Assembly (NCBI GenBank): GCA_900318685.1
Contig: ONLL01000004.1
Span: 161,527-225,526 of the forward strand
Length of the DNA stretch: 64,000 nt
Source: an uncultured Prevotellaceae bacterium
GTDB lineage: Bacteria > Bacteroidota > Bacteroidia > Bacteroidales > Bacteroidaceae
Direction of reading: 5' to 3'
In this document: positions 1 through 64,000 of the stretch, piece after piece
Numbering within the stretch: position 1 is the stretch's first letter
Layout: every line of letters begins with the position of its first letter
Made by a program: the position numbers and the translations under genes
Notes under the pieces: generated by a model
What the model was told of the DNA's origin: nothing
Databases searched by the model: none
What the model saw: only the letters and a program-made list of their open reading frames with translations

Positions 1-20
1 ATAGTAAAATAACAACGGTG
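1..20. repeat. duplicated leader sequence, copy 1 (copy 2 at 1087-1106)
   Basis: ATAGTAAAATAACAACGGTG directly before and into the queD start is repeated with one change before the cls start (1087-1106). Each copy contains the GTG start. The second copy is preceded by an 8-base repeat-like stretch (AAATAGTG, AAATAGTA). Confidence 0.75.
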
Positions 21-353
21 TACTACATTCAGAAGAAAATTGAGATCTCGGCCTGCCACAGGCTCGACCTCGACTACGAGAGCAAGTGTACGAGAGTGCA
101 CGGTCACAACTGGATCATCGTGGTCTACTGCCGCTCACGCGAGCTCGACCGCAACGGTATGGTCATCGACTTCAGCGAGATCAAGAGACTCGTCAAGAAG
201 CCGCTCGACCATCAGGTGCTCAACGATGTGCTGCCTTTCAATCCTACGGCCGAGAACCTGGCCCGCTGGGTGGTAGAGCGTGTGCCGTTCTGCTATAAGG
301 CCACCGTCCAGGAGTGTGAAGGAAACGTGGCCTGCTATGAAAGTGAAGAGTGA
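18..353 (+). CDS. queD: 6-carboxy-5,6,7,8-tetrahydropterin synthase (QueD)
   Basis: Converts 7,8-dihydroneopterin triphosphate to 6-carboxytetrahydropterin in the queuosine (preQ0) pathway, in the cytosol. The 111-residue protein has the PTPS fold signature: a zinc-ligand histidine in the N-terminal ACHRL segment and a Cys followed by HGHN near residue 30. It starts with GTG at 18 directly after an AT-rich leader; no earlier start is available in the window. The stop codon lies inside a heptamer repeat (AAGTGAA, GAGTGAA) that also forms the queE junction. queE follows at once, so the two probably share a transcript. Length is slightly short for QueD (about 120) but the fold motifs are intact. 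Confidence 0.93.
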   Translation: MYYIQKKIEISACHRLDLDYESKCTRVHGHNWIIVVYCRSRELDRNGMVIDFSEIKRLVKKPLDHQVLNDVLPFNPTAENLARWVVERVPFCYKATVQECEGNVACYESEE

Positions 354-361
354 AGAGTGAA
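341..361. repeat. heptamer repeat at the queD/queE junction (3 units)
   Basis: AAGTGAA, GAGTGAA, GAGTGAA in tandem supply the queD stop codon and the possible GTG start of queE. Confidence 0.75.
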
Positions 362-376
362 GAATTTGCTACCGCG

Positions 377-1078
377 ATGAGGAATTCTTACCGCATCAAC
401 AACATCTTCTACTCACTGCAAGGTGAGGGGCGCAACACGGGACGTGCTGCGGCATTCATCCGCTTTGCAGGCTGCAACCTGCGCTGCCCGTTCTGCGACA
501 CCGAGTTCGACAGTTACCGAGAGATGACTGCCGACGAGATTCTACAGGAGATAGCCCAGCTTTCATCTTTCACCTCTCCTCTTTCATCTTTCACCTCTCC
601 TCTTTCCTCTCTCTTCATCGTGCTCACAGGAGGCGAGCCGACGCTGCAGGTGGATGAGCATTTCGTTGACCTGCTCCATCAGGAAGGCTACGAGGTGGCT
701 ATGGAGAGCAACGGCACTCGTCCTGCTCCCCGCAATCTCGACTGGCTGACCGTATCGCCGAAGGTGGTGGATGGTGGAAGGTCGATGGTGGATGGTGGAT
801 CGTGGATGGTGGATGGTGAAGGGAAGGCGCCCGATGAAATCAAGATCGTCTTCGAGGAGAATACTGCCGAAATGCTCTCATCTCCCGCCTCTCCTCTTTC
901 CTCTCTTCTCTCGCCTCTTTCCTCTCTTCCCTCTCCTCCCTTCCTCTACCTACAGCCTTGTGACACAGGCGATTCGGCACGCAATGCATTCATCCTTCAG
1001 CAATGCATCAGCTACATCAAGCAGCACCCCCAGTGGCGGCTCTCCCTGCAGACGCACAAGCTCATCGGCATCGAATAA
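377..1078 (+). CDS. queE: 7-carboxy-7-deazaguanine synthase (QueE), with in-frame repeat insertions
   Basis: Radical SAM enzyme that makes 7-carboxy-7-deazaguanine from QueD's product for queuosine. It carries the CxxxCxxC iron-sulfur ligands (C33, C37, C40), an LTGGEP motif and the SLQTHK C-terminal signature. I prefer ATG 377; a GTG at 350 also opens the frame and would overlap queD by 4 bases. The protein is 233 residues, roughly 45-50 longer than I expect for this family. The excess lies in three low-complexity loops: Ser/Pro/Thr-rich near residues 62-79, a VDGG-rich stretch near 131-150, and a Ser/Pro/Leu-rich stretch near 169-190. Each is encoded by tandem heptamers. Catalytic motifs are undamaged, so it may still work. 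Confidence 0.92.
   Translation: MRNSYRINNIFYSLQGEGRNTGRAAAFIRFAGCNLRCPFCDTEFDSYREMTADEILQEIAQLSSFTSPLSSFTSPLSSLFIVLTGGEPTLQVDEHFVDLLHQEGYEVAMESNGTRPAPRNLDWLTVSPKVVDGGRSMVDGGSWMVDGEGKAPDEIKIVFEENTAEMLSSPASPLSSLLSPLSSLPSPPFLYLQPCDTGDSARNAFILQQCISYIKQHPQWRLSLQTHKLIGIE
561..616. repeat. heptamer array inside queE, block 1 (8 units)
   Basis: Pyrimidine-rich heptamers (TTTCATC, TTTCACC, TCTCCTC and relatives) including two copies of a 21-base triple. It encodes the Ser/Pro/Thr-rich loop before the FIVLTGGEP strand. Confidence 0.9.
769..817. repeat. heptamer array inside queE, block 2 (7 units)
   Basis: Seven tandem GGATGGT variants (GGAAGGT, CGATGGT, GGATCGT). It encodes the VDGG-rich loop after VSPK. 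Confidence 0.9.
881..943. repeat. heptamer array inside queE, block 3 (9 units)
   Basis: Nine tandem C/T-rich heptamers (CCTCTCC, TCTTTCC, TCTCTTC and variants). It encodes a Ser/Pro/Leu-rich loop before FLYLQP. Confidence 0.88.
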
Positions 1079-1103
1079 ATAGTGAAATAGTAAAATAACA
1101 AAG

Positions 1104-2558
1104 GTGAGCGTACTAGGCATACTATACTGGCTATCGAGAGTCGTCGCCATTGGCGCGATCATCCATGTCGTGCTCGACAACCGACAGCCAGCCAAGACGA
1201 TGGCCTGGGCAATGGTCATCTACTTCCTGCCACTCTTTGGCGTGATAGCCTATCTCTTCTTCGGAGTGAACTACCGGAAGGAGCGCCTCATCAGCCGACG
1301 CTCACTCGACATGCTGACAAAGCGCTCGATGCTGGAGTTTGTCGAACAGCGACAGATGAACATGCCGGAGTACTACCAGCCCACCATCGAGCTCTTCTCA
1401 CGACAGAGTTCCTCACTGCCGTTCATCAACAGCAAGACCGACATCATGACCAGCGGTTACGAGTTCTTCCCTGCCCTCCTACGCGACATTGCCCAGGCCA
1501 AGAGCCATATACATATCGACATGTATATCTTTGAGGCCGATGCGCTGGGGATGCTCATCGCCGATGCCCTCATCGACATGGCTCGCCAAGGTGTAGAGGT
1601 GCGCATCGCCTACGACGACGTGGGCTGCTGGAGGGTGAAGAGCCAGTTCTTCGAGCGTATGCGCAAGGAGGGTATCGACGCCGAACCTTTCATGCCCGTC
1701 CACTTCCCGCAGTTCACCAGCAAGGCCAACTATCGCAACCACCGCAAGATTGTGGTCATCGACGGACACATCGGATACATCGGCGGCATGAACATCGCCC
1801 TGCGATATGTCAAGGGAGTGGGAAGTGGAAAGAGGAAAGTGGAGAGTGGAAAGAGGAAAGAGGAGAGAAAGGTATGGCGCGACACGATGGTGCGCATCGA
1901 GGGGGGAGGTGCCATCGGACTACAGCGTGCCTTCCTCATCGACTGGTATTTCGTCGACCGCACATTGCTCTCCGACCGCAAATACTATACGAAGCCCGAG
2001 GACGAAGGCGTACTGATGCAAACGGTGACCAGCGGGCCGGTGGCCGCATATCCGGAAATCATGCAGGGCTACCTGCACATCATCCTTGCTGCCCGCAAAT
2101 ATGTCTATATCGAGACACCTTACTTCCTGCCCACCGACGCTATCTTCCTCGCTCTGAAGACTGCTGCGGCCTCGGGTGTCGACGTGCGCGTGCTGGTGCC
2201 TCGCCGCAGCGATGCCCATTTCGTGGAATGGGCCAGCCGCAGCTACCTACGCGAAGCCGTCGAGGCAGGCATACAGGTAAGCCTCTACGAGCCGGGATTC
2301 CTCCACTCAAAGCTCATGGTCAGCGACGACCAGATAGCCACCTGCGGCTCCACGAACTGCGACTTCCGTTCGTTCGAGAACAACTTCGAGGGCAACACCT
2401 TCTTCTACGACACCGACTTCGCCCAGAGGATGCGCGAGATATTCCTCACCGACGAGCAGCAGTCGACCCCGCTCAGCACGCTGACTCACCGCATGCAGCC
2501 CAACCTCCCGCAGCGCATGTGGGACTCCATCACCCGTCTGCTCTCGCCGCTGCTGTAG
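1104..2558 (+). CDS. cls: cardiolipin synthase (phospholipase D family)
   Basis: Condenses phosphatidylglycerol into cardiolipin at the inner membrane. The 484-residue protein has two N-terminal membrane segments (about 5-22 and 32-53) and two HKD catalytic motifs: H213-K215-D220 in HRKIVVID and H401-K403-D408 in HSKLMVSD. The GTG start at 1104 follows a leader nearly identical to the one before queD. Residues about 238-257 are a Lys/Arg/Glu/Gly/Ser-rich insert encoded by eight tandem heptamers, between the first HKD motif and the conserved WRDTMVRIEGGG block. The gene ends 7 bases before a convergent gene and probably follows queDE in one operon. Confidence 0.93.
   Translation: MSVLGILYWLSRVVAIGAIIHVVLDNRQPAKTMAWAMVIYFLPLFGVIAYLFFGVNYRKERLISRRSLDMLTKRSMLEFVEQRQMNMPEYYQPTIELFSRQSSSLPFINSKTDIMTSGYEFFPALLRDIAQAKSHIHIDMYIFEADALGMLIADALIDMARQGVEVRIAYDDVGCWRVKSQFFERMRKEGIDAEPFMPVHFPQFTSKANYRNHRKIVVIDGHIGYIGGMNIALRYVKGVGSGKRKVESGKRKEERKVWRDTMVRIEGGGAIGLQRAFLIDWYFVDRTLLSDRKYYTKPEDEGVLMQTVTSGPVAAYPEIMQGYLHIILAARKYVYIETPYFLPTDAIFLALKTAAASGVDVRVLVPRRSDAHFVEWASRSYLREAVEAGIQVSLYEPGFLHSKLMVSDDQIATCGSTNCDFRSFENNFEGNTFFYDTDFAQRMREIFLTDEQQSTPLSTLTHRMQPNLPQRMWDSITRLLSPLL
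1816..1871. repeat. heptamer array inside cls (8 units)
   Basis: Eight tandem purine-rich heptamers (AAGTGGA, AAGAGGA, GAGTGGA variants), in frame, encoding the basic insert of cardiolipin synthase. Confidence 0.9.
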
Positions 2559-2565
2559 TGCGAAG

Positions 2566-3078
2566 CTACAACAAGATTTTCCTCTGCACGAAAGAGTCGT
2601 CGTCAAGCCATACATTGACGATATGACAGCCGGACAAGTGGGACGGGATGCTGATGATGCGTGAGCGGATTGGACTCCGAAAGACGTGCTTTCCGCTCAG
2701 ATCATAGATTTCAATCCTTTGGGGCAGCACCGACGACAGGAAATGCAAAGCGCTATGATGATATTCCATCTTGACTGCCTCTTGCTCCAACGCACGTACT
2801 CCCGATGATGCCTGCAAAGGCACATAGCCGCTTTCATCGACGATGGCCTGTCCTCCCTCGGTGGTCAGAAACTCGAAGATTCGGTAGGCAATGGACGACC
2901 GGTCGATATCGGAACGCACAGCCGTATAAACGTTCGACGTGTAGGGATAGCTGCCGTTTATGACAGGGAAGTTACTGACGGTCACGTCGTTGAAATCGGA
3001 TGCGATATCCGCGTTTTCTTCTCCGCTACACGACAGGAAGGTAAAGGCGAAAAGGGGTAAGAGCAGTTTCTTGTTCAT
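2566..3078 (-). CDS. truncated PstS-like lipoprotein with type IX-type C-terminal tail
   Basis: A 170-residue exported protein. Residues 1-17 are a lipoprotein leader ending in LSC. Residues about 42-88 (SYPYTSNVYTAVRSD through EFLTTEGGQAIVDESGYVPL) match the C-terminal end of PstS-type phosphate-binding proteins, but the two ligand-binding lobes that should precede them are absent. The last 50 residues (from IEIYDLSGKHVF) resemble a type IX secretion sorting tail, ending in QRKILL. The reading frame is open, so this may be an in-frame deletion derivative rather than a frameshifted pseudogene. A TATATTTG promoter lies just upstream. Phosphate binding is not expected; actual function unknown. 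Confidence 0.6.
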   Translation of the reverse strand: MNKKLLLPLFAFTFLSCSGEENADIASDFNDVTVSNFPVINGSYPYTSNVYTAVRSDIDRSSIAYRIFEFLTTEGGQAIVDESGYVPLQASSGVRALEQEAVKMEYHHSALHFLSSVLPQRIEIYDLSGKHVFRSPIRSRIISIPSHLSGCHIVNVWLDDDSFVQRKILL

Positions 3079-3101
3079 AATTCATCCGGCTTATTCGGTT
3101 G

Positions 3102-3109
3102 CAAATATA
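3102..3109 (-). promoter_or_regulatory. -7 element for the PstS-like lipoprotein gene
   Basis: TATATTTG on the minus strand, followed by C, ends 24 bases before the ATG at 3078. It matches the Bacteroidota sigma-ABfr -7 consensus TAnnTTTG. Confidence 0.55.
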
Positions 3110-3184
3110 GGAAGAAAAACTGAGACATCCAAGCGAAACGAACAAAAGTTGGGCAAATACGCTTAAAAACATTGCGATGGAGCG

Positions 3185-3272
3185 GTGCTGCGTAGGCGAC
3201 GGAGATATACTTCGTACGCGATGGGCTATACCTCCATAGCCTACGGGATATACCCGCACGGCCTTTTACCTT
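3185..3272. repeat. degenerate ~22-bp periodic repeat
   Basis: TATAC recurs at 3206, 3227 and 3249 (spacing 21 and 22) within related flanks (cgtaggcgac, gtacgcgatg, cctacggg). This looks like a decayed member of the 22-bp arrays seen elsewhere in the window, but the evidence is weak here. The rest of the spacer between 3079 and 3326 shows nothing else I recognise. Confidence 0.3.
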
Positions 3273-3326
3273 ACGACGCCACTGCTGTAAGGTGTGTTGA
3301 GGGCGACGATTCTTTCCGAATCTTTT

Positions 3327-4466
3327 TCACTTCCACCAGTCGTCAACGCTATAATACACCTTCTTGTCGTTTGTCATTTCCTTCAGCCTTTTCCACTCAC
3401 CAGGAAAAGCTTCATCATCATCCCAGACGTTAATCAGGATGTAGAACCCATGTTCGTCCATGATGGTGTCGATTGTCATCGACTTGCGAATGCCCTTGTC
3501 ATAATACGGGTCTTTGAAGGGCTCTCCTCGGAACATCTCTTCGCTGTTCAGTGGCGGGAAGTACTCGTCGGAACAGATGGTGTAGGCCTGCCTGGGGTGG
3601 TCGGCTATGTGCTGGCGCACGCATTCCATCAATTGGTGGAGCACCGTCTTGGCTCGTTCCTCTGAGGTGAACTTATAGACTGTCAGGTGGTTGTCTCCAT
3701 GTTTGCGATATACAGAGCACCTTCTGAATGATTCATCGAAAGGAATCTTGTCATTATATTCAAGGACATTAAACGTGCTGTCGATCTGGCAATGTATTGT
3801 GTGGCGCTTAATGGTCTTGTCCTTCAGCAATGGGGCGATGGCCTTCTGGAGCTTTTCAACGTCGAAGTTCTCGTTAGCGTAGAGGGTTGTGTCGACAATG
3901 GTGTTGACATACAGATCGCCATAACCGATGGCAGACATACGACCATAAAAACCACTCGGTGTTAGGCTGTGGTAGCGGAAAGAGACCAACTCAGGTCTTT
4001 TGCCCAGCCCACGGACTGTGACGAAGGGATATTTGAAGATTTCAGGAACGGGGCCCTCGGAAAAGCTTTTGGGAATGATGGTCGTCTGAATGGTATCATG
4101 CCCCCCCTGGTGGTATTCGTAGGTGTAGCTCTCGGCGGCATCTTCAGTCAGTTCGCCGAGTGTCCTGCGAATCACCTTAAAGGCTTCACGATGATTACGC
4201 CACTCTAAGCGCATGGCGCTGTCGGTCTTGGCGTCGAGCGGCGTCTTGTCTATGTCCATAGTGGGGGCCGGCCCTTCGTCATAGAGCTTCACATAGGTTT
4301 TATAGTACTTGCGGATTCCCTCGTCATTCTTATTACTGAGGGTGTAGCTTTTCACGATGCCCTTGGCCTTCAGATAGGCATAGAGGCTCTCTAATTTCGG
4401 ATTGTCTTGAGCAAGGCAAACGAGTTGCATTGCTGTGAATATGGTTAAAGAAATAATGCGTTTCAT
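3327..4466 (-). CDS. exported protein of unknown function
   Basis: A 379-residue protein with a cleavable-type signal peptide (MKRIISLTIFTAMQLVCLAQ). I do not recognise a catalytic domain. The mature part is hydrophilic, rich in Tyr, Asp and Lys, with no further membrane segments. The C-terminal region ends with conserved-looking aromatic and acidic residues (INVWDDDEAFPGEWKRL). It lies 16 bases downstream of the anti-sigma-like gene on the same strand, so it is probably the third gene of the sigma/anti-sigma operon and a candidate envelope-stress effector. That role is inferred from position only. Confidence 0.75.
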   Translation of the reverse strand: MKRIISLTIFTAMQLVCLAQDNPKLESLYAYLKAKGIVKSYTLSNKNDEGIRKYYKTYVKLYDEGPAPTMDIDKTPLDAKTDSAMRLEWRNHREAFKVIRRTLGELTEDAAESYTYEYHQGGHDTIQTTIIPKSFSEGPVPEIFKYPFVTVRGLGKRPELVSFRYHSLTPSGFYGRMSAIGYGDLYVNTIVDTTLYANENFDVEKLQKAIAPLLKDKTIKRHTIHCQIDSTFNVLEYNDKIPFDESFRRCSVYRKHGDNHLTVYKFTSEERAKTVLHQLMECVRQHIADHPRQAYTICSDEYFPPLNSEEMFRGEPFKDPYYDKGIRKSMTIDTIMDEHGFYILINVWDDDEAFPGEWKRLKEMTNDKKVYYSVDDWWK

Positions 4467-4482
4467 ATCTGTTACTTGTTTT

Positions 4483-5013
4483 TTAATTATCGATTGCTTT
4501 GTATATGTTTACCAGTCGTTCGCCGCGCATGCGCATCTGGCGAATCTCTTCTTCGGTGCTGATGTCCTCCATCTGCGGCTCGTCTTCGTTGAGGCTTGCC
4601 AGCAGCAGCTCCATCCTCGTCTCATCGCTCATCTCGACGGGTTCTTCCTGGGGTTCGGGCTGCTTCGCTCTGCTGACCTTCCTGCGAGGTTTCTGAGCCT
4701 TTGGCTGCTTCGGCGTCTCAACCTTGACGGTGGCGGGTTCCGGCGCAGGCTCTGCTTGCTTGGTTTCAGCGGGTTTCGTCGTTTCAACCTTTGCCACAGG
4801 CTGTTCACCGTCAGTCGCCGACTTGGGCGGCATGAGCAGCATCATTATGAATCCCACTACGCAGGCGGCAGCCAGCCAGGGCCATAGCTTGATGGTGCGA
4901 CGGGGATGAATTTCCTCGCGCGCCTTCTGCATGACCTCCTGCTTCAACGTCTCCGACGCCTTGAACTCACATTGCGGTTTGAGCAGTTGCTCAATGTCTT
5001 CAAACTCGTTCAT
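4483..5013 (-). CDS. anti-sigma-factor-like single-pass membrane protein
   Basis: A 176-residue protein. Residues 1-38 are a short cytosolic segment, followed by one membrane helix (WPWLAAACVVGFIMMLLM) and a periplasmic part that begins with a long Pro/Lys/Glu-rich linker and ends in a charged helical region. Start ATG 5013 overlaps the end of the sigma gene by 14 bases; an upstream in-frame ATG at 5064 would overlap it by far more and is less likely. The architecture and coupling to the ECF sigma gene indicate an anti-sigma factor or membrane regulator. There is no recognisable zinc motif in the N-terminal segment, so the family assignment is by context. Confidence 0.75.
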   Translation of the reverse strand: MNEFEDIEQLLKPQCEFKASETLKQEVMQKAREEIHPRRTIKLWPWLAAACVVGFIMMLLMPPKSATDGEQPVAKVETTKPAETKQAEPAPEPATVKVETPKQPKAQKPRRKVSRAKQPEPQEEPVEMSDETRMELLLASLNEDEPQMEDISTEEEIRQMRMRGERLVNIYKAIDN

Positions 5014-5524
5014 ATCTTGTGTCTCCTTTCTTGTTGATTCGTTGTTGAATGTGGATGATGGCATAGCGGTAGCGCGACTTCGCCGTTGCCTCGGGTATGC
5101 CTTGCAGTTCGGCTATCTGCTTGAACGTCAGTTCGTCGTAGCATTTCAGCCTAACGATTTCCGATTGTTCCTCAGGCAGCGTGTCGAGCAGTCGGCTGAT
5201 GCGCACAAACTCCTCGTGAATCTGGCTGTCCGCCTCCCCTACGCTCACCTGCCCAGCCTTGTCGAGCGTTACCACCTGCATCGGTTTCCGGCGGAAGTAG
5301 TCGGTGCAGGCATTGCTGACGGCGCGGATGACGTACTGCTCAACGTTGCCGATGCCCGTCTGCTCCCTCAGCCGGCGGAACACGCTCAGCAGCGACTCCT
5401 GCACCACGTCCTCGGCGTCCTCTCTGATGCCGATGCGCATGTAGGCAAAGCGGAACAGCCAGTCTTGTCGCTCCGTGACAATCCGTTCCAGTTCTGCGAG
5501 TATCTGTTCCGTTTCCTTGTTCAT
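5000..5524 (-). CDS. RNA polymerase ECF sigma factor
   Basis: A 174-residue sigma-70 family protein of the ECF class. Region 2 is near residues 22-90 (DAEDVVQESLLSVFRRL) and region 4 near 112-165 (LDTLPEEQSEIVRLKCYDELTFKQIAELQGIPEATAKSR, spread over the helix-turn-helix). It directs RNA polymerase to alternative promoters. The next gene, overlapping by 14 bases, is an anti-sigma-like membrane protein, so activity is probably held at the membrane until an envelope signal arrives. A TATTTTTG promoter lies about 36 bases upstream. The regulon cannot be read from this window. Confidence 0.93.
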   Translation of the reverse strand: MNKETEQILAELERIVTERQDWLFRFAYMRIGIREDAEDVVQESLLSVFRRLREQTGIGNVEQYVIRAVSNACTDYFRRKPMQVVTLDKAGQVSVGEADSQIHEEFVRISRLLDTLPEEQSEIVRLKCYDELTFKQIAELQGIPEATAKSRYRYAIIHIQQRINKKGDTRYERV

Positions 5525-5559
5525 CCTCTCTTTGCTATTCGTTTCTACTACTATAAACG

Positions 5560-5567
5560 CAAAAATA
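5560..5567 (-). promoter_or_regulatory. -7 element of the ECF sigma operon
   Basis: TATTTTTG on the minus strand lies 36 bases before the ATG at 5524. It resembles the housekeeping Bacteroidota -7 box, so basal transcription of this operon is probably by the primary sigma factor. The stretch 5570-5776 upstream is AT-rich and holds no gene I can support. Confidence 0.45.
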
Positions 5568-5776
5568 CGGAAAAAGATTTACCCAGCGCCACTTTTTTTC
5601 TAAACACTCACCAAAACGTATTCGAACCCTGTGAGCTGTAACACAACCACAGTGAATAATTTTGATAAATGCCCTCTCATATTTTAAAAATTCTGAGCCA
5701 AAAGATTGTTGGTCGAAAATGAACGAGTTTTGAGCAAGTTCATAAACTGCTGACAATAAAACAGTTATAAACAGGT

Positions 5777-5886
5777 GGCGTTTTGGGCTTTTCAGGGTGG
5801 CACCCTGAGGCAACTGAAGTGGCACTTTTGGTCACGAAGGAAGGCACTCTTGGTCACGAAGGTTGGCACTCTTGCTGAGGAAAGAA
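5777..5886. repeat. 22-bp tandem array (about 5 units)
   Basis: Five consecutive 22-base units start at 5777, 5799, 5821, 5843 and 5865, each beginning GGC. The third and fourth units are the most alike (GGCACTYTTGGTCACGAAGG core); the first two are diverged. The array sits between the sigma operon promoter region and the end of the MNT gene. Its core resembles units of the arrays at 13.6 kb and 51.5 kb. Confidence 0.75.
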
Positions 5887-5926
5887 GCGGAGGAAGCACA
5901 CCAAGATCGCGTTCCGAGTAGTTCAA

Positions 5927-6232
5927 TTAAGCTGCTTCGTAAAAGATTTGGGCAACCCTGTCAATATGGTCGCCAATGGGCGTGCCTTTCTCTTTCTGAT
6001 AGTCGAGCAAGTCTATCGAATATAACAATTCCAAATCATCAATCTCGCATTGTATTGCCAGCAACTGGCTATAGTCGATGCCCTGACCAACGACTGCAAG
6101 GTCGATATCAGAGCCTGCACGGTAATTGCCTTTCGACCTAGAGCCGAATATCAGAACCTTTTCGATGTTCGCATGACGGCGGAAGACATCCTGCAGTTCC
6201 CTGATGACTGTATCGCTGAGTCCAAACTTCAT
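5927..6232 (-). CDS. MNT-type minimal nucleotidyltransferase (antitoxin-like)
   Basis: A 101-residue protein with the DNA polymerase beta-like nucleotidyltransferase signature GSRSKGNYRAGSDIDLAV (residues about 31-48); G31-S32 and the D43/D45 pair form the catalytic motif. In HEPN/MNT pairs this domain adds AMP to, and neutralises, a HEPN ribonuclease. Its start ATG overlaps (ATGA) the last codons of an upstream frame that looks like the end of a HEPN/substrate-binding partner, now truncated. The enzyme itself is intact; whether it still has a target is unclear. Confidence 0.85.
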   Translation of the reverse strand: MKFGLSDTVIRELQDVFRRHANIEKVLIFGSRSKGNYRAGSDIDLAVVGQGIDYSQLLAIQCEIDDLELLYSIDLLDYQKEKGTPIGDHIDRVAQIFYEAA

Positions 6233-6336
6233 TTTTGCTGATAATCCTCGTTCTGGGATAGCAATGCCAACTGTTCATCCAACTTCTTTAACAAAGGAGC
6301 GTAATCGCTGTAGTAACGATCGTTTCTTCTCCTTAT
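6229..6336 (-). pseudogene. remnant of a HEPN/nucleotidyltransferase-substrate-binding partner gene
   Basis: Immediately upstream of the MNT gene an open frame encodes 35 residues (including DRYYSDYAPLLKKLDEQLAL) ending in a TGA that overlaps the MNT ATG. The RYY..LLKKLxExL pattern is what I expect at the C-terminus of HEPN-type partners of MNT proteins. The frame is closed by a stop at 6337-6339 and no start codon precedes the conserved part, so the 5' two thirds of the gene appear lost. The identification rests on a short stretch and on context. Confidence 0.45.
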
Positions 6337-6387
6337 TCATAAAATGTTTCGCAAACTTGTACCGTTTTCGTGTAAAAAATGATATTC

Positions 6388-6930
6388 TTACCGAAACAGC
6401 GAGAAGTTCACGCTGCCATACTGGCGATGCTCCACGAAATGGGGATGTTGCGAGAAATCGTTGTCCTTGCCGTGCTCGAAGACGAAGATGCCCTCAGGCT
6501 TCAGCAGGCTATGCCCGAAGATGAGGTCGGGAATGGTGGGCAGCTCCTTCAGGGCATAGGGCGGGTCGGCAAAGATGAAGTCGAACTGCTGGTGGCAGGA
6601 CTTAACGTAACGGAAGACATCGGCGCGAAGACACTGAACATTGAACGTCTCTCTCTCCCCTTTCAGCTTTTCAATACACTGCAGGATAAAGCGGTGATGG
6701 TCGCGGTCCTGCTCTACGCTGACCACCTGGGCACAGCCTCGCGACAAGAGCTCAAGCGTGATGCTGCCCGTGCCGGAGAAGAGGTCAAGGGCTGTAGCAC
6801 CATCAAAGTCGATGTAGCCCATCAGCACATTGAAGATATTCTCCTTTGCAAAGTCAGTCGTTGGCCTCGCCTTAAACGTGCGCGGAATGTCGAAGTGCCG
6901 CCCCTTGTATCGTCCCGTTATAATCCTCAT
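6388..6930 (-). CDS. rsmD: 16S rRNA (guanine966-N2)-methyltransferase RsmD
   Basis: Methylates G966 of 16S rRNA using S-adenosylmethionine. The 180-residue protein has the RsmD N-terminus (RIITGRYKGR), the SAM-binding LDLFSGTGSITLE motif and the catalytic DPPY motif (FIFADPPYAL). I place the start at ATG 6930; the frame is open two codons further to a TTG at 6936. The DUF3822 gene lies upstream on the same strand, separated by a 140-base spacer that is mostly tandem heptamers; the two genes are neighbours in other Bacteroidales as far as I recall. Confidence 0.93.
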   Translation of the reverse strand: MRIITGRYKGRHFDIPRTFKARPTTDFAKENIFNVLMGYIDFDGATALDLFSGTGSITLELLSRGCAQVVSVEQDRDHHRFILQCIEKLKGERETFNVQCLRADVFRYVKSCHQQFDFIFADPPYALKELPTIPDLIFGHSLLKPEGIFVFEHGKDNDFSQHPHFVEHRQYGSVNFSLFR

Positions 6931-6992
6931 TCCCAATCACTTATTACAAATCACACTCCTCCTCGCAAAAAGATCTCCGTGCGGTAGCAAAC

Positions 6993-7062
6993 TCTCAATT
7001 CTCAACTCTCATCTCTCAACTCTCAAATCTCAAATCTCAAATCTCAATTCTCAAATCTCAAA
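6993..7062. repeat. heptanucleotide tandem array (10 units)
   Basis: Ten consecutive 7-base units in perfect phase, variants of TCTCAAA (TCTCAAT, TCTCAAC, TCTCATC). It fills most of the spacer between DUF3822 and rsmD. It is not a multiple-of-three repeat, and no ORF spans it. Confidence 0.9.
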
Positions 7063-7071
7063 TCAAGACCA

Positions 7072-7875
7072 TCACCTCCCTTTCACTACCAGCGCCTGCA
7101 AGTCGAAGGGAATGCCCTTGACCTTCGTCACAGGATGCTGGTTGAAGTCGGCAGAGGGATTGACCACCAGCACCTTCTTCAGAAACGCACGCAGCTCGGT
7201 CGTCACAGTCTCATCATCCGAGATGTCACCCATCAGATGCAGCTCGTCGGCCTCAGCATCCATCTGCAGCTCCTTCCAAACGTAAGCGATGAAGAACACT
7301 GCATCCTTGCTGCGGCTGGCATCGAAGGAATTGCTGAACCTGAAACGATTCTGCTGAAACGAGAAGAGCTCCAGGCGCTTCTCGTGGAAATAGGCATAGA
7401 GCTTGCGGTTCTTGCCTGTAAAGCTGCGCTGATGCAGATAGCGCCACAGCGGCTGCAGCACCGTCACCATCCGCACATCGCGGAAATGATCGTCGAGCAC
7501 CAGCTTCAGGTCTTTGTTCACAGAGAAGACGGCCACCGCATGAAGGTCGGGCAGCACATTATAGGTCACTTTATCCTGCTCCTGACGAGGGAAGGCATGA
7601 TAGTAGAGCTGCTCCATCACCGACTCATCGAACAACTCCACAGGCACCAGCATCACATCGGAGTCGATCAGCACACGAACTCTCGGAGGGCTCTGCAGCA
7701 GCAGGTCGCTAGTCTTGAAGGCCTCACGAAGGTTGGCAGCCATCGATACGCCGCTCTTCACCACAAACGGCTCATATACAACATCATCGCTGCCGTCGCT
7801 CTGGGCGAGCATCGCTATGTTGTTGCGCCCGATGCGCATAGTCAATCGTTGCTTGTTGTTACTCATTTCTGACAT
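7072..7875 (-). CDS. DUF3822 family protein
   Basis: A 267-residue cytosolic protein of the Bacteroidota-specific DUF3822 family, which has an actin-like/PilM-like ATPase fold by family knowledge but no assigned function. There is no signal peptide or membrane segment. Two ATG starts are plausible, 7875 and 7866; both overlap the end of the small membrane protein gene, which suggests translational coupling. The neighbourhood (rsmD downstream) is typical of the family. Confidence 0.8.
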   Translation of the reverse strand: MSEMSNNKQRLTMRIGRNNIAMLAQSDGSDDVVYEPFVVKSGVSMAANLREAFKTSDLLLQSPPRVRVLIDSDVMLVPVELFDESVMEQLYYHAFPRQEQDKVTYNVLPDLHAVAVFSVNKDLKLVLDDHFRDVRMVTVLQPLWRYLHQRSFTGKNRKLYAYFHEKRLELFSFQQNRFRFSNSFDASRSKDAVFFIAYVWKELQMDAEADELHLMGDISDDETVTTELRAFLKKVLVVNPSADFNQHPVTKVKGIPFDLQALVVKGR

Positions 7876-7999
7876 CTCTCAGCTCTTGACGTTTGTCTGC
7901 AGCACGTTGCTCATGGACTACACTCCTGATGCAGATGGCCAGCAAAACGACCACCAGCACCACCAAAACGGCGTTAGCCCACTGCTCACTGCGTTTCAT
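7859..7999 (-). CDS. 46-residue single-pass membrane protein
   Basis: A short frame with ATG at 7999 encodes 46 residues: a six-residue charged start (MKRSEQW), one strongly hydrophobic helix (ANAVLVVLVVVLLAICI) and a charged, basic/acidic tail. The stop codon overlaps the start of the DUF3822 gene, and a TACTTTTG promoter box lies 10 bases upstream of the ATG. The arrangement supports a real gene. I do not recognise the family; function unknown. Confidence 0.65.
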   Translation of the reverse strand: MKRSEQWANAVLVVLVVVLLAICIRSVVHEQRAADKRQELRDVRNE

Positions 8000-8008
8000 A
8001 TTTGAATG

Positions 8009-8016
8009 CAAAAGTA
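8009..8016 (-). promoter_or_regulatory. -7 element for the small membrane protein/DUF3822/rsmD unit
   Basis: TACTTTTG on the minus strand ends 10 bases before the ATG at 7999, giving a very short predicted leader. Confidence 0.5.
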
Positions 8017-8097
8017 ATGAAAAGTTTGGAGTTTGGCATGAGGAGACAGAAGTAATTTGCCGCTGCTTAACATTTTTTGTGTGTTCGTGAGGAAAAA

Positions 8098-8132
8098 ACT
8101 CCTCACTCCTCGCTCCTAACTCCTAACTCTTT
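8098..8132. repeat. heptanucleotide tandem array abutting a promoter (5 units)
   Basis: Five 7-base units (ACTCCTC twice, GCTCCTA, ACTCCTA, ACTCTTT) end two bases before the -7 box of the helicase gene. They therefore occupy the position between the -33 and -7 elements and upstream. Confidence 0.85.
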
Positions 8133-8134
8133 TG

Positions 8135-8142
8135 TACCTTTG
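8135..8142 (+). promoter_or_regulatory. -7 element for the helicase gene, leaderless candidate
   Basis: TACCTTTG is followed only four bases later by the ATG at 8147, so transcription would begin at or next to the start codon. Confidence 0.55.
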
Positions 8143-8146
8143 CACC

Positions 8147-9643
8147 ATGATTACGGATGAACTGACATACAGAATCCGCCAGAACTTCGGACTAGTGCCC
8201 ACAGCTGAGCAGGAGCAGGCCATGAGCGTGTTTGCCAGCTTTCTCACCGACAGGTCACCACAGGCCGTGATGATCCTGCGCGGCTCGGCTGGCACCGGCA
8301 AGACCACACTGGCCGCTGCCATCGTGCGCACCTTGCTGGCGCTGAAGCAGAAACTGATACTGCTGGCTCCCACGGGAAGGGCTGCAAAGGTGTTCTCGCT
8401 CTATGCCGGCAACCCTGCATACACCATCCATCGTCACATCTACCGACAGCGGACGGCGGGCGACCTCTCGGCATTCAATCTGAATGACAATCTGCACCGC
8501 GACACCTTGTTCATCATCGACGAGGCATCGATGATCTCCAATACGCCCATCGACAACAACTTCGGATCGGGATGCCTGCTCGACGACCTCATACGCTATG
8601 TCTATCAAGGGCAGAACTGCCGCATGCTGCTCATCGGCGACCGGGCGCAGCTGCCGCCCATAGGCGAGGAGGGAGAGGCTCCGGCACTCAGCGCAGCTAC
8701 GCTGCAGGGCTACGGGCTCGACGTCTATGAGGCCGACCTCAACGAGGTGCTGCGACAGAGTCAGGAGTCGGGCATCCTCTACAATGCCACCGTCGTCCGA
8801 CAGATGATCACACACGACGAAGTGCCTCTGCTGCCCAAAATCCGCTTCCAGGGATTTCCCGACATTGTCAATGTCCCGGGCGATGAACTGATCGACGCGC
8901 TGTCAACGAGCTTCAGTAACGTTGGCACTGACGAGACCATCGTCGTCACTCGCTCCAACAAGCGGGCCAACATCTACAACATGGGCATACGCAACACCGT
9001 CCTCGACCGTGAGGAAGAGCTCTGTCGCGGCGATAAGCTCATGATCGTGAAGAACAACTATCATTGGAAACCTACCCCCTACCCTTCCCGAACAGAAGGA
9101 GAGACGGAGTACTCCAAGGGCCAAGCGGCTGACCTTCCCTCCCGCACGGGAGGGGCTGGAGGCGGGTTCCTGGCTAATGGCGACCACTGCGTAGTGCAAC
9201 GTGTAAGGAATGTTCGCGAGCTTTACGGCTTTCGCTTTGCCGACATCACCATCCGGCTGCCCGACTATGATGACTGCGAACTGACGGTAACAGCCATCCT
9301 CGACACGCTCAGGGCTGAGGCTCCGGCTCTGACAAGGACTCAGCAGGAGCAGCTGTTCAATCAAGTAGTGGAGGACTATGCCGACATACCCCTCAAGGCC
9401 GACCGCATCAAAGCCCTGAGAAACGATGTCTACTACAATGCGCTGCAGGTGAAGTACGGTTATGCCGTGACCTGTCACAAGGCGCAGGGCGGCCAATGGG
9501 CGCATGTCTACATCGATCAGGGATACATGACCGACGACATGCTCTCGCCCGACTACATCCACTGGCTCTACACCGCTCTCACCCGGGCCACCGAAAAGGT
9601 GTTCCTCGTCAACTGGCCCGCTACACAAACAAAAGAACTATGA
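8147..9643 (+). CDS. RecD-like ATP-dependent DNA helicase (AAA/UvrD_C_2)
   Basis: A 498-residue superfamily 1 helicase. Walker A GSAGTGKTT is at residues 46-54, Walker B FIIDEAS with D125/E126, and the C-terminal motif YAVTCHKAQGGQW typical of RecD/UvrD_C_2 near residue 443. ATG 8147 is chosen because the promoter box ends at 8142; a TTG at 8132 would lie inside the promoter. Residues about 307-341, just before GFLANGD, are an insertion encoded by a 105-bp element with inverted arms whose length is exactly 35 codons. It falls in a loop between motifs. The gene overlaps the next by ATGA. Confidence 0.9.
   Translation: MITDELTYRIRQNFGLVPTAEQEQAMSVFASFLTDRSPQAVMILRGSAGTGKTTLAAAIVRTLLALKQKLILLAPTGRAAKVFSLYAGNPAYTIHRHIYRQRTAGDLSAFNLNDNLHRDTLFIIDEASMISNTPIDNNFGSGCLLDDLIRYVYQGQNCRMLLIGDRAQLPPIGEEGEAPALSAATLQGYGLDVYEADLNEVLRQSQESGILYNATVVRQMITHDEVPLLPKIRFQGFPDIVNVPGDELIDALSTSFSNVGTDETIVVTRSNKRANIYNMGIRNTVLDREEELCRGDKLMIVKNNYHWKPTPYPSRTEGETEYSKGQAADLPSRTGGAGGGFLANGDHCVVQRVRNVRELYGFRFADITIRLPDYDDCELTVTAILDTLRAEAPALTRTQQEQLFNQVVEDYADIPLKADRIKALRNDVYYNALQVKYGYAVTCHKAQGGQWAHVYIDQGYMTDDMLSPDYIHWLYTALTRATEKVFLVNWPATQTKEL
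9066..9170. repeat. 105-bp element with inverted arms, in frame inside the helicase gene
   Basis: The left arm (GGAAACCTACCCCCTACCC at its start) and the right arm (GGAGGCGGGTTCC at its end) are imperfect inverted copies of about 36 bases. Each contains its own small dyad, for example CTCCCGCACGGGAG. Length is 105 bases, so the frame is kept. Composition and palindromes differ from the flanking coding sequence, suggesting insertion of a short mobile or BIME-like repeat. Confidence 0.65.
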
Positions 9644-10176
9644 ACTATCAACAAATAATCGACAAGTATTACCCGGAGGACGATGCACTGCGCCGCCTCC
9701 TGCTGAAGCACTCACGTCAAGTGACCGACCGCTGCCTGCTCATCGCCAGCCGACACCCAGAGCTGAACGCCGACACTGCCTTCCTCGAGGAAGCCGCCAT
9801 GCTCCACGACATCGGCATACGCTGGTGTCATGCCCCTTCCATCTTCTGCGAGGGCACGGAACCATACATCCGTCACGGACTCATCGGAGCAGAGCTGCTG
9901 CGGCAAGAGGGTTACGAGCGGCACGCTCGTGTCTGCGAACGTCATACTGGTACAGGCATCACCATCGAACAGATAGAACGTCAGCACCTGCCCTTGCCGC
10001 CCGCCGACTATCAGCCCGTCAGCATCGAGGAAATCATCATCTGCTATGCCGACAAGTTCTACTCCAAGTCCCGTCCCGACCGCATCCTCACTGTCGACCA
10101 GGCAGCACAGAGCCTCGAGAAGTTCGGACACGAAGGCGTGGAGAAGTTCCTCAGCTGGGCAGAAATGCTGGAATAA
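9640..10176 (+). CDS. HD-domain phosphohydrolase
   Basis: A 178-residue protein with an HD metal-binding pair (H55-D56 in AAMLHDIGIR) and a second histidine in the next helices, as in small HD hydrolases of the YqeK/uncharacterised HDIG type. The likely reaction is phosphohydrolysis of a nucleotide, but the substrate cannot be read. The start is the ATG overlapping the helicase stop (ATGA); a longer upstream frame is the shadow of the helicase gene. Translationally coupled to the helicase. Confidence 0.85.
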   Translation: MNYQQIIDKYYPEDDALRRLLLKHSRQVTDRCLLIASRHPELNADTAFLEEAAMLHDIGIRWCHAPSIFCEGTEPYIRHGLIGAELLRQEGYERHARVCERHTGTGITIEQIERQHLPLPPADYQPVSIEEIIICYADKFYSKSRPDRILTVDQAAQSLEKFGHEGVEKFLSWAEMLE

Positions 10177-10308
10177 CCACTCTTCAAAAGATCTCTTAAC
10201 ACCGAAAATCCCCACAAATCGGCGACGAATCAATTGCTATTTCTTGGGAAATGCTTGGATTGATGCGTTAAACTATCGTAAACGGGGCGATATTCGGGAT
10301 TTTTGATG

Positions 10309-10316
10309 TAATTTTG
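10309..10316 (+). promoter_or_regulatory. -7 element for lptD
   Basis: TAATTTTG ends five bases before the GTG at 10322, so the lptD mRNA would have almost no leader. No clear TTTG element is seen 20 bases upstream. Confidence 0.45.
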
Positions 10317-10321
10317 CAGCC

Positions 10322-13300
10322 GTGAAACAAAGAACGGGTACACTAATCTTCGTGCTGGCCTTCATGCTTCTGTGGGCCTGCACGCCGTCGTCGCTCTTCA
10401 AGGGTGGATCCCAGAAGGAGACGACTGGAACGGTGTTACCTCCCGACAATCCTACCCAAAGCACTCCGGATGATAGTCTGAAGACCCCGACGAAGGATCT
10501 GCCGGCCGATACTGTCCCCAAGGACACCATCCCCGTTGAGGTCATTCCCACCGACAGCATTCTTGCCGACAGCATTCCTGCTGACAGCATTCTCACAGAC
10601 AGTATCCTTGCTGACAGCACGGCTACGCAGGCCCTCAGCGACAGCATCGAAGCCCCTGTCGACATCAATCGTCCTGCCCACGCCGCCCTGAAGCGCGACA
10701 CTACCACAATGGACTCGCTCGAGCTGGCCATCTATAAATACAATAAGGTGATTGACGACTCGCTGCGACTCGACTCCCTGAACCGTCAGAAGAAGAACGG
10801 CATCGATGCGCCTGTGGTGTTCTCGGCCAAGGACTCGCTCATCTACGAGGCTGCTACGGGTATGGCCCACCTCTTCGGCGACAGCCACGTGGAATACCAG
10901 AACATGGACCTGCAGAGCGACAAGATATACATGTGCCTTGACTCCTCGCTCGTACATGCAACGGGCAGTCGCGACACCACCGGAATGCTGCAGGGAACGC
11001 CTGTGTTCAAGATGGGCAGCGACACTTATGAGAACGACACGATGGCCTTCAACTTCAAGACGAAGAAAGGACTCATCAAGCAGGTGTACACGGAGCAGGA
11101 GGAGGGATTCCTCACCGCAGAGATAGCAAAGCGAGGTGCCAACGGCGAGCTCTTCCTGGGAAAAGGACGCTATACCACCTGCGATGCCCCCCACCCCGAC
11201 TTCTACTTCGCTATGTCGAGGGCTAAGGTACGTCCCGGAAAGGACGTGGTCTTCGGACCTACTTACCTCGTCGTATGCGACGTGCCGCTGCCGCTGGCCG
11301 TTCCCTATGGCTTCTTCCCCTTCACCCAGAGCTACTCCTCGGGATTCATCATGCCTACCTATGGTGACGAGACGGAACGAGGATTCTACCTGCGCGACGG
11401 AGGATATTACTTCGCCGTCAGCGACAAAATGGACCTCAAGCTCCTCGGAGAGATCTATACCAAGGGCTCATGGGGTGCCTCTGTGGCCAGCAACTACCGC
11501 AAGCGCTACCGCTACAGCGGATCGGTCTATGCCAGCTACCAGAACACCATCAACGGCGAGAAGAACATGCCTGACTATTCCAAGCAGACTAGCTTCAAGA
11601 TACAATGGAGCCACCGACAGGACGCCAAGGCCAACCCCTTCAGCAACCTATCAGCATCGGTGAACTTCGCAACGTCGAGCTACGAGCGCAATAACCTCAC
11701 GTCGATGTACAACCCGCAGTCGATGACGCAGTCGACGCGTACATCGTCTGTATCCTACAGCACCAACTTTTCGAGCATCGGTATGACATTGTCGACGACG
11801 ATGAACCTCAACCAGAACATGAAGGACTCGACCATAGCTCTTACCTTGCCCGACCTTAACATTACCATCTCACGATTCTATCCCTTCAAGCGCAAGAAAA
11901 TGGCTGGTAAGGAGCGATGGTACGAGAAGATATCCATGAGCTACACCGGAAAGATATCCAACTCGATCAACACTAAGGAAGACAAGCTCATGCATTCGAA
12001 CATCATCAAGGACTGGAAGAACGGCATGCAGCACTCCATACCCATCAGCGCCAACTTCTCCATACTTGAATACATCAACGTCAACCCGTCGTTCAACTTC
12101 ACCGACCGCACCTATTCCAACAAGATCATGAAGTCGTGGGACAACGTCAGGAACCAGGAGGTCAACGACACCGTCTACGGATTCTACAATGTCTACAACT
12201 GGAACCTGTCACTATCCGCATCCACTAAGCTCTACGGATCATACATCCCCTCCCGCAAGATCTTCGGCGACAAGATCGACCGCATACGCCACGTCTTCAC
12301 CCCTAGTCTCAGCTTCAGCTATGCGCCCGACTTCAGCGCCGACCGCTACGGCTACTATCAGACCTACCAGAAGACCGATGCCGAAGGCAACGTCACCCTC
12401 GTTGAGTACTCACCCTACACCAGCGGCATGTTTGGCGTGCCTGGAAAGGGAAAGACGGGAAGCATTTCCTTCGACATGTCGAACAACATCGAGATGAAAA
12501 TCAAGAACGACGAGGACACCATCAGCGGCTTCAAGAAAGTGTCAATCATCGACGAGCTGGGAGCATCGATGTCCTACAACCTCTCGGCAAAGACTCGCCC
12601 CTGGAGTGACCTCAGCACACGTCTGCGACTGAAGATCACCAAGAGCTACACCTTCAACCTCAACGCTGTCTTCGCCAGCTATGTCTATGAGGCCGACTCT
12701 GTAGGAGCCACACCGCGTGTCAGCGACACACAGACTTACTGGGGCATGGGCAAGATCGGACGGTTCCAGGGTATGTCGCAGAACCTGAGCTACTCTATCA
12801 GCAATGAGAAGGTGGCCAAGATCATCAAATGGCTCAAGGGTGAGCGCGACGAGGACGAGAAGAGCAAGAGAAAGCGAAACAGCGATGAGGACGACGAATA
12901 CGACGAAGAGGATGAGAACGAGGTAGAGACCAATATCGACCACGATCTGGAGAAAGGAAAGCACGGAGCTAAGCGCAAAGCGGCCACCGATGCCGAGACC
13001 GACGAGGACGGTTACCTTCCCTTCTCACTGCCCTGGTCGCTCAGCTTCGGCTATGGTATCACCATGCGTGAGGACAACGATGTGAAGCGCTTCAACTATA
13101 ATACTATGCGCTATCCCTACAAGTTCACGCAGAACCTGAACGTCAGCGGTAACATCCGCATCTCCGATGGCTGGAACATATCTTTCTCCTCGGGTTACGA
13201 CTTCGATTACAAGAAAATATCGATGACGACGGCATCACTCAGCCGCGACCTGCACTGCTTCAGCATGTCGTGCTCCATCACGCTGGCACCTTACACCAGC

Positions 13301-13396
13301 TATAATTTCTCATTCCGCTGTAATGCCGCCACCCTCACCGATGCCTTGAAGTACGACAAGCGCTCGTCCTACTCCAACTCAGTGCAGTGGTATTAG
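10322..13396 (+). CDS. lptD: LPS-assembly outer membrane protein LptD
   Basis: The outer membrane translocon that inserts lipopolysaccharide, here the Bacteroidota form. The 1024-residue protein has an N-terminal leader with a possible lipobox (LLWACTPSS), a Pro/Thr/Asp-rich linker with five pentapeptide repeats of the ADSIL type (residues about 77-101, encoded by 15-base repeats), an OstA-like N-terminal domain (from about 160, FSAKDSLIYEAATGMAHLFGD pattern) and a long beta-rich barrel region. An acidic/basic low-complexity insert (DEDEKSKRKRNSDEDDEYDEEDE pattern) lies near residue 850. GTG start fits the promoter at 10309. OstA and SurA-like partners are encoded 27-33 kb away in this window. 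Confidence 0.88.
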   Translation: MKQRTGTLIFVLAFMLLWACTPSSLFKGGSQKETTGTVLPPDNPTQSTPDDSLKTPTKDLPADTVPKDTIPVEVIPTDSILADSIPADSILTDSILADSTATQALSDSIEAPVDINRPAHAALKRDTTTMDSLELAIYKYNKVIDDSLRLDSLNRQKKNGIDAPVVFSAKDSLIYEAATGMAHLFGDSHVEYQNMDLQSDKIYMCLDSSLVHATGSRDTTGMLQGTPVFKMGSDTYENDTMAFNFKTKKGLIKQVYTEQEEGFLTAEIAKRGANGELFLGKGRYTTCDAPHPDFYFAMSRAKVRPGKDVVFGPTYLVVCDVPLPLAVPYGFFPFTQSYSSGFIMPTYGDETERGFYLRDGGYYFAVSDKMDLKLLGEIYTKGSWGASVASNYRKRYRYSGSVYASYQNTINGEKNMPDYSKQTSFKIQWSHRQDAKANPFSNLSASVNFATSSYERNNLTSMYNPQSMTQSTRTSSVSYSTNFSSIGMTLSTTMNLNQNMKDSTIALTLPDLNITISRFYPFKRKKMAGKERWYEKISMSYTGKISNSINTKEDKLMHSNIIKDWKNGMQHSIPISANFSILEYINVNPSFNFTDRTYSNKIMKSWDNVRNQEVNDTVYGFYNVYNWNLSLSASTKLYGSYIPSRKIFGDKIDRIRHVFTPSLSFSYAPDFSADRYGYYQTYQKTDAEGNVTLVEYSPYTSGMFGVPGKGKTGSISFDMSNNIEMKIKNDEDTISGFKKVSIIDELGASMSYNLSAKTRPWSDLSTRLRLKITKSYTFNLNAVFASYVYEADSVGATPRVSDTQTYWGMGKIGRFQGMSQNLSYSISNEKVAKIIKWLKGERDEDEKSKRKRNSDEDDEYDEEDENEVETNIDHDLEKGKHGAKRKAATDAETDEDGYLPFSLPWSLSFGYGITMREDNDVKRFNYNTMRYPYKFTQNLNVSGNIRISDGWNISFSSGYDFDYKKISMTTASLSRDLHCFSMSCSITLAPYTSYNFSFRCNAATLTDALKYDKRSSYSNSVQWY

Positions 13397-13420
13397 CAGC
13401 TCGGCAAACCATACTTTGAA

Positions 13421-13618
13421 ACTACCCGAAGACCTTCTTCGACATGCTAATAGCTCTTCCTAGGCATGCTAATAGCTCTTCTTCGACATGCTAATAGCTC
13501 TTCCTAGGCATGCTAATAGCTCTTCCTAGACATGCTAATAGCTCTTCTTCGACATACTAATAGCTCAAGTCGGGCTGCTTAGTGGCCGAACTTCGACATC
13601 AAAGGCATAGATGCGTTA
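13421..13618. repeat. 22-bp tandem array A (about 9 units)
   Basis: Nine units in register from 13421. Six of them, starting at 13443, 13465, 13487, 13509, 13531 and 13553, begin CAT and contain CTAATAGCTC; variants end alternately in CTAGG/CTAGA or TTCGA. The outer units (13421, 13575, 13597) keep only the period and the edge bases. Lies between the convergent ends of lptD and the phosphatase gene. Confidence 0.92.
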
Positions 13619-13798
13619 AAGTAAAACAACTTGTTTTACCTTCGAAAGTCGGCTACTTTGGTCAGCAAAGTCGGCCACTTTGATAAGTAAAACAACTTGT
13701 TTTACTTTCAGCAGAGGCCCACTTTCCATTTCTTATTACGCCACTTACCAATCCTTGTTCCGTCACTTACCATTCCTTCTTCCGTCATTTCTCTCTCC
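13601..13798. repeat. 22-bp tandem array B (9 units, different register)
   Basis: Units begin at 13601, 13623, 13645, 13667, 13689, 13711, 13733, 13755 and 13777. Those at 13645 and 13667 share AAAGTCGGCYACTTTG. Those at 13623 and 13689 share AAAACAACTTGTTTTAC, a 9-bp inverted repeat around one base. The last two share ACTTACCAWTCC-type sequence. The register differs by 4 bases from array A, and the two arrays overlap slightly at their edges. Confidence 0.85.
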
Positions 13799-13837
13799 AA
13801 AGCGGTGTCCTTTAACGACATTTACCGCCCTCTCCTG

Positions 13838-15154
13838 CTAGTCCTTGAAACGGCGGAGTTTTTGAGTCCAGTACTTGCGTACGTCACGCCAACGGTAGTA
13901 GGGATAGGTATCGGTGTCTACTGGCAGCGATACCTCACGCTCGTTCAGAAGTGCCTTCATGAGGATCTGACCTTTACCTTTCTCAGGACGGTAGAAGATG
14001 AGCTGGATGTTGCAGGCCATTGGGAAGATGCGATAGTTGCGCCACTGCTCGTCGAGCTTCTCCATATCCTCAACAACCGCTCCGCAGTTATCTAGCTCAA
14101 GCAGGCAGGCCAAAGGCATGACACAGACCTCATGTCCGAAGCGGAGCGTAGCCTGTGGCTTTTGAAGGGCAACACAGGTGTCTGCCGTCTGAATGATATT
14201 CTCCAGCAGGTTGGCCTGTGAGAAAGGCATGATGCTGTTGGTATAGGGCGAAGGGCCATAGTTCTGATACCAGCCGACATTCTGTATGCGCCACATGTCG
14301 TAGATTTCGTCAGCAGTAAAAAGATGAAGCAGGTCGGGGGCATCATCGTGACTCTGCATATTGATGGCAACCTCAAACAACTGGTTCATCAGCCGATTGG
14401 CATTCACGCTGTCAGCAACCCACTGGGCATCATTGAACAGCACCACCATGAGACGCTGGGGATGAGTGTGGTTGCGATTGAACTCCCGAGAGACGCGATC
14501 GCCCTTCCCTGCATTCTCCTTCACCTTTCCCTCGCGCTCCTGGTTGAGGTAGTACTGCAAGGCATCGCTCACATCATTATGGATATGAGCAGTAGGATTG
14601 GCTGCCATCAGTTCCTCGCACTCTGCCACCATCGAGAGTATACAGCGGTTCACCGTAGTAGAGCGGGCATCAATAGGCACATCAGGACTCTTGAAGATCT
14701 CAGGGAAATGCTCGGCCATACGGCGGCCAATACCATGATGCTGACGCTCACCGACGGTAGTCAGGTCACCCAGTCGCTTATATGTAGTCTTATTGAATAG
14801 CTCAAGCCGTCGCAGAGTCTCCTGACCCTCACGCGTCAGCTTTCCCTCCTTACGGGCAAGTCGCATAGGACGTATCACGCGTTCATAGTCGTTCTCACCG
14901 ATGAGCCAGCGAGAGCCGTGACGTCCATAGTGGGACATATAGAAAGGCACATAGCCTTCGGGAGCAGGCGTATAGTTAAAATCTGGCAGCTGACGGTCGT
15001 AGTCAAGGTAGTTCGACCCTGCCAGCCAAGGGTTCTGGCTGAGTTCCTCACGTGCGGTAGTTCCGCTAGTCAGCACCGACTTCCGTTCCGATATCTGTGC
15101 CATGACAGCCATCACTGCCACGCCCATCATCATAGTTGCAAATACTCTTTTCAT
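13838..15154 (-). CDS. exported histidine phosphatase (acid phosphatase/phytase clade)
   Basis: A 438-residue protein with a signal peptide (MKRVFATMMMGVAVMAVMAQ). The catalytic RHGxR motif is in YGRHGSRW near residue 77, and a C-terminal LRFGHE supplies the HE/HD proton donor. This places it in the branch-2 histidine phosphatase family (acid phosphatases, phytases, MINPP). It probably releases phosphate from organic esters in the periplasm or outside the cell. A TATATTTG promoter and a TTTG box 20 bases further upstream precede it. Substrate is not determinable. Confidence 0.85.
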   Translation of the reverse strand: MKRVFATMMMGVAVMAVMAQISERKSVLTSGTTAREELSQNPWLAGSNYLDYDRQLPDFNYTPAPEGYVPFYMSHYGRHGSRWLIGENDYERVIRPMRLARKEGKLTREGQETLRRLELFNKTTYKRLGDLTTVGERQHHGIGRRMAEHFPEIFKSPDVPIDARSTTVNRCILSMVAECEELMAANPTAHIHNDVSDALQYYLNQEREGKVKENAGKGDRVSREFNRNHTHPQRLMVVLFNDAQWVADSVNANRLMNQLFEVAINMQSHDDAPDLLHLFTADEIYDMWRIQNVGWYQNYGPSPYTNSIMPFSQANLLENIIQTADTCVALQKPQATLRFGHEVCVMPLACLLELDNCGAVVEDMEKLDEQWRNYRIFPMACNIQLIFYRPEKGKGQILMKALLNEREVSLPVDTDTYPYYRWRDVRKYWTQKLRRFKD

Positions 15155-15175
15155 CTTTATTCAGATTTTTGCTTG

Positions 15176-15183
15176 CAAATATA
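15176..15183 (-). promoter_or_regulatory. -7 element for the histidine phosphatase gene
   Basis: TATATTTG on the minus strand, with a TTTG -33 element at 15204-15207 (20-base spacing). Leader about 20 bases. Confidence 0.65.
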
Positions 15184-15271
15184 CAAGAATTATCTGAATT
15201 ATGCAAATATTTGCGGCGGGAAAAGTTGGTTCATCCCAAATAACGCTACTATTTTGGACAAAGCGTAAAAA

Positions 15272-15304
15272 AAGAGGGTATGCCGCAAATTGGCACATCC
15301 TCTT
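15272..15304 (-). terminator. intrinsic terminator after module A
   Basis: Minus-strand stem AAGAGGATGTGCC paired with GGCATACCCTCTT, loop of about 7, followed by a run of seven T. It lies 31 bases after the stop of the last module A gene. Confidence 0.85.
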
Positions 15305-15335
15305 ATTGCGTTAAGACATTTGGAAATATGGTCTG

Positions 15336-15953
15336 CTATTTACCTTCCCTGTCATCCTTTATGGCTTTAGCAATTACCAGATTATGAATACCCTCCTGAG
15401 CTTCAGCATAATAGATGCTATCACAAGAATACTTAATCTTAGTCATTTCGGTATCCAAAAGATAGAACTCTGTTATCGGCAGCGTACTGCCTGCCTCGTT
15501 ATGAATCCTGTAGGTGTGCATAGCCTTAAATCCGATGAACCTAGGTTCAGAGGCAGCGATCTCCATGAGTTGAGTATATTTCTCATGGCCTTTATCCTTA
15601 ATTAGGTCAATCTCCCAATCGATATTTTTCTGCTTCTGGATTAGATCTTCGCATTCTTTCTTTAATTCAGGACGATTACTGATTTTAGCGATGGAGTCTT
15701 TCAACTCAGAGAATTCTTTCTGCAAAGCATTATATCTTTCATTCATCTGCGTAGCCTCTTCCATCTGCTTAAAGAAATCCGGATCATCTTGCGGAGTAAA
15801 AGCACTGTCAACGGTAGTTTGTATCACTTCATAAGTGGTTCCTTTAGCTATCGTCTTACTACTTTTGATGAGAGCTTCAGCTTTTTGAGCTGGAGAATTT
15901 GTGCACGCCACAATCATAAACAGAGCGCACACAGACAACATTAATTTTTTCAT
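15336..15953 (-). CDS. lipoprotein with coiled-coil segment, unknown function
   Basis: A 205-residue lipoprotein: leader MKKLMLSVCALFMIVACT with lipobox VAC. Residues about 60-130 are charged and heptad-like (MNERYNALQKEFSELKDS), suggesting a coiled coil; the C-terminal part is mixed. Start ATG 15953 has the leader directly after it; ATG 15959 is two codons earlier and equally possible, while the frame beyond has no signal. It is the last gene of module A, 127 bases after the OmpA-type gene, before a good terminator. Family not recognised. Confidence 0.7.
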   Translation of the reverse strand: MKKLMLSVCALFMIVACTNSPAQKAEALIKSSKTIAKGTTYEVIQTTVDSAFTPQDDPDFFKQMEEATQMNERYNALQKEFSELKDSIAKISNRPELKKECEDLIQKQKNIDWEIDLIKDKGHEKYTQLMEIAASEPRFIGFKAMHTYRIHNEAGSTLPITEFYLLDTEMTKIKYSCDSIYYAEAQEGIHNLVIAKAIKDDREGK

Positions 15954-16080
15954 TACCATTTCATTTTTAACAAAGTCCTTCCTCTGATAACAGAAGAAGG
16001 ACTTAAGAGATGTGGGAAAGAAATGTCTATTTTCAAATAAATACATCCTATCCCTGTTTCGAGTTAAACTGATCAGTAGT

Positions 16081-17238
16081 TTACTCAGCGATGGCAATAG
16101 TGACGCGGTTCTGTTCGTTCACAGAGAACGGTTGTACGCGAGCGCCCTTTGAATCAGTCGAGATACGATACTCGGCAATGCCATACTTAGAGATAAGCTC
16201 CTGCTTAACGGCGTTCACACGCTGCACACCCAGGTTGTCGTTGATGCGATCGTTACCAGTCTGCACGTCAGCATAGCCACAGAGGCTAACCTTTGCATTG
16301 GGATAACGCTGCAGATAGTTGGCGATATCAGCCACCTTCTGCTGCTCAGACGGACGGATGTCCCACTTGTTGATGGTGAAGAAGATGTCGCGGCGCAGAG
16401 CCTCGGGCTTCTCAACATAAACAGTGTCCTTCAGGGTCTTTGTGATGTAAACGGTATCGGTACGAGCAGGACCATCACCCCATGGGTTGACGGGAACAAT
16501 CTCCTTCACATACTTCTTGTAGCTCTTGCCAAGGTTGATGCGCAGACCTGCCAGTGCATTGAAGTACCAGTCAGGGTTGCCAGCCTTCTTTGAGTTGTAG
16601 TGGTCAGAGAGGATATTGGCATTACCCTCAATGGTCAGAGCAACATCGCTGCCAAGACGGAAGGCAGCCTCAAGGCCAAAGCGGCCGAAGGGGCGAACCT
16701 TGGAACCATCCCAGAGGTACTCCAGAAGGAACTGCTGCTTCGACAGACCGTGGTTCTCGATATCCATAGCGATACGGTTCACCTCACCATTGTGCCAAGC
16801 GAAGTTTGCACCACCGCCTACGAGAGCCGACAGGTTGAAGATGCGAGTAGGATTGTAGCCTGCAAACAGGTTCGACAGATTAAACATCAGGTCGAGACCA
16901 GGAGCAGCATAGAAATAAGAGTAGGTACGAGTGTAAGGAGTCTCATTAGCTACCTGATATCCGTTCCAACCGCCCTTCGACTGATAGAGGTTACCCTGCA
17001 GACGAGCAGCGATAACGGGTGAGAACTGATAACCAAGTCCCAGCTGGAAGTTGGGAGAGATCAGCTTACTGAACTTTGCCTCACCACGAGTATACTGAGC
17101 ACCAGCCTCAAGATTCATGAACCAGTGCTTCTGGAACTCATAGCGTGTCTCAAAGACATCCGTATAGGTTGCCTGAGCCATAGCCGAGCCACTCACTGTG
17201 AGCAGCATACCGACCAGAAGAGTCTTCATTATTTTCAT
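16081..17238 (-). CDS. OmpA-type outer membrane protein (module A)
   Basis: A 385-residue protein with a signal peptide, an eight-stranded-type beta-barrel region (residues about 30-260, with YLWDGSK and WYFNALAGLRINLG motifs) and a C-terminal OmpA peptidoglycan-binding domain (from RRDIFFTINKWDIRPSEQQK; the GYAD...NDRINDNLGVQRVNAV and D/R ligand residues are present). It anchors the outer membrane to peptidoglycan. It is a clear paralogue of the OmpA-type protein at 32.9-34.1 kb. Both lie downstream of a coiled-coil surface lipoprotein gene, directly in module B and with one small lipoprotein gene between here, suggesting a working pair. Confidence 0.92.
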   Translation of the reverse strand: MKIMKTLLVGMLLTVSGSAMAQATYTDVFETRYEFQKHWFMNLEAGAQYTRGEAKFSKLISPNFQLGLGYQFSPVIAARLQGNLYQSKGGWNGYQVANETPYTRTYSYFYAAPGLDLMFNLSNLFAGYNPTRIFNLSALVGGGANFAWHNGEVNRIAMDIENHGLSKQQFLLEYLWDGSKVRPFGRFGLEAAFRLGSDVALTIEGNANILSDHYNSKKAGNPDWYFNALAGLRINLGKSYKKYVKEIVPVNPWGDGPARTDTVYITKTLKDTVYVEKPEALRRDIFFTINKWDIRPSEQQKVADIANYLQRYPNAKVSLCGYADVQTGNDRINDNLGVQRVNAVKQELISKYGIAEYRISTDSKGARVQPFSVNEQNRVTIAIAE

Positions 17239-17260
17239 AGTTTAAACCGTTTAATTATTG

Positions 17261-17776
17261 TTATTCACCTAGGGTCTCTGGATTAAGCTGATGGTTCTCA
17301 TCAGGAATTGTGAGATACCAATAGTAGCCAACTCGGACGGGAACAATCACGCACTTCATTGAACTCAGAGCGTCATCACTATTACCATATTGGATGGTGT
17401 AATGTACCTCTGATGTCGACTCGCTGAACAAATTCAACCGATCAATCTTATAGTCACGTATGGGAAACATTTCCATTGTACGGCGAATTACCAGTTTCTT
17501 TTCGTCTGGCAAAGGTAATACATCATCACCATCTGGAATATAAAGCATGTTCAATGCACTGTCGAGCTCATTTGCTTTCTGATAGTCCAAATACTTTTTG
17601 ACATTATAGAGTACTGCCAAAGTGTCCGTCATAGTGCGTACCATCTGCTCTGATTGGCGCTGGTCAATATACCAGTCCGACTTGTCGGAGGAAGGGGTAT
17701 CCTTCTTCTGGCTACATGAGATGAAGGAAGCACACAAAACACTGAGACCAAATATAAACTTCAGAGTTTTATTCAT
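17261..17776 (-). CDS. lipoprotein of unknown function (module A)
   Basis: A 171-residue lipoprotein with leader MNKTLKFIFGLSVLCASF and lipobox ISC. The mature part has a helical first half and a beta-like second half resembling a small NTF2/cystatin-like fold, but I cannot name a family. It sits between the coiled-coil lipoprotein gene and the OmpA-type gene; a strong hairpin separates it from the former. Confidence 0.75.
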   Translation of the reverse strand: MNKTLKFIFGLSVLCASFISCSQKKDTPSSDKSDWYIDQRQSEQMVRTMTDTLAVLYNVKKYLDYQKANELDSALNMLYIPDGDDVLPLPDEKKLVIRRTMEMFPIRDYKIDRLNLFSESTSEVHYTIQYGNSDDALSSMKCVIVPVRVGYYWYLTIPDENHQLNPETLGE

Positions 17777-17799
17777 TAAAAATCTTTCCTTTTGACAAA

Positions 17800-17827
17800 G
17801 AGTGCCCCGAGGTTTCTCGGAGCACTC
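17800..17827 (-). terminator. hairpin between the coiled-coil lipoprotein gene and the next lipoprotein gene
   Basis: Minus-strand stem GAGTGCTCCGAG paired with CCTCGGGGCACTC around a three-base loop, followed by TTTG. It is 29 bases after the stop of the coiled-coil gene. It may terminate partially, lowering expression of the downstream genes. Confidence 0.65.
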
Positions 17828-17855
17828 CTCAAGTCAGTTATTAATGATGAATCAA

Positions 17856-20800
17856 TTAAGGTTCAGTTTCTTCGACGGGGCCGGGATAGTCCTTAATAAC
17901 AACATTAGCAGGTGCAGTGTCCTTAGGATAGAGTCGTACTGTAGAGAACTTCTCAACTTTACCGAAGCCATACTCAGCTGTTACAGGGATAAAGATATTG
18001 ACCTCTCCCTCAACATTTGAGCCACCGTTATTCTTGAATACCAGATACTTCACGCCATCAAATTTCTTCTCCTTCACAGATAGACGAATGTTACCATTGG
18101 TGTAATTACTGATTTGCTTAGCCGTCATGGCTTGCTCATAAGTAAGTTTGTCATCTGCAACGATACCGGTTGCGGTAGGTTTCATACCGTATCTGACATC
18201 ATCAAGATTCCAGACAGGATCTTGAACCTCGTAATACTTATAGAGGTCACGACGATACTTTTGGAACTCACCATCCTTGGCTCCAGGAGCCTTCTTAGAC
18301 ACCTCATAGCCACGGAAGTCAGTCATGGTAAATGCATCATCGCAGTCGATTGCAGTTCCGGATACATGACCCTCCTCGAATGCACCACCAAGTTCAGCGT
18401 TGATAGCCAGAGGCTCAACAAGGCAGAAGTCATAGTCCTTCACGGGGACGATGTTCCACTCATTGATAGTACCCCAGACTCCCATGTGCACCTTATAGTT
18501 ATGACTGCGTACAGGCTCAACACCAATTCCCTTTGGAGTGATGGGATTCAGCAGCTTCTGATTAGCTTCGTTGTGGTGGTCTGCGTAGAGGATAGCATAG
18601 TTATAAGGCTTCCGGCCATTAACCGTCACGTTATCCCATGCTACGTGATTTCCGTCTTTCTGATCGAATACACCAGTCTCGGTGTTCATCATACCCCACC
18701 ACTCGAGCTGCAGAGCCTGCTTGCCAGCAGTGTTCTCAAGCTTGTAAGCACCTGCACCAGCCCAGTTGATCTCGCTCAAAGCAGGACTGTTAGTGTTGCT
18801 GGAAGGACGATATGTATAGTGCTCACCATCTCTGGAGAAGTCAGCCTGCTGGTAACCCGGAGTATTGTCTTTCTTCTCCCATTTACCTTCGCCAACTTCA
18901 TTTCCTGCTGCATCCACCTTCTCAATCCAATTCCAGTCTTTAGTGATAGCATCAGGACCAGTCCAAGTGAACTGCATATCCCATGAGCTGCAAGTTCCCA
19001 GAAGATTCTTCACAATAAACTGAGGATTATTATTCTTCAACTCATAGGTGAAGGGGTTGGTAATCGGGTTGTAGAACACGCAGTAGTCAAACTGCTCATT
19101 AGGTCCGAGCAATTTTGAACTGTTGTTCTTCTTGTCGTAAATCTGCATTCCAACAGCAGGAGCCTCGACACCATAGGTGAAGTCACCGTTGACAAATTTC
19201 TGACCAGGTTTGATCGTGCCATTCTTGATGAGGAAGTACTGAGCAGTGTTGTACTGAACAGCCATCACATCGTGCAGCGAGTGCTTCGTGAACCAGTAGT
19301 TGTCGTAGTAGCCATTGATCGAAGGTACTTCTGGACGTTTGATAGTCCAGATCCAATCCATAGTAAGGTCAGGATACTCCGTCGGGAGTACGGAATAGAA
19401 CTTAAGCGTAGTCACAAATACTTTCTGTCCACGCGGATAGATATTGGCAATCATAGCAGGCTGCAGATTCCACTCGAAGAGGATGGCATCACCCTGCAGA
19501 TTAGTGGTCTCCTTATACTCAGGTCCGATAGGATCAGCAGCAGGCTTGAGAAGACTCAGGTGCGAAGCGGGTTCGCCTCCCTTCTTTTCCTTATCGTAGC
19601 TCCAGAACATGCCAACGGCTTTATCCTCGCCATTCCAGCCATACGTAGGATCTTTGGTCAGGTAAACCTGCTTGAAGGTAGACTGTGACATACCCGTAGG
19701 AGCGACCTTAGCATAAACCTCATTGATGACGTGACGCCATGTAAGGCCTCCAGATACATTCTCATCGCAAGGCTTGAGCATTGTTGTTGGATTAACATAC
19801 GGCTCCAAATCGATTGTTCCCTTAGTGGGCTCCACCCACTTAATTTTCATGTAACGCTCGTCAACAAGATTACCATTCTTTGTGTCGATCAGCATGATGC
19901 GGATAATAGGCTCCTTACCGACGCAGGCACGGTTGTCTGTCCAGCCGCTAGGAATCTTCGAGCTGAGGATACCAGTAACAGGATTGATTTCAGCAAATTC
20001 CTGCTGGTTAGTGCTGTGATCAACGTCCATCTTATATTCCGTAGTCGGAATAGCATAGCGGAATTCCAGACCGTAATTCTTCAGCTTTTCGGGAGAAATC
20101 TTATGAGCGAGCTCTTCGTGGTTCTCGACATAGACCTTGCTGTTGGGATCATCGATACCAGCAAAACCTGCAACGTCCATAGGAGTCTCAATATCACATG
20201 CACCCACAATCTTGGAAACATCAAGAGTCTGGTTGTAGGCAACGGTTGTAAGAACCATGTTCAGATTGCTTCTTTCATTGCTGGCATTAGCATCGACGGG
20301 CTGTGCCCACATAGTAGCAGAGTCTGTGAAATGGTGGACATTATAGTCATTCTTACGCACAACTTTGTCGAACGGATCATACCAAGTAAGCTTCTCTTTA
20401 TCCTTACCGCCCTTCCAGTAGCCAGGCTTGTCAGCCCAGTGCAAGTGAGCGATGCGCGGTGAGAAAGTACGCTCAGCCAGCCTGTGGTTCTCAGAGGTGA
20501 TAACAGCCTCATCATTCTTATCAACAGGTACGCCGGCAACTTCCTGAGCCTTGCGAGGAACGTTCAAATTGACGATGTAGATTTCACCGTTATCGCGGTT
20601 GAGCGATGAAGTAATGGTCTTCTTCAGGTTGACCTTGATCAGGCCCTTCTGGCCTTCAACACTCCAATTAGCGACCCCAGCGAATGCAACGGGAGTCTCA
20701 GTTCCATAGTAAGGATCTGCAGCACGAGTCTCAGCAATAGCAGACTTGTAGAAAATCTTTGCGGAATCAATAGTATTCACGTCGACATTGGCAGGACTCA

Positions 20801-22994
20801 GCGTGTAGTAAGCCTCAGCAGTGCCGTCGTCAATAGTGACTACCTTATTATAATCACGATTGACGTGAGAAGCAGCTTTCATACCTTTCTTAACTTCTTT
20901 ATAGGCATGTCCGTTACCGCCAATAGCAGGGTTACCAGAAGCTAACTTCTTATTATCACGATTACCGCTAATCACAGGAGCATAAGACAGCGAGTTGAAC
21001 TCGATAGCTTCGATACCATCGATGTAGAGCTGGGGAACGAGTGAGATGCTCTTCAGCACGTGACTGACGTAAACCATAATATTCTCGACATTAGCGGTGA
21101 TAGCATCAGCAATCTTCTGGTCGATCTTAGCAAACTGGCCCTCAAGCTCCTTGATGCGCTTGTCGAGACCATCGTAAAGAGCCTTTGCCTCAATCTCCTT
21201 ATCAGCGAGGATCTTCTTTAATTCGGCATACTTCGTGGCAATATCGGTCTTGATACCAGAGATATCGTTCATCACCTCGGTGATAGCAGCCTTGCGAGCA
21301 GCCTCCTCGGCCTCGATCTTCTTCTTCAGCTCATCACTTGCATTCTTCAGATCCTCCTTCAAGCCGGGGATAACAGTCTCTTCCATGCTCTTCTGGAAAG
21401 CCTGCAGAGCTGCAACCTGCTGGTCGAGAGCCTTCTTGGCAATCTCGTAAGCCTCAATGTGGCCATTGACGATACCCTCAAGAGCGGCAATCTTGCCGTC
21501 GAGAGTCTTGTCTGCCTCCTGAAGGTCAGCAATCAGCTTGTCGAACTTCGTCTCCACGCGCTCGATCTCACCGGTGGCAGCAGCCAGGTCGGCAAGGATG
21601 CCAACGATATCCTTACGGATGTCTTCCAGCTCCTCAAAAGCCTTGTCGATGCGGCCATTGAGCTCAGCATACTTAGTAGCGATATCCTCGTTCAGTTTGT
21701 CAACTGCCTCTTTCAGAGCATTCTCAAGACTTGTCTTGGCAGCCTCGAGCTCAGTACGGTCAGCCTTGTTGGTCTCCAGAGCAGCGATGAGAGCCTGGAT
21801 AGCAGCCTCGCGAGCGTCCATCTCATTATAGATGGCAGCCTCCTTGGCAATAACGAGAGCTTCGAGCTTCTCAATCAGGTTGTCCAGACGGACAATCTCA
21901 GTCTTGTCAGCCTTGCTGGCGACGAGAGCCTCAACCTCCTTACGGAGAGACTCCAGAGCAGCGTTCACAGCCTCCTTGTCAGCCTTGTTGTTCTGAAGGT
22001 CAGCAACAGCAGCCTGAACGGTAAGCAGGGTAGCCTGCAGAGCGGCAACCTCAGTCTTGTCAGCCTTGCTGTCCTGAAGGGCGGCAATCAGAGTCTCAAG
22101 ACGTGAAACGGCAGCATTGAACGTGTCATTGGTGACATAGTTCTTGAGCTGCTCGTTCAGAGCGTCAATCTTTGACTGAACGTCAGCCTTCAAAGCGTCA
22201 ACGGTAGCCTGGTCAGCCTTCGTGGCAAGAGCAGCCTGGAAAGCAGCCTGCACATTGGCCAGCGTGGTCTGCAGACCGTCGACGGTAGCCTTCAGCGAGT
22301 TGAAAGCCTCCTGGGAAACCTTGCCATTGAGAGCCTCCTTCAGGGCCTCGATGTCCTTGTTCACCAGGTCGATCTTGTTCTGAACCTCGGTCAGGGCAGC
22401 CTTCTCGGTCTGCAGCGTGTTGATGAGGTCCTTCAGGCTGGCCAGCTGCGTCTCCAGGGCGGAGATGCGGGCGACGGCCTCGTTGTAGGTCTCCTTGTCG
22501 ACCTTGCCGTTGATGGCAGCAGTCAGGGTCTGGATTGCTGCATCGAGAGCGCTCTGGTCAGCCTTCGTGGCGATGAGGGCCTCCAGGGTGTCGATGTCCT
22601 TATCGATGGCATCGATCTTGGCCTGTACGGCAGCCTTGTTAGCCTCGTAGGCAGTCTTCAGGTCGTTCACCTCCTTGATGAGGTTGTCGACCGTAGTCTG
22701 ATCGGCCTTGGCAGCAATAGCAGCGTTCAGCCTTCCCTCAGCGTCAGCAATCTGAGTCTTGAAGGTGCTCTCCAGAGTCGACAGCTGGCTCTCAAGATTT
22801 GTCTTCGTTGTCTTCAGCTCAGTCTCCAAGGCGGAGAGGCTCGATGACAACTTGGCAATCTCGTTTTGTGCGGCTACGATCTCAGCCTTGTTGGCGTTGA
22901 TGTCGTCATCGTAGTCAGCACAAGACACGAACACGCTGCTGGAGGACATGATGAGTGCTCCAAACAGCAGTGAACCAATTAATCTTTTTTTCAT
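17856..22994 (-). CDS. giant coiled-coil surface lipoprotein (module A)
   Basis: A 1712-residue protein. Leader MKKRLIGSLLFGALIM ends in a lipobox (VFVSC), and the cysteine is followed by ADYDDD, an acidic stretch like the Bacteroidota surface-export signal. Residues about 25-640 are heptad-rich with repeated KAD/KVD motifs (NKADKEAV, SKADKTEI, TKADQATV) of the kind found in trimeric fibre stalks. The remaining 1070 residues are a beta-rich, aromatic-rich globular part starting near SISLVPQLYIDGIEAIEF. The start at 22994 is chosen because the signal peptide begins there. It probably forms a rod-like surface fibre. Trimer formation is inferred. Confidence 0.8.
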   Translation of the reverse strand: MKKRLIGSLLFGALIMSSSSVFVSCADYDDDINANKAEIVAAQNEIAKLSSSLSALETELKTTKTNLESQLSTLESTFKTQIADAEGRLNAAIAAKADQTTVDNLIKEVNDLKTAYEANKAAVQAKIDAIDKDIDTLEALIATKADQSALDAAIQTLTAAINGKVDKETYNEAVARISALETQLASLKDLINTLQTEKAALTEVQNKIDLVNKDIEALKEALNGKVSQEAFNSLKATVDGLQTTLANVQAAFQAALATKADQATVDALKADVQSKIDALNEQLKNYVTNDTFNAAVSRLETLIAALQDSKADKTEVAALQATLLTVQAAVADLQNNKADKEAVNAALESLRKEVEALVASKADKTEIVRLDNLIEKLEALVIAKEAAIYNEMDAREAAIQALIAALETNKADRTELEAAKTSLENALKEAVDKLNEDIATKYAELNGRIDKAFEELEDIRKDIVGILADLAAATGEIERVETKFDKLIADLQEADKTLDGKIAALEGIVNGHIEAYEIAKKALDQQVAALQAFQKSMEETVIPGLKEDLKNASDELKKKIEAEEAARKAAITEVMNDISGIKTDIATKYAELKKILADKEIEAKALYDGLDKRIKELEGQFAKIDQKIADAITANVENIMVYVSHVLKSISLVPQLYIDGIEAIEFNSLSYAPVISGNRDNKKLASGNPAIGGNGHAYKEVKKGMKAASHVNRDYNKVVTIDDGTAEAYYTLSPANVDVNTIDSAKIFYKSAIAETRAADPYYGTETPVAFAGVANWSVEGQKGLIKVNLKKTITSSLNRDNGEIYIVNLNVPRKAQEVAGVPVDKNDEAVITSENHRLAERTFSPRIAHLHWADKPGYWKGGKDKEKLTWYDPFDKVVRKNDYNVHHFTDSATMWAQPVDANASNERSNLNMVLTTVAYNQTLDVSKIVGACDIETPMDVAGFAGIDDPNSKVYVENHEELAHKISPEKLKNYGLEFRYAIPTTEYKMDVDHSTNQQEFAEINPVTGILSSKIPSGWTDNRACVGKEPIIRIMLIDTKNGNLVDERYMKIKWVEPTKGTIDLEPYVNPTTMLKPCDENVSGGLTWRHVINEVYAKVAPTGMSQSTFKQVYLTKDPTYGWNGEDKAVGMFWSYDKEKKGGEPASHLSLLKPAADPIGPEYKETTNLQGDAILFEWNLQPAMIANIYPRGQKVFVTTLKFYSVLPTEYPDLTMDWIWTIKRPEVPSINGYYDNYWFTKHSLHDVMAVQYNTAQYFLIKNGTIKPGQKFVNGDFTYGVEAPAVGMQIYDKKNNSSKLLGPNEQFDYCVFYNPITNPFTYELKNNNPQFIVKNLLGTCSSWDMQFTWTGPDAITKDWNWIEKVDAAGNEVGEGKWEKKDNTPGYQQADFSRDGEHYTYRPSSNTNSPALSEINWAGAGAYKLENTAGKQALQLEWWGMMNTETGVFDQKDGNHVAWDNVTVNGRKPYNYAILYADHHNEANQKLLNPITPKGIGVEPVRSHNYKVHMGVWGTINEWNIVPVKDYDFCLVEPLAINAELGGAFEEGHVSGTAIDCDDAFTMTDFRGYEVSKKAPGAKDGEFQKYRRDLYKYYEVQDPVWNLDDVRYGMKPTATGIVADDKLTYEQAMTAKQISNYTNGNIRLSVKEKKFDGVKYLVFKNNGGSNVEGEVNIFIPVTAEYGFGKVEKFSTVRLYPKDTAPANVVIKDYPGPVEETEP

Positions 22995-23104
22995 ACGATT
23001 AAAATTAAAATTAATAATAAAACTAAATTTGTTTAACATCTTTTACTTTACTTCAATTCACATTTTTTCCTGCGCATCTCTTCTGAGTAGCTACAATTTC
23101 GCTG

Positions 23105-23112
23105 CAAATATA
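23105..23112 (-). promoter_or_regulatory. promoter of the module A coiled-coil lipoprotein gene
   Basis: TATATTTG on the minus strand with TTTG at 23133-23136 exactly 20 bases upstream. Predicted leader about 105 bases. Confidence 0.7.
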
Positions 23113-23172
23113 GGCATAAATCTGTAATCATGCAAATATTTTTGAACATTTTTTTGTAAAAACGTAAAAAAA

Positions 23173-23298
23173 TTAGCTTTTGCAGGACTTTTCATGCCGT
23201 TTTACGCGCGAAATCGCACCATTTTGCATTGGATTCCCTTTGCTAATGGGGTGTTGCGACCTGTAGATACCAGCGTACTGATTTGCTTTTCTTACCAT
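23173..23298 (-). CDS. candidate 41-residue small basic protein
   Basis: A short frame in the 536-base gap between asnS and the coiled-coil gene. It begins with ATG at 23298 preceded by AAAGGAG at suitable distance, encodes 41 residues (MVRKANQYAGIYRSQ at the start, 11 Lys/Arg, ending SCKS) and ends in TAA followed by a T run. A strong promoter lies 31 bases upstream. It could be a true small protein, or the RNA itself could be the product. I do not recognise it. Confidence 0.4.
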   Translation of the reverse strand: MVRKANQYAGIYRSQHPISKGNPMQNGAISRVKRHEKSCKS

Positions 23299-23328
23299 AG
23301 ATCTCCTTTCTTTTATGAATTTTGCCTG

Positions 23329-23336
23329 CAAAGGTA
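23329..23336 (-). promoter_or_regulatory. promoter of the small ORF/ncRNA unit upstream of module A
   Basis: TACCTTTG on the minus strand with TTTG at 23357-23360, spacing 20. This is a complete -33/-7 pair, and the nearest annotated gene downstream is about 330 bases away. Confidence 0.65.
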
Positions 23337-23491
23337 GTGGTTTTCTTTGAATTATGCAAATTTTTCGAGGATTTTTTTAGTTTTTACTGTTGTGAAAGTA
23401 CGATTTTTAGGGGATTTGCGGGCATTTGAGCCTTTGGAAGGTGTCATTATATAATATAATGTACGCGCGCGCAGACCTTTTTACATTAACA

Positions 23492-23520
23492 AGGGCAGCA
23501 GCGATGTTGGCTGCTGCCCT
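23492..23520 (-). terminator. terminator hairpin after asnS
   Basis: Ten-base perfect stem (AGGGCAGCAG with CTGCTGCCCT) around a nine-base loop, 11 bases after the asnS stop on the minus strand. The T tract is interrupted. Confidence 0.65.
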
Positions 23521-23530
23521 GTACGGTGTT

Positions 23531-25003
23531 CTAGAAGTCAGCACTTTTGGGCGTACGCGGGAAGGGTATGACATCACGGATGTTCTGCATGCCCGTGACG
23601 AAGAGGATGAGGCGCTCGAAGCCGAGTCCGAAGCCTGCATGTGGGCAGGAGCCATAACGGCGTGTGTCGAGATACCACCACAGTTTGTCAGTCTCCATAT
23701 TGCGGTGATTAATCTCTGCCATGAGTTTGTCGTAACTCTCCTCACGAACTGAGCCTCCGATGATCTCGCCAATCTGCGGGAAGAGCACATCTGTGCCCTG
23801 CATGGTCGGGCCAGGAGCCTGCTGCCCACGATAGCCGATGCTGCCCTCGGAAAACTCCGAAGAAGCGGCTGCAGTGTTCTGCTTCATATAGAAAGCCTTG
23901 ATAGAGGAAGGATAGTCGGTCATGATAACGGGCTTACGGAAGTGCTCCTCTACAAGATAGCGCTCATGCTCGGATGCGAGGTCATCGCCCCATTGGCAGG
24001 GGAACTCGAACTTGCGTCCGTCGCGAATGGCCTGCTGAAGGATGTTGATGCCCTCGGTATAGGTGAGCCGCACGAAGTCGGCCTTGACACATCCCTCGAG
24101 TCGCTCGATGAGAGTCTTGTCGATCATCTTGTTGAGGAACTCGAGATCATCCTTGCAGTTGTCAAGTGCCCAACGTACACAATACTTGATAAAGTCTTCC
24201 TCGAGGTCCATGAGTCCTTCCTGATCGAGGAAGGCCACTTCCGGCTCAATCATCCAGAACTCAGCGAGGTGACGCGGAGTATTACTGTTCTCAGCACGGA
24301 AGGTGGGACCGAAGGTATAGATAGCTCCCAGGGCAGTGGCGCCGAGTTCACCCTCCAACTGTCCGCTAACGGTGAGGCTGGTCTGCTCGCCAAAGAAGTC
24401 ATCGTCGTAGATAATCTTTCCCTCGTCGTCCTTCTTCAAATCGTAGAGGTTCTTCGTAGTAACCTGGAACATGTTTCCGGCACCTTCACAGTCGCTGGCA
24501 GTAATCAGAGGCGTATGGAAATAGAAGAATCCATGCTCATGGAAGTAGGTATGGATGGCCATCGCCATGTTGTGGCGGATACGCATCACGGCTCCGAAGG
24601 TATTGGTACGCAGGCGCAGATGAGCATTCTTACGCATGACCTCAAAGCTCTGCCCCTTCTTCTGCATAGGATAGGTATTGTCGCAGAGTCCATAGATGTG
24701 TATGCTACTAGCCTGTATCTCGGAAGGCTGTCCGGGAGCTGGCGATTCTACGAGTGTTCCCTCAACAGAGAGGCATGCGCCAGTGGTGACATCCTTGAGG
24801 GAGGGAGCGGCGACTAGGTCGCAACTAACGGGACAGTTTTCGGCATCAACGACGATTTGTACGCTCTTGATGGTAGAGCCATCGTTGAGGGCAATGAAGT
24901 CGACGGCCTTGCTGCTACGATGGGTGCGCACCCATCCCTTGACACAGACAGGCTGTCCGTATTCGGTGCAACCGAGAATATCGATGATTTTTGTTCTTTC
25001 CAT
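23531..25003 (-). CDS. asnS: asparaginyl-tRNA synthetase
   Basis: Charges tRNA-Asn. The 490-residue protein has an N-terminal OB-fold anticodon-binding domain ([23 protein letters not shown] pattern) and the class II core with motif 2 ([22 protein letters not shown], spread) and motif 3 ([15 protein letters not shown]). The end, [15 protein letters not shown], is the family's characteristic C-terminus. It lies 14 bases downstream of the pseudouridine synthase gene, so it is cotranscribed with it and with purB, and ends at a clear hairpin. Confidence 0.97.
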
Positions 25004-25017
25004 TTTTCTATGCTTTA

Positions 25018-26448
25018 TTATTCGTAAGAGCCCATGCGCAGACGGTCGACCTCTTCCTCAGTGAGGTAACGCCAGTCGCCTCGACGAAGGTTCTTCTTGG
25101 TGAGACCTGCAAACTGAACGCGGTCAAGCTTGATAACCCTGTAGCCAAGAGACTCAAAGATACGACGCACGATGCGGTTCTTGCCGGAGTGAATCTCGAT
25201 GCCCACCTGCTTCTTGTCAGTTGGCGAAGCATACTGCACGTCGTCGGCACGCACCTCGCCGTCTTCAAGGACAACACCTTCGGCAATCTGCTGGATATCA
25301 TGGGCAGTAACGTTACGATCGAGGAACACATGGTATATCTTCTTCTTGAGATACTTCGGATGGGTAAGTTTTGAAGCGAGATCACCATCATTAGTAAGAA
25401 GCAGCACACCTGTAGTGTTACGGTCGAGTCGACCTACGGGATAGATACGCTCAGGGCAAGCATCCTTAACAAGATCCATGACAGTCTTACGCTGCTGCGG
25501 GTCATCACTGGTGGTGACATAGTCCTTGGGCTTGTTCAAGAGAACATACACCTTCTTCTCGAGGGAGACGGGATCATCGTGGAAACGCACCTCGTCCGTA
25601 CGCAGGACCTTTGTGCCAAGCTCTGTGACAACCTGTCCGTTAACGGTGATGACACCTGCCTGTATGAACTCGTCCGCTTCACGACGGCTGCAAACACCTG
25701 CGTTAGCAAGGAACTTGTTAAGGCGAATTGGCTCGTTGGGATCGTAGTTCTGCTCCTTATACTCTATGCGCTTCTTCATCGAGTACTTGGCATTGGGATC
25801 GTAGTCGGCAGTACGCTGACGACGGGGACGAGGCTGCTCAAAGCCATTACCACGAGGATTATTGTAGCCTCCGCGGGCATTGCTATAAGGACGCTGAGCA
25901 CCATACTGCTGGCGGGGCTGCTGCGAATAGCCGCCCTGCTGGCGGGGCTGGCTGTAACGGGGACGGGGCTGATAGCCGCCCTGCTGGCCTTCGGCGTCCT
26001 GATTGTAGCGAGGACGATAGCCTTCGCTTGGCTGATTATAGCGGGGACGAGACTGATAGCCACCCTGCTGGCCTTCGGCGTCCTGACTATAGCGGGAACG
26101 GGGCTGATAGCCGCCCTGTTGCTGGCGAGGCTGATAGCCGCCCTGCTGTTGACGGGGCTGCGAATAGCCGCCTCCATTATTATAAGATGTACGCGTGCGA
26201 TAAGGACGTTGCGACGGCGTGCCTTGCAAAGATGCGCCAAAGCCTTCTGGACGGAAGCCACCCTCATCCTCGCTGTTGTAGCGATTGAAGGTCGGCCGGT
26301 TGTAGGATCCTCCTACTGGGCGGCTTGTGGTACTGATACGTGGACGGGGTGAACGTCCTACTGGTCTGAATGTCTTGCCTTCATGGCTTGTCGGGTTCTT
26401 CTGCTCTTCATTGAGCTGATCCTGAGTCTTTTCGTTTTCGTTTTCCAT
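25018..26448 (-). CDS. rluB: 23S/16S rRNA pseudouridine synthase (RluB/RsuA family) with long disordered N-terminus
   Basis: A 476-residue protein. The C-terminal half is a standard enzyme: S4 RNA-binding domain ([19 protein letters not shown]) and the catalytic GRLDRNTTG motif near residue 342, then the [13 protein letters not shown] block. The first 235 residues are a low-complexity head rich in Gln, Gly, Tyr, Arg and Pro, with repeated QGGYQPR and RPRYNQ motifs. The start is ATG 26448; the frame stays open upstream only as a shadow of purB. The head resembles RGG/prion-like segments that bind RNA or condense. RluB versus RsuA/RluE-type target is not decided by sequence alone. Confidence 0.88.
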
Positions 26449-26509
26449 AAATGCTTGTTGTTTTTGGGCCTCGCGGCTGGTTTTCAATGTGTAATAATTG
26501 GGGGATTTT

Positions 26510-27874
26510 CTAGATGCCTGTGTAGTTTTGGGGGGTGATTTGTGAGAGTTCGGCCTTGATGTCATCGCTGACATTAAGGGTCTGGATAAACTGCTGGATA
26601 GCAGCGGGAGTGATAATCTCATTGGTACGTGTGAGCTGCTTAAGCGTCTCATAGGGGTTAGGATATCCCTCACGACGGAGGATGGTCTGTATGGCCTCTG
26701 CGACGACAGGCCAGGTATTGTCGAGATCCCACTGCAGCTTATCCTCGTTGAGGATGAGCTTGCGCAGTCCTTTGAGTGTCGACTGGAAAGCGATGAGCGC
26801 ATGTCCCATGGGCACACCTACATTGCGAAGCACCGTTGAATCGGTGAGGTCACGCTGCAGCCGGCTGACAGGAAGCTTCTGTGCCAGAAAGGCGAGGATG
26901 GCATTGGCGATGCCAAGGTTGCCTTCGCTGTTCTCGTAGTCGATAGGATTAACTTTATGCGGCATGGCACTAGACCCTACCTCGCCTGCCTTGATACGCT
27001 GTTTGAAATAGTCCATGGAGATATACATCCAAAAGTCGCGGTCGAGGTCGATGATAATGGTATTGATGCGACGCAGGGCATCAAAGAGTGCTGCGAGCTG
27101 GTCGTAGTTCGAGATTTGCGTGGTGTACTGCTCACGCTCCAATCCAAGCTTCTCGTCAACAAAAGCATTGGCAAACGCCTGCCAGTCAAACTGCGGATAT
27201 GCCACATGATGAGCGTTGAAATTGCCCGTAGCACCTCCAAACTTAGCAGTCACGGGAATATCGCGAAGTGCACGCAGCTGTTCCTCCAAACGGTAGACAA
27301 AGACCATGATTTCCTTACCAAGGCGAGTCGGTGAGGCCGGCTGACCATGGGTGCGTGCGAGCATTGGCACATTGCGCCAAGCCTGAGCATAGTCGTTCAG
27401 TTGCTCAATGAGCTCTTCAAGCAGGGGGATATATGCCTGATTGAGTGCCTCTTTAATGGACAGAGGCACGGAGGTGTTGTTGATGTCCTGGGAAGTAAGG
27501 CCGAAGTGGACGAAATTCTTGAAGGCGTCTACATTGGCTTCACACGTCGTGCCCAAGATGTCGTCGAAACGCTCCTTGATGAAATATTCGACAGCCTTAA
27601 CATCATGATTCGTGACAGCCTCAATATCCTTAACACGGCGGGCATCGTCCTCAGAGAAATTCAGGTAGATGTCGCGCAGCTGGGGAAAGAGGTCATGGGG
27701 GAAAGTGGCCAGCTGAGGCAACGGCAGTTCGCACAATGCGATGAAATACTCAATCTCTACCCGTACACGGTAGCGGATGAGTGCATACTCAGAGAAAAAC
27801 TGAGAGAGGGAAGCGGTCTTTCCACGGTAGCGGCCGTCAATAGGCGAAACGGCTGTCAGGGCTGATAATTCCAT
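26510..27874 (-). CDS. purB: adenylosuccinate lyase
   Basis: Catalyses two beta-eliminations in purine synthesis (SAICAR to AICAR and adenylosuccinate to AMP). The 454-residue protein shows the fumarase/aspartase superfamily signature SSAMPHKVNPIDYENSEGN (flexible active-site loop), the THGQPASPT motif and the N-terminal SPIDGRYRGK. Start ATG 27874 begins MELSALTAVSPIDGRY; the longer frame upstream is not needed. tRNA-Val lies 76 bases upstream on the same strand, so purB may be read from the tRNA promoter. Confidence 0.97.
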   Translation of the reverse strand: MELSALTAVSPIDGRYRGKTASLSQFFSEYALIRYRVRVEIEYFIALCELPLPQLATFPHDLFPQLRDIYLNFSEDDARRVKDIEAVTNHDVKAVEYFIKERFDDILGTTCEANVDAFKNFVHFGLTSQDINNTSVPLSIKEALNQAYIPLLEELIEQLNDYAQAWRNVPMLARTHGQPASPTRLGKEIMVFVYRLEEQLRALRDIPVTAKFGGATGNFNAHHVAYPQFDWQAFANAFVDEKLGLEREQYTTQISNYDQLAALFDALRRINTIIIDLDRDFWMYISMDYFKQRIKAGEVGSSAMPHKVNPIDYENSEGNLGIANAILAFLAQKLPVSRLQRDLTDSTVLRNVGVPMGHALIAFQSTLKGLRKLILNEDKLQWDLDNTWPVVAEAIQTILRREGYPNPYETLKQLTRTNEIITPAAIQQFIQTLNVSDDIKAELSQITPQNYTGI

Positions 27875-27950
27875 ATTTTTGCAGTGCTCGTTGCTCGTTA
27901 AATGAAAATTGCGGCACAGCCGCAACATACTGAACCTTATCTTGAAGATG

Positions 27951-28025
27951 TGGGCGTTGACGGATTCGAACCGCCGACCCTCTGCTTGTAAGGCAGATGC
28001 TCTAAACCAACTGAGCTAAACGCCC
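27951..28025 (-). tRNA. tRNA-Val (anticodon UAC)
   Basis: Seventy-five bases fold as a cloverleaf: acceptor GGGCGTT with AACGCCC, D-loop AGCTCAGTTGGTTTAGAGC, anticodon loop CTTACAA giving anticodon UAC, and T-arm with GGTTCGAATCC. CCA is not encoded (CAT follows the discriminator A). A complete promoter precedes it, and purB follows. Confidence 0.97.
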
Positions 28026-28055
28026 GCTTCGACCTATGTCCTTGTTAAGCGGGTG

Positions 28056-28063
28056 CAAAGGTA
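28056..28063 (-). promoter_or_regulatory. promoter of tRNA-Val/purB
   Basis: TACCTTTG on the minus strand with TTTG at 28084-28087, spacing 20. It lies 31 bases upstream of the tRNA 5' end. Confidence 0.7.
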
Positions 28064-28177
28064 GTAAAAAAACGCGAAACGACCAAACTTTTCGGCGTTT
28101 TTTTCGCAGGAAGAAGAAAAAAAAGCCCGACAGCGCAAAAATCCACATCAACATTTGGCTGTCTCAACTTTATTTAA

Positions 28178-28185
28178 TACCTTTG
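28178..28185 (+). promoter_or_regulatory. promoter of the outer membrane protein gene at 28.2 kb
   Basis: TACCTTTG with TTTG at 28154-28157, spacing 20. Leader about 24 bases. Confidence 0.7.
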
Positions 28186-28212
28186 CAGACCATAAAGACA
28201 CTCATACGCAGC

Positions 28213-29316
28213 ATGAAACGACGACTACTCCTGCTAGTATCAGCACTTCTCTTGCTCACTACGGCGTGGGCGCAAGAGGAGATATTGCCGGCAAGCACCT
28301 ACAAGCAGAAAGCCTTTCAGCACCTCGACATATCTTTGACTAGTGGCACCACGGGCATCGGCTTCGACTTGTCGATGCCTCTAAACGACGTATTCTCACT
28401 TCGTGCCGGTTATGCCACGATGCCCCACTTCTCGCATGCGATGCATTTTGGCGTACAGGTGGGTGAGGATCCTGCTACTAGCCAGTCAAAGTTTGAGCGA
28501 TTGGCTGGACTTCTGGAGGACTTCACCGGCAACAAGGTGGACAATGTCGTTGACATGATAGGCAAGCCCACGTACTGGAACTGGAAGCTGTTGGTGGATG
28601 TGAAGCCTTTCCACAATAAACATTGGCACTTTACAGCAGGTATTTTCGCTGGCAACAGCAAGGTAGCGGAAGCCGTGAACTCGATTGAGGACATGCCTTC
28701 GACAATGGCCGTGAACATCTACAACAGCCTTTACTACAAAGCCGTGAGAGGAGAGCCTTTCGTGGAGTACGGAGAAATGAGCATCTACAACCAAGATGTA
28801 GCGGAGAAGTTCATGTCGTACGGTATCATGAACATCCGGATGGCCGACTACAAACACGATGTGTATTATGATGAAGATGTAGTCGCTGAATACGACCAGT
28901 TTATCGGCAATAAGGCCTACGAAGAAGGCGATATTATCTATCACGGCTCATCATGGGTTGACGAAGACGGTGTGGAGCATGGCCCTGACATCAAGTATCA
29001 TAAGGGCGATGCCTATCGCATGATGCCTGACAATAACAGTATGCTGAGGGCTTGGGCATATGCGAAGCGTTTCAAACCATACCTCGGTTTCGGCTATGGT
29101 GGCCAGTTACTGAAGAAAGATCCCAGTTGGCAGGTCTCGTTTGACTGCGGAGCCTTGTTTTGGGGTGGAACTCCGCGCATAGTGACCCACGATGGGACTG
29201 ACCTGGTGAATGATGTAGAGAATGTCCGGGGCAAAGTGGGTGACTACGTCGACATCGTAAAGAAGTTCAAGGTATTCCCCGTACTGAATCTCAGAATCAC
29301 CAAGCGCATTTTCTAA
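28213..29316 (+). CDS. outer membrane beta-barrel protein, unknown role
   Basis: A 367-residue protein with signal peptide MKRRLLLLVSALLLLTTAWAQ. The mature part alternates hydrophobic and polar residues with many aromatic residues and ends in LRITKRIF, as expected for an outer membrane barrel with a terminal aromatic. An acidic, His/Tyr-rich central portion (residues about 200-300) may be an external loop or plug. ATG 28213 is placed after a well-formed promoter; the frame extends upstream without a signal peptide. Monocistronic. No specific family name can be supported. Confidence 0.75.
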   Translation: MKRRLLLLVSALLLLTTAWAQEEILPASTYKQKAFQHLDISLTSGTTGIGFDLSMPLNDVFSLRAGYATMPHFSHAMHFGVQVGEDPATSQSKFERLAGLLEDFTGNKVDNVVDMIGKPTYWNWKLLVDVKPFHNKHWHFTAGIFAGNSKVAEAVNSIEDMPSTMAVNIYNSLYYKAVRGEPFVEYGEMSIYNQDVAEKFMSYGIMNIRMADYKHDVYYDEDVVAEYDQFIGNKAYEEGDIIYHGSSWVDEDGVEHGPDIKYHKGDAYRMMPDNNSMLRAWAYAKRFKPYLGFGYGGQLLKKDPSWQVSFDCGALFWGGTPRIVTHDGTDLVNDVENVRGKVGDYVDIVKKFKVFPVLNLRITKRIF

Positions 29317-29600
29317 GGCTATGATATGGCAGTAGGCTCATAGAGCCAGTGCTTCGTGACCTATACCTTACGGGTAGAGGCGCAGTAGGACGTACATCTT
29401 AGGGAAAAAGGTCGGGGCTGAAAGGGAGAAAGAACGGAACTATCAGGGAGAAAGGACGGAGCTCTCGTATTCGCAGCGGGCGGGAAAAACATCGGCAGCG
29501 GACGCTGCTGATATCGGCAGCAGCCGGGGATAATATCGGCAGCGGCTGCTGCGTACCATTTTTTACGGCCATGATATAGCAGTAAGCACATGGATCCAGG
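29317..29600. repeat. imperfect ~34-bp direct repeats flanking a 22-bp array
   Basis: Sequence at 29317-29350 (GGCTATGATATGGCAGTAGG at its start) recurs at 29567-29600 (GGCCATGATATAGCAGTAAG at its start), 250 bases apart, with about 80 percent identity. Between them lies the seven-unit array. The pair may mark the ends of an inserted or duplicated element. Confidence 0.65.
29402..29555. repeat. 22-bp tandem array (7 units, two sub-types)
   Basis: Seven units in exact register: three begin GGGARAAAG (29402, 29424, 29446), one is transitional (29468) and three contain ATCGGCAGC (29490, 29512, 29534). It lies between convergent gene ends. The GC-rich half can fold through its own CAGCG/GCTGC complementarity. 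Confidence 0.88.
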
Positions 29601-29697
29601 GGGGCTAGTCGGCCACCCGAAAAAGTAGAACAATTGTTTTAGTTCATCAACCCTACGATCTTCATCCACTAGCCCGAAATGAGGGGGTACAAACATC

Positions 29698-29733
29698 ATG
29701 ATAGAGGTGCGCCAAACGGCACACCTCTATCAT
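29698..29733 (-). terminator. hairpin terminator after the MBG protein gene
   Basis: Sixteen-base near-perfect stem (ATGATAGAGGTG and CACCTCTATCAT outer parts, GCC/GGC inner) with a four-base loop, 21 bases after the stop of the MBG gene. T-richness downstream is modest. Confidence 0.7.
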
Positions 29734-29753
29734 CTGCATCAGCATCCAGCTGT

Positions 29754-32700
29754 CTACTTCAGGACGATCTTGCGGCCCTCGATGATGTAAACACCACGTG
29801 GGAGGCCCTTGGTCGTCGTAGCTTGAGAACGCACCTTTCGTCCCGTAACCGTATAGATGTCAACAGGATGTACGAAGACGAGAGTCTGAATGCCATCACG
29901 CATCTGGACGGTGAGACGACCATTGACATAGGTAAAGTCATAGTTTCGAGCCTCACCACCACTAACTACAATGTCATAGATACCAGGAGCACTCTCGGCA
30001 GTAGCCGTGGTCGTTGCCACAGGAGCTACAGTAAAGACATCGGGCGTGTCACCATTGCGGAAACCGTCATAAAGGATCTCGAAGACAGGATTCTCCTCTC
30101 CCTCCTCACGTGTATAATCACCAACAGAAGCTGTCAGCGGAGCTTTGCTGACGGTCATCGTTGCATTGACCAAACGGATATTGGGATAAGTGATTGTGCC
30201 TTGCTCGACGATGATGTCATAGGTGCCGGCATCAGACTGGCTGGTAACAACACATGACAGAATCGGCTCACCCTCGATCTCACCGCCACTGACAATATAG
30301 GAAAGCTGCGGCACCTCGTCGCCATAGACCATCGTAGCATCGTTTGCCATGATCACTATCTGGTCGGCTTCAGTAATGATGAGCTTGCCCGACCTGTAGA
30401 GGAAGTAGTAGAGGTCCGATTCTGCACCGCTGACACTGACGATATATTCGCCAGGAGTATTATCATCAGGAGCATTGGTGGTAATTTCGGGCTGCTTCGT
30501 GAGCACCGTCTCATCCTGCCCAAGTTTGAATCCTTCGAAGGTGGGCTTAAACTCAGGCCGAGGATCCGTCTGTTTCATTGTGTAAGGTCCGCCAGCAGTG
30601 ATAGTCAGTGGTGCCTTAGTCACGGTAAGCGTACCATTAACGAAAGTCAGGTTGGGATAATCCTCCAGTGTGCCTTTACTGATGGAGATGGTATAGACAC
30701 CCGGCAACGATTCAGGAGTAGCCTCGCAAGTAATGATGGGAGATCCAGTCAGCGTACCTCCTTCGATGGTCCAAGTGAAAGCGGGGTTAGGATCGCCATA
30801 ATTCTTAGTCACGCTAGTTGCACGTACAATGATGGGATTATCAGGCTTAATAGTCAGTGTACCAGACTGATGGGTGATGTCGTAGTTATCGGCAGTTGCC
30901 CCACTGACATTAATCGTATAAGTGCCTGGTGTTTTTTCCTCAGGTACATCACAACTGACGACTGGCTTGGTGGTAAGCACAGCATCCGTCTCGGCCAGTT
31001 TGAAGCCAGTGATGTCATAGGCAAAAGTTGGCAGGTTCTCACTTTGTACGATAGTATAGCTGCGGGCCTTTACGGTGAGCGGAGCTTTCGTCACAGTAAG
31101 TGTTCCATTAACGAAACGGATATTAGCATAATCCTGAAGTGTTCCCTTACTGATTACGATTTCATAATTGCCTATCGGAGATGCCTTCGTAGCCTCACAC
31201 TTCAACTCTGGAGTACCTGTGAGCGTACCACCCTCAATGGTATACTTCAGTTCTGGTACATCATTACCATAAATCTTTGCAGTGCTCGTTGCCCGAACTG
31301 TGATAAGAGGAGCCTCCTGAATGGTCAAAGTACCAGCCACATATTTAATATTATAGTTCGGAGCCACAGCACCGCTAATGGTGATCGGGTAAGTGCCTGG
31401 TGTCGAGCTATCAGTGGCACTGCAGGTGACTACTGGTTTATTTGTCATCACTGTCTCCGTCTCACCGAGTTTGAAGCCCGAGCAATCGTAAGCAAACTGC
31501 GGTAGTGGAGCGCCCTGTTGGATAGTGTAGCTACGAGCAGTGACAGTGAGCGGAGCAGCACTTACGGTAAGCGTTCCATTGACACCCGTAAACTTATGGT
31601 TGGTAATTGTTCCAACGCGTACCAAGATAGGATAATCACCAACAGGCGACGACTGAGTTGCCTCACAGGTGATGGCAGGCTGTCCCTTGAGTGTCCCCGT
31701 TCCGGTCACTTCATATTCAAACGTGGGGTTGGCCTCACCATATTCACGTGTGTAACTCTTCGCAGTAACAATCACAGCATCTTTTGCAATCTCCTCGTCG
31801 TACTCTTCTTGTGTCATCAGCGTAATCTCATCAGGTGAGCCCACCGGAACAACAAGATAAGCACGGTTCTTGGGTACATATTTCACATCGGCCTTAACAA
31901 AACCTAGCTTTCCTGCTGACGTAGTTCCCAACAGACGCATAGTATTGGGATCATACTTAGTGGCATTAAAATGGAATGCCTCCTCATTATCATTGATGAA
32001 ATCTATCTGTGAGTTCTCGAAGAACAAACCTTTAAGCAGGTTGCCGGCAGGAGCTGATGTGTCCTGCATCTCGATATTCAGACGGTTGTCAGAAGCCTCA
32101 GAACCGGCACAAGCAATAATGACCGGCGATTTGGCAGCCACCTTTCCTTGAACTTCAGTCATCACGGCAATGTCACCGTCAACCTTAGTAACTGCGTAGG
32201 CTTTCATACCCGAAGAAGCGAAGGTAAAGGGGAAAGAACCAAAGAACGAGGTATACTGTTTCCCTCCAGCAGTTACTTCGGCAGGAAGTCCGAAGAAATT
32301 ATTGTCATTAGCAGCAGAAATAGGAAGGATATACCATCGACGCAGGAACTCACTGCCTTCCTTCTGGGTGGTTATGCGTCCCTCAGTCTCATTACCTGCA
32401 ACATCAAAGAGGTAGAGTGTAATGCCCGCTTCAGTAGCTGATGCCCAATAAGTATTGGCTTCCTTTGGTGTCAGGGTGATATAACGCCCAACTACAGCAT
32501 GAGCATCGGTGCCTTGAGCCTTCAGATTATACTGATTGCCTTCTTGTTTCTCGATATAGACAACAGAGCCTGCATCAGAGACCACATTCTTAAATTTCTT
32601 GATGGTCATCAACGCATCAGTATCGTAGGAAGTTGTCGACATATTAAAGCCCTTAGTCTTATTGTCAATCATGACAATATAGCGCTCAGACTTCATATTC

Positions 32701-32789
32701 TGCACACGATAATAGCCGTCGCCCGTATACTGAGATAAGGCAGGCAAGCCTAATAGTAGTGAGAAAAAAAGTGTAAGTATTCTGTTCAT
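29754..32789 (-). CDS. MBG-repeat surface protein with type IX-type tail
   Basis: A 1011-residue exported protein with signal peptide MNRILTLFFSLLLGLPALSQ. Residues about 20-330 are a beta-rich head of unknown type. From about 336 to 960 there are eight MBG (mucin-binding-glycoprotein-like, Ig-like) modules of about 75-82 residues in strict alternation: type A (YGD/NP..F/LxY, GGTLTGxPxxxCEA, NGTLTVTKAPL) and type B (ARSYTIxQ, GFKLxETxxVLTxKP, SGTLTI). The C-terminus (VDIYTVTGRKVRSQ to GVYIIEGRKIVLK) is a sorting-tail-like domain. It is probably a surface or secreted adhesin-like rod. It follows the module B OmpA gene but is separated by a hairpin. Confidence 0.85.
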   Translation of the reverse strand: MNRILTLFFSLLLGLPALSQYTGDGYYRVQNMKSERYIVMIDNKTKGFNMSTTSYDTDALMTIKKFKNVVSDAGSVVYIEKQEGNQYNLKAQGTDAHAVVGRYITLTPKEANTYWASATEAGITLYLFDVAGNETEGRITTQKEGSEFLRRWYILPISAANDNNFFGLPAEVTAGGKQYTSFFGSFPFTFASSGMKAYAVTKVDGDIAVMTEVQGKVAAKSPVIIACAGSEASDNRLNIEMQDTSAPAGNLLKGLFFENSQIDFINDNEEAFHFNATKYDPNTMRLLGTTSAGKLGFVKADVKYVPKNRAYLVVPVGSPDEITLMTQEEYDEEIAKDAVIVTAKSYTREYGEANPTFEYEVTGTGTLKGQPAITCEATQSSPVGDYPILVRVGTITNHKFTGVNGTLTVSAAPLTVTARSYTIQQGAPLPQFAYDCSGFKLGETETVMTNKPVVTCSATDSSTPGTYPITISGAVAPNYNIKYVAGTLTIQEAPLITVRATSTAKIYGNDVPELKYTIEGGTLTGTPELKCEATKASPIGNYEIVISKGTLQDYANIRFVNGTLTVTKAPLTVKARSYTIVQSENLPTFAYDITGFKLAETDAVLTTKPVVSCDVPEEKTPGTYTINVSGATADNYDITHQSGTLTIKPDNPIIVRATSVTKNYGDPNPAFTWTIEGGTLTGSPIITCEATPESLPGVYTISISKGTLEDYPNLTFVNGTLTVTKAPLTITAGGPYTMKQTDPRPEFKPTFEGFKLGQDETVLTKQPEITTNAPDDNTPGEYIVSVSGAESDLYYFLYRSGKLIITEADQIVIMANDATMVYGDEVPQLSYIVSGGEIEGEPILSCVVTSQSDAGTYDIIVEQGTITYPNIRLVNATMTVSKAPLTASVGDYTREEGEENPVFEILYDGFRNGDTPDVFTVAPVATTTATAESAPGIYDIVVSGGEARNYDFTYVNGRLTVQMRDGIQTLVFVHPVDIYTVTGRKVRSQATTTKGLPRGVYIIEGRKIVLK

Positions 32790-32843
32790 AATAAGTTAAT
32801 TTTATAATGTAGGGCAATCGAGTCCCATGTACTTAATCAGAAT

Positions 32844-32883
32844 CCTGCCTTGCAATTAGCCAAAAGGCAAACTGCAAGACAGG
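32844..32883 (-). terminator. hairpin between OmpA-type and MBG genes
   Basis: Stem CCTGCCTTGCA paired with TGCAAGACAGG (one mismatch) and inner GCC/GGC around AAAA. There is no T run after it on the minus strand, so it may act as an attenuator or RNA-stabilising structure. Confidence 0.45.
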
Positions 32884-32914
32884 ACTTTAAAGTTACTAAT
32901 AATGCATGGAGCAG

Positions 32915-34096
32915 TTACTCTGCAATGCAGATGCTCACACGGTTCTTGTCATTCTCGGCAAACGGCTGCTCGGTGTCACCCTTACTGTCGGTAACAATGC
33001 GCGAACGATCAATCTTGTACTGACGTACGAGACGGTCGGCAACAACCTTGGCACGATTCTTACCAAGACGATCATTAATCTGAGCATTGCCCGTGCCCTT
33101 ATCAGCGTAACCGGTGATGGTCACCTTGGCCTGAGGATTGAGTTTCAGGAAGCTTGCAATCTCGTCAAGTTTCTGGTCCTCGGTAGGATCGATACGAGTG
33201 CTATTGATAGTGAAGAATACATCGCGGCGCAGCGGTTCCTGCTTCTTCTCGACCTCAACAATCTTGTCGATATAAACAGGTTTCTCAACCACCTTCTCCA
33301 CTTCAACCTTCTTCTCGACAACTTTCTCTATGACACGAGGCTGACGATTGAAAATGCCACGTGACTTAAACTTCATACCTGGAGCCCACAGATTATAGGT
33401 GTCACCAAGATTGATTTTCAGTCCAGCCAATGCATTAAAATACCAGTCGGCATTCTCTGCACGCTTGGAGTTGTAGCGGTCACTAAGTGTATTTGCATTT
33501 ACTTCGATTCCAAAGCTCACCTTATCACTCAAACGGAAGTCAGCAGCCAAGCCGGCACGTCCCACAAAACGAGGTTTACTGCCATCCCAAAGATAGCTCA
33601 TGGGAGCAGCACCACTGGTATTGTAACGCTTGAGAACCTGAGCAGCAACGTCAGCAGCTTCATCATTGCTGAAACCAATGTTAGCACCTACACCCACAAA
33701 CAGATTCACATTAAGCAACCGTTTGGGGTTAAAGCCAACAAAGAGATTCGAGAGATTCGCTGTCAGGTCGACAGTAGGAGCAACATACTTCCAGCCCCAT
33801 GTGAACTTCTGGCTGGGATCCTCATATTCAGAGCCACCTTTTGACTGCCAAGCATTGATAGCAAGACGAGCGCCAAGCACCTCATCGAACTGATAGCCTA
33901 GAGTAGCCTGCACATTATATGAAAACAGATCTCCAAACGACACCTCGCCAAGGGTGTACTGTCCACCCAACGGCTGTACCTGCACATACCAGTGAGGATT
34001 GAAGACATACTCTGGCTTCTCCTCAGGTCCCTGTGCCGATGCTGAGACGAAGCCCAGCATCAGCATGCAGGAAAGTATTGATTTCTTGATATTCAT
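32915..34096 (-). CDS. OmpA-type outer membrane protein (module B)
   Basis: A 393-residue paralogue of the module A protein. Signal peptide MNIKKSILSCMLMLGFVSASA, barrel region with YLWDGSK, LSDRYNSKRAENADWYFNAL and INLGD motifs, a Val/Glu/Lys-rich linker (VIEKVVEKKVEVEKVVEKP pattern, residues about 258-285), then the OmpA peptidoglycan-binding domain (RRDVFFTINSTRIDPTEDQK, TGYADKGTGNAQINDRLGKNRA). ATG 34096 has AAGGAGA seven bases upstream; the frame runs two codons further to TTG. It lies 27 bases after the coiled-coil lipoprotein gene. Confidence 0.92.
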   Translation of the reverse strand: MNIKKSILSCMLMLGFVSASAQGPEEKPEYVFNPHWYVQVQPLGGQYTLGEVSFGDLFSYNVQATLGYQFDEVLGARLAINAWQSKGGSEYEDPSQKFTWGWKYVAPTVDLTANLSNLFVGFNPKRLLNVNLFVGVGANIGFSNDEAADVAAQVLKRYNTSGAAPMSYLWDGSKPRFVGRAGLAADFRLSDKVSFGIEVNANTLSDRYNSKRAENADWYFNALAGLKINLGDTYNLWAPGMKFKSRGIFNRQPRVIEKVVEKKVEVEKVVEKPVYIDKIVEVEKKQEPLRRDVFFTINSTRIDPTEDQKLDEIASFLKLNPQAKVTITGYADKGTGNAQINDRLGKNRAKVVADRLVRQYKIDRSRIVTDSKGDTEQPFAENDKNRVSICIAE

Positions 34097-34123
34097 TGTC
34101 AATTCTCCTTTTCAAGTGAATGA

Positions 34124-37100
34124 TTACTCGTTGACTTTCACATAGTACTTCTCGGCAAACACCTTACCCGAATAGTCCACAGCCGTGTAGAGGAACTCAT
34201 AGACATAACCATTCTGACCCTCGAAGCGGATGAACTCGTCGAAGCCGCCTTCAATGACCTCGTTGATACGACTCTGTGCATTGGCCTTATCCAAAACACT
34301 CTTACAGTCAGCATCTCCATCCTGTGCACTAACACCATCCTTGAAGACATTAGTCACTGCTACGAACTTCTTGTAGGCAGGCGAAAGCAACTCAGCAGTA
34401 TAGGTAGTTGGAATAATCAGGAAGTTGGTCTTATTCATCTTCGAAGGAACCTTGCCCGACCTACTCATTATTGCATACTTACCTGTTTCAGTGTTCTTCA
34501 GGAGCATAGTGGGCTGCATCAAGCTGTTAGGATGGAGGAAGCGCCACAGGTTCTGAGTAATCTTCTGCATGTACTCATTGAGACCTGAAATAAACTGATC
34601 ACCAACATTCTGGAAGGTAAAGCCTGTAATGCTATCGATAAAGTCGTTGACATCCTCAAGGAAATCAGCAATCTGAGCCTTGATGTTCTCCACAGGCTCT
34701 GTGCAATAGCGAGCCATGTACTCGAGCTCGGCCTCAATATTGTACTCAACAATAATCTCAGCATCGTTATCAGCAATGGTAACAGTAATCTGAGGATTCT
34801 TCGGGTGGATAGTCACCTTCTCGCCATTGATACCATTGAGTGTGTAAGATGGCAGGGAAATGGTTACAGACTTAGGACCAGTGGAAACGATGCTCCTCGT
34901 GTTGAAATATACGTGGAACTTAGCGGTGAGGTCACCGGTGAGCTCATCAATCTCAATCCTGTCGATATCAAACTTGTCCCACAGGAAGCTCAGGTCAGGC
35001 ATAGCAGCGAAGATCTTGTCAATAAGACCATCGATGAAGTCCTCTGCCTTATCGTAACCAGGTATGCGGTCATAAGAAAAAAACTTTCCGAAAGCGAACG
35101 ACAACGGTCTTACGGAAGTTGCTGCAATTGAATACTGCGAAACAACACTCTTTGTACCTAAATCATCCGTCCATGTAGCCTTTACAGCGTTGGCGGGCAG
35201 GACATTATTCAGATTCTGATAGATGACAGTCATTAGTCTGGTAAGGTTATTTTCGCCCTCCCAGTTCTTCAAATCTTGGGCAATTTCCTTAATGTTGGTC
35301 AGATCGAAGTCGAGACGATTGCCCTTCTCCAAATCCTCTGCCTTGAAGGTAGCCTTAGCCTCGTAGAAGCCGTTGGGGCTCTGGTCAGCAACTCCACCAC
35401 GGGTGTAGCCGAAGTCGATGAGCTTATCGCTCTTCTTCAGGTCGCTCAGGGTAACGACAGATGTGTTGTTGCGGCTGTCAATAAGCGTAAACTCAGTTCC
35501 AGTGAAATCACGGTCTGTAGGATTGATTGTCAGGTAAACCTTACCAGCATTGCCCTCAGCATCATCCCGATTAGTGATGTAACGGTTGCCATTGAGCTTC
35601 ACATAGCCCTTAACCTCGCTCAAATCCTCAACGCCCAGCATCTCCAGATCCTTCTCTGTAATGATATTATACTGCTCTAACTCAGGCAGAGCATAGTAAG
35701 ATGCTTTTGTTGTGGGGAAGCGCACACCATAGTCGTCAAGCAGACCGTGGAAAGCAACGAGTACATTCGAACGAACGTCGATGGGAAGATTAAAGCCTCC
35801 GAAGAGAGGATTGTAAGTATAGTTGATCTCAATGCCAGTAATAAGCTTGGCCATTGTATTCTCGAACAAGTCAGCTAACTTCTCGATAGCAACCGTGTTC
35901 TTTGCAATATTTGCATTAGCGACATCGATATTGTCCTGCAAGGTCTTCAGTTCACCCTTGACCTCTGCCTTGTTAGCCTCGAACTCGCTCTTCAGCGATC
36001 CAAGATTGGCCTCTAGTGCGTCCAAACCGCTGGCCAGACCACTGATGGTTTCCAGCATCTCGCGATGAAGCTTGTCGGCTTCTTCCTTATTGGCAGCCAC
36101 CTGTTCCTTCAGGGCATCAATCTCTTTGTTGGCATCGGCAATCATCGACTTCAAGCCCTCTACGGTGCCTTCCAGACCTTCAACCTTGGTGTTGAGCGTG
36201 TTGTAGCTTGACTGCAGATTGGCAATGAGCTTACTGTTAGCGTCAGCGGTAGCCTTTGCCTCATTGGCTGTGCTCTGTACCTTATCCAACTGCTCACCCA
36301 AGCTCACGACAGACTGCTGGAGGTTGGTCACCGTACCCTGAAGAGTCGTTACGGTTCCCTGCAGAGTCTTGAGGTCGTTCTGAAGCGTAGTAACGCTGCT
36401 CTGCAGACCGTCGATCAAGCTCTGAAGCTTAGTAGCTGTCTCTTTAAGAGTGCCAACTTCGCCCTGAACAGCGGTGAGGTTGTTCTGAATAGTGGTCACA
36501 GTACCCTGAAGTGTGTTAACGGTACCCTGAAGTTCAGTAATCTTGCCCTCATTCTTCTGAGCCAGAGCAAGAGCGCTATCAGCGGTAGCCTTTACCTCCT
36601 GAATAGTACTATTGACACTAACAAGAGCTTCTTCCACAATCTTCTTAACATCATTTTCATTCAGGCCAAGACCTTTGATGTAGTTACGAATGGTCTCGTT
36701 GTTGACGAAATAGGTCTCAAGAGCATCGGTCAGTTTGTCCTTACCTTCGCTAACCATATTGGCGATAGTCTGCTCAAGGGAACTAATTTCAACGTACTTC
36801 TTCATCTCATCGCGAAGGCCATTGAGCAAGTTATCAATCTCCTCCTTTGTGTAGTAATTACTCAGACTCTTGAACAGATTGTCAACTTCGTCCTTCGTAT
36901 AGAAGGTCTTGTTGATGTAATCCTGAGTGTAGTAAATACCACCCAACTCAGTACGGAACTCGTTCAGGCTGGTAGTCCACTGAGTAATGGTGAGATACTC
37001 CTTCAGTTTCTCGTTGATGGTAGTGCGGAAAGATGCGCAAGTCTCCTGACAATTCTTCAGGGCAGCATCCAGAGAAGCAATTTCACTCTCCAGAGCCTTC

Positions 37101-37264
37101 TTCTGAGCTTCCAGTGCAGTTCTTAGACTGGTCTCTGCGTCGTTCAACTTAGCTCTTAGGTCCTCGACTTTCTCATCATCGTAGTCCTTACAAGAAACCA
37201 TTGAGCCCGTGAAGCCCACAAAAAGGGCTACCAAGAGCAATCCATTAATAAATTTCTTTTTCAT
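34124..37264 (-). CDS. coiled-coil surface lipoprotein (module B)
   Basis: A 1046-residue paralogue of the giant lipoprotein at 17.9-23.0 kb. Leader MKKKFINGLLLVALFVGF, lipobox MVSC, then KDYDDE as a surface-export-type acidic stretch. Residues about 22-480 are a long coiled coil, including tandem LQGTVTTLQ/LQGTVTNLQ repeats and near-perfect heptads. After the coil (LITGIEINYTYNPLFGG) comes a beta-rich domain to the end. It probably forms a surface rod anchored by its lipid, working with the adjacent OmpA-type protein. A TAACTTTG promoter lies upstream. Confidence 0.82.
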   Translation of the reverse strand: MKKKFINGLLLVALFVGFTGSMVSCKDYDDEKVEDLRAKLNDAETSLRTALEAQKKALESEIASLDAALKNCQETCASFRTTINEKLKEYLTITQWTTSLNEFRTELGGIYYTQDYINKTFYTKDEVDNLFKSLSNYYTKEEIDNLLNGLRDEMKKYVEISSLEQTIANMVSEGKDKLTDALETYFVNNETIRNYIKGLGLNENDVKKIVEEALVSVNSTIQEVKATADSALALAQKNEGKITELQGTVNTLQGTVTTIQNNLTAVQGEVGTLKETATKLQSLIDGLQSSVTTLQNDLKTLQGTVTTLQGTVTNLQQSVVSLGEQLDKVQSTANEAKATADANSKLIANLQSSYNTLNTKVEGLEGTVEGLKSMIADANKEIDALKEQVAANKEEADKLHREMLETISGLASGLDALEANLGSLKSEFEANKAEVKGELKTLQDNIDVANANIAKNTVAIEKLADLFENTMAKLITGIEINYTYNPLFGGFNLPIDVRSNVLVAFHGLLDDYGVRFPTTKASYYALPELEQYNIITEKDLEMLGVEDLSEVKGYVKLNGNRYITNRDDAEGNAGKVYLTINPTDRDFTGTEFTLIDSRNNTSVVTLSDLKKSDKLIDFGYTRGGVADQSPNGFYEAKATFKAEDLEKGNRLDFDLTNIKEIAQDLKNWEGENNLTRLMTVIYQNLNNVLPANAVKATWTDDLGTKSVVSQYSIAATSVRPLSFAFGKFFSYDRIPGYDKAEDFIDGLIDKIFAAMPDLSFLWDKFDIDRIEIDELTGDLTAKFHVYFNTRSIVSTGPKSVTISLPSYTLNGINGEKVTIHPKNPQITVTIADNDAEIIVEYNIEAELEYMARYCTEPVENIKAQIADFLEDVNDFIDSITGFTFQNVGDQFISGLNEYMQKITQNLWRFLHPNSLMQPTMLLKNTETGKYAIMSRSGKVPSKMNKTNFLIIPTTYTAELLSPAYKKFVAVTNVFKDGVSAQDGDADCKSVLDKANAQSRINEVIEGGFDEFIRFEGQNGYVYEFLYTAVDYSGKVFAEKYYVKVNE

Positions 37265-37309
37265 GAACTTAAAATTTATAATATTAATACTTTATGTGCA
37301 AAATCGTGG

Positions 37310-37317
37310 CAAAGTTA
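37310..37317 (-). promoter_or_regulatory. -7 element of module B
   Basis: TAACTTTG on the minus strand, 45 bases before the ATG at 37264; the -33 position reads CTTGG rather than TTTG. Confidence 0.5.
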
Positions 37318-37434
37318 AGCATTTTTTCACAACCTGCCAAGAAAAAGTTCATTTTTCTTTCAAAAAATAGCTATATTATATAGTTTTTATGCCCATATAA
37401 GGCTTTTTTCATGCTTTTTCTTCCTCGAAAGATG

Positions 37435-38250
37435 TCAAGGCTGCTGCTTTTGAGATTGTGACATCTGTTCTCGCAAGCGTGCATTCTCAGCCTGTTCATC
37501 GGCCAACTGGGCGTTGAGAGCATCGATTTGGCTTTGTGTAAGGATGTTGATTGTTTCCACGTCGGGCACATGGTTGAAGGCTCCACTGCCCAGACTATAG
37601 GTGATACCCACCTCTGCACTGACTATCCGGTCTTTGCCATGCAGTCCTCTAGCAAATACACATCCGCCTGCCCCATCAAAGTCTGGCTCATAATAGCTCC
37701 AAGACAAATCGAAATTCAACGCAAACTTATCGTTCAGCCTCCACTGATTCAGCAGGCCAACACCCAGCCCCATAGCATAGGTATCGCAGCTCATATTCCG
37801 CCCCAAGCCAGCACTTAGGTAAGGAATCATACTCCATACGCGATGTTCGTTGTATCCGGCAAACATGTTTGAGACATTGAAAAGCATCTGTTCGCTGAGT
37901 GTCCAATATTTCATAGCATTTTGATGGGTATTCTCACTTACCACTGAACGTCCCCAGATACCGCTCCATTTTGTCCGCAGGCCAAGCCCTGGCGTAAACC
38001 ATTTACCTAAGGCAACGGAAATGTTACAATTGGTGCGGAAACCTTTTGTCAAACCAGATGACACTTCAGCCCCCAAAGTATTACCTACGTCGCCGAAAAA
38101 CGATGATGCAGCCACATTAGCCTGTACAAACCAGTTGCTCCAGAAAGAACCTATAGCCACGGTATACTTATCAGATGGTATCTCACTCGATTGTGCCCCA
38201 GTAATCACCGTCATGCCGGAAAAAAGCATTATCAACAGTAGTTTTCTCAT
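37435..38250 (-). CDS. outer membrane barrel protein with C-terminal coiled coil
   Basis: A 271-residue protein with a signal peptide (MRKLLLIMLFSGMTVITGAQ) and a barrel related to those of the two OmpA-type proteins: LFNVSNMFAGYNEHRVWSM matches their NLSNLFAGYNPTRIFNL. It lacks the OmpA domain; instead the last 40 residues (QIDALNAQLADEQAENARL) are a short coiled coil. It lies 13 bases downstream of mutL, so it is likely in the guaB-mutL transcript, and just upstream of the module B fibre gene. Function unknown, possibly a third component of the fibre system. Confidence 0.78.
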   Translation of the reverse strand: MRKLLLIMLFSGMTVITGAQSSEIPSDKYTVAIGSFWSNWFVQANVAASSFFGDVGNTLGAEVSSGLTKGFRTNCNISVALGKWFTPGLGLRTKWSGIWGRSVVSENTHQNAMKYWTLSEQMLFNVSNMFAGYNEHRVWSMIPYLSAGLGRNMSCDTYAMGLGVGLLNQWRLNDKFALNFDLSWSYYEPDFDGAGGCVFARGLHGKDRIVSAEVGITYSLGSGAFNHVPDVETINILTQSQIDALNAQLADEQAENARLREQMSQSQKQQP

Positions 38251-38263
38251 ATCTGATCATTGA

Positions 38264-40069
38264 TTAACCTAATAGTTGTTCTATATCGTATTGCGGAAGA
38301 ATGCATAAAACAGCCTTTCCGTCAGGTGTGTAGTTCACATTTGAGCATGCAAAGAGTTCATTAACCACAGCCTCCATTTCCTCGTTCGTCAGTACCTGCC
38401 CATAGTCGATAGCGATATTGCGTGCCATACTGAGTGCCAATGCAGCATGCATTTCTCCACTGCTACTAGTACCACGTTCCGTAGCATCTGCCACAATATT
38501 GCGAAGCAGCAAGAACGGATCGACACCACCGATATCGGCAGGAACTCCATTTACTGCAAAACTGCCTCCGCCCAAGTCACTGACATCAAACCCCATGGCG
38601 CACATGTCGGGAAGGAAACGTTGCATCATGACCGTCTCAGAAGGAGAGAACTGGATGACTTCCGGAAAGAGCAACTTCTGGGTCTCTGACTGCTGCCGTT
38701 TCATACGCTGCAGGCACTGCTCATACTTTATTCGGAAATCTGCCCTGTGCTGATCAATAATCATCAAGCCCGACTTCACTGCCGTCATGATGTAACGGCC
38801 CTTGTATTGATAATGCTCAGGCGATTTCTCCGAGATAAGCGGCGGCAGCTCCTCATCAGGGAAGATCGAAGGAGCAGTGGGTTCAGGAACAGGCATGAAC
38901 ATTTTCTCAGACTGAGAAGAGGCCCCTGAAGTCACACTACTGGTATTACCATGTCCTGTATTGAAAGGATTGTAACTAGGATTATAATGCACCGGAGGCA
39001 TCTGTATGGCATCACGTCGAGGGTCAAATACGGGTATATCCGGACGTCCCTCCGTATCGAAAACAATAGTGGGAGTACCACAGAATTTTCCCAATGCATC
39101 TTTTACAGCAGCTGCAAGCACTTGGAAGATGTCCTGCTCATACTCGAACTTTATCTCCGTCTTGGTAGGATGAATATTGACGTCAATATTCGAAGGAGCG
39201 ACATCGAAGTATAGGAAATAGGGAGCCTGCATGCCCTCCGGTACGAGTCGCTCATAGGCACCAACCACTGCTTTGTGGAAATAGGAATGCTTCATAAAGC
39301 GTCCATTGACAAAAAAGTAATCATGCACACCTTTTTTACGTGCCGACTCCGGTTTGCCCACAAAACCTGTAATCTTGCAAAGGCCAGTATTCACATCGAC
39401 AGGTAGCAAATCTTGGCTGAGTTTCTTGCCAAACACATCCACGATTCGCTGTCGAAGAGAACCTGCACGCAAATTGAGCAGTTCTTGCTGGTTGCTATAG
39501 AGGGTAAAACTAATATCAGGATATACCAGGACTATCCGTTCGAAGGCCGTAAGAATATTGTTCATCTCTGTGGCATTCGACTTAAGGAATTTCCTCCGTG
39601 CCGGTACATTGAAAAAGAGATTATCAACACGGAAATTACTCCCAACCGGACAAGCGACTGGCTCTTGAGACATCACACGTGACCCTTGCAATACGAGTTT
39701 CGTACCTAATTCATCGGTAGCCATTCTTGTCACCAGTTCTACCTGAGCCACAGCTGCAATCGAAGGGAGTGCCTCCCCACGAAAGCCCATAGTATGAAGC
39801 GAGAACAAGTCATCAGCCTTACGAATTTTCGATGTAGCATGACGTTCGAACGCTAGACGAGCATCAGTTTCCGACATACCGCTCCCGTCATCCACAACCT
39901 GAATAGAAGTTCGTCCTGCGTCAACAACCATTACTCTTACATGGCTTGCCCCAGCATCAACAGCATTCTCCACCAGTTCCTTAATAACTGATGCAGGACG
40001 CTGTATGACCTCCCCTGCCGCTATTTGGTTGGCCACTGAGTCTGGAAGTAGTTGTATCAAATCAGGCAT
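38264..40069 (-). CDS. mutL: DNA mismatch repair protein MutL
   Basis: Couples MutS mismatch recognition to strand removal. The 601-residue protein has the GHKL ATPase motifs: ELVENAVDAGA, DDGSGM and TMGFRGEALPSIAAVA in the first 110 residues, and the dimerisation domain at the end. The start is ATG 40069 (MPDLIQLLPDSVANQIAAGE); the upstream frame is the shadow of the previous gene. The region where many MutL proteins have the endonuclease motif DQHAxxExxxxE reads DQHRADFRIKYEQ, so the motif is only partly kept. It is the sixth gene in a tight run from guaB. Confidence 0.95.
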   Translation of the reverse strand: MPDLIQLLPDSVANQIAAGEVIQRPASVIKELVENAVDAGASHVRVMVVDAGRTSIQVVDDGSGMSETDARLAFERHATSKIRKADDLFSLHTMGFRGEALPSIAAVAQVELVTRMATDELGTKLVLQGSRVMSQEPVACPVGSNFRVDNLFFNVPARRKFLKSNATEMNNILTAFERIVLVYPDISFTLYSNQQELLNLRAGSLRQRIVDVFGKKLSQDLLPVDVNTGLCKITGFVGKPESARKKGVHDYFFVNGRFMKHSYFHKAVVGAYERLVPEGMQAPYFLYFDVAPSNIDVNIHPTKTEIKFEYEQDIFQVLAAAVKDALGKFCGTPTIVFDTEGRPDIPVFDPRRDAIQMPPVHYNPSYNPFNTGHGNTSSVTSGASSQSEKMFMPVPEPTAPSIFPDEELPPLISEKSPEHYQYKGRYIMTAVKSGLMIIDQHRADFRIKYEQCLQRMKRQQSETQKLLFPEVIQFSPSETVMMQRFLPDMCAMGFDVSDLGGGSFAVNGVPADIGGVDPFLLLRNIVADATERGTSSSGEMHAALALSMARNIAIDYGQVLTNEEMEAVVNELFACSNVNYTPDGKAVLCILPQYDIEQLLG

Positions 40070-40080
40070 CTTACATGAAT

Positions 40081-40338
40081 CTATTCGTTTGAAAAAAGAA
40101 TGATAAAGACGATGGCAATCAAGATTAGCAGCAAAGACAGGAGCATCGGAATGCTCCACGCTTGCCCCCTACCCTGCTGACGCTTTTGTGCTGCAGCAAA
40201 GACACCATGCAAGTGTGCGGAACCATAAGAAGACTGAGTCTCTTGCCGAGCACGCTGCTCAATCTCATTCAGTCGTTCCTGGCGCTCATCGACGTAAATC
40301 AGCTTATGGATGAAGGGCCGCGGTTTCTTCATTTTCAT
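40081..40338 (-). CDS. small tail-anchored-type membrane protein
   Basis: An 85-residue protein: a charged cytosolic part (MKMKKPRPFIHKLIYVDERQ, then a Glu/Arg/Gln-rich helix) and one C-terminal membrane segment (PMLLSLLLILIAIVFIIL). Starts at 40338 or 40332 are both possible and overlap the OstA gene by about 30 bases. It fills the gap between the OstA-like gene and mutL in the conserved run. I do not recognise a family. Confidence 0.65.
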   Translation of the reverse strand: MKMKKPRPFIHKLIYVDERQERLNEIEQRARQETQSSYGSAHLHGVFAAAQKRQQGRGQAWSIPMLLSLLLILIAIVFIILFSNE

Positions 40339-41947
40339 CTCTTCTTTTTCCTCGCCAATTAAAGATATCGTCTTTTGAGACAGGCCGTACATAGTCATAC
40401 CAAGCGAAGCCTTCCAAATACCGCTTCTCTGGAGGAATCTGCGACATAGGATACATCGTGCCATCAGACTTTGGAGCCCAGATGCGGCTGAGTTTTCTCT
40501 GATCATCCATGAACATTCGAAGCTCACTTGTCTCCATATACACAAGCCCTACAAAGCTACTGTCAGCCTTATCCTCCGGATAATAGATGGTTATCACATT
40601 GTCCTTTGCCTCAGCCCTGCGCATCTGCCCATCAGTGAAAAAGGCAAACATTTCTTTCGATGACACCTGATTAAAGCATTTCTCCACCAATAGTTTCTCT
40701 ATAGAGAACGCATTCTCCACTACATGAGCATGGTCGATGACAGAGTCCTTCATATAAACCCGAATCTCATCACCCACCAACTGATGATCCATATTCCATG
40801 TTATAGGATCCTTGTACATAGTCATACAAGAGTCCTGGCTATTGTAAACCAGGGAGTCGCACACTGCCTGTATATCAATACGGTACGCGCGTACCTTATT
40901 ATATACATGCATCACCCGGTAAACAGAATCCGTATCAATATTGTAAGTAAATACCTTAATTGTGTCTCCATGCACAAATAGTGAGTCACGCTGCGAGTAG
41001 TCGATAGCCAACGCTTTGTCAGTACACATGGCATATCCTACGCTGTCCTCATAATGGCCATATTCGCACTTGAGAATGGTTTTGTTCACAGAATCAGTAA
41101 AGATGACATTCACGAAAGCCTCGCTGATGCCCGTCTTCCCACTATGCCATAGGCTGTCACCTACCAGTTTACGTCCCTTGTTGTCAAGTATTGATCGGTC
41201 TAACAGTTCCGCCTCATCTGTCACAGTATTATAATATCCCTTCTCCGAATAGATATGACTATTTCCTGAAATGATGTTCGACGGTCCGATAATATGCGCT
41301 CGCTTGACTTGGGTATCATAATAAAGTGAGTCCGTCATTAACTGGAAGTTATCACCAAGCATAGTCACATCATAGAAAAAAACTGCCATCTTGGTATCGG
41401 TATGGTATTCGCCCCAGTCACTGAAAAGCAGGGTATTGTTATCCTCAAGGTGCCCTCTGTTCTGGAAATAGCCTTGGCTCCAAATACGGTCGTAATACAG
41501 TTCATTGGTATAGAGCGTCGTCGTGCGATGCTTCAAAACCACATTATCACGAGCTTCCATCATCTGCTGGTTTCCATCATAGTAGCCTTGGTCGCTGGTC
41601 AGCGACAGGGTGTCTCCCTGCACCATCCTCACATGCCCCCATGCTTCAAAGGAGTTTGTTGCCTCAAAGAAATTTGCGCTATCACAATACAAGCGAGCCC
41701 CTTCATGCTCAAACTGCACAGACCCAGTAAGCACCTGAGCATCGTTATTGCGAAAGCGGTCGTAACGCAACTCGTCAGCATGAACAAGGTACACCCGTTT
41801 TGGATCATTACGAGGAGGTTGCGATGCTACTGCATGACTAGATGACAGCCTCAGCGACATTGCAGCGCATGCCGCCAAACATAGCGCACACAGAAGCACC
41901 GTGGTGATGCCTCTGCGATTTATGACTGCTATGCCGTTACGTTTCAT
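40304..41947 (-). CDS. OstA-like LPS transport/assembly protein
   Basis: A 547-residue exported protein. After a signal/anchor (residues about 13-30) come repeated short beta motifs typical of the OstA/LptA fold: HADELRYDRF, ANFFEATNSFEAWGHV, LTSDQGYYDGNQQMMEARDNVVL, with several further copies. In Gram-negative bacteria such domains bridge the periplasm for lipopolysaccharide. It lies 7 bases after the SurA-like gene. LptD (10.3-13.4 kb) would be the outer membrane receiver. The C-terminal portion is more diverged. Confidence 0.85.
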   Translation of the reverse strand: MKRNGIAVINRRGITTVLLCALCLAACAAMSLRLSSSHAVASQPPRNDPKRVYLVHADELRYDRFRNNDAQVLTGSVQFEHEGARLYCDSANFFEATNSFEAWGHVRMVQGDTLSLTSDQGYYDGNQQMMEARDNVVLKHRTTTLYTNELYYDRIWSQGYFQNRGHLEDNNTLLFSDWGEYHTDTKMAVFFYDVTMLGDNFQLMTDSLYYDTQVKRAHIIGPSNIISGNSHIYSEKGYYNTVTDEAELLDRSILDNKGRKLVGDSLWHSGKTGISEAFVNVIFTDSVNKTILKCEYGHYEDSVGYAMCTDKALAIDYSQRDSLFVHGDTIKVFTYNIDTDSVYRVMHVYNKVRAYRIDIQAVCDSLVYNSQDSCMTMYKDPITWNMDHQLVGDEIRVYMKDSVIDHAHVVENAFSIEKLLVEKCFNQVSSKEMFAFFTDGQMRRAEAKDNVITIYYPEDKADSSFVGLVYMETSELRMFMDDQRKLSRIWAPKSDGTMYPMSQIPPEKRYLEGFAWYDYVRPVSKDDIFNWRGKRRDENEETAALHP

Positions 41948-41954
41948 GCTCTAT

Positions 41955-43367
41955 TTATCTTATCCACCCTTCGTATTCAAATTTACAGTCCTTATACTGA
42001 TCATTCAGTCTGACATAAGTACTTTTAATCTTGCCTACTACCCAGTCATGGAGGAACTCAGTACGTCTCTTGTCCAACACATACTCTTTCATCACCTGAA
42101 AGTCAGCAGTGACATCAGCCTTATGTCCTGGTATTCTGTTTTTCAACTTCGCAATTGCGCAGACTGTCTTTCCGCGTGCATTAATCATCCGGAAAGGAGC
42201 AGAAATCTGGCCAACCTGCAACGTGTCAACGGCACGGGCAACTTCAGTAGGCAGCTCCTGCATCTCAAAACGCGACGATTTCAGTTCACCCTCTTCCGTA
42301 CGATTGGCCATGAGTCCACGATTGTTGCGTGTATCCTTATCATCCGAGAAAGCAGCGACAGCATCTTCAAATGTGAATTTACCATTGAAAAACTCTTGCA
42401 GCCTCTGCGGAGGGACACCTGTACGAATATCAGTGGCGATAGAGTCGAGACGTTGGATGGCAGCATTGACGGCCGAATCGCCAACTACAGGCTTACGCAG
42501 GATATGTCGCACTTTCACTTTGTCTCCGCGTTTGTCAATCAACTGAATTATATGATAGCCAAACTCCGACTCAACAATCTTCGAGACCTTCGTGGGATCG
42601 GTCAGATTAAACGCGACTGCAGCAAAAGCAGGATCCAGAATGGTGCGGCCCACATAGTCCATCTCGCCTCCATTGCGCCTAGAACCAGGATCCTCAGAAT
42701 ACAGACGTGCAAGCGTAGAGAACGAGGTCTCTCCTTTATTGATTCGCTCTGTATATTCACGTAGCTCATCCTTCACCCTGTTAATTTCCTCAGGTGCGAC
42801 CCTCGGTGTCAGCGTCAGTATCTGTACTTCCACCTCTGTTGGTACAAAAGGAATGCTGTCCTCAGGCAGATCCTTGAAATAACGGCGCACTTCAGCAGGA
42901 GTGACAGTAATATTTTCCACAAGCTTCTGTTTCATGCGCTGAATGAGCAATTGGTCGCGCAGATCATCGTGCATGGACTGGCGTATCTGACTCAGGCTTT
43001 GCTTACGATATTCTTCGAGTTTTTCGCGAGAACCAATCTGCTCCACCATGTACTCTATTCTACGTTCTATCTGTGCTGCGATATCATTTTCCGTGACATC
43101 CTTGTCAACACTATCAATCACTGCCTGATGCAAGAAGAGTTTCTGCACAGCTATCTGTTCAGGGATGGCACAGTCGGGATCATTCCCCCAACGCATGCCT
43201 TCCATAGCGCCCTGTATGCGAGACACTTCGATATCGCTTTTCAAGATGGCTTCGTCGCCAACGACCCATACCACCTCATCGACGATATTTGCCAATGAGT
43301 CTCTCTCTTCAGCAAAGAGAGAACACTGGAGGAACAGGACAAACAGGAATAATGCAACCTTCTTCAT
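41955..43367 (-). CDS. surA: periplasmic chaperone/parvulin PPIase, SurA-like
   Basis: Helps fold outer membrane barrel proteins. The 470-residue protein has a signal peptide (MKKVALFLFVLFLQCSLFA), a SurA-type N-terminal chaperone region (VWVVGDEAILKSDIE) and two parvulin regions: EVEVQILTL...SEDPGSRRNGGEMDYVGR near 180-285 and KVKVRHIL near 290-395. The two-domain architecture fits SurA. The start overlaps the stop of the upstream PPIase gene by 4 bases. Confidence 0.88.
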   Translation of the reverse strand: MKKVALFLFVLFLQCSLFAEERDSLANIVDEVVWVVGDEAILKSDIEVSRIQGAMEGMRWGNDPDCAIPEQIAVQKLFLHQAVIDSVDKDVTENDIAAQIERRIEYMVEQIGSREKLEEYRKQSLSQIRQSMHDDLRDQLLIQRMKQKLVENITVTPAEVRRYFKDLPEDSIPFVPTEVEVQILTLTPRVAPEEINRVKDELREYTERINKGETSFSTLARLYSEDPGSRRNGGEMDYVGRTILDPAFAAVAFNLTDPTKVSKIVESEFGYHIIQLIDKRGDKVKVRHILRKPVVGDSAVNAAIQRLDSIATDIRTGVPPQRLQEFFNGKFTFEDAVAAFSDDKDTRNNRGLMANRTEEGELKSSRFEMQELPTEVARAVDTLQVGQISAPFRMINARGKTVCAIAKLKNRIPGHKADVTADFQVMKEYVLDKRRTEFLHDWVVGKIKSTYVRLNDQYKDCKFEYEGWIR

Positions 43368-44806
43368 TCGTGGTTATTCACTGTCTTTAAAACTTGCTCA
43401 TTAACCTGGAAAGAATAGCGGCGACGTAGGTCTGCCACCCATTCCTTTTCCAACTGCTCCTGATAGTCAGCCACTACAAGCCCACGTACGTCAGTATAGT
43501 CTTCAGGACCTTTCTTCAGAACCTTGCCAAAATGGGCATCAATAGGATAATCTTTCAAGGAAGTCACCGTAGTGTCTTTCTTGAACACGACTTTGTCAAT
43601 ATAGGCATTATCACCAAGCTTAAAGATTCCTTTTTCCACACGGATACGGATGACCGAGTCAGCATTGAACGTGGACCGAAGAGCCTCTGCCCAATGGTCA
43701 AACGGCAGTTTTTTCACGCAGTTCTTCACAGCTTTCACGTCACCCTTTTCCTTGACATGATAGGCGATGCCCTTGAAACGTGGCTCATCCCAGGCATAGT
43801 TGTTTTTGTGGCTCTTGAAATAAGCGGCCAGCCCAGCCTCGTCTTTAGCAGCCTTGTCCCACACCAAATTATTACTGATCTCGTAGAGCAGCAGTCCATC
43901 ATGATACTCCTGGATGAGATAACGTAACTCCATGTCGTTCTTCGACAACTCATTGGTTTTCTGTTCCATCAGCTGTTCCTGAGTCATCTGGCCATTACTC
44001 TCTGCCAACATCTTATCAACCTTCTGCTGGGCAATCTGGTCGCGTATGTTCCGCTGCTCCATAAAACGCAAAATAGCATCATGGTGCTCCTCAAACGGCT
44101 CCAGCATCTTGCGCTCCTTCATCAAGATGATATGATAGCCATAGGCAGACTTCACCACCCCCGACATCTCACCAGGCTGCAAGGCAAAAGCGGCATCCTC
44201 ATACTCCTTCACTAACTGGCCGTGCTGAACAAAAGGCAGTTCTCCACCCTGTCGAGCGGAACCGGGATCCTGCGAGAGACGAGTGGCCAAGTCAGCAAAG
44301 TCAGCACCATTCTTCAGGGCTGTGTAGATGGAGTCGATACGAACCTTTGCAGCATCCCATTCCGATTGAGGTGCCTGCTGGTCGGCGCGAAGTAAGATAT
44401 GAGCTGTCTTAATCAGTCCATCAGGACCTATGCGCTCCACCGTCTCATCGTAAATCTTATGAGCCTCAGCCTCCATGTCCTCATCTGTCACGAGCATCGG
44501 CATAACCTGCTGGTCACGATATTGCGCAAACTCCTTCTTATACGATGTCAGCGTGTCATAATGTGCATCAATGGCTGCGGCGACCTTGAGCTTATAGTTG
44601 ATGAAAAGGTCGACATATTCTTCCACAGTCTTCTTGTCGATAACACCTTCAGAATTGTTCTTGTTATATGAATACTCGAACTCTGACCTCAGCACGGGAG
44701 AGCCGTTGACCGTCATAATGACAGGGTCATTTGTCGTCTGTGCCTGCAGTTCCACAGTATAGGAGGCTGCAAGCATGAGCATCACTGCTGTTGCTGTTTT
44801 CTTCAT
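43364..44806 (-). CDS. periplasmic peptidyl-prolyl isomerase (PpiC/parvulin)
   Basis: A 480-residue exported protein. Signal peptide MKKTATAVMLMLAASYTVELQA; N-terminal helical chaperone-like part (VNGSPVLRSEFEYSYNK); one good parvulin domain (IKTAHILLRADQ through DPGSARQGGELPFVQHGQLV to YGYHIILMKER, about residues 130-230); then a long helical tail. It belongs with the adjacent SurA-like protein as a pair of envelope foldases. It lies 24 bases downstream of guaB, with no hairpin between. Confidence 0.88.
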   Translation of the reverse strand: MKKTATAVMLMLAASYTVELQAQTTNDPVIMTVNGSPVLRSEFEYSYNKNNSEGVIDKKTVEEYVDLFINYKLKVAAAIDAHYDTLTSYKKEFAQYRDQQVMPMLVTDEDMEAEAHKIYDETVERIGPDGLIKTAHILLRADQQAPQSEWDAAKVRIDSIYTALKNGADFADLATRLSQDPGSARQGGELPFVQHGQLVKEYEDAAFALQPGEMSGVVKSAYGYHIILMKERKMLEPFEEHHDAILRFMEQRNIRDQIAQQKVDKMLAESNGQMTQEQLMEQKTNELSKNDMELRYLIQEYHDGLLLYEISNNLVWDKAAKDEAGLAAYFKSHKNNYAWDEPRFKGIAYHVKEKGDVKAVKNCVKKLPFDHWAEALRSTFNADSVIRIRVEKGIFKLGDNAYIDKVVFKKDTTVTSLKDYPIDAHFGKVLKKGPEDYTDVRGLVVADYQEQLEKEWVADLRRRYSFQVNEQVLKTVNNHE

Positions 44807-44830
44807 TGAAATATCTAAATTATTATAAAA

Positions 44831-46327
<1,497 letters not shown>

Positions 46328-46337
46328 TTATTGCGTG

Positions 46338-46345
46338 CAAAGGTA
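46338..46345 (-). promoter_or_regulatory. -7 element of the guaB operon
   Basis: TACCTTTG on the minus strand, 26 bases before the ATG at 46312. The -33 position falls at the edge of the heptamer array and is not canonical. Confidence 0.6.
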
Positions 46346-46352
46346 CAAATAA

Positions 46353-46470
46353 TAATTGAGGTTTGAGATTTGAGATTTGAGATTTATACGCAGTCTTGTT
46401 ATTTTTTAACACAAGCTATGCCTTTTTAAGCAATCTAATGCCCTAAATCTCATTCCTCAAATCTCAAACC
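46353..46470. repeat. heptamer array and its inverted copy upstream of guaB
   Basis: Four heptamers (GAGGTTT, then GAGATTT three times) occupy 46358-46385. A segment at 46448-46470 is nearly the reverse complement (CTCAAATCTCAAACC core), giving a stem of about 22 bases around an 80-base loop. It lies in the 169-base gap between recQ and guaB. Confidence 0.75.
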
Positions 46471-46481
46471 CAATTATCTTA

Positions 46482-48668
46482 TCAGTTTGCCATATCCGAG
46501 ATGAACTTGATACGAACCAAACGGATTTCATCCTCTGAGATGTCACTGCCGAACTCATCGTAGGCAGCCTGCAGGTCATCGGTTTCCTGATCTGCAAAGA
46601 AGTCACAGATGTCACGTATGTCCTCTGGGTCCATAATCTCATTGAGGAAGTAGTCGATGTTAATCTTATTACCACTATAAAGGACGATACCCTCAAGCTC
46701 GTCGAGCATCTCGTCGAAGTCTATGCCCAATGCGTTGGCAATGTCATCGAGAGCAATACGGCGGTCGATATTCTGAAGAATCTTCAGCTTGCGCATCGAG
46801 TCCTTGGCTTTAGTGCGTACGCGCAGGTCCGTCTGCCGTTCAATATCATTCTCTTCGCAATAACGCTTAATAAGCTCAACAAACTCCTTTGCATAGGGCT
46901 GACGCGTTTTCCCATCGCCCACACCCTGGATGTTCTTCAGTTCCTCGAGTGTGACTGGGTAGTAGGTGGCCATCTGCTCAATCGACACGTCTTGGAAGAT
47001 GACATATCCTGGGCGCTCCAGCTTCCGCGACCACTTCTTCCGCAAATCATGAAGCATGGCCGACAGTGTAGGATCCAGAGCGCTAGTACCTCCTTCGTTG
47101 TTAATGGCATCTTCATCTTCACTAAACTCGTGGTCCTCAACCACCTTGAATGATCGTGGATTCTTCAGGAACTTCTTTCCAGCACTTGTCACCTTCAGCA
47201 AGCCATAGTTCTCCACCTCTTTCTTCAGGTAGCCCATAATCAGTGCCTGACGGATGACAGGGCTCCAGATCTTTGGATTCTCATCCTCTCCCGAACCGAA
47301 CTCATCCAGTTCATCGTGTTTATGAGCAATGATTTCATCAGTATCACGTCCTGTGATAAAATCAATGACATAGTCACTGCGGAAGTTCTCCTTGATAGCA
47401 AGAATAGCATTGATGGCAATAACCAGCTGGTCGCGCGCTTCAATCTTTTCTCCAGGATGCAAGCAGTTGTCGCAGTTATGACAATTATCTTCTTTGTACT
47501 CCTCACCAAAGTAGTGGAGCAACATCTTTCTGCGACACACAGAAGTCTCAGCATAGGCTGCCGTCTCCTGAAGCAACTGTCGGCCGATATCCTGCTCAGC
47601 TACGGGTTTGCCCTCCATGAACTTATCCAGTTTCTGGAGGTCCTTATAACTATAGAAGGCGATGCAGAGGCCTTCTCCTCCGTCACGCCCAGCACGCCCT
47701 GTCTCCTGATAATAGCCTTCCAGCGACTTGGGGATGTCATAATGAATGACAAATCTCACATCAGGCTTGTCGATGCCCATGCCGAAAGCGATGGTTGCCA
47801 CAATCACATCTATTTTCTCCATGAGGAAGTCGTCCTGTGTCTGGGTGCGCGTGGCAGTATCCAAGCCTGCATGATAGCACTGTGCCTTGATATCATTGGC
47901 TCGTAACACCTCCGCCAGGTCTTCCACCTTTTTGCGTGAAAGGCAATAGATAATGCCGCTCTTGCCTGGATGCTGTTTGATGAATCGTACGATATCCTTA
48001 TCTATCTCCTTCGTCTTCTGACGCACCTCATAATAGAGATTCGGACGATTAAATGACGATTTGAACTCCTTTGCATCGATGATGCCCAGGTTCTTCTTGA
48101 TGTCAGTACGCACCTTATCTGTTGCCGTAGCAGTAAGAGCTATCACGGGAGCCTTTCCTATCTCATTGATAATTGGCCTGATACGACGATACTCCGGACG
48201 GAAATCATGCCCCCATTCTGATATGCAATGTGCCTCATCGACAGCATAGAATGAAACTTTCACTGACCTAAGGAACTCCACATTGTCCTCCTTAGTCAGT
48301 GACTCCGGAGCCACATAGAGCAGTTTGGTGCGCCCTTCGCGGATATCGGACTTCACTTGGTCAATAGCCGTCTTGTTCAGCGAGGAATTGAGAAAGTGTG
48401 CAGTCCCCTCCTCCTCACTCAGGTTGGCGATGAAGTCCACCTGGTTCTTCATTAAAGCGATGAGAGGTGAGATGACGATTGCCACACCGTCCATCAACAG
48501 CGACGGCAACTGATAACACAATGACTTGCCGCCACCTGTTGGCATCAACACAAAAGTATCATTACCATCAAGCACATTTCGGATGATGGCTTCTTGGTCG
48601 CCCTTAAATGTATCGAAACCAAAATAGCGTTTCAGGGCTTTTGTCAGATCTTTCTTGTCTGTCGTCAT
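46482..48668 (-). CDS. recQ: ATP-dependent DNA helicase RecQ
   Basis: A 3'-5' helicase for recombination and replication repair. The 728-residue protein has Walker A TGGGKSLCYQ near residue 45, DEAHCISEWGHDFRPEY (motif II with the RecQ aromatic loop), QETGRAGRDG (motif VI), the zinc-binding cysteines (CRRKMLL...CHNCDNCL) and an HRDC domain (RQPYAKEF region). It is longer than E. coli RecQ by an acidic C-terminal extension after the HRDC domain. ATG 48668 is used (MTTDKKDLTKALKRYFGF). It is 13 bases after clpX, so probably cotranscribed. Confidence 0.95.
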   Translation of the reverse strand: MTTDKKDLTKALKRYFGFDTFKGDQEAIIRNVLDGNDTFVLMPTGGGKSLCYQLPSLLMDGVAIVISPLIALMKNQVDFIANLSEEEGTAHFLNSSLNKTAIDQVKSDIREGRTKLLYVAPESLTKEDNVEFLRSVKVSFYAVDEAHCISEWGHDFRPEYRRIRPIINEIGKAPVIALTATATDKVRTDIKKNLGIIDAKEFKSSFNRPNLYYEVRQKTKEIDKDIVRFIKQHPGKSGIIYCLSRKKVEDLAEVLRANDIKAQCYHAGLDTATRTQTQDDFLMEKIDVIVATIAFGMGIDKPDVRFVIHYDIPKSLEGYYQETGRAGRDGGEGLCIAFYSYKDLQKLDKFMEGKPVAEQDIGRQLLQETAAYAETSVCRRKMLLHYFGEEYKEDNCHNCDNCLHPGEKIEARDQLVIAINAILAIKENFRSDYVIDFITGRDTDEIIAHKHDELDEFGSGEDENPKIWSPVIRQALIMGYLKKEVENYGLLKVTSAGKKFLKNPRSFKVVEDHEFSEDEDAINNEGGTSALDPTLSAMLHDLRKKWSRKLERPGYVIFQDVSIEQMATYYPVTLEELKNIQGVGDGKTRQPYAKEFVELIKRYCEENDIERQTDLRVRTKAKDSMRKLKILQNIDRRIALDDIANALGIDFDEMLDELEGIVLYSGNKINIDYFLNEIMDPEDIRDICDFFADQETDDLQAAYDEFGSDISEDEIRLVRIKFISDMAN

Positions 48669-48681
48669 AGGCTTGCCATTA

Positions 48682-49902
48682 TTACTTGAGATATGCCTTG
48701 TCAAGTTGACTGTTCACATACTCAGCAGTTACTTCAAATTTCTTTACTCTCTTCGATGGCACTTCAAACATAGCATCCATCATTACGCTCTCGACAATAG
48801 AGCGCAAACCACGGGCACCAAGCTTAAACTCCACCGCCTTGTCTACAATCGTCTCCAGCGCGTCATCCGTGAATGTCAGTTCAATACCATCCATAGCAAA
48901 CAGCTTGGTATACTGCTTCACAATGGAGTTCTTCGGCTCAATCAAGATGCGACGGAGGGCATCACGATCCAGGGGATTCAGATAAGTCAGGATCGGCAGA
49001 CGACCGATAATCTCAGGAATCAATCCAAAAGACTTCAAGTCTTGCGGCTGAACATACCTCATCAAATCGTCCTTGTCAATTTTACGAACATTCTGCACAG
49101 AGTTGTAACCCACAGTATGGGTATTCAGTCGCTGGGCAATCTTACGCTCGATGCCGTCAAAGGCACCTCCGCAGATAAACAGGATATTACGTGTGTCCAC
49201 GTGGATATACTCCTGTTCGGGATGTTTTCTGCCTCCCTGTGGAGGAACATTCACGATGGTGCCCTCCAGCAGTTTCAGCAGTCCCTGCTGCACACCTTCG
49301 CCACTGACATCACGTGTGATGGAAGGATTATCAGACTTGCGGGCAATCTTGTCAATCTCATCGATGAACACGATGCCCCTCTCAGCTGTCTCCACATTGA
49401 AGTCAGCCACCTGCAGTAGTCGTGACAAGATACTCTCCACATCCTCACCCACATAACCTGCCTCCGTGAATACAGTGGCATCGACAATAGTGAAGGGCAC
49501 ATCAAGCTGCTTGGCAATTGTACGGGCCAAAAGGGTCTTGCCTGTGCCGGTAGGTCCGACGAGAATGATGTTCGATTTCTCTATCTCTACTCCGTCTTTA
49601 TCATCCTTCGGTTGCTGCAGACGCTTATAGTGGTTATACACAGCGACCGAAAGGAAACGCTTTGCCTCATCCTGACCTATTACATACTGGTCCAGATGCT
49701 CTTTGATCTCCTTGGGCTTAGGCACCCTCTTCAGGCTGAACTTGGCATTGCTGTCTCTCCCAGATGCCTTGTCATAGCCCTGCTCTTTCACTATCTGATA
49801 GGCCTGCTGGGCACAATCCTCACAGATGTACCCGTTGATTCCCGTGATGAGCAATTTCACTTCACGGTCACTACGCCCACAGAAGCTACACTGTTTCTTC
49901 AT
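48682..49902 (-). CDS. clpX: ATP-dependent Clp protease ATP-binding subunit ClpX
   Basis: AAA+ unfoldase that feeds substrates to ClpP. The 406-residue protein has the N-terminal zinc-binding domain (CSFCGRS...YICEDC), Walker [12 protein letters not shown], Walker [12 protein letters not shown], and the conserved C-terminal small domain ending near the AAA sensor-2 arginine ([10 protein letters not shown]). The start overlaps the clpP stop by 4 bases, giving translational coupling. Confidence 0.97.
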
Positions 49903-50561
49903 TTCTTCTTCAACACCTGGTCAATCATTCCATACTCGCGAGCCTCTTCCGCCGTCATCCAGTAATTACGGTCACTGTCGGCCCATACCTTGTCATAGTC
50001 AGTATGTGAGTGTTCAGCAATGATAGTATACAACTCTTTCTTCAACTTCTGTATCTCACGCGCCTCAATCTCAATGTCAGATGCCTGACCCTGAACACCA
50101 CCCAGAGGCTGGTGAATCATCACGCGGCTATGCGTCAGAGCCGAGCGTTTGCCCTCCTGACCAGCCACCAGCAATACTGCTGCCATCGAAGCTGCCATAC
50201 CCGTGCAGATAGTGGCCACATCAGAGGTAATAAACTGCATGGTGTCGTAGATGCCCAGTCCGGCATGTACGCTGCCACCAGGAGAGTTGATATAAATAGA
50301 GATGTCCTTGCCCGGGTCCACAGAGTCCAGGTAGAGCAGCTGAGCCTGAAGCGTGTTGGCTGTATAGTCGTCAATCTGTGTGCCAAGGAAGATGATGCGG
50401 TCCATCATCAGGCGGCTGAAGACATCCATCTGCGTCACGTTCAACTGACGCTCCTCCAGGATGTAGGGGTTGAGATACTGGGCCTGAGCCTTCATCACAT
50501 CGTCGAGCACCTGGCCATTCATACTCAGGTGCTGAGTTGCATATTTTCTGAAATCATTCAT
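49899..50561 (-). CDS. clpP: ATP-dependent Clp protease proteolytic subunit ClpP
   Basis: Serine peptidase ring of the Clp protease. The 220-residue protein has the nucleophile in [12 protein letters not shown] and the catalytic histidine in [11 protein letters not shown] 50561 is preferred ([14 protein letters not shown]); a TAATTTTG promoter lies 34 bases upstream, which excludes the longer frame. First gene of clpP-clpX-recQ. In relatives I recall tig directly upstream; here an HU-like gene on the other strand intervenes. Confidence 0.97.
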
Positions 50562-50594
50562 AGTCCTTATTTCTTGATTTTTCACTTGGAGATA

Positions 50595-50602
50595 CAAAAT
50601 TA
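50595..50602 (-). promoter_or_regulatory. -7 element of clpP-clpX-recQ
   Basis: TAATTTTG on the minus strand, 34 bases before the ATG at 50561. Confidence 0.55.
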
Positions 50603-50690
50603 GGGAAAAAAATCGAAAGACATGCATTTTTTAAGTTTTTTTTCGAGTTTTTTTTTCGTCAAAACACTTGCCGATGAGAGAAAAGTTTCG

Positions 50691-50698
50691 TACCTTTG
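50691..50698 (+). promoter_or_regulatory. -7 element of the HU-like gene
   Basis: TACCTTTG, 40 bases before the ATG at 50738. It is divergent to the clpP promoter. Confidence 0.6.
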
Positions 50699-50737
50699 AG
50701 CCGAAATTGCATAATTGCACAATCATCCGACCGAATT

Positions 50738-51370
50738 ATGAGAAGAAACAAAGCCAGAATACCATTCGTGCTGCAGCCAGGGCCAGCAAAGGGTCCTGAC
50801 GGCAAGCCGCTGCTTTACGCCCAGCTGGATCCCACCAGAAAGCTGACCCTCAACGAATTGGAACTCGACATCCGAGGGTATGCCAACTACTCGATGGGCG
50901 AGTTCAAGCGCCTGTTTGAGGTGTTCGCTCAGTTGGCTGGGAAGTACATCGCAGAAGGCTATCGCATCGTGACGCCCCTCGGCTCATTTGCCCCCAAGCT
51001 GAAGATGACGCTCCCGGCAACCGATCCGGCTCTCGTGCGTAACGCCTCTGCATCCTTGGCAGGTGTGGAGTTCATACCGTCGGGGACGCTCAATAACATT
51101 ATCAAAGAGCACTTCGCAGGGTGCGAGAAGCTGAATACGCGGGTGGGGAATGGCCAGATGTATGACCCCAAGGCTATGGACAAAGCCTTGAAGAATGCTT
51201 TGAAAACCACCGGTCACATGACCATCAAGGCCTTCTGTTATCATAGCGGCCTAAAGCGCGACTCGGCCAAGCGCTTTCTCGACGGGCTGTGCGGGGGGCA
51301 GGAGCCCAGGCTCATCCGCCAAAAGATTGGCGGCACGTTCGTCTACTCTCCCTCCAAAAGAATCGACTGA
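50738..51370 (+). CDS. HU-like (HIG-type) DNA-binding protein
   Basis: A 210-residue protein. Residues about 30-110 match the Bacteroidota HU-like histone family: a helical arm (LTLNELELDIRGYANYSMGEFKRLFEVF) followed by a GYRIVTPLGSFAPKLKM strand pattern. The second half is basic and ends in a winged/beta-like segment (GGTFVYSPSKRID). It has its own promoter and sits between tig and clpP on the opposite strand, next to a 22-bp array. Likely a nucleoid or site-specific DNA-binding protein; the binding site is unknown. Confidence 0.72.
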   Translation: MRRNKARIPFVLQPGPAKGPDGKPLLYAQLDPTRKLTLNELELDIRGYANYSMGEFKRLFEVFAQLAGKYIAEGYRIVTPLGSFAPKLKMTLPATDPALVRNASASLAGVEFIPSGTLNNIIKEHFAGCEKLNTRVGNGQMYDPKAMDKALKNALKTTGHMTIKAFCYHSGLKRDSAKRFLDGLCGGQEPRLIRQKIGGTFVYSPSKRID

Positions 51371-51396
51371 AAACAAGCAGTGGCTGTTACGAGCGA

Positions 51397-51638
51397 ACGC
51401 TAGACAGCTTTCGGGCGGACGCCAAACGACTTTCGAGCGCCCGCCCGAAAGCCTTCGGACGAACGCTTGCAATCTGCAAACCCAGCTACTTCGGAACGCG
51501 AAGGCTGCTACTTCGGAACGCAAAGGCAGCTACTTTGGAACGCAAAGACTGCTACTTCGGAACGCAAAGGCCGCTACTTCGGAACGCAAAGGCTGCTACT
51601 TCGGAACGCAAAGGCTGCTACTTCGGTATACAAAGCAA
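51397..51638. repeat. 22-bp tandem array (11 units)
   Basis: Eleven units in exact register from 51397. The last seven (51485 to 51638) are near-identical with core GCTACTTCGGAACGCAAAGG; the first four (51397, 51419, 51441, 51463) are diverged, sharing the ACGC start and a TTTCG element. It lies downstream of the HU-like gene, between it and the convergent end of tig. All three forward frames stay partly open through it because of the repeat, not because of coding. Confidence 0.95.
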
Positions 51639-51680
51639 CAACACATCCCCGTCGCGCTGCTGCGTGGCGGGGATGTGTTG
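51639..51680. terminator. bidirectional terminator between the HU-like gene and tig
   Basis: Perfect 13-bp stem CAACACATCCCCG with CGGGGATGTGTTG around a 16-base GC-rich loop, followed on the plus strand by TCATTTTAA. It serves the convergent genes. Confidence 0.8.
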
Positions 51681-51710
51681 TCATTTTAACGCTGTCGGCG
51701 CAGGGATGTC

Positions 51711-53069
51711 CTACTCCTGCATCATTTTATTGAATTCGTCAAATGTTACCTCCTTGACATTGAGCTTCACGACCTGCTTCAAAGCCTGCATGAGCTTCAC
51801 GTCGATGGCACGCTCTACGTATCCTTCAATATTCTCACGCTTCTTCAACTGCTCCTCAGCATAGTTCTCGAGCACGTCGTCGGGAACATTGTTCATACCA
51901 TACTGGGCAAACTGCTGACGTACGGCACCCTTAGCCACCTGCTTCAGGTCGGCATCCTCCACTTTCACTTGGCAGGCATTCACCAGCTGCTCCTTGATGA
52001 GGTGCCACTTCAGTTCCTTGATGCTTCCCTCGAAGTTCTTCTCCACGAATTCAGCACCCTTATCCTTGTTGTTCTGCAGCATCACGCGCTTGAGGATAGC
52101 CTCGGGGAACTGCAGTTCGCCCACTTTCTCCTCCATGTACTTACGCACATCCTGCAGGAACTTGAAGTCGCTGTTACCCACAAACTGGGGCTTGATCCCA
52201 TCGGCAATCTTCTGACGGAATGAAGCTTCATCCGTAACGTTACCCTCGCCGAAGATACGATCGAAGAGATCCTGATCTACAGCATGGGGCTGGAAATGAC
52301 GAATCTCAGTAATCTGGAAGCTGAAGTCACTCTCAAGATCCTTCACCTGGTCCTTGTCCACCTTCAGAAGTGCTGCTACCTCAGCATCATTGTCAGGATA
52401 AGCTTTCTTGGGGTTGAAAACGATGATGTCGCCAGGCTTGGCACCCTCAAACTTCTTCTTCTCGTCCTCGCCCTTCACATAGCTAGGCATGACCATGCCA
52501 CCTTCGACTTCCAGGCCACCCTCCAAAGTGTTACCTTCAGCATCCAGCTGGCGCAGGTCACCCTTCAGGGTATCATTGCCACTCCACTCCTGTACTTCCA
52601 CGAACTCACCTGTCTGCGACTGGAACATCTGCACCTGCTCATCGATAATCTTGTCATCGACCTTGATGTCATAGTAGTCAATCTTGTCCTTGTCTGTAAG
52701 CTCAGCAGTAAACTCAGGAGCTACGGCGATGTCGAAGACAAACACGAAAGGTCCGTCACCCTGCAGATCCTGAGGCTGCTGACGCTCCTCATTAGGCAGC
52801 GGCTCACCCAGCATCTGGATATTATTCTGACGTACATATTCGAAAAGCTTATCACTTAAGATACGGTTCACCTCGTCTACCTTTACTGCCATGCCATACT
52901 GGCGCTTGATCAGTCCCATAGGCACCATCCCTGGACGGAATCCCGGCACCTGGGCCTTCTTACGATAATCCTTCAACTTCTTGTCTACCTGCTCTTGGTA
53001 GTCAGCCTGTTCAATAGTGATAGTCATCAGACCATTCACCTTGTCGGCGCATTCAAACTGGATGTTCAT
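51711..53069 (-). CDS. tig: trigger factor
   Basis: Ribosome-associated chaperone. The 452-residue protein has the N-terminal ribosome-binding signature near residues 35-50 (QVPGFRPGMVPMGLIKRQYG), a PPIase-like middle segment and the helical C-terminal arms. ATG 53069 (MNIQFECADKVNGLM) is chosen over the longer frame because a TAATTTTG promoter lies at 53118-53125. Acidic segments and a long C-terminal arm are usual for Bacteroidota forms. Confidence 0.93.
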   Translation of the reverse strand: MNIQFECADKVNGLMTITIEQADYQEQVDKKLKDYRKKAQVPGFRPGMVPMGLIKRQYGMAVKVDEVNRILSDKLFEYVRQNNIQMLGEPLPNEERQQPQDLQGDGPFVFVFDIAVAPEFTAELTDKDKIDYYDIKVDDKIIDEQVQMFQSQTGEFVEVQEWSGNDTLKGDLRQLDAEGNTLEGGLEVEGGMVMPSYVKGEDEKKKFEGAKPGDIIVFNPKKAYPDNDAEVAALLKVDKDQVKDLESDFSFQITEIRHFQPHAVDQDLFDRIFGEGNVTDEASFRQKIADGIKPQFVGNSDFKFLQDVRKYMEEKVGELQFPEAILKRVMLQNNKDKGAEFVEKNFEGSIKELKWHLIKEQLVNACQVKVEDADLKQVAKGAVRQQFAQYGMNNVPDDVLENYAEEQLKKRENIEGYVERAIDVKLMQALKQVVKLNVKEVTFDEFNKMMQE

Positions 53070-53117
53070 TTCTCTCTTATACCTTATTAATATACTATTG
53101 TACTCGAATTTGGGGTG

Positions 53118-53125
53118 CAAAATTA
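53118..53125 (-). promoter_or_regulatory. -7 element of tig
   Basis: TAATTTTG on the minus strand, 49 bases before the ATG at 53069. Confidence 0.6.
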
Positions 53126-53169
53126 CTCATAATTAGCGTAAAACCTGCACAATTACCATTTTTTAACAT

Positions 53170-53263
53170 GGAAGTGCGCCTTCGATGTCGAGACGCACTC
53201 CCAAAATTTAGTGTTTCTTCAAAGTATATGAAGTAACGTTAGCATGGTTGGTTTTGCTTAGCA
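53170..53263 (-). ncRNA. candidate small RNA or structured tig leader
   Basis: A complete promoter (next feature) points into a 200-base stretch with no gene before tig. About 60 bases downstream is a hairpin, GGGAGTGCG paired with CGCACTTCC (one mismatch) and an inner TCGA/TCGA dyad, at 53170-53202. There is no T run after it on the minus strand, so either processing or read-through into tig is possible. No ORF longer than 8 codons starts in it. Confidence 0.35.
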
Positions 53264-53267
53264 GTTG

Positions 53268-53275
53268 CAAAGATA
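53268..53275 (-). promoter_or_regulatory. complete -33/-7 promoter between cvfB and tig
   Basis: TATCTTTG on the minus strand with TTTG at 53296-53299, spacing 20. It lies 93 bases after the CvfB stop and about 200 bases before tig. Confidence 0.65.
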
Positions 53276-53361
53276 CTGCTTTTTTTCCTACCCACCAAAT
53301 ATTTGGAGGAATAATTGCAAAAATGTCTACTCATCCATTAAAAAAGGTGACACATAGCGTA

Positions 53362-54258
53362 TCAGTCAGACGATACCAGGCGGATTCCATCATCATCAAC
53401 GATTATGAGCCGACGGCGATAGAGATCACCAACAGCACGCTTGAACGTTTTCTTTGACACCTGGAAGCGATCAGCAATCAGTTCAGCGGGAGAGTGGTCA
53501 CCAAGGCTACAGTGCCCGTCGTTCTCGTACAAAAAGCGCAATAGTACCTCAGCAAAGTCCAGTGTCTGCTGTCGTCCCATAGGTTGAAGCGTAACATCTA
53601 TCTTGCCGTCTTGGCGTACATGGTCAATATATGCAGTCAGACGGTCACCGGTGTGCAGCGGCTGGAAGATTTGGTTGTCATAAAGCTGGCCTTGATAACG
53701 ATTATCGATGATAACCTTGAAACCCAAATCTGTCTTTTGCCATACGAGGCAGTCGCAGGCATCACCGTGCCGCAAGAGTGGTGACGCCGTTTCCTCTGGC
53801 GATGATTGCCGTTCCGATGGCATCTCACCATATAGTGCTGGGAGCGAGAGGTACTTTTCCACCTTTGCAGTGGCCATGAGACGGTGAGACTCATCATCCT
53901 CCATCACATACACGATGTAGCCTTTACCACGCTGCATACGTTGTTTCTGTTCACGGAATGGGCAGAAAAGATCTTTCTGCAATCCCCAATGGAGGAAAGC
54001 TCCATACTGATTGGTCCATGCCACCTGCAGAAAAGCGAATTCACCCACCTTCGCCAGCGGACGCTCAGTGGTGGCAGTCAACCTTTCTTCCTGATCAAGG
54101 TACACAAACACTTCAATCTGTTCGCCAACGTGCATGGCAGGGGTGACAAAACGCTGCGGCAAAAGTATGTCACCGCTTTTCTCATCTCCGCTAAGAAAGA
54201 GTCCATGATCGGAACGGCGGAGGATAGTGAGGGTGTTGTAGTCGCCAAGTATAATCAT
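53362..54258 (-). CDS. cvfB: CvfB/YitL-type S1-domain RNA-binding protein
   Basis: A 298-residue protein with the CvfB layout: three S1-like RNA-binding domains (the first from [18 protein letters not shown], the second from [22 protein letters not shown], the third from [21 protein letters not shown]) and a C-terminal winged helix ([21 protein letters not shown]). Family members bind RNA and affect expression of surface or virulence genes. The start overlaps the ABC-ATPase stop by 4 bases. An extra Ser/Glu/Pro-rich linker lies near residue 145. Confidence 0.85.
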
Positions 54259-54941
54259 ATCGTTGTGGTTTGAGATGCTTCTGAGGGCGCATTTTCCAGC
54301 ACTCCATCGCGCATGTGAATGGTGCGGTCGGTAATCTGAGCAAGCTGCTCGTCATGCGTAACGATGACGAAGGTCTGTCCAAAGCGGTCACGGAGATCGA
54401 AGAACAACTGGTGCAGCTCCTGCTTGTTCTGCGTGTCGAGTGACCCCGATGGTTCATCGGCAAGGATTACGGCAGGACTGTTGACCAAAGCCCTTGCCAC
54501 GGCAACCCGTTGCTTCTCTCCTCCAGAGAGTTCCGCAGGCTTATGATGGGCACGATCTTTGAGTCCCATAAACTGCAACAGTTCTTCAGCTCTGGCACTG
54601 GCTTTCGCCTTGGTCTCGCCTGCAATGAATGCAGGAATCATGATATTCTCAATGGCGGTGAACTCTGGCAGCAACTGATGAAACTGGAACACGAATCCCA
54701 GATGGCGGTTGCGAAAGTCACTGAGGGCTTTTTGTGAGAGGGTGGTAATGTCGACTGAGTCGACACATACAGAACCGCTGTCTGGACGGTCAAGCGTACC
54801 GATAATCTGCAGGAGAGTGGTCTTGCCGGCTCCGCTAGGACCGACGATACTGACTATCTCGCCTTTAGCTATTTCCAAATTGATGCCTTTGAGCACCTGT
54901 AGCGAGCCGAAGCTTTTGGTAATGTCTTTTACTGAAATCAT
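54255..54941 (-). CDS. lolD: ABC transporter ATP-binding protein, LolD-like
   Basis: A 228-residue ATPase of the LolD/MacB type, which powers release of outer membrane lipoproteins from the inner membrane when paired with LolCE. Walker [11 protein letters not shown]-loop [15 protein letters not shown], signature [15 protein letters not shown], Walker [13 protein letters not shown] and the H-loop VTHD are all present. No permease gene is beside it in this window, so the partner must be elsewhere. ATG 54941 is used; the frame continues upstream without conserved sequence. Confidence 0.9.
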
Positions 54942-54969
54942 GAAAGGTTCAGATTTGAGTGATAATCTA

Positions 54970-57114
54970 TTATTTTCTATGCAGGCGACGGAGGATGGCA
55001 TCGTAAATACTGCTTTCCTCCTTATGCTGTGCCTCCGTGAAGCTCATGCTGTCGTCCTTGGTTTCTGCACCATACTGATCGGGGAAGATAATCATAAGAT
55101 TCTTACCACTAAAGTACTCCTGCAGCTCATCGGGCAGCCGCTCCAAGGCATTCTTGTAGGAAATGGTGCCTTTACGAGCTGTAACCACCACGAACATATG
55201 GTCTTCAGCTATATGCGATGCCAACTGTGGCAGCTCGTTCCAGTGCTCCATCAGTGTATAACCAGCACGCACACTAGGATGGCGCAGGTGCAAATAGTTG
55301 GCGATCAGTTCCGTAGACTCCTGGCGTCCGTGAAACTCGATACGACAGTCGAGCTGTCCGGCAAATCGGCACAGACGTTCCAGCCAACGATGAAAACCCG
55401 GTTCATATTCTGCCCTCGATGGCACGGCCACCTGAATACGTCGCAAGGTGTTAAGAGGCTGCACGAAGCGTGTGAGGATAATCTGACGGTTCAGCCCGTT
55501 GTAGAGGCTTTGTATGAACTCTCCCCAGAACTTGGGATTGACGTCGGTATGGACATGCATACCCATCACGATCTCTGAGCAGGCATATTCTCGGAAAGCA
55601 TGTTTAATACCGTTGGCAATGTTCGTAGCCAGGCGCACCTGTGTCACCACTCGCACCTCTGCCGCCACTGCCTGTTGTTGAAGTTGTGACAGCAGACGTA
55701 TCCCCTGCTCCTGTCCTGAGCTGCTCTTATGGTCATCATACACTACATTCAGCGCCACCAAGTCACGATTGAGCTTGGCATTTCGCATGAGCAGAGAGAG
55801 ACTGAGCAGCTGTGGCGCAATGTCGGGATATTTTACGCAAAGCAATATCTTTTCGTCGTCCTCATTAGTGTTGGCAGGCTGCAGATGCATTTTCTCGTTC
55901 AGCACAATCTTCTTAGCAGCCCGCTCAGTGACTAGTGTTGAAACGATACAAGTGACCAGAATCATCATGACCACACCATTCAGCATATCATCGTTGACCA
56001 AATCAAGGCGCATGCCCACCATCACCATAGCGATAGCACCTGCTGCATGAGCCGAAGTGAGGCCAAACATCATATTGCCGTCACGCTGTGTCAATCGGAA
56101 GAGGAGACTGGAGAAATAGGCAGCTACGGCCTTGCCAAAGGTGCCGAAGAAAGCAATAAGCAGTACGATCCACACCACCTCGCCACCCTGCAACAGTGTC
56201 CGAACATTGATGAGCATACCCACACCAATAAGGAAATAGGGTATGAAGATGGCGTTGCCGATAAATTCGATGCGATTCATCAGCGGTGACACCTGAGGAA
56301 TATACCTATTTAATACTAGTCCCGAGAAAAATGCGCCGAAGATGCCCTCCAACCCTATAAGTGTTGTCAATGCAGCACTGAGGAACATCACTGACAACAC
56401 ATAGATATACTGCATCACCGAGTCACTATAGCGACGAAGGAAATAGCGTGTCAGACGTGGAATGAGCAGCACGGCGCCAATCATAAAGGCCGCCAATTTC
56501 AGGAGGAAGAACAGCAGGAACAGCAACTGAGTTGCCCATGAAGGCAGCTGTATGTCGACAGGAAGGCCCTTACCACCCATCGTTGCAGATAGCCCGGCAA
56601 TCATGACAAGCGCCATGAAAAGCGAGATCATCGACGAACCCACACTCAGCCCCACAGAATGATGTTGCTGCAAGCCGTAGCGCCCAATAATGGGATAAGC
56701 CACCAGCGTATTCGATGCCATGATACACCCTAGCAAGAACGACGTAGCATCGCTATAACCAAGGACAAGCTTCGCCATTGCATACGTCATGACAAGCGGA
56801 ACAAAGCAGGTAAGGATGCCAAAGATGAGGAAATGACGAGAGTGGCGCTTCACACTTTCCATGTCCATCTCCAGTCCTGCCAAGAACATGATATAGTATA
56901 TGCCCACCTGTCCGAAGATCTCGAAGGAACTGCCTCGTGCCAGGATATTCAGTCCGAAGGGCCCCACAAGCACACCTGCCAGCACCATGCCTATGATATG
57001 CGGGATGCGCAGCTTACTCATGATGATAGGAGCAAAGAGTATGATGAGCAACACCACGAAGAAAATCATCGTGGGATCGCTTATCAGGGGTTTTGCAGCC
57101 AAGAGAATTGTCAT
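54970..57114 (-). CDS. cation/proton antiporter (CPA2 family) with cytosolic regulatory domain
   Basis: A 714-residue inner membrane protein. Residues 1-405 form about 12 hydrophobic segments with the Na/H exchanger pattern ([39 protein letters not shown]). Residues about 420-700 are cytosolic and resemble tandem universal-stress-protein-like domains. It probably exchanges Na+ or K+ for protons. A TAACTTTG box lies just upstream, leaving almost no leader; divergent to asd. It is 28 bases upstream of the LolD-like gene. Confidence 0.88.
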
Positions 57115-57122
57115 TTCGAGTG

Positions 57123-57130
57123 CAAAGTTA
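57123..57130 (-). promoter_or_regulatory. -7 element of the antiporter operon
   Basis: TAACTTTG on the minus strand, 9 bases before the ATG at 57114: a near-leaderless candidate. Confidence 0.55.
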
Positions 57131-57173
57131 CAATTTTTTTGTCACGAATGGCACTTATTACACGGATTTTTAT

Positions 57174-57181
57174 TACTTTTG
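57174..57181 (+). promoter_or_regulatory. -7 element of asd
   Basis: TACTTTTG, 36 bases before the ATG at 57217, back to back with the antiporter promoter. Confidence 0.6.
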
Positions 57182-57216
57182 CACCCAAAATCGTAGAATT
57201 AATAGTTTTTTGACTG

Positions 57217-58239
57217 ATGAAAGTAGCAATTGTTGGCGCAAGCGGAGCAGTGGGGCAGGAGTTTCTGCGGCTGCTCGACGAGAGACATTTCCCTATGGAC
57301 GAACTGGTGCTCTTCGGTTCAGAGCGTTCTGCAGGGCGTAAGTACATTTTTCAGGGTAAGGAGCTGACAGTGAAGCTGCTTCAGCACAACGACGATTTCC
57401 GCGACATCGACATTGCCTTCACCTCTGCAGGTGCCGGCACGTCAAAGGAATTTGCTGAGACCATTACGAAATACGGCTGTGTGATGATCGACAACTCCAG
57501 TGCGTTCCGCATGGACGATGATGTGCCCTTGGTGGTGCCCGAGTGCAATGCGAAGGATGCCCTGAACAGGCCACGTGGCATTATTGCCAATCCCAACTGC
57601 ACGACGATCATGATGGTGGTAGTGCTTCAGCCCTTGGAGCAGCTTAGCCATATCCGCCGCATCCACGTCGCATCCTATCAGAGTGCCTCTGGTGCCGGCG
57701 CTGCTGCCATGCAGGAGCTGCAGCAGCAGTACAAGGAGATTGTTGAGACTGGCGAGGTGAAGACCATCAAGAAGTTCCCCCACCAGTTGGCTTATAATGT
57801 CATTCCCCAGATTGATGTGTTCCAGCCCAATGGCTATACAAAGGAAGAGATGAAGATGTTCAACGAGACCCGCAAGATCATGCACACCGATGCCCGTTGC
57901 TCAGCGATGTGCGTGCGTGTGTCGTCGCTGCGCAGCCATTCTGAGAGTGTGTGGATCGAGACCGAGCGCCCCCTCAGCGTAGAAGAGGCTCAACAGGCTA
58001 TCGCTAATGCTCCTGGCTGCCAGTTGGTTGACGATCCCTCGACCCTCACCTACCCCATGCCATTAGATACCGCCGGCAAGGACGATGTCTTCGTGGGTCG
58101 TGTACGCAAGGACCTGGCCGATGACAACGGACTGACGTTCTGGCTCTCTGGCGACCAGATTCGCAAGGGTGCTGCCTTGAATGCCGTTCAGATTGGTGAA
58201 TACCTGGTGCAAGCGAGAGACTTGCCATGCTTTGCATGA
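57217..58239 (+). CDS. asd: aspartate-semialdehyde dehydrogenase
   Basis: Reduces aspartyl phosphate to the semialdehyde, feeding lysine/diaminopimelate, threonine and methionine. The 340-residue protein has the N-terminal NADP site [11 protein letters not shown] and the catalytic cysteine in NPNCTT, plus [13 protein letters not shown]. The last codons are altered: the frame runs into a 77-bp tandem duplication and ends [10 protein letters not shown]. Past two copies the sequence resumes with TACCTCAAGTAA, which would give the likely original ending YLK. Confidence 0.95.
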
Positions 58240-58360
58240 GCATGTCCGAGCGCAGCAAGGCATCGGCTGAAGGTCAATACCTGGTGCAAGCGAGGGACCT
58301 GCCATGCTTTGCATGAGCATGTCTGAGCGCAGCAAGGCATCGGCCGAAGGCCAATACCTC
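58199..58360. repeat. 77-bp tandem duplication at the 3' end of asd
   Basis: Copy 1 is 58199-58275, copy 2 is 58276-58352 (5 differences), then 8 bases of a third. Each unit holds a small dyad CATGCTTTGCATG. Because 77 is not a multiple of three, asd ends inside copy 1. Nothing else is seen between asd and murF. Confidence 0.92.
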
Positions 58361-58368
58361 AAGTAACG

Positions 58369-59781
58369 CTATAGAAATTCAGGCAGCTGATAGAGACGTG
58401 TGCTATTGCTGCCCTTGACTAAGATGAGCCGTCCCTCGGGGCGGCTTTTCTGTAGCTCAGCCTTAACCTCATCGACACTGCCGAACTTACGAAAGGGGCA
58501 GTCAGTCTTCCCAAACTCCGAACCAACGAGCCACACGTCGTTGATACCCGTCTCTTGGATAACGTCCACTATCTGCTGATGCTCCTTCTCACTCTCCTCA
58601 CCCAGCTCCCGCATATCGCCCAAGATGAGCATCTTGGAGGACGAAGGCTGTTGTGAGCCGGATTCCTCTATCGAACAGAAGTTCTCGAGGGCAGCCATCA
58701 TGCTGGTAGGATTGGCATTATAAGCATCCACGATGAGATGGTTGTGCCCAGTGTCAACAAACTGCGAACGATTGTTCGTGGGGACATAGCTCTCGAGGGC
58801 ACGACAGATGGCCTTGCGGTCTACACCGAAATTGATACCCACGGCCACAGCTGCCAGCAGGTTCTGAACATTGTAACTGCCCACAAGATGTGTCTGCACC
58901 TTATGCCATTTCTGGCTCTCACCCGTCTCTTCTAATTCCATCAGCGGCTTACGCCAGCGGAACTTTAGGAAGGGACTATCAGCCTCACCTGCCACTACTT
59001 CGCCTGAGATACACGAATACTGCTTCTCGGGGTCAGTACTATAGGGGGTGACCCACATCTCGTCAGTGATCATGTCCACCAGATAGTCGTTGTCGGCATC
59101 GAGGAACACCAACCCGTCTTCACGCGTACGCAGGTAGTCGTACAGCTCACCCTTCGTATGCACCACGCCTTCAAACGAGCCGAAACCCTGCAAGTGGGCT
59201 CGTCCCACATTGGTGATGATGCCACAGGTGGGCTCGGCTGTCTCCGCCAGTGTCTTGATGTCACCAGGATGGCTGGCCCCCATCTCTACTACAGCTATCT
59301 CATGCTCGGGCCGCAGCCGCAGTAAAGTCTTGGGCACACCCACATCATTATTGAAGTTGCCCTCCGTAGCCATCACATTATACTTCTCGCTCAGCACAGC
59401 TTTCACAAGTTCCTTCGTTGTCGTCTTGCCATTGGTGCCAGTGATGGCGATTACAGGAATGTCAAACTGACGGCGATGTTCACGAGCCAAATCCTTCAGT
59501 GTCTGCAGGGTGTCATCCACGAGGATAAGGCCTTTGCTATCACCATCAGTAGGGACCTTATCGGTATAGACAGGATACTGCTCCCCTCCTTCGATGGAAT
59601 CAGGCAAGGTCTGCACAATGGCATAGGCACAACCCTGCCTTAGTGCCTGGGGGGCAAACTGGTTGCCATCGAACTTTTCACCTTTCAGTGCCACAAAGAT
59701 ACTTCCTTCAGGACAGTTACGGCTGTCAGTAGTGATGCATGGATGCTGTGTATACAGCTTATAGAGTTCCTTGATTTCCAT
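58369..59781 (-). CDS. murF: UDP-N-acetylmuramoyl-tripeptide--D-alanyl-D-alanine ligase
   Basis: Adds D-Ala-D-Ala to the peptidoglycan precursor. The 470-residue protein has the Mur ligase ATP motif GTNGKTTT near residue 115, the N-terminal substrate-binding domain (TDSRNCPEGSIFVALKGEKFDG) and the C-terminal domain (LILGDMRELGEESE). ATG 59781 is used. The stop is next to the asd duplication. Divergent to folP, with a short promoter region. Confidence 0.95.
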   Translation of the reverse strand: MEIKELYKLYTQHPCITTDSRNCPEGSIFVALKGEKFDGNQFAPQALRQGCAYAIVQTLPDSIEGGEQYPVYTDKVPTDGDSKGLILVDDTLQTLKDLAREHRRQFDIPVIAITGTNGKTTTKELVKAVLSEKYNVMATEGNFNNDVGVPKTLLRLRPEHEIAVVEMGASHPGDIKTLAETAEPTCGIITNVGRAHLQGFGSFEGVVHTKGELYDYLRTREDGLVFLDADNDYLVDMITDEMWVTPYSTDPEKQYSCISGEVVAGEADSPFLKFRWRKPLMELEETGESQKWHKVQTHLVGSYNVQNLLAAVAVGINFGVDRKAICRALESYVPTNNRSQFVDTGHNHLIVDAYNANPTSMMAALENFCSIEESGSQQPSSSKMLILGDMRELGEESEKEHQQIVDVIQETGINDVWLVGSEFGKTDCPFRKFGSVDEVKAELQKSRPEGRLILVKGSNSTRLYQLPEFL

Positions 59782-59802
59782 AATTATTAACGTTTTTCGC
59801 CG

Positions 59803-59810
59803 CAAAGGTA
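59803..59810 (-). promoter_or_regulatory. -7 element of murF
   Basis: TACCTTTG on the minus strand, 22 bases before the ATG at 59781. Confidence 0.6.
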
Positions 59811-59842
59811 CAAAAAAGTTTGGTAACTCCCAAACTTTTCAC

Positions 59843-59850
59843 TATCTTTG
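59843..59850 (+). promoter_or_regulatory. -7 element of folP-cdaA
   Basis: TATCTTTG ends nine bases before the ATG at 59860. It is divergent from the murF box 33 bases away. Confidence 0.6.
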
Positions 59851-59859
59851 CAAGCGATT

Positions 59860-60666
59860 ATGGACTATACCATCAACATCAAAGGTCAGCTCCTAAACCT
59901 TGGGGAGCCACGAGTGATGGGCATCCTGAATGTGACGCCCGACTCGTTTTATGCTAGCAGCCGCATGCAGACAGCCGACGAGATTGCTCGCCGTGCTAAC
60001 CAGATTATGGCCGAAGGAGCCACATTCATCGATGTCGGAGCCTGCTCCACACGTCCAAACTCTACACCAGTCAGCGAGCAGGAAGAGATGGAGCGCCTGC
60101 GCACAGCCCTCGAAGTGGTGCGCCGTGAGCTGCCTTTTGCCCCTCTGTCCGTCGACACCTTCCGCCCAGACGTGGCCCGCATGGCTGTCGAGGAGCTTGG
60201 TGTCGACATCATCAACGATGTTGGCAACCCAGACCCAGCCAAACGTCTTGCCATGATGCGAATGGTCTCGCGCCTGCGCGTACCTTATATATTAATGTCA
60301 TCTGAGCCCACTCTCAGCGACACACTTTTGTTCTTTGCCGAACAAGTTCAGCGCCTACGCGACATGGGCCATCACGACATCATTCTCGACCCAGGCTTCG
60401 GTTTCGGTAAGACGCTGGAGCAGAATTATGCACTTACGTCACAGCTCGAGTGCCTGCAGGTGATGGAGCTGCCGATTCTCGTGGGTGTTTCACGCAAGTC
60501 GATGATCTACAGACTGCTGGACATCACTCCCGATGACTCACTCAACGGCACCACGGTCCTCCACACCATTGCACTAATGAAAGGAGCCTCCATCCTCCGT
60601 GTCCACGATGTCCGTCCTGCTGTGGAGTGTGTGAGAATTCATAATATGTCGATCACCAAACCATAA
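59860..60666 (+). CDS. folP: dihydropteroate synthase
   Basis: Joins 4-aminobenzoate to the pterin pyrophosphate in folate synthesis; sulfonamide target. The 268-residue protein has the signatures GILNVTPDSF, DVGACSTRPNS and DPGFGFGKT. Residues 1-15 are the usual short lead. ATG 59860 is fixed by the promoter. cdaA follows 30 bases later, an association common in Bacteroidota. Confidence 0.96.
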   Translation: MDYTINIKGQLLNLGEPRVMGILNVTPDSFYASSRMQTADEIARRANQIMAEGATFIDVGACSTRPNSTPVSEQEEMERLRTALEVVRRELPFAPLSVDTFRPDVARMAVEELGVDIINDVGNPDPAKRLAMMRMVSRLRVPYILMSSEPTLSDTLLFFAEQVQRLRDMGHHDIILDPGFGFGKTLEQNYALTSQLECLQVMELPILVGVSRKSMIYRLLDITPDDSLNGTTVLHTIALMKGASILRVHDVRPAVECVRIHNMSITKP

Positions 60667-60696
60667 ATTGTAAACCGAAAATCGCAAATAACAAAG

Positions 60697-61473
60697 ATGT
60701 TTTTCAACTTCGGCATCAAAGACGTCATCGATATCCTGCTCGTAGGCATGATGCTTTACTATGTCTACCGGCTGATGCGCGAGTCACGCTCGCTCAACGT
60801 CTTCGTGGGCATCACCATCTTCATCGTCGTTTGGCTCTTCGTATCACAAGTGCTCGAGATGAAGCTTCTGGGCACCATTCTCGACAAGCTCGTCTCAGTG
60901 GGATTCATCGCCATCATCGTCATCTTCCAGGAGGACATCCGCAAGTTCCTTTACAACCTCGGCGCACACCAGCGTATGCGACGCCTCCTGAAGTACTTCA
61001 TGCCCAAGCACACCAAGGACAAAGACCGGGAGCAGCTCAAGCGCGACATCATGCCCATCGTGATGGCATGCATGCAGATGTCGAAGGGCAAGGTGGGAGC
61101 ACTCATCGTCATCCAGCGCGATGCCTCGCTGACCGATATCATCAGCACTGGCGAGACCATCAATGCGAACATCAACCAACGGCTCATCGAGAACATCTTC
61201 TTCAAGAACTCGCCTCTCCACGACGGAGCTATGATTATCAGCCAGCACCGCATCCTCGCCGCCGGCTGCATCCTGCCCGTCAGCCACAATCTCGACATCC
61301 CCAAGGAGCTTGGTCTGCGCCATCGCGCCGCCCTAGGCATGTCGCAAGAGAGCGATGCCCTTGTCGTCATCGTCTCTGAAGAGACGGGCAGCATCTCCAT
61401 CGCCTCCAAAGGTGCCTTCCGCCTGCGTCTCTCTGCTGAGGAACTCGAGGCAGTGCTCACTGAGGAGCTGTAA
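60697..61473 (+). CDS. cdaA: membrane diadenylate cyclase CdaA
   Basis: Makes cyclic di-AMP from two ATP at the inner membrane. The 258-residue protein has three N-terminal membrane helices (residues about 8-75) and a DisA_N catalytic domain with SPLHDGAMII (DGA motif) and LRHRAALG (RHR motif). c-di-AMP controls K+ and osmolyte balance and wall homeostasis in many bacteria; a cation/proton antiporter is encoded 3.6 kb away, but any link is speculative. Confidence 0.95.
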   Translation: MFFNFGIKDVIDILLVGMMLYYVYRLMRESRSLNVFVGITIFIVVWLFVSQVLEMKLLGTILDKLVSVGFIAIIVIFQEDIRKFLYNLGAHQRMRRLLKYFMPKHTKDKDREQLKRDIMPIVMACMQMSKGKVGALIVIQRDASLTDIISTGETINANINQRLIENIFFKNSPLHDGAMIISQHRILAAGCILPVSHNLDIPKELGLRHRAALGMSQESDALVVIVSEETGSISIASKGAFRLRLSAEELEAVLTEEL

Positions 61474-61502
61474 TAGCTCTTATTATCAATACAAGGCCGT
61501 CC

Positions 61503-63212
61503 ATGAATAACAGATTCTTTCCGCTGATTGCTATCCTGCTGGCACTCCTTACCTTTTCCTGCTCAAGCAATAAACAACAACGTGAGTCATTCACAAATGA
61601 CACAATCTACACCGAGGCTAAAGCCATGAGTTTACACGTTACAGAACCAGAACGTGCCTTGATGTTGATTGACTCAGCTGTCATTGCAGGCAACATAACT
61701 TGGGAGCGCGGCGAATACCTGAAGGCTGTCACACAATATAGCGGTCTGAAAAACAGCCCATTGGCCCGCCAAACCTGCATCGACCTATTAGCCAAATCTC
61801 CATCCGACTCCAACACTGTGGAGAACATCTACACCTTGTTGACAGCCATTGAATACAGCCAAGGCAACTATGCTACCACTGTTCGCTATGCTACAGAAGC
61901 CTCGAGGCTGGCCCATACCCTCAACCTGCCAAATGACATCGGTAACATGAAAGGTTATATAGCTCATGTTATGGCAGAAACAGGAAAGACCGACGAAGGC
62001 ATCCAACAGCTGCAAGCAACTATCAACGAACTGCGACAGATGAACTCATTCAATGGTGTCACTGCCTATCATAGTACAGCCAAAAAACTCCTCCATATCC
62101 TGATTGACAACAACCGTTTTGCTGAGATGGTGCCAGTCTGCGAGGCCATGCTTGAGCGCATTGATGAGCTCGAGTTCCATCCTGAACTTTTCAGCGGCAT
62201 ACCCGACGGCTTCAACACCACAGAGTTCATTGACTATGCTCGCGGACAGGCACTTACCTTCCTCACCACATCTTACGCTCGTCAGGCTACAGCACTGAGT
62301 GCCCCCTCCGAACGGAAGAATATTCTTCTGGCTATGGCTCGCGCCACTGACAGCGAGGCACGACGCACACATTGGAGTCAGACCCCTGATTACGACCGCA
62401 TGATAACTGCCGCGCTCCACCATATGGGTGAGTTTCAGCGTTTCGACGAAGCTATGGATCGCATCGAAGCCTCCATGCATGACACACTCAACTCCAACTA
62501 CCTGACAGGCCTGCACTTGCGCTGCACAGCTGCTGAGATGCGAGGTCGAACGGCAGAGGCCCTTAGCTTTTTAAAGCGTGCCAACGTCATCCGCGACAGT
62601 CTTGACCGCCGCAACCAGCGCGAACAGCTCAACGAGCTCGCCACTGTCTATCATCTGCAAGAAGAACAGCTTGCCCTCCAACAGAAAGAGGCTGAAGCTC
62701 AGAAAACACACATCATCAATATTGCGCTGACCATCGGACTCTTTGCCGCCATCCTCTTCCTTGTCTGGTTCTTCTGGCAAAAACATATTGTAGACAGAAA
62801 AAATCATGTCCTAGTGAAGCTCATTAGCGAACTGCAGACACAACACTTCACAGACAATGCCAAAGAGGGAAAAGCTAAGCCCGACCGTGAACTCTTTGAC
62901 CGAATCGATGCTTATATACGCAACGAACATTTATATGCCGACCTCAACCTGCAGCGACAAACGATAATCGACCATTTCGGCATTGGACGGCACACCCTCA
63001 ACCAGCTCCTGGCAGAGTTTACCGAGGAGCCTTCGTTCACAACCTACATTAACAATATCCGTATTGAAGAAGCCCTGCACTTGCTCCATCAAGACGGAGG
63101 AAGGTCGCTCTCTGATGTCGCAGTTGCCGTAGGTTTCACCCCCTCAAACCTCCGCCAACAATTCAAAAAGCGCTACGGAATCACTCCTACAGAATACAAA
63201 AAAGGCCGATGA
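61503..63212 (+). CDS. membrane-bound TPR sensor with AraC-type DNA-binding domain
   Basis: A 569-residue one-component regulator. Residues 1-25 are a signal/lipoprotein leader (LTFSCSS), 30-400 are TPR-like helical repeats in the periplasm, a membrane helix lies near 403-425 (NIALTIGLFAAILFLVWFFW), and the C-terminal 85 residues are an AraC HTH pair (ADLNLQRQTIIDHFGIGRHTL and SLSDVAVAVGFTPSNLRQQFKKRYGITPTEYKK). Such proteins sense envelope or surface signals and activate adjacent genes. It ends before a good terminator, upstream of a large surface protein gene, its likely target by position. Confidence 0.88.
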   Translation: MNNRFFPLIAILLALLTFSCSSNKQQRESFTNDTIYTEAKAMSLHVTEPERALMLIDSAVIAGNITWERGEYLKAVTQYSGLKNSPLARQTCIDLLAKSPSDSNTVENIYTLLTAIEYSQGNYATTVRYATEASRLAHTLNLPNDIGNMKGYIAHVMAETGKTDEGIQQLQATINELRQMNSFNGVTAYHSTAKKLLHILIDNNRFAEMVPVCEAMLERIDELEFHPELFSGIPDGFNTTEFIDYARGQALTFLTTSYARQATALSAPSERKNILLAMARATDSEARRTHWSQTPDYDRMITAALHHMGEFQRFDEAMDRIEASMHDTLNSNYLTGLHLRCTAAEMRGRTAEALSFLKRANVIRDSLDRRNQREQLNELATVYHLQEEQLALQQKEAEAQKTHIINIALTIGLFAAILFLVWFFWQKHIVDRKNHVLVKLISELQTQHFTDNAKEGKAKPDRELFDRIDAYIRNEHLYADLNLQRQTIIDHFGIGRHTLNQLLAEFTEEPSFTTYINNIRIEEALHLLHQDGGRSLSDVAVAVGFTPSNLRQQFKKRYGITPTEYKKGR

Positions 63213-63240
63213 AATCGGGAAAAATTGCCTTTATGATGCG

Positions 63241-63266
63241 CTCATTTGGTCCGAAGCCCAAATGAG
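63241..63266 (+). terminator. intrinsic terminator after the TPR-AraC gene
   Basis: Perfect nine-base stem CTCATTTGG with CCAAATGAG, loop of eight, followed within five bases by a T run (63271-63279). Confidence 0.85.
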
Positions 63267-63301
63267 TGCATTGTTTTTTGTGCCTTATGCTCCTTTTTTT
63301 G

Positions 63302-63309
63302 TAACTTTG
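63302..63309 (+). promoter_or_regulatory. -7 element of the surface protein gene at the window end
   Basis: TAACTTTG with TTTTG at 63276-63280 near the -33 position, 42 bases before the ATG at 63351. Confidence 0.6.
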
Positions 63310-63350
63310 TACCCCAAAGACATATCGAAAACAATAAAAGCAACAGAAAT

Positions 63351-64000
63351 ATGAAAAAGAATTCTATCACAAAAACCTTTGCAGCGCAGACAGTCCTGAC
63401 GCTGATCCTCGCCATGTTCACCTCCATAGGAGCATGGGCTGGCGACATCACCTACACCGCTACAAGCGGCACCAACGGTTATTCCTTAGAGAACTACGGA
63501 AACCTGGTGGATGGCGACAAGAGTTCCAAATGGTGCGTCAACTCAGGCTCGCCTTACATCGAGTTCTATAGCTCCTCACCCATCATTCCGACGGGCTATG
63601 TGATGACTACCGCTGCCGACACATACCCTGACAATTTAGGGCGCAACCCGAAGAGACTGGTCATCAAGGCCAAAGCCAACGGGAGTGACTCGTGGACGAC
63701 GCTAACTGATGTTACCAACGACGACCTCGTACCATTTAAGAATACCACTGACTGCACATATAAACTGTCAAACACCAACACTTATCAGTATTTCCGACTG
63801 GAGTTTACTAGCAGAAATAACACAGAACTCCAACTGGCAGAGTTTGCATTTCTGATAGCACCCGAAAACGTTTCTGTCTCCTCGACAACCACGACGATGA
63901 CGAACGGCACCTACCAGGTGGACAGCAATGTCACTATCAGCGAGCGCATCCAGATTAGCGGAACGGTCAACCTGATTCTCGGCGAAGGCGCAACACTCAC
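63351..64000 (+). CDS. large exported surface protein with discoidin-like domain (partial)
   Basis: Open from ATG 63351 to the end of the window (216 codons seen, no stop). It has a signal peptide (MKKNSITKTFAAQTVLTLIL then ..GAWAG). Residues about 25-165 resemble a galactose-binding/F5-8 type C fold (NLVDGDKSSKWCVNSGSPYIEFY, FRLEFTSRN..LAEFAFL). After that a beta-helix-like segment begins (ISERIQISGTVNLILGEGATL). It is probably a carbohydrate-binding or repetitive surface protein. The full domain order lies beyond the window. Confidence 0.8.
   Translation, partial: MKKNSITKTFAAQTVLTLILAMFTSIGAWAGDITYTATSGTNGYSLENYGNLVDGDKSSKWCVNSGSPYIEFYSSSPIIPTGYVMTTAADTYPDNLGRNPKRLVIKAKANGSDSWTTLTDVTNDDLVPFKNTTDCTYKLSNTNTYQYFRLEFTSRNNTELQLAEFAFLIAPENVSVSSTTTTMTNGTYQVDSNVTISERIQISGTVNLILGEGATL

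What the first reader, a model, noticed from the sequence alone, without database searches (positions are those of the whole stretch)
5777..51638. A dispersed family of 22-bp-period arrays whose units differ but share a core
Arrays at 5777-5886, 13421-13798, 29402-29555 and 51397-51638 all have exactly 22-base periods. Units from three of them align on a core near GCnACTTTGGnnnGCAAAG (array at 5.8 kb, array B at 13.6 kb, array at 51.5 kb), while other units have unrelated sequence with the same period. Units within an array are more alike than between arrays, which suggests local expansion. Three of four arrays lie between convergent gene ends. Porphyromonas gingivalis has tandem-repeat MITEs of similar unit size (BrickBuilt elements), a possible distant parallel. 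A period conserved without a conserved sequence is unusual and suggests a length-measuring process.
Basis: partly seen in the sequence, partly recalled or inferred. Interest (0 to 1): 0.78.

Follow-up and report, generated by a model that had tools for sequence, protein, structure and literature searches.

The report
Palindromic DNA modules every 22 bases
In rumen Prevotella bacteria the DNA between genes carries scattered arrays of short mirror-image modules whose letters differ from place to place but whose spacing is fixed at 22 bases, probably because an unknown two-part protein docks side by side along them.

Summary
The 22-bp arrays are real and the period is exact. In noncoding DNA from loci of 80 named relatives, lag 22 gives 30 segments; lags 19, 20, 23 and 24 give 4, 5, 2 and 2. 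The deeper rule is a lattice of dyads. Centres of perfect inverted repeats sit at multiples of 11 bp in this genus (140 versus 22.5 at neighbouring distances), but not in other families of the order (11 versus 17).

The best-formed member is an 85-bp element P-Q-Q-P: two palindromes GTAAAACAASTTGTTTTAC 66 bp apart with two weaker palindromes between, centres at 0, 22, 44 and 66. One copy lies in the window at 13621-13705, in register with the array at 13719-13787. The genome has 21 pairs, all at 66 bp; 54 of 299 genus genomes have at least one. In the own genome, symmetric changes are paired within each 22-bp module, not along the long hairpin, which favours dimer-binding sites over one RNA hairpin. 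Copies sit in unrelated flanks, so the element disperses.

Constant-size, variable-sequence repeats of 20-23 nt are already described in other bacteria (PMC8161180). The dyad lattice and the P pair were in none of the papers found. Protein and function remain unknown.

The parts
5821..5874 (+). 22-bp array, 2.5 units (GGCACTCTTGGTCACGAAGGAA)
   Evidence: TRF; lag scan; units
13434..13566 (+). 22-bp array A, 6 units, also 44-bp higher order
   Evidence: TRF; lag scan
13621..13639 (.). Palindrome P1, GTAAAACAACTTGTTTTAC
   Evidence: 39 exact copies genome-wide, still 39 when one mismatch is allowed
13640..13686 (.). Interior with two weaker palindromes Q, AAAGTCGGCTACTTT (13645-13659) and AAAGTCGGCCACTTT (13667-13681), centred 22 and 44 bp from P1
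   Evidence: positions; dyad tests
13687..13705 (.). Palindrome P2, 66 bp from P1
13719..13787 (+). 22-bp array B; its unit starts (13719, 13741, 13763) continue the register of CTACTTT/CCACTTT at 13653 and 13675 in the element
   Evidence: TRF; sequence
29491..29552 (+). Weak 22-bp array (72% matches)
   Evidence: TRF; lag 44
29607..29651 (-). Decayed half element: P-like palindrome GTAGAACAATTGTTTTAG without its central base
   Evidence: nhmmer E 6e-5, no exact P; sequence
51485..51626 (+). 22-bp array, 6.5 units (GCTACTTCGGAACGCAAAGGCT); resembles the element interior only weakly
   Evidence: TRF; nhmmer E 0.07

Best explanation
The arrays belong to a genus-wide family of intergenic DNA elements made of 15-17 bp palindromic modules, one per 22 bp, on an 11-bp lattice of dyads. 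The best-formed member is P-Q-Q-P, with nearly invariant palindromes P at centres 0 and 66 and variable palindromes Q at 22 and 44. Most likely each module is the site of a homodimeric DNA-binding protein. Neighbouring dimers sit two helical turns apart on one face of the DNA and bind cooperatively, so the spacing is held while the letters drift in a symmetric way. P is the strong site and nucleates the row; the Q modules and the longer arrays are weaker extensions. Arrays grow and shrink by whole modules, and the short element spreads as a small non-autonomous unit. Shown here: the exact period, the dyad lattice, the fixed 66-bp pair, paired changes within modules, rarity of decayed P copies in the own genome, and dispersal. 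Inferred: the protein, its cooperativity, the nucleating role of P, and any service to the host (nucleoid or gene-end organisation).
For: Exact period in relatives chosen without regard to arrays. Dyad centres at multiples of 11 bp: 140 versus 22.5 (named loci), 29 versus 3.5 and 32 versus 3.75 (two other genus sets); other families 11 versus 17. P: 39 exact 19-mers, 0 more with one mismatch, reversed control 0; 13 exact 15-mers and none with 1-2 mismatches in 462 kb. 21 pairs, all at 66 bp, in the own genome. 54 of 299 genus genomes have pairs, control 0 in all; listed spacings only 64-66 (listing cut short). In the 21 own copies, arms covary at centres 0, 22, 44 and 66 (z 4.7, 2.6, 2.8, 3.4) and not at 11, 33 and 55 (0.3, -0.4, -0.1); global hairpin p 0.37. 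In 54 copies from other genomes the dyads peak at 22, 33 and 44 (z 5.0, 3.8, 5.2). P stays symmetric to its single central base, which a hairpin loop would not need. A second palindrome, AAAATAGSCTATTTT, is again spaced 22 (11 of 12 in G028; the twelfth and 3 of 4 in G358 are at 44 with a unit between) and differs from P by symmetric changes. A P pair lies upstream of a related HU-HIG gene in four genomes while the interior differs.
Against: No protein has been identified. Flanking genes share no function. P pairs are patchy (54 of 299 genomes). Dispersal in unrelated flanks also fits a plain mobile element. Y1 transposase genes occur in 10 of 16 P-bearing genomes tested against 1 of 6 without P pairs (Fisher p 0.15), a hint for the mobile rival. 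Own arrays show significant unit dyads in only 2 of 24 cases (15 of 33 in relatives), and none of the four window arrays tested there reached p 0.05. Off-lattice centres also reached z 4.6 at -15.5 and 3.6 at 45, and 3.0 at 20. One decayed P exists in the window. The 21 aligned copies were picked by exact P, so P conservation in that alignment is by construction. Across genomes the whole-element symmetry is also strong (z 6.3), and the two P centres are complementary in 34 of 54 (p 0.08). The HU-HIG gene and element could have moved together rather than stayed in place.
Confidence: 0.4

Rival explanations
1. Non-autonomous mobile element only (MITE-like or REPIN-like): P-Q-Q-P is the inverted-repeat body of a small transposable element, the 22-bp lattice is the footprint of its transposase, and there is no host function. 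The arrays are slippage products and wreckage.
For: In G292 six copies share 84-133 bp of homology centred on the P pair and have unrelated flanks beyond; one copy has perfect 29-bp inverted ends. Copies in G305, G375 and G477 share a longer unit (249-538 bp) that ends inside the fetched stretches. Five own copies share 191-508 bp beside P. One relic and one single P in 462 kb. Y1 transposase in 10 of 16 P-bearing genomes tested against 1 of 6 without P pairs. Convergent bias of P pairs, 21 of 59: p 0.0007 against 17%, 0.01 against 21%, as expected if promoters are avoided.
Against: P is rarely decayed although the interiors of own copies differ by 29% on average. A P pair sits upstream of related HU-HIG genes in four genomes. 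No target-site duplication was recognised by eye in six G292 copies. Y1 transposase was not found in six P-bearing genomes: own, G134, G064, G435, G032 and G477, most of them drafts. No autonomous relative was found; other transposase families were not searched.
Confidence: 0.35
2. Length-measuring mutational process: a repair or replication enzyme makes 22-bp duplications, so the period is conserved by origin, not by use.
For: Many arrays have unrelated units with the same period. Arrays turn over fast: absent at the 51.5-kb site in 65 of 66 relatives.
Against: It does not predict dyads on an 11-bp lattice, the fixed 66-bp P pair, or arrays whose spacers have diverged while palindromes and spacing stay (for example L114 and L057).
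Confidence: 0.12
3. Structured RNA: the element is transcribed and works as a long hairpin or a row of small hairpins, for example a bidirectional terminator or an RNase III substrate.
For: Eight elements fold far better than shuffles (z -6.4 to -11.2). Apart from a tRNA, Rfam's matches at E up to 1 are microRNA precursors, far below their gathering scores. Convergent bias of P pairs. Two terminator-like sites on the minus strand touch the right end of the 51.5-kb array (6 sites in 3 kb against 3.2 in shuffles).
Against: No covariation for the long hairpin among own copies (p 0.37). Palindromes are symmetric to the central base, which a loop does not need. No consistent T-run follows P2 in the copies shown. 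At the 51.5-kb array a separate 20-bp stem-loop lies just beyond it.
Confidence: 0.08

Closest known systems
Bacterial tandem repeats of constant size and variable sequence (Subirana and Messeguer 2021, PMC8161180; abstract, sections 3.3 and 4 and passages read)
   Same: Constant repeat size with variable sequence, species-specific families, noncoding; 20-23 nt repeats are said to occur in individual species of many bacterial groups. The authors already suggest a protein that needs a constant size to polymerise on DNA, and note that 20-21 nt is two helical turns.
   Different: The paper's main text holds no 'Prevotella', 'Bacteroid' or 'palindrom'. Here the period is exactly 22, the units carry dyads on an 11-bp lattice, and they include a nearly invariant palindrome pair at 66 bp.
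BrickBuilt MITE of Porphyromonas gingivalis (PMC4596501; abstract and passages read)
   Same: Same order of bacteria (recalled); short tandem units inside a dispersed intergenic MITE-like element, 19 copies in strain ATCC 33277.
   Different: 23-nt unit, one family, non-repetitive leader and tail with small inverted ends. I did not compare sequences.
REP, BIME and REPIN elements with RAYT transposases (PMC3733652, passages read; details recalled)
   Same: Dispersed extragenic palindromes, paired in inverted order, able to fold into one long hairpin.
   Different: No Y1 transposase found in six of 16 P-bearing genomes; no GTAG or CGTC tag in P; strict 22-bp and 66-bp spacing.
Iterons and tandem operators such as those of plasmid origins or lambda (recalled)
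   Same: Repeated sites of about 17-22 bp, two helical turns apart, with cooperative protein binding.
   Different: Here about 20 chromosomal loci in the own genome with no shared neighbour function and unit sequences that differ between arrays.

Membership tests
Constant-size variable-sequence tandem repeats | One repeat size over many unrelated unit sequences in a genome | tested here: met
   24 lag-22 segments in 462 kb against 0, 0, 2 and 1 at lags 19, 20, 23 and 24; only 7 of 190 unit pairs similar at 16 or more of 22
Constant-size variable-sequence tandem repeats | Noncoding, species-specific families | tested here: met
   20 of 24 own and 30 of 33 named segments noncoding; of 898 pairs of units from different relative loci only two match at 20 or more of 22, L114/L115 and L071/L073
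BrickBuilt | 23-nt tandem unit | tested here: not met
   Period 22 exactly; lag 23 gives 2 segments in 462 kb against 24
BrickBuilt | Leader and tail sequences | not tested
   No BrickBuilt sequence was at hand
REPIN/RAYT | Y1 transposase gene in the genome | tested here: inconclusive
   PF01797 found in 10 of 16 P-bearing genomes and not in 6 (G000 with 21 pairs, G134, G064, G435 with 19 pairs, G032, G477); 1 of 6 genomes without P pairs has it. Drafts may miss genes, but own and G435 have the most pairs and no hit
REPIN/RAYT | Two palindromes in inverted order forming a hairpin | tested here: met
   P pair at 66 bp; long hairpin folds with z -6.4 to -11.2 in eight elements
MITE | Dispersed copies in unrelated flanks | tested here: met
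   Six G292 copies share only 84-133 bp
MITE | Terminal inverted repeats | tested here: met
   Perfect 29-bp inverted ends in one G292 copy, partial in others
MITE | Target-site duplication | tested here: inconclusive
   None recognised by eye in six G292 copies
MITE | Parent autonomous transposon | not tested
   Only PF01797 was searched
Plasmid iterons | Sites beside a replication initiator gene | tested here: not met
   Pfam of 40 of the 42 flanking genes of own copies shows no initiator family; a VapE-like gene adjoins one element in G032

The most novel reading that the evidence does not exclude
Prevotella has a dedicated nucleoprotein system. A dimeric protein polymerises on palindromic modules at exactly two helical turns, nucleated by P pairs 66 bp apart. 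The modules evolve like satellite DNA with a fixed monomer length, and P acts like a conserved binding box inside drifting satellites, much as the CENP-B box does in alpha satellite (recalled). It would be a new kind of chromosome-organising site in bacteria, and would explain why repeat size is conserved without sequence.
Probability: 0.25. Interest if true: 0.82.

Novelty: new variant of a known kind. Interest (0 to 1): 0.62.

Why it matters
Constant-size, variable-sequence repeats have been reported in bacteria as an enigma with a guessed protein (PMC8161180). Here the guess becomes testable: the units have two-fold symmetry on an 11-bp lattice, one palindrome recurs with the same core in 54 of 299 sampled species, and its 66-bp pairing gives a short defined bait for finding the protein. 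It also gives a likely reason for a period without a sequence.

Tried and rejected
RAYT or IS200-type mobilisation: searched PF01797 in 22 genomes; not found in six of 16 P-bearing ones, among them the two with most pairs, so not adopted, but it is found in the other ten and in only one of six genomes without P pairs, so not excluded. Regulon operator: Pfam on 40 of the 42 genes flanking own copies shows no common function; three own P pairs (L012, L172, L198) fell inside an open frame of my ORF caller, which I ignored for this. HU-HIG as the partner: 23 HU-HIG matches in the own genome, but only one P element and, among the arrays read, one array lie beside one. Phage origin: 0 exact matches of the P pair or of the 19-mer in viral contigs. 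Rfam: nothing near a gathering score apart from a tRNA. Empty-site test at the 13.6-kb element: LptD is not found beside the phosphatase gene in the other 29 loci, so not possible. Global RNA hairpin: no covariation among own copies. Curvature by phased A-tracts: considered and dropped because many units have no A-tract. Literature: ten searches; none of the titles and abstract starts seen describes the P element; (exact 15-mer plus Prevotella) gave 0.
Full report
WHAT IS IN THE WINDOW. Tandem Repeats Finder gives period-22 arrays at 5821-5874, 13434-13566, 13720-13787, 29491-29552 (weak) and 51485-51626. A plain lag scan gives 4 segments at lag 22 and none at lags 20, 23 or 24. The 5 segments at lag 21 lie in arrays that also show period 7 or 14, a separate class. 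Two weaker palindromes, AAAGTCGGCTACTTT and AAAGTCGGCCACTTT, sit between them with centres 22 and 44 bp from the first. The unit starts of the next array (13719, 13741, 13763) continue the register of 13653 and 13675. At 29607-29651 there is a decayed half element.

IS THE PERIOD EXACT. The window lies in a 3.96-Mb draft genome. The nearest named relatives by trigger factor are rumen Prevotella or Prevotellaceae assemblies, 84-86% identity. In 462 kb of the own genome lag 22 gives 24 segments, lags 19 and 20 give 0, lag 23 gives 2, lag 24 gives 1 and the Markov control 0. These stretches were partly chosen for core hits. The set chosen without regard to arrays is 80 loci around the trigger factor gene, 1.46 Mb: noncoding counts at lags 19 to 24 are 4, 5, 19, 30, 2 and 2; lag 21 I ascribe to multiples of 7 (lag 14 has 53). 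Twenty stretches of genus genomes (places chosen, hence biased) give 13 at lag 22. Twenty stretches from other families of the order (340 kb) give 0 noncoding at lag 22. In 38 of 39 stretches from 20 other genera of the same family (one under 1,500 bp dropped, 613 kb) there are 5 at lag 22 and none at 19, 20, 23 or 24. The feature is thus strongest in this genus and thin in some sister genera.

THE UNDERLYING LATTICE. Many units in relatives are palindromes of 15-17 bp plus 5-7 bp of linker. The column-shuffle test gave p of 0.05 or less in 15 of 33 arrays of relatives but only 2 of 24 in the own genome, and in none of the four window arrays. Independent of any repeat detection, centres of perfect inverted repeats (stem 6 or more) in intergenic DNA fall at exact multiples of 11 bp: 140 at 11-66 against a mean of 22.5 at distances 1-2 bp off in the named loci, 29 against 3.5 and 32 against 3.75 in the two other genus sets, 9 against 5.25 in other genera and 11 against 17 in other families. 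So 22 is twice an 11-bp dyad spacing.

THE P ELEMENT. The own genome has 39 exact copies of the 19-mer and still 39 when one mismatch is allowed; the reversed control is 0. With the 15-bp core and up to one mismatch there are 45, of which 44 were seen to be exact (listing). In 462 kb there are 13 exact cores and none with 1-2 mismatches. A profile search of the same 462 kb found 6 intact pairs, one single P and one decayed copy, then only weak hits (E 0.003 and above), mostly in arrays. All 21 pairs of the genome are at 66 bp. In the genus 54 of 299 genomes have a pair (15 of 130 good ones), the control is 0 in all 299, and the listed spacings are 66, sometimes 65, once 64 (listing truncated). 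In the family draw of 201 genomes, three have the 19-mer, one of them in another genus. A second palindrome AAAATAGSCTATTTT, which differs from P by symmetric changes, is found paired 12 times in G028 (11 at 22 bp, one at 44 with an altered unit between) and 4 times in G358 (1 at 22, 3 at 44 with a unit between), and in none of the other 148 genomes. G468 has P, two copies of that palindrome, and P again.

WHAT IS CONSERVED. In the 21 own copies, permuting right arms among copies shows pairing of changes at centres 0, 22, 44 and 66 (z 4.7, 2.6, 2.8, 3.4) and none at 11, 33 and 55; the long hairpin shows none (p 0.37). Off-lattice centres reached z 4.6 at -15.5 and 3.6 at 45. In 54 copies from other genomes the dyads stand out at 22, 33 and 44 (z 5.0, 3.8, 5.2); the best off-lattice value is 3.0 at 20. 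There whole-element symmetry is strong too (z 6.3), part of which may reflect words shared within a genome, and the two P centres are complementary in 34 of 54 (p 0.08). Interiors of own copies differ by 29% on average. Those copies were chosen by exact P, so the mismatch searches, not that alignment, are the evidence that P is kept. A P pair lies upstream of related HU-HIG genes in four genomes while the interior has changed; whether the site stayed in place or gene and element moved together is open.

DISPERSAL AND TURNOVER. In G292 six copies share only 84-133 bp with unrelated flanks; copies in G305, G375 and G477 share a longer unit of 249-538 bp. Five own copies share 191-508 bp beside P, including an inverted-repeat module. 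Neighbouring genes have no common role. P pairs lie between convergent genes in 21 of 59 cases with a context (3 edge and 2 coding cases left out of 64); p is 0.0007 against a 17% baseline and 0.01 against 21%, both from my own ORF calls. The 51.5-kb array is young: in 65 of 66 relatives that show both genes tig and clpP are adjacent without it; the 66th has its own insertion and a different 22-bp array.

READING. Symmetry inside each module, tolerance of symmetric change, fixed spacing and rarity of decayed P fit rows of dimer-binding sites two helical turns apart. Mobility explains the spread but not by itself the upkeep of P. A Y1 transposase is present in 10 of 16 P-bearing genomes tested and in 1 of 6 without P pairs (Fisher p 0.15), which keeps a REPIN-like origin alive, although own and G435, with 21 and 19 pairs, show none. 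I give the binding-lattice model 0.40 and the purely mobile model 0.35; they overlap. Neither the protein nor the function was found.

AGAINST KNOWN KINDS. Constant-size, variable-sequence repeats, with 20-23 nt repeats in many groups, are in print (PMC8161180; abstract, sections 3.3 and 4 and passages read), so the general phenomenon is not new. The dyad lattice, the P pair and the Prevotella case were in none of the papers found by my ten searches, of which I saw titles and abstract starts, and passages of five papers.

Noticed in passing
window 560-610, 765-818, 1817-1868, 6988-7064: Separate class of 7-bp tandem arrays (periods 7, 14, 21, 28), also common in relatives (53 noncoding segments at lag 14 in the 80 named loci).
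   Followed up: no
L213, L222, L223, L227, L173, L218; own L021, L034, L172, L194, L197: Inverted-repeat modules (TGTCACT..AGTGACA with a loop of about 34-42 nt; own version AATATCACAATATCACC..GGTGATATTTGTGATATT) lie near several P pairs, again with species-specific letters.
   Followed up: partly
window 49899-53120: An HU-HIG gene plus the 22-bp array lies between clpP and tig, which are adjacent in 65 of 66 relatives; L056 has a kinase-like gene plus another 22-bp array at the same place.
   Followed up: partly
G000 whole genome: 23 HU-HIG family matches (PF18291) in this genome and 30 in G003.
   Followed up: no
window 58195-58359: 77-bp tandem repeat, 2.1 copies, 93% match; 77 is 7 x 11 but no link to the lattice was tested.
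   Followed up: no
G032 L217:1015-3038, G006 L222: VapE-like gene, P element, then HU-HIG gene in a row in G032, with the same stretch about 75% identical in G006.
   Followed up: partly
G215:C120:12403 and G032:C79:57840: The interiors of the P elements of a genome of another genus and of G032 look identical; transfer or contamination was not resolved.
   Followed up: no
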